A stretch of 21,987 nt of DNA from JBDROU01 sp043809745 [NCBI: bacterium]. GTDB taxonomy: Bacteria > Elusimicrobiota > JBDRMW01. This document shows positions 1-21,987 of this stretch, piece after piece. The DNA lies in the NCBI GenBank assembly GCA_043809745.1, contig JBDROU010000038.1, positions 1-21,987 on the forward strand, in the 5' to 3' direction. Made by a program: the position numbers and the translations under genes. The notes beneath the pieces were generated by a model, which saw only the letters and a list, made by a program, of their open reading frames with translations, made no database searches and was not told the origin of the DNA. Numbering within the stretch: the first letter of the stretch is position 1; the number at the start of each line of letters is the position of its first letter.

Positions 1-1117
1 CTCCGCCTGCTTCCCGTATCGCCACCTGATTTGTTAAGTTCAAGATCACCGCATCTGCATCAAATGCTTTATCCACTAACGCTAACGTGTCTAAATTCGT
101 TATCTGCTTGTCGCTTACCAATGTGTCATAAATACCTCTTCTGAATTTGCTAAGATCATTGTCGCTTACTGGGACACCTGCTAATGTTGGGTAGAGTGAA
201 TCAATGAGAGCATCAACTCCTTTTGATTTTAATAATGTTTTTCTTTCCAGCTGGGTGTAAACATCATTGATTGTGATCGGTGTATCTACATTTATTGGCT
301 CTTCAACTCCGGTATGAATATTGAGTCTTTTGATACTCGTATTGCCTACAGACTCGGCAAGCATTGAAGTTAAAGCAAGATGAAGAACATTCGTGTGATC
401 AAAGGCTCCAGTGAATCTATCGCCAAAAGATACTCCGAGAAGGCTTTCGCCATTTACGGTCTTATTCCACATCATCTCAACAACTTCATTTTGAATTTTA
501 ATTTCCTTTAGGAGATCGGCTGCGTTAGCAAAGCGTTGTACCGGGATTTGGTTTATATCATCAAGCCGGTAATTTAATATAAAACCGTTATACATGCCCG
601 TTCCGATCATTTCTGCATAATTGAAGAGAAGTTTCATTATGTCATCCATATTGACATCTCTTTCGGGGGTAGGAAGTGGAGCGAGTTTCGGAGGGAAATT
701 ATATCCGTGCAATTTAGTTAATTCACCGTAATTTGGATCATTCATTATGTCTTCTATTTGATGAACTTCCACTAAATATGCTGTTGCTTTTGCTTCAGGA
801 GTGGTGGCATCAGGATAGCCAGCAAGTATGGTTCTTGCTTCCATATTAAGCCAAATGTAGAAATAAAAGTTGGTATAATCTTCTGGGGAGATGAACACAT
901 TCAAGAAGCTTTGATCGGCTAGAAGCATATCAATAACTATTTGTTCATCGGATTGAATTACAGCATTTTGTGTGACAACTTCTGCGGCAATTTCCGCAAG
1001 CATCTTCATATCCGCATCGCTGTTTATATCGAATGCCGCATCAGGAGAGCCCATGGTTGCTGATTCCGGTTCTGCAGATGTTGTTCTGAAACCCTGTATT
1101 GATCGCGTGGCGCGGGA
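1..1117 (-). other. Linker and C-terminal helical region, incomplete (residues 6884-7255)
   Basis: A short basic, Ser/Pro-rich linker (SPKKPSRATRSIQGFRT, about 1055-1115) is followed by some 340 further residues, helical with a few possible strands (for example LNIHTGVEEPINVDTPITIN near 265-325). No family recognised. The frame is still open at base 2, so the protein continues outside the window and its total length cannot be given. Confidence 0.7.
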
Positions 1118-4100
1118 CGGCTTCTTGGCGGATCCGGCAACCTTGTTTGCGATACCCATAATGGTTCCAGCGCTTTCTATCATCTGTTTGAGCTGATCCA
1201 TGGAAAGGTTCTTTTCTTCCATTATCTGAGCAAAGTGTTTTGCTATTTTAATAGCCTGTTGTTCTTCCGGCGCCTTCTTTATGTCTACTTTCCCGACTTT
1301 TAATATATGGGTGGTTATCGGTTCTATAATCCCCGCCACAACACCGGTTATACCTTCCTGCTCTTGCTCCATCTCAACGAATGAAAGCAAGAATCTGCGC
1401 GCATCCGGATCGTTAAGCGACAACTCGACTTCCTGCGATTTGCCTGCTATGACGGCAACATCCGCAAATATGGCATTTGCGATTTCTAATTTTTCCCTTT
1501 GTTCGGTCGCCGTCAACCCTGAATAAACATTGGAAACCGCATCTTTATAGAGCAACATGAAATCCCTCATATTAATAACCGGTTCCAATTTCTTGCCGCC
1601 TACAAGCTTATTATTTTCATCTAAATATGCCTTTTCAGCAGACATGGCTTTGAGTATTTCTTTGGTTTTATTTGGATCGCCTGACTCAACGGCGTGCATG
1701 CCGAAGAAAATAAGATGCATTCTAAACTGCTCATTATTCAAGTCTTTCATACTTGCATCGAACCAGTTCCAGCACTCAGGATCTTTTATGAAATCCCCGA
1801 TATTCTCAACAACCTTTTTAATATAACCGTCCTCCGCGAACTTTCCTTCACCATTAAGTTTGATATAAGCAAGGAATTCCAGGAACATGCCCTTAGGACC
1901 TTGCAAATCATCCAATGTAAGCGGTACATTATTGAGAACCGCTGTTTTGTAAACTTCAGCAAGTTCCAACTGCGCATCCAGAGATTTGAGCGCATCGAAA
2001 CCATTTAATCCTTCAATATCAACATATCCCATTACAAGATCCCGGGAAGTACGGTCGATTAATGTAAATGCGTTTGATGCGTCTATATTATAAAGTTTAA
2101 TCAGTTTTGCTTTCACTTGAACCGCCAATCTTAAGTCACTCGCATCGTACTGCTTATAGAACCGGGCGGCTGCATCAAACATAGCATCATAAACAGACGG
2201 ATTGGTCGTCCCGGAATCATAATCCGGAAGCGCAATATTATAAAGCGCGGCAATGTCAGCCTTATTTTGAACCAGATAATCAAATATCTTAATAACTTCT
2301 TCAATTTTATAAGTAACGGCTTTTTTCGCAAAATGAATAAGCAAATCAAGCTCGCCTTCCTTTATTATGCTGGGGGTAAACCTGTCTTGTATCCAGCTCC
2401 AGTCCGCTTTTTTGCTTAATTCCTCAAGATAATCTATTAATGATAGGTAATCCCAATTCTTCTGCTTAAGCTCTTCACCCAATGTTTCCTTAAGCAGCGC
2501 CAGAGATTCGACTAGCGCCAGCCGCTTCGTGTCTATGTCGTCCAGCGTGAAATCCTTGCCGTTAAATAACTTCTTCACGATCTGCCCGTTTAGGATAATT
2601 TCTTGAATTGAGCGCGCATAATCTTCCCCGTTTGGCAAATTAGCCCATTTAAACAAATATTTATGATAACGTTCATCTGAAACCCGATTTTTGTCTGCAT
2701 CTGAGAATGCCGGTTTAAGAAGCTTATCAATAGCATTGAGTTTTACGACATATTTTGTAAAATCACCTTTTTGATAGGTGCCGTTTAAGACAAGCATCAT
2801 ATGGAAAGTAAGAAATGTTTTATCAGTTACCCTGACGGCAAGGAAGTTATCGGCATCCCACCGATCCCCGGTGAGTTCCTCCAGACTATTTTTTATTTGA
2901 GGATCGCCCGCTTCTGTAAGCAGCTGGGTTACCCTGGCCAACCCGTTCAAATTGTTCTTTGTAAGGATATAAGCAACCGCGGCCCAGTGATACAGGCTGT
3001 CCCTATGCTTTTCAACGAAAAGATCCAAATTCATGTTGCTGGCGCGGTAGCCAATAAATATTTCAAGCGGCTCTATGAGCCGTACTATATATTCTACGAG
3101 GAGTTTATCGAAATCACCTCCGATAAGCAGATGGGCAAATGTTTGAAGCAGCTTAATATGGGACATATTCTTCATATCGATAGCCCCACCAAACAGTTTC
3201 TTTTCAGCGCCGGGTATGCTTTTTATAATTGCAGCAGTTTCTTTTACCTTGCTAATAAACAGCGCGGCATCAACATCACCGCCCAATTGCACCTGCGATA
3301 CGGCTCCGTACACCTTAAGCATTTCCGAACCTTCACTCTGAGCGTTAAACACATCCGCGAATTCCTTCATGAACCCTTTCTTTAGCAGTCCGCCTGAAGC
3401 TATTGGGCTCAGTTTTTCAGATGCCGCCTTTTCCTTAAGGTTTCTTGATTTAGCTGAATAAGGATCGAGTATTTCATCGCCTACACCATCAATCTCCTTT
3501 AAGACAGTAAGATAAACCAGGGTTTCTTTTACCGAATTTACATCACGGTTGTTTACCCAGTTATTAATATCAACAGCCCAGTACAGCAAGGAAAGGGTGG
3601 GTTGACCGTACGGATTATTAAAATCCCTATTTTTACCGATTAAATCTTTCAATTTATCACTATAGAGCGTGATTGTGCTCAGCAATGATTCTACATCCGT
3701 TATTGCAAGCCCTCCCGCGCTGGCCAATGTAGTGAAATATTTCAATATCATAGTATGTTTTGAGTTGAAAGGATTAAAACCTTGAGTATCACCTAAAATA
3801 CTTATTACATACGCGTCAATAGGACCCCGCAGTCTGGCCCCATATTCAATTTCTTTTTCGGTCCATGTCTTATCCTTTTCCAACGCAACAGCCCACCATA
3901 AAAGCTCATCCCGGGTATTTCCGTCAAACGGATCTATTTTTGCACCGGGCGCGGGATTAAGGTATTTTACAAGTTTCGTTTCATTTATAAGTGTATTCCA
4001 CTGTCCAAGCAGTTTTATTATTTCGTTATAGCTGAAGATTTCGCTGTCGATACAATCAAATAAGAATTCAGATTTATCAGCAATACCTATTTTTGCTGCA

Positions 4101-7100
4101 GCTTGTCTGATTGCATCCTGCTCATGTTTTTGAAGTTTTCGTTCTATTTTATCTGTACCGGCAACTGCGGCACTTCGTTTCTGTTCGACTTGGATAAATT
4201 TCCCGCTAAGTGATTTTGATTCTTGTTCAACACTGCCTAATAGATTCCTCAATTTAGTTATCGCGCTGGACCGGGATCTTTCAATAGCCGATACCATATT
4301 ATCGTATTTACTCTCCAGCTCATTTACTTTCTCAATGGCATTATTATACGCCTGCATAAACTCATTATAAGCGGCTTGCATCTGTTCAATTAATTTACTT
4401 ATTTCTTTTCCTTTTTCTGAGAGCCGGTTGTACAGATTTTCAATATCCTTGCCGATACCTGCTCTTAAATCCTGGTTAGCTTTTATATAGGACTCAAATG
4501 TTACTTCTGCTTCTTTCAAAAGAGTGTTTATCTCACTTATTTTTACATCAGCTTTGGCGAGCGTTTCGTCAAGCAGCGCGGCTGAGGCACGCGCAGCTTC
4601 AACTTCTCTTTCGTTTAGAGCACGCTTTTCCAGAGCAGTAAGTTTTTCAATAGAATTATTGGCTTTAAAATCTTTGTATTCAACCGAAAGATTGTTAAGC
4701 TTATCCATATTCTGCTGCAGCTGTTCATGCATTTTTTGAGCTAATTCAAATATTCCCCGTTCTGAGGCCAAAAGAGTAGAACTGCTTAATTGATCTAATC
4801 TACTAATTATATTGCTTGCATTGTTTATATTTTTCTGTAAATCTTCAGATTCAGCCGGCAGCGCACCTGGCACACTCTCAGTTAGTGGTGGTTTTTCGCT
4901 GCCTGCTATCGCGCTATTCGGCAACAACCAACCAACTACTCTTGACGCCAGCACAGTCTCTACCAGTTTTTTAGCATTTCTCGAGAATGCTCCCGGTGCC
5001 GCATCGGTGCGTTCATTAGATGCTACCATAGTTCCAGATTGCTGAGAGGCTACATCATTTTCGGATGGTGTTGAAGGCTGCTGTTCCCCGCTGGTTTTTG
5101 TCCCGGGTGCGGTATTAGGGAAAATTTTACCAGCATTATTTAGTATAGCAGCCACCAACCGGTTCCCGGCATTTGATGGGGAAGCTCCAGGTGCCTGTTC
5201 CGACCGCTTAGAGGTTAAATCACTTTTGGATGGTGGTGGTGGAGGCTGCTTTTCAGCATTTGATATATTCTCTAATATAAGATGTGAGCCACCCATACTG
5301 CCGCCGTACACATCATTACCTAACGGCAAGTTGGTTATATGCTGAGTATAGCCTGCCCCTGAAAGCACACCGAATTTTAACCTTCTGGAAGTTTCATCAA
5401 CATCAATTTTAATGATACCCGTAAGCAAACCATTTATCCAGATTTTATGAGCAGATGTAAATGCGTTTTGGCCGCCAAAACTGGCACCGATCTCATTTCT
5501 GTCTTTTATTACTCCCAATTTTACAGTTGTCTCGGCTCCTTGTAGACTTACTCCCGCTGAAACACCCTGCCTGCCGCCAGCCATCTGCCGCTGGAGTTTT
5601 ATGTTATACTCATTCTGGCTGTTTTCTCCCGGTTGAACTCTTGCCGACACCCCCAAACCGAACAGCGCGGCTATTATACTCTGCGCGGCTACATCAATTT
5701 CCGGCCCCTCTTTTTCAAATTTTGTCACAAAATTAATCGTTCTGACTCCATCTACGGGATTCTTCATCTCCCAGCTTACAGCCGGCACAATATCCCCACC
5801 CTTTTTCTGTGTGAACCCCATGCCGAAATACGAACTGCCCCTCTTATATTTCCCGCTTGCAGACAAATCATGCTCTTGTTGTTCAGAATCATAATTTGAC
5901 TCCAACTCTATGATAAATTTATCACCCACCTTCTGAAGTAAAAAGCCGTTTGCATTGAGATAATCCCCGGCGGTAAATCCAATCCTTAACTCACCGGTAA
6001 ATTCCTTGTTGAGTTCAAACCCTTTAACCCCGTTCATCCAGAATGTCGGCTTGCCTTTTTTGTCTATTTCAAGCCCATTTCGGATTTCAAATCCGCTATC
6101 AGTGTTAATTCCAGTCCCTATAAAATAAGAACCCTGATTCTGCTCATCAACCGCGACAACAATTGGCACACTTATCTCAACACCGTCTATCAACTTCTTG
6201 TTCTGGTATTCCACGTTAACCTTAAATGAGGTTTTCGGTTTGTCTGTATCATCCGAATAAGTATCTTTATCCTTGCCGAATGTATCAAATCCGCTGACTG
6301 ATACTTGAGCTTTTATATTTAGCAGATTATCTAAAGCCTTGTCGAATTTATTCGGATCTGAAGATGTGAGACCCTCATAATCAACCTTTGTATTCTGCAA
6401 ATGGACATCCCCAGCGAACAATAAATTTATATTTCCATCACTGGCGGTTACTTCCATAGTCTGGAAGGGAGATTCTTTTCTTAACAATTCAACCGATATT
6501 TCATCTTGAAATCTATCTTCCTTTGTTCTAATCACATAGGTACCGTCATCTCTTCTGGATTGTTCAACATACACCAATCCTTGAGGGCCCCAGTAATATT
6601 CGGCGCTTACCGCGCTTTCGGACTGCATCTTCTGCTGCCCGCCAGGCTTTTCCACCCTATTCTCTTTTTTAAGGTCATCTAAATAATCCACTAATATTTC
6701 GGCTGCCAATTCATACTGTTTTTGAGCAGCTTGTGCCTGCTGCGGGCTCGGGCCTGAATCAAATACAAGTTTTGAAAGCCAGAACACACCGTTAGACACC
6801 GCATTAACTATGAGAAAGCTGGTTAATTCAGGCACAATATACAATATGAATTTAAACTCTTCGGAGTCTTTTTCAAGAGCACGCGTCTTAAATTCTTGAA
6901 GACTTACTGAAGCGGTAAGATATTGCTTATATAAGTCTGTAAGATGGGCAGCTAATATTCCATTTCTATCAAAAACTTTCTTATGTTCGGTTTCGCTGTA
7001 GGCATTCCTAAACGGGAGTTTTCCCTTTTTAAGACTGTTTCGCACCGATTCAGGCAGCCTCCAGTACGCTTCCAGAGCCGGCTCAGCGCCTTTTTTAACC

Positions 7101-10100
7101 TTAACCGTTCCTTCTTCCAATGCTTTAAGGTAGGCATAATAGGCATCCGCTGTTTTCATAGCAAGTGTGGTGCGGATTATATTGGTTAATATTTCCTGCA
7201 TCTCGATAATCTTTTTTTGCACTTGGAGTTTTTCCGGTGAGCGGGAATCAGAGGAACTGTAGTATGATAAGTAAAACATCGCAATTGCAAGCCCCGCGTC
7301 AATATGCTTCTCATTAAGCATCATCTTAAGCGCATATTCACTTTTCTCGTTTCTTAATTTGTTTAATTTTATCTCTATATCTTCTTTCCAGGCGGTTGTT
7401 ATGAGGGAGGCAACTTCAGGATCAAGCGATTCCAAAGGAGGCGCCCTCAAATATCCGGTTTTATTTTCTGCTCTTGTGCTCAGATCCATTCCCATTCTGG
7501 AAACGATCATAATTTGCAGTTTTGCCACTTCTTTATCAAATTCTCTTTTCGCAGAATTTGTATCAAAATATTTTTTGTATTTATTGACGCCATTATTCAT
7601 ATCATTTTTGATACTAGCATAATGTTTGTTCAGATTTTCTTGAAGTATTTCTTTGGCTTTCCCGGGCATGATTTTTCTGGTCCACCAGCCCGCTCTCAAA
7701 TCCTTATGCAGAAACATCTCAGACATCCAACCGTAATATTTCTCATTAAATTCCTTTCTCATATTCGAGCGGAAATTATAAATTTTATCCCGCGCTTCAC
7801 ACAAAGACATTATCTCATCTCTGATTTCGCTTTTATCTTTATTTTCGAATTGTTCCGCACAATTTGTGAATTTTTTAAGCATTAAATCCCGGGCAGCATC
7901 TATGGTATCCATAGAATCCGTAACATTAGCTGTATTTTTATTATCTTCAACTATCTTTGCAAATGCTGTTTTTGAATCGTAAAACAATTGTTTTGCTTTA
8001 TTCAGCTGAGCCTGCCTGGTGTTGATCCCATCTGAAACATTTTGAACACTTTTTTGTATCGATTTATCTTGCTTTATAGATTTAATTTGATTTATCTTAC
8101 TTGTTATGCGGGATATCATCGCATTAAGCTTAGCTAATTTCTCGCTAACTAAATCCAGCTCCTTTTTAGACTGAGCCCATCTGGCCTGCCGAGCCAATTT
8201 TACATTGTACGCTTTAACAATTTCACTTATAACCGTTTTAACATCCTGCCGATCAAGTTTGTTAAGCATGCCTTCAAAATCCTCAATAAAGCTGTCAGGA
8301 ACCGCATCAATAACATCTATAATCCACACCCATGCCTCTCGAATCTCTTTTGACCTGGTATCTTTATGGTGCACTATAAGATCATACAATCTGCTTTCTA
8401 CATCAAGTTTCTCAAATAAAGCCTTGCGCTGATTAGGAGACAGTTCTTTAGGCAAACCATTCAACACTAATTTTCCTCTGTCTATTATTGCATCTAATGT
8501 ATTCGCTGGGTTGAGCTTATCAAGATGATCTGCAATCTTTTTAGCTATACCGGCTTCTTTCTGAGTTTGAGCCTCCATGAGCTTACTAACAGAAACACCC
8601 TTTTTCGCCGGCTTAGGTTTAGCCCTTTCAGGAATAATTCCAGGCGGAGCCGTAGTTTTAGGAACAGCAGGCAGTTTCGGCTTTTCACTTGTAAATATAT
8701 TGCTGAAAAATGTTTTTACACCATTTAAGAACCCGCCGGAGTCTTTTTGCTGTACCTGCTGATTTTCCACACCTTGTTTTCTTGTGTTATATACTTCTAG
8801 CAGCCATTCAGCTTCAGTCTGGTTAAGCAAAAATTCAATATATTCATTGAATCTTCCATTTATCCATGCATCATTGGATAGCGACTTGTTTTGATCGATC
8901 GCCTTTTGAAGCGCCTTCGCCATCGCTCGGCATTTCTCTTTATATTCCTTAAGTTCGTTTTGTTTTACTTCATTGGCCGCATCATCAGACGGGCTCCATA
9001 ACCGCGCGTTTATCTTTATCATATTCATATAATCCGCACTGAAATTTTGCAAATCGGCTATATCCACACCCATATCAAAATAAAGTCCGAAATGGTACCA
9101 GAAATCCTGCTTAACCGCGGGCACATCTTCTTTGTACCGGGTGATATCGGGCCTCTGGTATTTGCTGTGCTTAGTAATAATAGTTACCAACTCTTTTGAC
9201 TTCTGTTCCATGACAGCTCTCAAAGTTTCCAGATCTTTCGCATCCTCCATTGTCCTGGGAAGCACCGATTCAGGCAGCCTGGCATATAACTGATATTCAT
9301 GCTGAACTTTTTTAAGCTGGCTCTTTGCCCGGGCAAGCTCAAAGAGTATTTCAGAACGCTTGATCTTAAGTTTAAAACGGCTGTCCTTGTCTTTCGTTTT
9401 ATTAAGATCACGGTCTATATCATTTAATTCTTGCTCAACGGCTTTCGCGTTATACTCGGACAGCATCAACTTCATATAAACTGCCGCATACTGTTTCCCG
9501 ACACTAAATAACTCTTTGGAAAAATTCAGGAATGCCGTTGAATAAGCTTCAACAACCTCGTGCTTTATATTTTTCTCTTTCAGTTTTTGAAATTGCTCAC
9601 CGGTAATTTGAAAAGCAAGATTTGCGGTTATGCCATCTTGTCCCGCCTTTTCATCGATTAGCCCAAGCCATAACTGCGGTTTTAACAAGTTTATTGGATG
9701 ATTAGCATCTCCTTCGCTTACGATATTCTTTGATGCTTTAACGAAGTTTTGCCATGCAGAAATAAGTTTTGAATACCGCTCCCTGTCCTCTGGATTCACA
9801 AAACCAGGGTGTTTATTGACTTGCTGAAGCATATTGAAAATGTCTTTGAGCATGTTTCCCATATCATCTGTTAACTTTATGGTTTGCTCTTTTGTGTACA
9901 CCGCGCGTGTATTTTGTTCCATCCCAATCAGATTTAAAGCAAATTTCTTGATCACATCTTCTTTAAGCTTGTGTTTGCCCTTTTCGGCAAACAGGTCGTC
10001 TATGTGCTTGATTATGTCTGATTTGTTAATGAACACCCTTAGATCAAGGTCTTTTGCTTCATCTGAATGCATTATTTCAAACAAATACATAAGCGCATCC

Positions 10101-13100
10101 ACAGTCTCAGGTTCGACTTTTAAAACATTCCTTATAAGCTCAGGTATCAAATCCTTTCGATTGCCGACTATTCGCTCAAGATCATTATAAGAAAGCGTAT
10201 CATTTGACTTTATATGCGTACGGCATTTTTCTACATAATCGTATTTTTCATACTCCAATTTATTCTCATTATTTTTTACGAAATAATCGGCTAAACCCGG
10301 GAATGCACCCTTAGGCGCTTGTGTTCCTGCTTTACCCAAAAGGCCGCTTAATTTCCCGTCCGCTTTGTCGCGCAACATCTCATTGCGGGCGATCCTTTTT
10401 TCGATTGTACTTATATCATGGTGCAGCTGCGCTGTCTGCTCGTTGACTGCATTAGGATCTAGTTTTTCATAAGCTTCCAAAAGCTCCCATTCATCCAGCG
10501 CAATTTCTAGCACAAGATTTAGGTAAACCGCCCGATTGGGATCCTTGTTATTCTTTATATTCTCTTCTGCAACTATTATCTTTATAATTTTTTCAAGCCT
10601 AATCTTTTGTTTCGCTTGATCAGCAGCATTCATGTTTATGAAATCTGCGAGACTCTTTTTTAGCCACGGTGTTGTCGGCGTGAACGAATCCTTCCCCAGA
10701 TAGTCAAGAGACCTAAAAAACGTCAAAAGTGAATCAACTTCCTTTGAACTGAGCCTAGTGAACCGCTTGGTTACTTCATAAAACGGCCGCATATTTGAAT
10801 TATGCATTTTATAAAGCACGGTAATAACATTTTCTAGCTGCAGAAGCCAAGATTCGTTTTTATCAATCGCTTTTGAGCGGACATCAATTTCGGCTTTCTG
10901 TTTATCCGTAGCGGTAAGCTTGCCTTTAACAAGTTTCGCTCTTTGAACATTAAGCTCTGCTTTTTTTAATTCTATTTCTGCTATAGTATAACCTTCACTC
11001 CCCGCTTTATGTTTTGATATTTCCTGTTTCTTCTTTTCCACTTCTATTTCCGCTTTACTTATATTAATATCCGCTTCAACTAATGCCAAATCAGACTCGA
11101 GCTCTTTAAGAGTTTTACTTGAACCGGTCTCCCAACCCTTCGCTTTTTCGTCAATTTTTTGGAGTTTTTTCAACTGGATCCAATACAGAATTCTTGCCCT
11201 CTCCATCAGCTTTTCATTCAGATCGATTTCCCACTCAAACGAAACTTCCATCGGAAGACCCTCTAACCAAAGTTTTGTTTCTTCAAGATTAAACAGCTTT
11301 TTCCACATGGCTATGAGTTCTTCGGCTTCCTGATGTTGTGCCTTCAGTTCCTTTATCTTTTTGTCGCGATATCTTTTATCTAATTCATCTGGCGATACTT
11401 CAAGCTCAATATCCTTCAGAAGTTTCTCAACAGAATCGTTATCTTTAAGCGCGCTGCCCAGCTCTATAAACTCCAACCTGGCAATTTCAAGCTCCAACTG
11501 CAGAAGCTCCTGTTCTTTTGAATTTATCACCAAAGTTTGTTCTTTTGCTCTTTGGGTCTCAAAAGCTATTCCATCCATATCAATTTTACCTTTTTCAAGC
11601 TTTTTTCTATTTACGGACTGCAGTATTTTGATAATTGCATTAATCCCGTCCAGCATCTTCCTGCGGGAACGCGGGGCTGATTCTTTTTCGTTTTTATAAT
11701 TGTCAATTTTCTCTTGCAGCATCCTATCTTCCAGCTCATACTTAAACAGGGCTTGTTTAATTTCTACCTGCTTTCCTGATCCGTCGATTTTGCTCTGCAG
11801 CTCATCTATATCTCTTTGTATTTTCCTATCAATGCTTCCGAATACAGCGTCCCTTGTAGTTTTATCCCAATTCCCGTCCCATCCACCATGCCGGTTTTGA
11901 GGCAGATTGTATTTTTTCTGAAGCGCGATAAGAAGCTCTTTCAACGGCTTATCGAAAGTCTCCGGTTTTTCTTTAATTGATTTTAACTGATTTTCATCAA
12001 TCTCCAGGATCTTCCAGTATTTAGCAAGCAGAATTTTCAGCTGTTTTACCTGTTCATTACTGTCGTCACTTAAAGCAAGTGCGACATCGAGCGTCATATG
12101 ATCTTTCTCTTCTCCCATCTTTAATCTTTGTATTCTGATGAGGTTTTCCTTGTTTTCTAACTCGGCTTCTTTTTCTATTTTTTTCAGCTCCAGATTATAT
12201 ATAGCTTGCCCGATCGCTTTTCTTTCCTCAACATTTTGTTCCTGAGCGTATTCAAACAGTTTTGTATTTAATTCTTTCTCAATTTTATCGAGTTCGATCT
12301 GTATTTGATATTTTTCTATAGAAAGATCGTTTATTTCAATTTCATATGCAGTCATTGCTTTAATAACCTCTTGATCTCTGGAAATCAGCCGCTGTTCGTC
12401 TAACTTGTCTAGCACCTTTTGTTTTTGAATATTTTCAACATACAGATCGTTTATTCTCATTAAGTAGTAATATTCCTTTTTTTCAATCGCCAGCTGTTTC
12501 ATTCGGTATTTATATTGTTCAAGAAGTTTTTTCGATTCATCCGTATTTCCGGGTTCGGCATTTATTTTGCCTTCAAGCAGGGCTATCTCTCTTTGATTTT
12601 CATGCGCCTTTATTTCATAATCCTGGTGCTCATTTTTGTAGTCCGCAATACTATTTTCATATTCTTTATCGCGCTTGTGTTGTATATTTAAGAACTTGGC
12701 AATATCCTTGGTCAGCTGTGTAAATAAAGATTTTTCTTTTTCCTTTGATTTTTCAAAAAGCAGCAGCTTGCGAAGTTTTTCAATCTCAGAACTGTATGTT
12801 ATCTGATCTTCGGTTTGCGGAAGTATATCTTTCCTCAATTTATACAACTTTTCATTCTCTTCCTGCATCTCGTCCAGTTGTGCAAGCGCTTTTGTTATAT
12901 TTTCGCTGGTTTTATTCATTAGCTCCCCGACGGCGGATTTAGGAAGCGTAATCCCCAGCACCTTGTAAAGCTCAGGCAGCTCTCTTTGCAGCGCCAAAAG
13001 GCGCTTCCTCATCTGCCCAACCGTTAACTTTTCTTGCGCCATCTTCTGAAGTTGTTCGGCCAATTTAATGCACCCATCTCTTGTATCTATATCTGAACCG

Positions 13101-16100
13101 CTCAAAGCGCTCCAATCCAATACCTTAAGATCGGCGGCCTGTTTGAGCAGTGATATCACCTGCATCACAACCGCATTGTCTTTCTGAGACTTTGCCTGCT
13201 TCAGCAGGGTATCAATACGCTGTGACAAAATAATGAGATCCGATATGCGCGCAAGTTCTTCAATTGCCTTTTTGGCCCGCATGATTTGCTCCTGCGAATC
13301 CGCATCAAGCTTTTTCCAGCGCGACGATTGAATAAATTTATCATCTATCTTGACTTTATTCTTTGAGTGCTCCTTCTCGATACCGCTCATTATTTCATCA
13401 ACCGACCCTTTGAGTTTGGCCAGGTCGCGCAGTATTGTTGAATCCTCTAATTTTGATTCCTCAATCTTAATCTGTCTGGCCAGGCAGGCCTCCGCATCTC
13501 CAAGCAGTTTTGTATAGGGCTCTGATTCAAGCGTGTTTTCGCTTTTCGCATCTTCAATTTGATATTTATCTTTAAGAATTCTAATTGCGTCCTTTACTGA
13601 TTCCATATCCTTATCGTTTAGTGTCTGCCAATTAAATTTAATCAAATAGGTCGCAAACTGAAGCAGTTTAACATCTCGATAAGATAAATATTTAGAGTCG
13701 GGTTTATAATTGCTCTGTTTCAGCTCTAAAACCCAGACTTTGTCGAGTTTCATAGCAAGGATATCAAGAACTTCTGATTTTTCCCTGACAATAGCCTGCT
13801 TTTCTCTCTGCTGTTCAACTAATTCTTTTTTCTTATCTTTTTGTTTTTGCGCATCCGCCTTAGACTCCGCTGAATCAATTTTAAGAAGCCTTTCAATCTC
13901 TTTATCTATTTTTTTAATTTCTTGCTGTAAATCATCTATTTCCGACAGGGCTTTGATACGCGCCAATTCATGCGTGCATCTTTCTTTTTCAATCTCAAGC
14001 CTTTCGAGTTCATATCCTTCTGTATCAATCTCAATTGTTTTAGTGAGGTCATCGCGCCTATTTTCATAAACTCGTTTATCCACCACACGGCTTGCCTTCT
14101 CATCCGCCTCTGTTGTTTCCTGAGCAAGGGTTTTCTGGTCTTTCTCGACTATTTTTAGTTTATCCTTTAAGGCTTCAATCTCTCTTTTTTGTTGGATTAC
14201 TTCATCAATAACTTCAATATCCTTTGTTTCTTCATTTAATTCTGCCAACAATTTTTCATCTGCCAAAAATTTTTCATTGGTATATATGACTGTTTCAAGT
14301 ATAAGGTTTTCGAGTGATAACTGTATATCTTTTCTATCACTACCGCTATTTTTCTCATATGTTGTTATTACGAGATTAATTAATGTCTTGAAATCTTCAG
14401 CAGTAATGTATGCCCGGTTCTTTTTGTCGTATTTGATCCCGTCATTTAATCTACCCAGGTCTCTAAGCGCGCGTATATTATCTTGCACCTGCTGAGTCAG
14501 TATTTTTTCCTGCTCTTCGAGGTACTGCTTTCTGGCAAATTCGAGCAGTCCGGCAACATTTTTAGCGTCTTTAAGAGCGTTTATGCTCTTCATGGTGGTT
14601 TTAACTTCTTTGGAAGCATTATTAGATTTTACGAGATATTCAACAATACTGTAGAGCTCGTCTTTAACTAAAAGCTCTTCAGGTTTATCAAGCATATCTT
14701 TAAGCGCTATTATTTCCATCGGCTTTTCTATCGCCCTGATAACTTTTACAAGATGGCTCTTATGTTCCGCAAGCAAATTCTTGATTTTCCTGTACACTTT
14801 GAGCGGCTGTTCATAACTATCTTTTTTATTAGCTTCCTGCTGCTTCAGCTCATTTTTTGCGATTTGGAACTCGATAATTGTATTCTCTATTTCTATGTAA
14901 AGATACTCTGATCCCAGATCAAGGTGATCCCGCTCCAGAAGATGCGCTTCAATATCGAGTCTCTGTTCACCGGACAGTGACTCAACAAACTTCTTTTCCA
15001 GATCATTCCTCTGTTTTATATTTTCGTACAGACTCAGCCTTATTTCCAACAGCTTTTGAACTTCAGCTTCAATCTCTTCTAATTTTTTAACAGCAAAATC
15101 CTTAACAAAACTTTTGTTGCCTTCCGTAAGTTGTGTTCGAAGCGTTTCAATTTTTTTATTGATTTTTCCTAATTCAGCATTTTGGTTTTCGTATGCTTTA
15201 TAATCACTATTCCCATTCCACCACTCCGTTATTTTTTTACGCAACTCGTTTTTCTGCATGCTTAATTGATATAAATTAAGCATTTTTTCTAATGCTGTCT
15301 TTTTCTTCTCGATTACTTTTAAATCCTCTTTTTGTTGCTTGCTTATCTCTCCGCTCTTTTCTAAATCTTTGAGTTTGTCATATTCTATTCGTAAATTTTG
15401 AACTGCTGTACTTGTAATAGCTGCCGGGACATCTTCAGTCCTCCCGGCTGTGGTAACAATCCCCGCTACAACATTTGCTCCTATAAACGGAAGTATATAA
15501 CCGGCCGCTTTTAAGAACTTTTCCTTCTTGCTCTTTTCAACAGACAGTTTTTTCCCGGGAGGTGCAAAAGCATCCAGGGCAGCTGCAAACTCATCCTTAT
15601 TAGATTCCAGCGCCAGTACAACAGGATCCACATCTTCTCTATCCAAGGCGTCTGAAGAACCTTCCGCTTCTGGAGGGACAATAACAAATCCCGCGGCCAG
15701 ATATGCCCGGATAGTTTCCCATCGTTTTATGTAAATTTCTGCCATTTCAGCATTATATATATCAGCAGGCTTTTTGCCTTTAGGTGTAGTTGCGTTGATG
15801 GCTTGTCTTTTTGATTCCGCTTCCGCCAGCCAGTCTTCCTGCATCCAAGAGTCCAGCGCCTTTAGCAGATGCGATCGATCTTTAGTGTTAAGCTTATTAC
15901 TTTTCACCGCATCAAGTATATATTGCAGGTATTCTTTCTTCAAAATTAAACCGTCAATTTCGTTCATGGCAGCGGAATTTGCTGCCGGTATCCGGCTGTT
16001 TAACACCGCTACTTCTTGCTCTAGGCGAGTCGATACTCTGCCTACCGGGCCCGATATGCCTGAAAATGGGATATTTCTTGGGATAAACAATCCTCTTTGG

Positions 16101-19100
16101 CGGATTCCAACGGGCAGGTAGGGATCCCCGCTCTTCCACTTTTCAATTGCATTTGATATGTTTTTACTTAATGTTTCTATTACAGGCTGTTTCTCTAGTG
16201 ATACTTCACCAAGCCGCTCAAACTGTTTACTCGATATTAACTTTTCAATTAACTGCACAAAATATGTATCTTCATAGGTAATAGCATCCCGCTGCTGTTT
16301 TCTGAGCTCCTGTGAAACATCCATAAGGGTGCTTTTCATAACAGCATCTATTGCGTTATCAGACAGCTTATCTTGTATATGGCTAAATGCGATATTCGGA
16401 TTATCAACTATCTCCATAAATAACTTTTCGTCATCAATGTTATTCTGCACTACATCCATAATAAGGCTCTTTTCCGTGAATGCCGGGTAAACAGCCTGCA
16501 GTAACCCTCTGTTAAGCCGCTGTAACTCTTCTGCGTTTAGAGACCTGGACGAAATGCCCCTAAGCTTCAACTCTTCTTTGCTTAGTTTTTCACTCATTGC
16601 AATATCTAAAAGTTGTTTTATTTTGGGGTTAATGTTCTTAAATATATCAACATCTATATAGGTATAGAAATCCTTCATTACTAAAATCTTGTTAAAAGCA
16701 GCTGCCATCTGAGCCGGGGTAACATTCTGCAATTCATTGGACTTCAGTCCGAGCGCTTTCAGCAGGATTCTGTTAGATTTGGTATTCAGCTTTAATACGT
16801 CTGACACCGCAAGGTTATAATTGTCCAATTCAATCTCATCGGGTGTAAAGTAATGGTTTTGTATTATGTGTTTTTCTATATTCTTAACAAGCGCATCGCT
16901 CACAGCTTGATTGATTATTCTGTTAATTTCCTGCTTAACAAACAGTATCTCCCTTGCGGCATGCATGTCCTGAATATTTTTTCCCAGATTATTGTTTACT
17001 CCCTTTTCTGTGAGTTTTATTTTGTTTGTATCTATCAGCTGAGTCAGACTCTGTTCAATCATATTGTATAACCTTTGAACTGTTTCCTGATCATTTTGCT
17101 TTAATGGAGTTCCTCTTTTGCTTTCTCTTTCAAGAAGGGCAATTTCGCGTTTTATATCATTTGCTATAAATTTAACTAATGGTTTTTTTGAAGGTATTGC
17201 AATAAGGTTTTCTTTCATCAAGATATTAATAATATCTTTTAATAAAAACGAAACTTGAACAATTTGAGATTTCTTCACAGCTAAATCATCTTCTTTATCG
17301 CCGGTTGCCCATGCGAATGATGTGTTCAAACGCGATTGTATCAGGTCGTCAATCATTTTCAGCTGATCATGCCGGATCTTTTCCTGTTCACTCATAGTAG
17401 TATTTTCGCTGAAGTCCACAGACTCTTTAATAAATGACTCGAACGGTTCTAAAAGGCTTTTTCTCATAATCTTTTTATTAATATCCTCTGCCGCTCCTTC
17501 CATGACTGTTTTCAAAGAGTCGCTCAACCCGGTTCCTTCCAGAACTGCCATCCGCTCAGCGCTCATATCATTTGTCCCTGTGTTCACTTTTTCGTCAAAT
17601 TTATGCAGTTCTTCTGCGGTTTTTAAATTCTCTTCTTCCAGCTTTTTCTGGGCGGCGAAGTGAGATGCTATTTGGGCCTGCTCTTTTAAAAAACCGGGGA
17701 CATCTTCTTTTACTTTGCTGACTTTATCCTGATTATAGGCCGAGAGCATTTCGCCTGACAAGCTTTTATCTATTTTACCGGCAATGTAATTGCGAAGCAT
17801 CTCTCCTGCTTGGCCGGGGGTTTCTCCAAAATGCTTAAGCAAAGGATCCTCTTTAGAGAGCACTATGGTCACAGTTCCCAAACGCCATCTTGGTTTTTTT
17901 GTTTCTGGATTAATATACAACCGGTATATTCTATTAATAGCCTGCTCTAACTTCTGGCTTGATGAAGGCAAACCGGATATTATAATATGCATTTTAACTT
18001 CTTCTTCCGTTTGACCAACTTTAATTGGATCCGGTTTTATATCCATTCCTCTGCCGGCCATATAATTAACAATTGTTATGGCGCCTTTTTTGCCTGCTTT
18101 CTCTCGTTTTTTATCTTCATTTTCGTCTTCTTTTGAATCGATCCGCTGAATGTAAGCTTGCTCTGCTTCATTTAATTTACTTTTCAGGTATTTTTCTATG
18201 TCTTCTACTTCATTTGATGTGTCCGCAAAAATCAGTGTTGCGGTTCCGGCATCATGTTTTGCTTCTGCATCTGAACTTATATCTCCCAGTTTTTCTTTAA
18301 TTGTATCGCAGACAACATATTGAATATCATATACTTTTTTGTTTTCAATTTCTTCTGACTTTTCAATGGGGGCCTTAACAACTTCTTGCCCGTATATCTT
18401 TTTATAGAATTCAGTTAGCGCCTGCGCGGTTCCTGTCATTCCCGGGTAATTTTTATAGTTGTTTGTTATAAACGCGTATATATTGCTCCTGTATTCTGTT
18501 TGGCCTGATTCTTCGCTGGGGTTAAGACCCTCCATCCTTTCCAGACACTCGTGTATCCAGTTCTGATACTTTCTGCCCGGCTGTATCCGGCCTCCGTCTT
18601 TATCTATGATCTCGATCTTTCCGTTCTTTATCTCATAATGGGATCCCTGATGAAACATAGTATCTGCCAGCAGGAATGTCTTCAGCAAATCAAGCAGTTC
18701 CGTTTCCTGATCGGTCTTAAGAGGCACACCTATGGTATCATGGAACAGTTCCTCTCCTGCTTTAGTGAGATTAACCTCGAATTTTTTGTGGTCAACCCAG
18801 TAGAGCAAATTATCCTCCAGCTTTCTTTTGCGGTCAATACCAAGCTTGTTTTCTATCCATCCAAATTCAACATTCATCTGATTAGCCAGCTCGTTTACTT
18901 TTTCCGCTTCTGCTGTATTGGATTCGGCCCCCGGCAGAGCTTGTTTCGCAAGGTACAATTTGATGTAGATATCCTTGTTTTGATACCAGCGCCAGAGTGA
19001 GCCCCATCCGGTGCCTTCTTTATATTTGCCTGAGTCCATCATTTCCTGAACTTCACTAATATATTTACTGGCGACATCAATCTGCTTTTTAATTACCAAA

Positions 19101-21766
19101 TCAACATTCGGCTTCATGGCATCCAGTAATTTCGCATTTTTATCTTTAGAACCGCCTTTGGAAGTTGAGATTATGAAAGGATCTCTCATCTTGTTTACCT
19201 TTATATCGTCATCTTCGTCAAAAAGACCCCATCTGGCATTTTTATATACCAAATCCTTAGTTGATTTCGCAGTGTTGTTGCGCTCCCAATCGAACACGCA
19301 GGTATTGATATCCGCATATAAAGCACTATTTTCATAATTATTACCCCAGGTTTCTCTTCCGTATACAATCCTTTTGGCTTTTTTAACCGCGGCCTCAATT
19401 GCAATTTCTTTGGCTACATGAATGACAGACCGGTCTTTTTTTGCTGCCGCACGAATACTGTTGATAATATCAGTAACTTCCTTATCAACAAATCGGTCAA
19501 ATTCAGACTTCAAACGATCGGGCACAAAGAGGCTTTTTTTGAAAATATCAGTTAACACAACTTTAAGTTGTTCCCCATTACTTATCGACTTTGCTTTTTG
19601 CTTGTATCTTTCAATATCAGCCGCGCTCAGCACAAAACCGACGCTCATGCCGAACGCATTATAAATCTCATGCAGTTTATCTTCACTTTGATAAATATCC
19701 TTTACAAGCTGGTCATTCTGCGTAATAATATGAACCCCGCCGCCTTCAAGAGCCATCCAGATAGCCGCGAGCACACCCACAACCGTTTTTCCGCCGCCGC
19801 ATGGAAGCTCAAGCACATCCCCGTTCACAAGAATTTTGCAGCTCTCAGTCTGATAATCAAAAACATTAAACTTCTTTTTCTTTTCGAATATTCTCTTAAG
19901 CGCGACTAAAACATCTTCCAGCGTTATGTCCCCGATTTCAACAAATTTCTGGAGTTCTTTGAAATCCGCATAAGTCAGCTCCGGCTTCAATAGTATTTGC
20001 TTTCCCGGATGAGTAACAAAAATATCCTCTTCTTTTTCCGACGGAATCTCTTTCTCCTCTTTAGGCGCTTTGGCAACCACAACCGCTCCTTTTTCAGCCG
20101 GCTTCGGCTTCTCTACAGATTTAGGCAGCTCCTGTTCAGGTTTAGCCGGAGGAGTAACGGGTGCAGCTTCAGGCAGAGGTTTTTCAGGAACCGGCGGTTT
20201 TGCGGCAGGGACTTCTTTTATTTCCGGTTTCTCGGGCGATTCTTCAGGCTGTTCAACACCTTCTTCCTCAGTTTTAACAGCCGGCTGTTTTTTGAGCAGT
20301 CCTTTTATTCTTGGGGTTATGACAAAACCGATCATAATGAATTTTGCGGCAATCGGCGGCACCGCGATAATTGGATTGATCGCAAACAGAGCAAGAACAA
20401 CTATCAACATCACTCCGTACGACCTCAAAAATGTTTTCAGCAGCTGTGACGGCAACTTCCCTGAAATAGCCGCGCTATCCGGCTGCTGTTTCTTCAACAA
20501 TAAAATCATTCCGGCTAAAGCGAGAACCCTTGCGATGATTCCCAATCCGTAAGGATCCGATGCCCACGGATTAATAGTATCCAGCAGACCCGCTTCCTCT
20601 GGGGGAACATGATATTCAGGATGAGGAGGAGTTTCATGAAATGATGCCATTTCTTCAGGCTGAGTCCGCAGTTGTACAGGCCCGCTTTCGATTTCGGAAG
20701 GCCCTAAAGGTACCGCGGGCTGAGTCTCAACAGGCACTTGAGCAAGTTCTGTATATTTTACTGCGCCGGTCAGCTCTTCCGGCAATATAAGCTTCTTGCC
20801 AGCTATGATCCGATTCGGGCTGTGAAGCCCGTTCAGAGTGACAATATCAGAAACAAATTTCTTTATGTTTGCCGAGGTTGCAGGTATACCGTTCTCACTA
20901 CACAATTTCGCAACTATTTGAGAAAGCGTGTCGCCTCTCATAATATTCACAAATGTTGCGGCATAACCCAAAACCGGCAGGCCCAACACACATCCGATAA
21001 GCACAACAACGATATTTACCCAAGGATTCTTGAGCTGACCCAATGTGAAGGAGTAGGATATTTTTACGGCAGTTGACAACCAGCTGAACAAAGCACCTAC
21101 ACCTGTTTTCACTGATGGTATAATTGATGCTTTAAATATATCTACATTCTGTGATATGAGGTTCTTAGTATAACTTTTCGTTGATTTAAACAATGATTCA
21201 GCGGTGCGTTTAGCCGATGCCCAAACAGTATAGTTTTTTGACACATCCGCAAGCTGCCGGGCAATACTTTCCAATACCGCTTTCCTGTCAGCTTCTGCAA
21301 ATGTATCAATATGCGGTTGAATAACAGCATCAACCTCTTCCTGAGCACGCGGATTATCAAGCAGGTCTATTAGCTTTGTTTCACCGAGTGTTTGTAAATG
21401 GCGGCGGAGCGCAAGGCGTAAGTCGCTTCTGTATTCGGCCAGATTTTCTTGGCTCCTGATGGTAATACTGCCGTCTAATTCTCTTTGATGCCTGCTTATT
21501 TCGGGTACTTTTTGTGTTTTAAGAGCATCAACCGCTAGTTTAACGCTCCCGTTTTTTTTAGGCGGGGCAACAACTGTTTGGTCAAATGTTATCTCTTTTT
21601 TTATCTCATTTACACCGGGAGGTGCAAGGAAATGCTGCGCTATGGCGTCTGCTGGTACGCTTGTAACTACAAGGCTTATACACACCAAAGAAGCTATAGT
21701 TTTCTTTGAAAATAAAGCAAATAGCAAATACAAAGTATTCTTGTATAGTATTTTCTTAACCTTCAT
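1..21766 (-). CDS. Giant multidomain envelope protein with SecA-like ATPase, 3' end outside window
   Basis: One uninterrupted frame of 7,255 codons from the ATG at 21764-21766 to the codon at 2-4; no stop was met when reading the complement throughout. The ATG is chosen because it opens a good signal peptide (KVKK, then a hydrophobic core at 23-35, then AIA/Q) and sits at the expected start of transcription. The frame stays open upstream to a TAA at 21983-21985, but only a TTG at 21968-21970 could start there and it would destroy the promoter and signal peptide. Domain order: signal peptide, helical domain, membrane helix, LysM, three membrane passes, Pro-rich linker, SecA-like motor, membrane helix, then over 5,000 residues of coiled coil, beta-rich and helical-repeat modules. 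Cysteine is scarce after residue 2108 (about nine seen), as in many exported proteins. Function is not known; an envelope-spanning, ATP-driven surface or secretion machine is my inference. Confidence 0.96.
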   Translation of the reverse strand, partial: MKVKKILYKNTLYLLFALFSKKTIASLVCISLVVTSVPADAIAQHFLAPPGVNEIKKEITFDQTVVAPPKKNGSVKLAVDALKTQKVPEISRHQRELDGSITIRSQENLAEYRSDLRLALRRHLQTLGETKLIDLLDNPRAQEEVDAVIQPHIDTFAEADRKAVLESIARQLADVSKNYTVWASAKRTAESLFKSTKSYTKNLISQNVDIFKASIIPSVKTGVGALFSWLSTAVKISYSFTLGQLKNPWVNIVVVLIGCVLGLPVLGYAATFVNIMRGDTLSQIVAKLCSENGIPATSANIKKFVSDIVTLNGLHSPNRIIAGKKLILPEELTGAVKYTELAQVPVETQPAVPLGPSEIESGPVQLRTQPEEMASFHETPPHPEYHVPPEEAGLLDTINPWASDPYGLGIIARVLALAGMILLLKKQQPDSAAISGKLPSQLLKTFLRSYGVMLIVVLALFAINPIIAVPPIAAKFIMIGFVITPRIKGLLKKQPAVKTEEEGVEQPEESPEKPEIKEVPAAKPPVPEKPLPEAAPVTPPAKPEQELPKSVEKPKPAEKGAVVVAKAPKEEKEIPSEKEEDIFVTHPGKQILLKPELTYADFKELQKFVEIGDITLEDVLVALKRIFEKKKKFNVFDYQTESCKILVNGDVLELPCGGGKTVVGVLAAIWMALEGGGVHIITQNDQLVKDIYQSEDKLHEIYNAFGMSVGFVLSAADIERYKQKAKSISNGEQLKVVLTDIFKKSLFVPDRLKSEFDRFVDKEVTDIINSIRAAAKKDRSVIHVAKEIAIEAAVKKAKRIVYGRETWGNNYENSALYADINTCVFDWERNNTAKSTKDLVYKNARWGLFDEDDDIKVNKMRDPFIISTSKGGSKDKNAKLLDAMKPNVDLVIKKQIDVASKYISEVQEMMDSGKYKEGTGWGSLWRWYQNKDIYIKLYLAKQALPGAESNTAEAEKVNELANQMNVEFGWIENKLGIDRKRKLEDNLLYWVDHKKFEVNLTKAGEELFHDTIGVPLKTDQETELLDLLKTFLLADTMFHQGSHYEIKNGKIEIIDKDGGRIQPGRKYQNWIHECLERMEGLNPSEESGQTEYRSNIYAFITNNYKNYPGMTGTAQALTEFYKKIYGQEVVKAPIEKSEEIENKKVYDIQYVVCDTIKEKLGDISSDAEAKHDAGTATLIFADTSNEVEDIEKYLKSKLNEAEQAYIQRIDSKEDENEDKKREKAGKKGAITIVNYMAGRGMDIKPDPIKVGQTEEEVKMHIIISGLPSSSQKLEQAINRIYRLYINPETKKPRWRLGTVTIVLSKEDPLLKHFGETPGQAGEMLRNYIAGKIDKSLSGEMLSAYNQDKVSKVKEDVPGFLKEQAQIASHFAAQKKLEEENLKTAEELHKFDEKVNTGTNDMSAERMAVLEGTGLSDSLKTVMEGAAEDINKKIMRKSLLEPFESFIKESVDFSENTTMSEQEKIRHDQLKMIDDLIQSRLNTSFAWATGDKEDDLAVKKSQIVQVSFLLKDIINILMKENLIAIPSKKPLVKFIANDIKREIALLERESKRGTPLKQNDQETVQRLYNMIEQSLTQLIDTNKIKLTEKGVNNNLGKNIQDMHAAREILFVKQEINRIINQAVSDALVKNIEKHIIQNHYFTPDEIELDNYNLAVSDVLKLNTKSNRILLKALGLKSNELQNVTPAQMAAAFNKILVMKDFYTYIDVDIFKNINPKIKQLLDIAMSEKLSKEELKLRGISSRSLNAEELQRLNRGLLQAVYPAFTEKSLIMDVVQNNIDDEKLFMEIVDNPNIAFSHIQDKLSDNAIDAVMKSTLMDVSQELRKQQRDAITYEDTYFVQLIEKLISSKQFERLGEVSLEKQPVIETLSKNISNAIEKWKSGDPYLPVGIRQRGLFIPRNIPFSGISGPVGRVSTRLEQEVAVLNSRIPAANSAAMNEIDGLILKKEYLQYILDAVKSNKLNTKDRSHLLKALDSWMQEDWLAEAESKRQAINATTPKGKKPADIYNAEMAEIYIKRWETIRAYLAAGFVIVPPEAEGSSDALDREDVDPVVLALESNKDEFAAALDAFAPPGKKLSVEKSKKEKFLKAAGYILPFIGANVVAGIVTTAGRTEDVPAAITSTAVQNLRIEYDKLKDLEKSGEISKQQKEDLKVIEKKKTALEKMLNLYQLSMQKNELRKKITEWWNGNSDYKAYENQNAELGKINKKIETLRTQLTEGNKSFVKDFAVKKLEEIEAEVQKLLEIRLSLYENIKQRNDLEKKFVESLSGEQRLDIEAHLLERDHLDLGSEYLYIEIENTIIEFQIAKNELKQQEANKKDSYEQPLKVYRKIKNLLAEHKSHLVKVIRAIEKPMEIIALKDMLDKPEELLVKDELYSIVEYLVKSNNASKEVKTTMKSINALKDAKNVAGLLEFARKQYLEEQEKILTQQVQDNIRALRDLGRLNDGIKYDKKNRAYITAEDFKTLINLVITTYEKNSGSDRKDIQLSLENLILETVIYTNEKFLADEKLLAELNEETKDIEVIDEVIQQKREIEALKDKLKIVEKDQKTLAQETTEADEKASRVVDKRVYENRRDDLTKTIEIDTEGYELERLEIEKERCTHELARIKALSEIDDLQQEIKKIDKEIERLLKIDSAESKADAQKQKDKKKELVEQQREKQAIVREKSEVLDILAMKLDKVWVLELKQSNYKPDSKYLSYRDVKLLQFATYLIKFNWQTLNDKDMESVKDAIRILKDKYQIEDAKSENTLESEPYTKLLGDAEACLARQIKIEESKLEDSTILRDLAKLKGSVDEIMSGIEKEHSKNKVKIDDKFIQSSRWKKLDADSQEQIMRAKKAIEELARISDLIILSQRIDTLLKQAKSQKDNAVVMQVISLLKQAADLKVLDWSALSGSDIDTRDGCIKLAEQLQKMAQEKLTVGQMRKRLLALQRELPELYKVLGITLPKSAVGELMNKTSENITKALAQLDEMQEENEKLYKLRKDILPQTEDQITYSSEIEKLRKLLLFEKSKEKEKSLFTQLTKDIAKFLNIQHKRDKEYENSIADYKNEHQDYEIKAHENQREIALLEGKINAEPGNTDESKKLLEQYKYRMKQLAIEKKEYYYLMRINDLYVENIQKQKVLDKLDEQRLISRDQEVIKAMTAYEIEINDLSIEKYQIQIELDKIEKELNTKLFEYAQEQNVEERKAIGQAIYNLELKKIEKEAELENKENLIRIQRLKMGEEKDHMTLDVALALSDDSNEQVKQLKILLAKYWKILEIDENQLKSIKEKPETFDKPLKELLIALQKKYNLPQNRHGGWDGNWDKTTRDAVFGSIDRKIQRDIDELQSKIDGSGKQVEIKQALFKYELEDRMLQEKIDNYKNEKESAPRSRRKMLDGINAIIKILQSVNRKKLEKGKIDMDGIAFETQRAKEQTLVINSKEQELLQLELEIARLEFIELGSALKDNDSVEKLLKDIELEVSPDELDKRYRDKKIKELKAQHQEAEELIAMWKKLFNLEETKLWLEGLPMEVSFEWEIDLNEKLMERARILYWIQLKKLQKIDEKAKGWETGSSKTLKELESDLALVEADINISKAEIEVEKKKQEISKHKAGSEGYTIAEIELKKAELNVQRAKLVKGKLTATDKQKAEIDVRSKAIDKNESWLLQLENVITVLYKMHNSNMRPFYEVTKRFTRLSSKEVDSLLTFFRSLDYLGKDSFTPTTPWLKKSLADFINMNAADQAKQKIRLEKIIKIIVAEENIKNNKDPNRAVYLNLVLEIALDEWELLEAYEKLDPNAVNEQTAQLHHDISTIEKRIARNEMLRDKADGKLSGLLGKAGTQAPKGAFPGLADYFVKNNENKLEYEKYDYVEKCRTHIKSNDTLSYNDLERIVGNRKDLIPELIRNVLKVEPETVDALMYLFEIMHSDEAKDLDLRVFINKSDIIKHIDDLFAEKGKHKLKEDVIKKFALNLIGMEQNTRAVYTKEQTIKLTDDMGNMLKDIFNMLQQVNKHPGFVNPEDRERYSKLISAWQNFVKASKNIVSEGDANHPINLLKPQLWLGLIDEKAGQDGITANLAFQITGEQFQKLKEKNIKHEVVEAYSTAFLNFSKELFSVGKQYAAVYMKLMLSEYNAKAVEQELNDIDRDLNKTKDKDSRFKLKIKRSEILFELARAKSQLKKVQHEYQLYARLPESVLPRTMEDAKDLETLRAVMEQKSKELVTIITKHSKYQRPDITRYKEDVPAVKQDFWYHFGLYFDMGVDIADLQNFSADYMNMIKINARLWSPSDDAANEVKQNELKEYKEKCRAMAKALQKAIDQNKSLSNDAWINGRFNEYIEFLLNQTEAEWLLEVYNTRKQGVENQQVQQKDSGGFLNGVKTFFSNIFTSEKPKLPAVPKTTAPPGIIPERAKPKPAKKGVSVSKLMEAQTQKEAGIAKKIADHLDKLNPANTLDAIIDRGKLVLNGLPKELSPNQRKALFEKLDVESRLYDLIVHHKDTRSKEIREAWVWIIDVIDAVPDSFIEDFEGMLNKLDRQDVKTVISEIVKAYNVKLARQARWAQSKKELDLVSEKLAKLNAMISRITSKINQIKSIKQDKSIQKSVQNVSDGINTRQAQLNKAKQLFYDSKTAFAKIVEDNKNTANVTDSMDTIDAARDLMLKKFTNCAEQFENKDKSEIRDEIMSLCEARDKIYNFRSNMRKEFNEKYYGWMSEMFLHKDLRAGWWTRKIMPGKAKEILQENLNKHYASIKNDMNNGVNKYKKYFDTNSAKREFDKEVAKLQIMIVSRMGMDLSTRAENKTGYLRAPPLESLDPEVASLITTAWKEDIEIKLNKLRNEKSEYALKMMLNEKHIDAGLAIAMFYLSYYSSSDSRSPEKLQVQKKIIEMQEILTNIIRTTLAMKTADAYYAYLKALEEGTVKVKKGAEPALEAYWRLPESVRNSLKKGKLPFRNAYSETEHKKVFDRNGILAAHLTDLYKQYLTASVSLQEFKTRALEKDSEEFKFILYIVPELTSFLIVNAVSNGVFWLSKLVFDSGPSPQQAQAAQKQYELAAEILVDYLDDLKKENRVEKPGGQQKMQSESAVSAEYYWGPQGLVYVEQSRRDDGTYVIRTKEDRFQDEISVELLRKESPFQTMEVTASDGNINLLFAGDVHLQNTKVDYEGLTSSDPNKFDKALDNLLNIKAQVSVSGFDTFGKDKDTYSDDTDKPKTSFKVNVEYQNKKLIDGVEISVPIVVAVDEQNQGSYFIGTGINTDSGFEIRNGLEIDKKGKPTFWMNGVKGFELNKEFTGELRIGFTAGDYLNANGFLLQKVGDKFIIELESNYDSEQQEHDLSASGKYKRGSSYFGMGFTQKKGGDIVPAVSWEMKNPVDGVRTINFVTKFEKEGPEIDVAAQSIIAALFGLGVSARVQPGENSQNEYNIKLQRQMAGGRQGVSAGVSLQGAETTVKLGVIKDRNEIGASFGGQNAFTSAHKIWINGLLTGIIKIDVDETSRRLKFGVLSGAGYTQHITNLPLGNDVYGGSMGGSHLILENISNAEKQPPPPPSKSDLTSKRSEQAPGASPSNAGNRLVAAILNNAGKIFPNTAPGTKTSGEQQPSTPSENDVASQQSGTMVASNERTDAAPGAFSRNAKKLVETVLASRVVGWLLPNSAIAGSEKPPLTESVPGALPAESEDLQKNINNASNIISRLDQLSSSTLLASERGIFELAQKMHEQLQQNMDKLNNLSVEYKDFKANNSIEKLTALEKRALNEREVEAARASAALLDETLAKADVKISEINTLLKEAEVTFESYIKANQDLRAGIGKDIENLYNRLSEKGKEISKLIEQMQAAYNEFMQAYNNAIEKVNELESKYDNMVSAIERSRSSAITKLRNLLGSVEQESKSLSGKFIQVEQKRSAAVAGTDKIERKLQKHEQDAIRQAAAKIGIADKSEFLFDCIDSEIFSYNEIIKLLGQWNTLINETKLVKYLNPAPGAKIDPFDGNTRDELLWWAVALEKDKTWTEKEIEYGARLRGPIDAYVISILGDTQGFNPFNSKHTMILKYFTTLASAGGLAITDVESLLSTITLYSDKLKDLIGKNRDFNNPYGQPTLSLLYWAVDINNWVNNRDVNSVKETLVYLTVLKEIDGVGDEILDPYSAKSRNLKEKAASEKLSPIASGGLLKKGFMKEFADVFNAQSEGSEMLKVYGAVSQVQLGGDVDAALFISKVKETAAIIKSIPGAEKKLFGGAIDMKNMSHIKLLQTFAHLLIGGDFDKLLVEYIVRLIEPLEIFIGYRASNMNLDLFVEKHRDSLYHWAAVAYILTKNNLNGLARVTQLLTEAGDPQIKNSLEELTGDRWDADNFLAVRVTDKTFLTFHMMLVLNGTYQKGDFTKYVVKLNAIDKLLKPAFSDADKNRVSDERYHKYLFKWANLPNGEDYARSIQEIILNGQIVKKLFNGKDFTLDDIDTKRLALVESLALLKETLGEELKQKNWDYLSLIDYLEELSKKADWSWIQDRFTPSIIKEGELDLLIHFAKKAVTYKIEEVIKIFDYLVQNKADIAALYNIALPDYDSGTTNPSVYDAMFDAAARFYKQYDASDLRLAVQVKAKLIKLYNIDASNAFTLIDRTSRDLVMGYVDIEGLNGFDALKSLDAQLELAEVYKTAVLNNVPLTLDDLQGPKGMFLEFLAYIKLNGEGKFAEDGYIKKVVENIGDFIKDPECWNWFDASMKDLNNEQFRMHLIFFGMHAVESGDPNKTKEILKAMSAEKAYLDENNKLVGGKKLEPVINMRDFMLLYKDAVSNVYSGLTATEQREKLEIANAIFADVAVIAGKSQEVELSLNDPDARRFLLSFVEMEQEQEGITGVVAGIIEPITTHILKVGKVDIKKAPEEQQAIKIAKHFAQIMEEKNLSMDQLKQMIESAGTIMGIANKVAGSAKKPSRATRSIQGFRTTSAEPESATMGSPDAAFDINSDADMKMLAEIAAEVVTQNAVIQSDEQIVIDMLLADQSFLNVFISPEDYTNFYFYIWLNMEARTILAGYPDATTPEAKATAYLVEVHQIEDIMNDPNYGELTKLHGYNFPPKLAPLPTPERDVNMDDIMKLLFNYAEMIGTGMYNGFILNYRLDDINQIPVQRFANAADLLKEIKIQNEVVEMMWNKTVNGESLLGVSFGDRFTGAFDHTNVLHLALTSMLAESVGNTSIKRLNIHTGVEEPINVDTPITINDVYTQLERKTLLKSKGVDALIDSLYPTLAGVPVSDNDLSKFRRGIYDTLVSDKQITNLDTLALVDKAFDADAVILNLTNQVAIREAGG
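1118..4081 (-). other. Alpha-helical solenoid region (residues 5896-6883)
   Basis: About 990 residues that read as successive helix-turn-helix units of about 50 residues. A repeated first-helix signature of form LLxWA appears at W5958 (ELLWWAVAL), W6063 (SLLYWAVDI), Y6153 (MLKVYGAVS), W6261 (SLYHWAAVA), W6374 (YLFKWANLP) and F6479 (LLIHFAKKA), at intervals of about 90-113 residues. A second type of hairpin lies between these. Later units continue less clearly to about 6750. The pattern resembles TPR/HEAT-type solenoids, which bind peptides or proteins, but matches no consensus I know. Confidence 0.5.
4082..4861 (-). other. Third coiled coil (residues 5636-5895)
   Basis: About 250 residues of regular heptads rich in Glu, Lys, Leu and Ala, for example RLDQLSSSTLLASERGIFEL, MQAAYNEFMQAYNNAIEKVN and RKLQKHEQDAIRQAAAK. 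It sits between the duplicated linker and the helical-repeat region. No catalytic or binding motif is visible; a spacer or oligomerisation rod is likely. Confidence 0.8.
4862..5281 (-). repeat. Duplicated Pro/Ser/Ala linker (residues 5496-5635)
   Basis: A flexible linker made of two diverged copies about 166 bp apart, at roughly 5129-5259 and 4934-5092. Both contain APGA, then a short S/N segment, then NA..LV...L.........PN.A..G. At DNA level the plus strand shares TAGAGGTTAAATCAC (5209) with GAGAGGCTACATCAT (5044), each followed by TTTTGGATGGTG or TTTCGGATGGTG and then AGGCTGCT. The second copy carries extra bases. The N-terminal end has a five-proline run encoded by near-identical CCA codons (about 5230-5243), which could vary in length in frame. 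Confidence 0.65.
5282..6601 (-). other. Beta-strand-rich domain (residues about 5056-5495)
   Basis: Composition changes abruptly from helical to Gly, Thr, Val, Phe, Tyr and Asn-rich, with short alternating hydrophobic/polar strands joined by Gly/Asp/Asn turns: TGELRIGFTAGDYL, KFIIELESNYD, SSYFGMGFTQKKGGD, PAVSWEMKN, RTINFVTKFEKEG, TTVKLGVIKDRNEIGASFGG. I count roughly twenty such strands. Two WxNG motifs lie exactly 200 residues apart (W5243, W5443). The amphipathic strands fit either an outer-membrane beta-barrel or a stack of beta-sandwich domains; sequence alone does not decide. No known family recognised. Confidence 0.7.
6662..8581 (-). other. Second helical/coiled-coil region (residues 4396-5035)
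   Basis: About 640 residues, mainly helical, with coiled-coil stretches (for example SELDLVSEKLAKLNAMISRI near 8100-8165). It carries the second RLPESV motif (residues 4903-4908). Near its end residues 4971-4998 (FKFILYIVPELTSFLIVNAV and following) are quite hydrophobic but contain Lys, Pro and Glu, so I do not call a membrane helix. No family recognised. Confidence 0.55.
7042..7060 (-). repeat. 19-bp exact repeat, copy 2 (RLPESV)
   Basis: Identical 19 bases to 9262-9280, encoding RLPESV at residues 4903-4908, preceded by EAYW. Flanking protein similarity is weak, so this is either the best-kept part of an old internal duplication or a recurring turn motif. Confidence 0.85.
8582..8785 (-). 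other. Gln/Pro/Lys-rich linker (residues 4328-4395)
   Basis: A low-complexity spacer: QQVQQKDSGG, then EKPKLPAVPKTTAPPG, then ERAKPKPAKKGVSVSK. It separates two helical regions and is of the same style as the linker before the motor. It is likely extended and flexible, and has no recognisable motif. Confidence 0.75.
8786..10396 (-). other. Mixed helical region (residues 3791-4327)
   Basis: Helical but less regular than the preceding stalk, with more Pro, Gly and aromatic residues (for example HPINLLKPQLWLGLIDEK near 9660-9710, FWYHFGLYFDMGVD near 9065-9105). I recognise no family. It includes the first of two RLPESV motifs (residues 4163-4168) and an RPDI at 4205-4208. Together these faintly recall outer-membrane efflux (TolC) proteins, but the overall pattern is not convincing. 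Confidence 0.5.
9262..9280 (-). repeat. 19-bp exact repeat, copy 1 (RLPESV)
   Basis: Plus-strand GCACCGATTCAGGCAGCCT, identical to 7042-7060 and in the same reading frame. It encodes RLPESV at residues 4163-4168, preceded by QLYA. The two copies are 740 residues apart, both at the end of a helical stretch. Confidence 0.85.
10397..15433 (-). other. Long coiled-coil stalk (residues 2112-3790)
   Basis: About 1,680 residues dominated by Glu, Lys, Leu, Gln and Ile with heptad spacing and very few Pro, Gly or Cys (for example EIERLLKIDSAES, ELEIARLEFIE, VEKKKQEISKHKAG). Some stretches are close to internal repeats, such as the AEIE/AEID units at about 10860-11075. Short breaks occur (for example LPQNRHGGWDGNWDK near 11840-11900 and VLDWSALSGSDIDT near 13085-13125) and probably mark hairpin turns or hinges. 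It resembles SMC- or myosin-like rods only in general composition. A structural stalk is inferred. Confidence 0.85.
15258..15283. repeat. Perfect inverted repeat inside the coding region
   Basis: Ten-base perfect arms ATGCTTAATT / AATTAAGCAT around a six-base loop GATATA, followed on the plus strand by TTTTT. It has the shape of a weak, AT-rich intrinsic terminator for transcription running antisense to the gene. On the coding strand it encodes MLNLYQLSM in the coiled coil. With only two G-C pairs per arm it may be chance. Confidence 0.4.
15446..15508 (-). other. Predicted transmembrane helix (residues 2087-2107)
   Basis: AAGYILPFIGANVVAGIVTTA is uncharged and hydrophobic for 21 residues. 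It is preceded by a strongly basic segment (KSKKEKFLK) and followed by neutral to acidic GRTEDVPAAITS. By the positive-inside rule it runs from cytosol to outside. This would place everything downstream, at least 5,100 residues, beyond the inner membrane. It is moderately hydrophobic, so a hairpin or buried helix cannot be excluded. Confidence 0.65.
15509..17746 (-). other. Helical region after the motor (residues 1341-2086)
   Basis: About 750 residues, nearly all predicted helix from the composition and heptad-like spacing, without a family I recognise. It could include the counterpart of SecA's helical scaffold or wing, but I see no specific motif. A less regular patch near 1885-1925 (GISGPVGRV, IPRNIPFSG) breaks the helices. 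The end contains LDAFAPPGKK at about 2064-2073, which echoes the FLAPPG that follows the signal peptide, and then a Lys-rich stretch leading into the next membrane helix. Confidence 0.6.
17747..19978 (-). other. SecA-like DEAD/helicase ATPase (residues 597-1340)
   Basis: SecA is the ATPase that pushes proteins through SecYEG. Motifs in order: LPCGGGKT at 654-661 against SecA M(K/R)TGEGKT (Walker A, K660-T661); VHIITQNDQLVKD at 678-690 against VHVVTVNDYLAKRD; IVYG at 800-803 against ITYGTNNE; DEDDDIKVNKMRDPFIIS at 850-867, an ungapped match to DEVDSILIDEARTPLIIS (Walker B D850-E851); MTGTA at 1110-1114 followed by EFYKKIYGQEVV; the second lobe with TLIFADTS; YMAGRGMDIKP near 1235-1245 against NMAGRGTDI; QAINRIYR at 1275-1282 against QLRGRSGR; and IVLSKEDPLLKHFG at 1301-1314 against FYLSLEDDLMRIFG. 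Catalytic residues look intact. Differences: GGGKT for GEGKT, both glycines of motif VI replaced, and about 90 extra residues between 710 and 799. The Cys-rich SecA tail was not seen. A helicase of another SF2 family is unlikely given the SecA-specific RxPxIIS segment. Confidence 0.92.
20027..20287 (-). other. Pro/Glu/Lys-rich linker (residues 494-580)
   Basis: A low-complexity stretch of alternating Pro, Glu, Lys and Ala (for example PEKPEIKEVPAAKPPVPEKP), much like the rigid extended spacers of TonB-type proteins. It joins the membrane block to the ATPase. It has no enzymatic motif. Its likely role is to hold the motor at a distance from the membrane. Confidence 0.8.
20315..20776 (-). other. 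Acidic Pro-rich linker and membrane block (residues 331-484)
   Basis: Residues 331-405 form a flexible acidic linker rich in Pro, Glu and Thr (for example ETPPHPEYHVPPEEAG). A membrane helix follows at about 406-424 (GLGIIARVLALAGMILLL), then a basic loop (KK at 425-426, K437, K444, R448), then a long hydrophobic stretch at 451-483 broken by Pro-Pro at 470-471, best read as two passes. It ends in TPRIKGLLKK. The basic flanks put the 425-450 loop and the following linker in the cytosol (positive-inside rule). Confidence 0.75.
20777..21019 (-). other. Transmembrane helix and LysM domain (residues 250-330)
   Basis: Residues 250-273 are a clean membrane helix (VNIVVVLIGCVLGLPVLGY and following). 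Directly after it comes a LysM domain: RGDTLSQIVAKL at 277-288 matches the usual GDTLxxIA opening, IVTLNGL at 308-314 is the central asparagine strand/helix, and IIAGKKLILP at 320-329 matches the closing I.pGq.L.iP strand. The length, about 55 residues, is near the usual 45-50 with a small insertion (295-304). LysM binds N-acetylglucosamine-containing polymers such as peptidoglycan, so this probably ties the protein to the wall. Confidence 0.8.
21020..21637 (-). other. N-terminal helical domain (residues 44-249)
   Basis: Begins with FLAPPGVNEI directly after the signal peptide, then a mostly helical, charged region of about 175 residues with no family I recognise. Residues 222-244 (GVGALFSWLSTAVKISYSF and following) are amphipathic to hydrophobic and may be a weak membrane or re-entrant helix just ahead of the first clear membrane helix. 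That would help place the following LysM domain outside the membrane. Confidence 0.6.
21638..21766 (-). other. Signal peptide (residues 1-43)
   Basis: Basic start MKVKKILYKN, then a long hydrophobic stretch whose core TIASLVCISLVVT covers residues 23-35, then VPADAIA before QHFLAPP. Signal peptidase I cleavage fits after A43 (A41-I-A43) or after A41. The Cys at 29 is not in a proper lipobox. The extended n-region before the core is longer than usual. This sends the chain to the Sec pathway. Confidence 0.85.
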
Positions 21767-21772
21767 ACTATA

Positions 21773-21778
21773 ATTATA
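21773..21778 (-). promoter_or_regulatory. -10 element TATAAT, leaderless start
   Basis: A perfect sigma70-type TATAAT ends 6 nt before the ATG, so transcription should begin at about the A of the start codon (21766). No purine-rich Shine-Dalgarno lies between them (the spacer is TATAGT). The simplest reading is a leaderless mRNA. A weaker alternative is a later non-ATG start such as TTG, which would cut into the signal peptide. Confidence 0.7.
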
Positions 21779-21782
21779 ACTA

Positions 21783-21837
21783 AAAGATGTTAAGTTAATG
21801 TAAAAACGATGTAAAATTATTGTAAAATTAATGTAAA
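21783..21837 (-). promoter_or_regulatory. Five tandem 11-bp PhoB/PhoP-type operator repeats
   Basis: Read on the minus strand, five abutting 11-bp units share one core: TTTACATTAAT, TTTACAATAAT, TTTACATCGTT, TTTACATTAAC and TTAACATCTTT. The core is therefore TT(T/A)ACA at exact 11-bp spacing, one helical turn. This matches the layout of direct-repeat sites for OmpR/PhoB-family response regulators, and fits the Bacillus PhoP consensus TT(A/C/T)ACA with about 5-bp spacers. The last unit ends 4 bp before the -10 hexamer and no good -35 lies 16-18 bp upstream of it, so the repeats occupy the place of the -35, as at activator-dependent promoters. The regulator itself is not in the window; a phosphate signal is inferred, not shown. 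Confidence 0.75.
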
Positions 21838-21987
21838 TTGAATTTTCGCCAATCTTCCCCCGATTTGGTGGACACGGAGAAAAGGTAAAAGGGCTATTTT
21901 CCAGGGCTAGTTTTATAGTAGCATGGAAAAGAACAGGCAGAGTGTATGAAGTAAAGCCGTTAAAGTCCAAATATAAAGACGTTTAAG
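21838..21987. other. Upstream region without an identified gene
   Basis: 150 bases upstream of the operator with no complete gene. A 13-bp spaced direct repeat, AGGGCTA followed by T/G and TTT, lies at 21890-21900 and 21903-21914. On the plus strand a stop-to-stop frame of about 48 codons ends at a TAA at 21984-21986 (its end reads YEVKPLKSKYKDV) but has no ATG. A plus-strand ATG at 21923 reaches a stop after eight codons. The stretch GGTGGACAC near 21867 recalls the tips of some IS3-family elements, so a transposon remnant is possible. No second end, target duplication or transposase is visible. Confidence 0.3.

What the first reader, a model, noticed from the sequence alone, without database searches (positions are those of the whole stretch)
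1..21766. A single bacterial gene of more than 7,255 codons fills the window
The minus-strand frame is open from 21766 to the left edge with no stop, and the translation is coherent throughout (signal peptide, domains, linkers). This is far beyond ordinary bacterial proteins. Standard ORF lists can miss it because it has no stop in the window, leaving only misleading antisense shadows.
Basis: seen in the sequence. Interest (0 to 1): 0.92.

Follow-up and report, generated by a model that had tools for sequence, protein, structure and literature searches.

The report
Giant bacterial gene with SecA-like motor
The window is the first 22 kb of one unbroken giant bacterial gene, most like the giant genes of the Omnitrophota, and near its start it carries a relative of SecA, the motor that pushes proteins through the cell membrane, a combination that recurs in other giant genes of that phylum.

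Summary
Confirmed: one minus-strand frame runs from ATG 21766 to base 2, 7,255 codons without a stop, coding-type throughout; the gene's end lies outside the window. The protein begins with a signal/membrane segment, three or four more membrane segments around a borderline LysM domain, a linker, then a SecA-like ATPase (aa ~607-1509) with its ATPase motifs kept. About 3,400 charged, mostly helical residues follow, then a glycine-rich beta region and a helical region. SecA-like and helical parts are collinear with an 11,957-aa frame (G063), beta and helical parts with a 7,132-aa frame (G404), both in Omnitrophota genomes. SecA-like matches lie in long frames (1,910-39,687 aa) of 15 Omnitrophota genomes, including the giant of the predator Velamenicoccus archaeovorus LiM; G063 also has SecY. 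Ordinary SecA loci read GEGKT (38 of 38); the window reads GGGKT and 14 of the 15 also lack the glutamate. Not universal: the complete 45,379-aa giant of G108 showed no SecA-like match. Best reading: a membrane-anchored giant envelope protein with its own Sec-type motor. Giant genes are known; the built-in motor seems little noticed. What the motor moves is inference; the host phylum is likely, not proven.

The parts
2..21766 (-). Open reading frame of 7,255 codons, from ATG at 21766, no stop before the window ends (5' part of a giant gene)
21788..21837 (-). About 4.6 tandem copies of an 11-bp unit (TTTACA + 5) just upstream of the start; spacing is that of OmpR/PhoB-type operators (recalled; function inferred)
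   Evidence: 3 matches with up to 2 mismatches, mean 0.01 in 100 shuffles; exact pattern in 0 of 142 loci, most of which hold no promoter of a giant gene
21632..21766 (-). aa 1-45, signal peptide or first membrane helix (basic start, hydrophobic core, A-x-A-like end)
   Evidence: hydropathy with recalled scales
20960..21022 (-). aa 249-269, predicted membrane helix
20780..20938 (-). aa 277-329, LysM-like domain (peptidoglycan-binding type), just below Pfam's cut-off
   Evidence: PF01476, E 5.2e-4, 20.3 bits against 20.9
20321..20551 (-). aa 406-482, two or three predicted membrane helices
20057..20320 (-). aa 483-570, proline/lysine/glutamate-rich linker
17240..19948 (-). aa 607-1509, SecA-like ATPase: DEAD-like motor half, preprotein cross-linking domain, second motor half, helical scaffold part
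   Evidence: SecA_DEAD 1.4e-20, SecA_PP_bind 1.2e-13, P-loop_SecA 6.1e-8; NF009538 4.7e-50 (170.6 bits, cut-off 814); SecA structures, best 2.9e-30
19784..19798 (-). aa 657-661, Walker A motif, GGGKT in place of SecA's GEGKT
19208..19219 (-). aa 850-853, Walker B motif DEDD
18038..18055 (-). aa 1238-1243, motif V GRGMDI (GRGTDI in ordinary SecA)
6857..17239 (-). aa 1510-4970, long charged, mostly helical (coiled-coil-like) stretch without a known domain above cut-off
   Evidence: a weak collinear match to G063 at aa 4042-4257 (20% identity, 5e-7)
6764..6850 (-). aa 4973-5001, possible membrane helix before the beta region (one scale only)
   Evidence: Kyte-Doolittle 1.72; not among the candidates
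5297..6679 (-). aa 5030-5490, glycine-rich amphipathic beta region, outer-membrane-barrel-like (fold inferred)
   Evidence: matches to G108 and G404; Pfam none; model pLDDT 33, unusable
1667..4699 (-). aa 5690-6700, helical region shared with other long frames
   Evidence: G063, 3.7e-18; G205, 1.6e-18; G404, 6.8e-23
137..490 (-). aa 7093-7210, one ~115-aa unit of the kind repeated at the 5' end of the G008 giant frame (match itself aa 7128-7199)
   Evidence: 2.3e-5; 3.9e-6

Best explanation
This is the front part of a giant gene of Omnitrophota type. It encodes a giant envelope protein anchored in the inner membrane by its N-terminal helices, carrying a SecA-type ATPase on the cytoplasmic side, followed by a long helical rod, a barrel-like beta region, helical modules and probably a long repeat tail beyond the window. 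Shown: the unbroken frame, the SecA-like domain with its ATPase motifs, the shared order with other long frames, and the recurrence of SecA-like domains in such frames. Inferred: that the motor is active, and that it serves as a dedicated, chain-attached Sec motor which helps thread the giant's own distal part (or a partner protein) across the inner membrane, where ordinary SecA might be slow or swamped by chains of tens of thousands of residues.
For: Unbroken coding frame. All three SecA Pfam domains above their cut-offs. Walker A lysine and threonine, Walker B, motif III (MTGTA), motif V and the Q/R/R of motif VI kept. Same order of SecA-like domain and helical region in the 11,957-aa frame of G063, where a SecY domain (1.3e-29) sits before the SecA-like domain. 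Beta then helical order shared with G404; in G108 the beta match comes from the window and the helical match from the G063 query. SecA-like matches in long frames of 15 Omnitrophota genomes, among them the LiM giant. A common departure from ordinary SecA in motif I. Membrane segments precede the motor, and basic residues follow the last of them (sequence).
Against: No experiment. The motor is not universal in giants: the complete 45,379-aa frame of G108, which shares the beta region, had no SecA-like match at E 0.01 (its only SecA lies outside it), nor did the 32,526-aa frame of G008, which is cut at both ends. In one search, 11 of 16 genomes showed none in a long frame. The host genome is not held and only Omnitrophota (and one planctomycete genome) could be searched as whole genomes, so the phylum is likely, not proven. 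Identity to other SecA-like domains is 17-26% and branches are saturated. SecY was found in one giant only. The SecA C-terminal zinc motif is absent. Two single-sequence structure models failed (pLDDT 33 and 42). Membrane topology rests on simple hydropathy, and aa 1-245 do not fit one clean topology.
Confidence: 0.45

Rival explanations
1. The SecA-like part is a weapon or effector-side machine: an ATP-driven unfoldase or helicase-like domain that acts on prey or host molecules, the rest of the giant being an adhesive arm.
For: Giant ORFs are proposed to serve attachment and predation (PMC10066038 passages). SecA-like helicase-related domains are listed among Amoebophilus effector domains (PMC3482391 passage). 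The LiM giant holds lytic transglycosylase and glycosyltransferase domains near its SecA-like part.
Against: The motor follows several membrane segments and a cytoplasm-like linker, and one giant pairs it with SecY, which fits export better than attack. ATP is scarce outside cells (general knowledge).
Confidence: 0.2
2. The frame is a polyprotein: it is cut after translation and the SecA-like part works as a separate accessory SecA.
For: Another Omnitrophota frame (G023) strings together a response regulator, pantoate transferase, PPDK and SecA domains, which looks like fused separate enzymes.
Against: No protease family appeared in the Pfam or NCBIfam scans of the window. Order of parts is kept over thousands of residues between window, G063 and G404, as for one working chain.
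Confidence: 0.12
3. The SecA-like part is a retired ATPase kept as a structural module of a surface coat.
For: Very long branch in the tree; motif I altered; LiM and G180 have more worn motifs; no zinc motif.
Against: In the window the lysine and threonine of Walker A, DE of Walker B, MTGTA, GRG.DI and the arginines of motif VI all remain; unused ATPase sites usually decay.
Confidence: 0.13
4. Artefact: the frame is a chance opening, an assembly error, or not bacterial.
For: Only one contig; host genome not held.
Against: No stop in 7,255 codons where ~509 were expected from base composition, even codon-position pattern, collinear relatives in independent genomes, bacterial SecA-type domain.
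Confidence: 0.02

Closest known systems
Giant ORF of Candidatus Velamenicoccus archaeovorus LiM (39,678 aa in PMC10066038; 39,687-aa frame)
   Same: One giant frame with many membrane helices and few annotated domains, and, found here, a SecA-like domain (TIGR00963 8.4e-29).
   Different: Its SecA-like domain lies about 10,600 residues in, has a different Walker A (NSGKS), and has glycosyltransferase and lytic transglycosylase domains nearby. Comparing the window in 1,000-aa pieces with the LiM stretch 30001-190000 gave no match at E 0.01; the SecA match is (2.8e-6).
Giant frame G063 C26 (11,957 aa, open at contig end, unnamed Omnitrophota genome)
   Same: SecA-like domain, then helical region, in the same order over ~5,800 residues of the window; pairs with the window in the SecA tree (90/89, not starred).
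   Different: Has ~4,000 more residues in front, with a phosphoesterase and a SecY domain; different N-terminus; no window match for the beta region at E 0.01.
Giant frame G404 C114 (7,132 aa, open at both contig ends)
   Same: Beta region and helical region collinear with the window.
   Different: Contig starts inside a charged, helix-like part, so its SecA region, if any, is not seen; continues into repeats.
Housekeeping SecA
   Same: DEAD-like motor, cross-linking domain, second motor half and scaffold.
   Different: Ordinary SecA is a separate protein (frames up to 1,079 aa in the rows shown) with GEGKT (38 of 38) and mostly a C-terminal zinc motif (32 of 38); the window's is part of a giant, GGGKT, no zinc motif.
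SecA-like helicase-related domains of Amoebophilus effectors (PMC3482391, passage only)
   Same: SecA-like domain in a non-housekeeping multidomain protein.
   Different: Not compared by sequence here; described as host-directed effectors of an endosymbiont.

Membership tests
SecA preprotein translocase (equivalog) | Whole-protein score above NCBIfam cut-off | tested here: not met
   170.6 bits against 814 (NF009538), 168.7 against 800 (TIGR00963)
SecA preprotein translocase (equivalog) | SecA_DEAD, SecA_PP_bind and P-loop_SecA domains in order | tested here: met
   74.2, 52.1 and 33 bits, all above Pfam cut-offs
SecA preprotein translocase (equivalog) | Walker A GEGKT | tested here: not met
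   GGGKT in window; GEGKT in 38 of 38 ordinary SecA loci
SecA preprotein translocase (equivalog) | C-terminal zinc-binding motif | tested here: not met
   none in the window protein; 32 of 38 ordinary SecA in their last 120 aa, (pattern recalled)
SecA preprotein translocase (equivalog) | ATP-driven translocation through SecYEG | not testable with these tools
   needs biochemistry
Giant ORFs of Omnitrophota (>20 kb, PMC10066038) | Single frame longer than 20 kb | tested here: met
   21,765 bp and still open
Giant ORFs of Omnitrophota (>20 kb, PMC10066038) | Predicted membrane helices and few annotated domains | tested here: met
   hydropathy only; SecA domains above Pfam cut-off and LysM just below it
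Giant ORFs of Omnitrophota (>20 kb, PMC10066038) | Host is Omnitrophota | tested here: inconclusive
   host genome not held; collinear relatives in Omnitrophota giant frames, but other phyla could not be searched the same way
Giant ORFs of Omnitrophota (>20 kb, PMC10066038) | Role in attachment or predation | not testable with these tools
   proposed in PMC10066038, not shown for this gene

The most novel reading that the evidence does not exclude
Omnitrophota giants carry their own diverged Sec motor (in one case SecY as well) within the polypeptide, so that a chain of tens of thousands of residues is exported by a translocase that is part of itself: a self-exporting giant protein, with a distinct SecA lineage marked by loss of the Walker-A glutamate.
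Probability: 0.25. Interest if true: 0.88.

Novelty: new variant of a known kind. Interest (0 to 1): 0.62.

Why it matters
How bacteria export and fold proteins of 10,000-45,000 residues is open, and the roles of Omnitrophota giant ORFs are described as poorly understood (PMC10066038). A recurring, motif-marked SecA-like motor inside a number of these chains, also in the LiM predator, gives a concrete handle on how such giants may be moved, and lets existing proteomes and genomes test it.

Tried and rejected
Led nowhere: the SecA part against genome contigs and five pieces against viral contigs, by exact peptide patterns, gave no relative. The 16S signature was in 0 viral contigs. The N-terminal 560 residues gave 1 weak match in 384 Omnitrophota genomes (E 6.4e-4, with two stops inside, not used). 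One search (355 of 384 genomes matched) showed only ordinary-length SecA frames in its cut listing; it scored two candidates per genome and so could miss the giants that later showed. One search (33 of 36 genomes matched at 1e-10) showed one long frame, G023. The G063 SecY-SecA stretch had no match but itself at 1e-20 in the 27 genomes of its order. Structure models of the beta region and the SecA part had mean pLDDT 33 and 42 and were not searched by fold.

Considered and rejected: alternative genetic code (not needed, no stop in table 11); chance opening or assembly artefact; that the membrane-helix clusters after SecA in G043, G117, G278 and LiM are SecY (no SecY match in Pfam or NCBIfam). 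Undecided: single origin or repeated capture of the giants' SecA (one clade not rejected, p 0.648, but branches are saturated and the tool warns that long branches meet). My first count of GEGKT (22 of 22) was circular because those rows had been picked by that motif; it was replaced (38 of 38, no motif filter): 36 Omnitrophota loci brought, and one more Omnitrophota and one from a record titled Planctomycetota. These 38 were best matches to the window's SecA, not a random draw. One search, a first try on one strand only, left 12 of 38 without a hit and 2 with the motif outside the alignment. The tree used 22 motif-picked ordinary SecA rows plus one.

Limits: the SecA-in-long-frame counts are lower bounds, since cut its listing; the 16 genomes were chosen for matches to the window or G063 (LiM apart), so 5 of 16 is no prevalence. 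Pfam confirmation of SecA was run for G023, G063, G043, LiM, G117 and G278 only; the other nine rest on the search match. Motif readings for G110, G156 C40, G180 and G096 rest on alignments of 24-25% identity. The phylum-wide draws are 384 of a larger group.

Full report
What is there. The minus strand of the window holds one reading frame from ATG 21766 to base 2: 7,255 codons, no stop, open at the window's end. The other five frames hold 233 to 748 stops and no stop-free run above 198 codons, and all 15 blocks of 500 codons (the last shorter) show the same coding-type G+C pattern by codon position. From base composition alone about 509 stops would be expected. The gene is intact as far as it is seen; nothing looks broken. 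No whole genome is held for the window, so the gene's end and neighbours are unknown.

Start region. The likely start is ATG 21766, followed by a basic, hydrophobic signal-like segment. Between 21787 and 21837 lie 4.6 copies of an 11-bp unit; a three-unit pattern occurs 3 times with up to 2 mismatches against 0.01 expected and, exact, in 0 of the 142 loci then held, most of which hold no start of a giant gene. Tandem 11-bp units are typical of OmpR/PhoB-type regulator sites (recalled); regulation of this gene by such a protein is inference.

Anatomy. By simple hydropathy with recalled scales, membrane segments lie at about aa 19-39, 249-269, 406-426 and 449-482; a further one at 4973-5001 appears on one scale only (not). 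A LysM match at aa 277-329 is just below Pfam's cut-off (20.3 against 20.9 bits). A proline-rich linker (483-570) leads to a SecA-like region, aa ~607-1509: SecA_DEAD 1.4e-20, SecA_PP_bind 1.2e-13, P-loop_SecA 6.1e-8; the best solved relative is a SecA1 structure, 1nkt, at 2.9e-30. The ordinary SecA equivalog cut-offs are missed by far (170.6 against 814 bits). Residues 1510-4970 are lysine/glutamate-rich and helical in character; 5001-5500 is the stretch richest in glycine (8-14%), where the strand moment exceeds the helix moment; the rest to 7255 is again mostly helical in character.

SecA motifs. Against ordinary SecA the window keeps the Q motif, the Walker A lysine and threonine, Walker B DE, MTGTA, GRG.DI and the Q/R/R pattern of motif VI (motif VI read from the pairwise alignment, since the multiple alignment misplaced it). 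Its Walker A is GGGKT. In 38 of 38 ordinary SecA loci, taken without a motif filter, it is GEGKT. The C-terminal zinc motif is found in 32 of those 38 and not in the window.

Relatives. In 384 Omnitrophota genomes the C-terminal 2,386 residues matched 4: three inside frames of 11,957 (G063), 45,379 (G108) and 32,526 aa (G008), and one weakly in an 853-aa frame. In 197 genomes of the class of G063 they matched 4: the same G063, G108 and G008, and G404, a 21,399-bp contig that is one frame end to end. Collinearity: window 651-1306 with G063 4564-5310, 4042-4257 with 7862-8068 (weak), 5758-6496 with 10465-11434; window 5180-5502, 5732-6070 and 6527-6691 with G404 3704-4050, 4200-4560 and 5042-5212; 5757-6483 with G205 (1.6e-18); 5194-5357 with part of the 45,379-aa frame of G108 (2.7e-8). 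Identities are 20-35%. The last unit, aa 7128-7199, matches repeats at the 5' end of the 97,582-bp G008 contig, which is one frame. If that weak match reflects homology, much of the window's gene is still to come. With the G063 helical end as query, 13 of 384 genomes matched, G063 included, many through a short repeat in smaller frames.

SecA in giants. With all candidates scored, 5 of 16 genomes show SecA-like matches in frames above 2,000 aa: G063, G043, G117, G278 and LiM; 11 of 16 do not, among them G108, whose 45,379-aa frame is complete, and G008, whose frame is cut at both ends. With a G117 query 162 of 175 genomes matched, mostly through ordinary SecA, and at least 11 of 175 show a match in a frame of 1,910 to 11,305 aa, 5 of them at 7,861 aa or more (listing cut). 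With G023 (8,199 aa) this makes 15 genomes. In 10 of the 15 the Walker A reads GGGK; G110 and G096 have GFGK, G180 AGGK, LiM NSGK, and only G023 keeps GEGK. The LiM case is clear at profile level (SecA_PP_bind 1.8e-14; TIGR00963 8.4e-29). G063 also has SecY (1.3e-29) before its SecA-like part. Near the motor, LiM carries glycosyltransferase and lytic transglycosylase domains and G043 a glucoamylase-type domain; the parts scanned of G117 and G278 showed only SecA above cut-off. In the tree window and G063 pair at 90/89 (not starred) with saturated branches; one origin of all giant SecA-like domains is neither shown nor rejected (p 0.648).

How it may work. The layout fits an inner-membrane anchor with the motor in the cytoplasm and the distal parts crossing the envelope. 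The SecY-SecA pairing in G063 and the repeated presence of the motor make a dedicated, chain-borne Sec motor the most likely role. This step is inferred, and a giant without the motor (G108) shows that it is not needed by every giant. Rivals are an effector-side ATPase, a cut polyprotein, and a retired ATPase used as structure.

Literature. Giant ORFs above 20 kb are known to be common in Omnitrophota and proposed to act in attachment or predation; the LiM giant is given as 39,678 aa with 42 predicted membrane helices (PMC10066038, passages and section 12). Other passages seen: PMC12057145, PMC11573180, PMC3482391, PMC10469934, PMC12583861. In the held main texts of PMC10066038, PMC12057145 and PMC11573180 the term SecA has 0 occurrences; supplements were not open to me. 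Searches for Omnitrophota with SecA (1 paper), SecA with giant protein, domain fusion and SecY (1 paper), Omnitrophota with giant and SecA or SecY terms (10 of 21 papers listed each), and SecA-like with giant protein or polymorphic toxin (1 and 2 papers) showed, in the titles, abstract starts and passages that I saw, none that describes SecA in these giants. The 2023 bioRxiv study on giant genes (cited in PMC12057145) and the 2022 LiM paper are not held or were not found and were not read, so prior mention there cannot be excluded.

Noticed in passing
L125 (G021:C1 50001-70000), match at C1:61629-62420: The giant ORF of Velamenicoccus archaeovorus LiM contains a SecA-like domain, with glycosyltransferase and SLT lytic transglycosylase domains nearby.
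   Followed up: partly
L086 (G063:C26), aa 305-620 of L086:2-10000: A SecY domain lies before the SecA-like domain in one giant frame.
   Followed up: partly
L076/L077 (G023:C38): An 8,199-aa frame, open at the contig start, strings together response regulator, pantoate transferase, PPDK and SecA domains.
   Followed up: partly
G021:C1 87910-128188: Inside the LiM giant gene a second frame on the same strand is stop-free for 40,278 bp.
   Followed up: no
L088-L092 (G008:C5): A 97,582-bp contig is one open frame from end to end, with tandem protein repeats near its 5' end.
   Followed up: partly
L087 end and L122 start (G063 C26 and C9): The frame at the end of contig C26 and the 6,993-aa frame at the start of C9 share the same 14 residues, so the G063 giant probably continues there; not joined.
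   Followed up: no
L085, L133, L135, L137: Giant frames of G063, G043, G117 and G278 share an N-terminus (REELG/REEPG-like stretch, a signal-like segment and a conserved INIQDAH stretch) that the window lacks.
   Followed up: no
window 21787-21837: Tandem 11-bp repeats just upstream of the start codon.
   Followed up: partly
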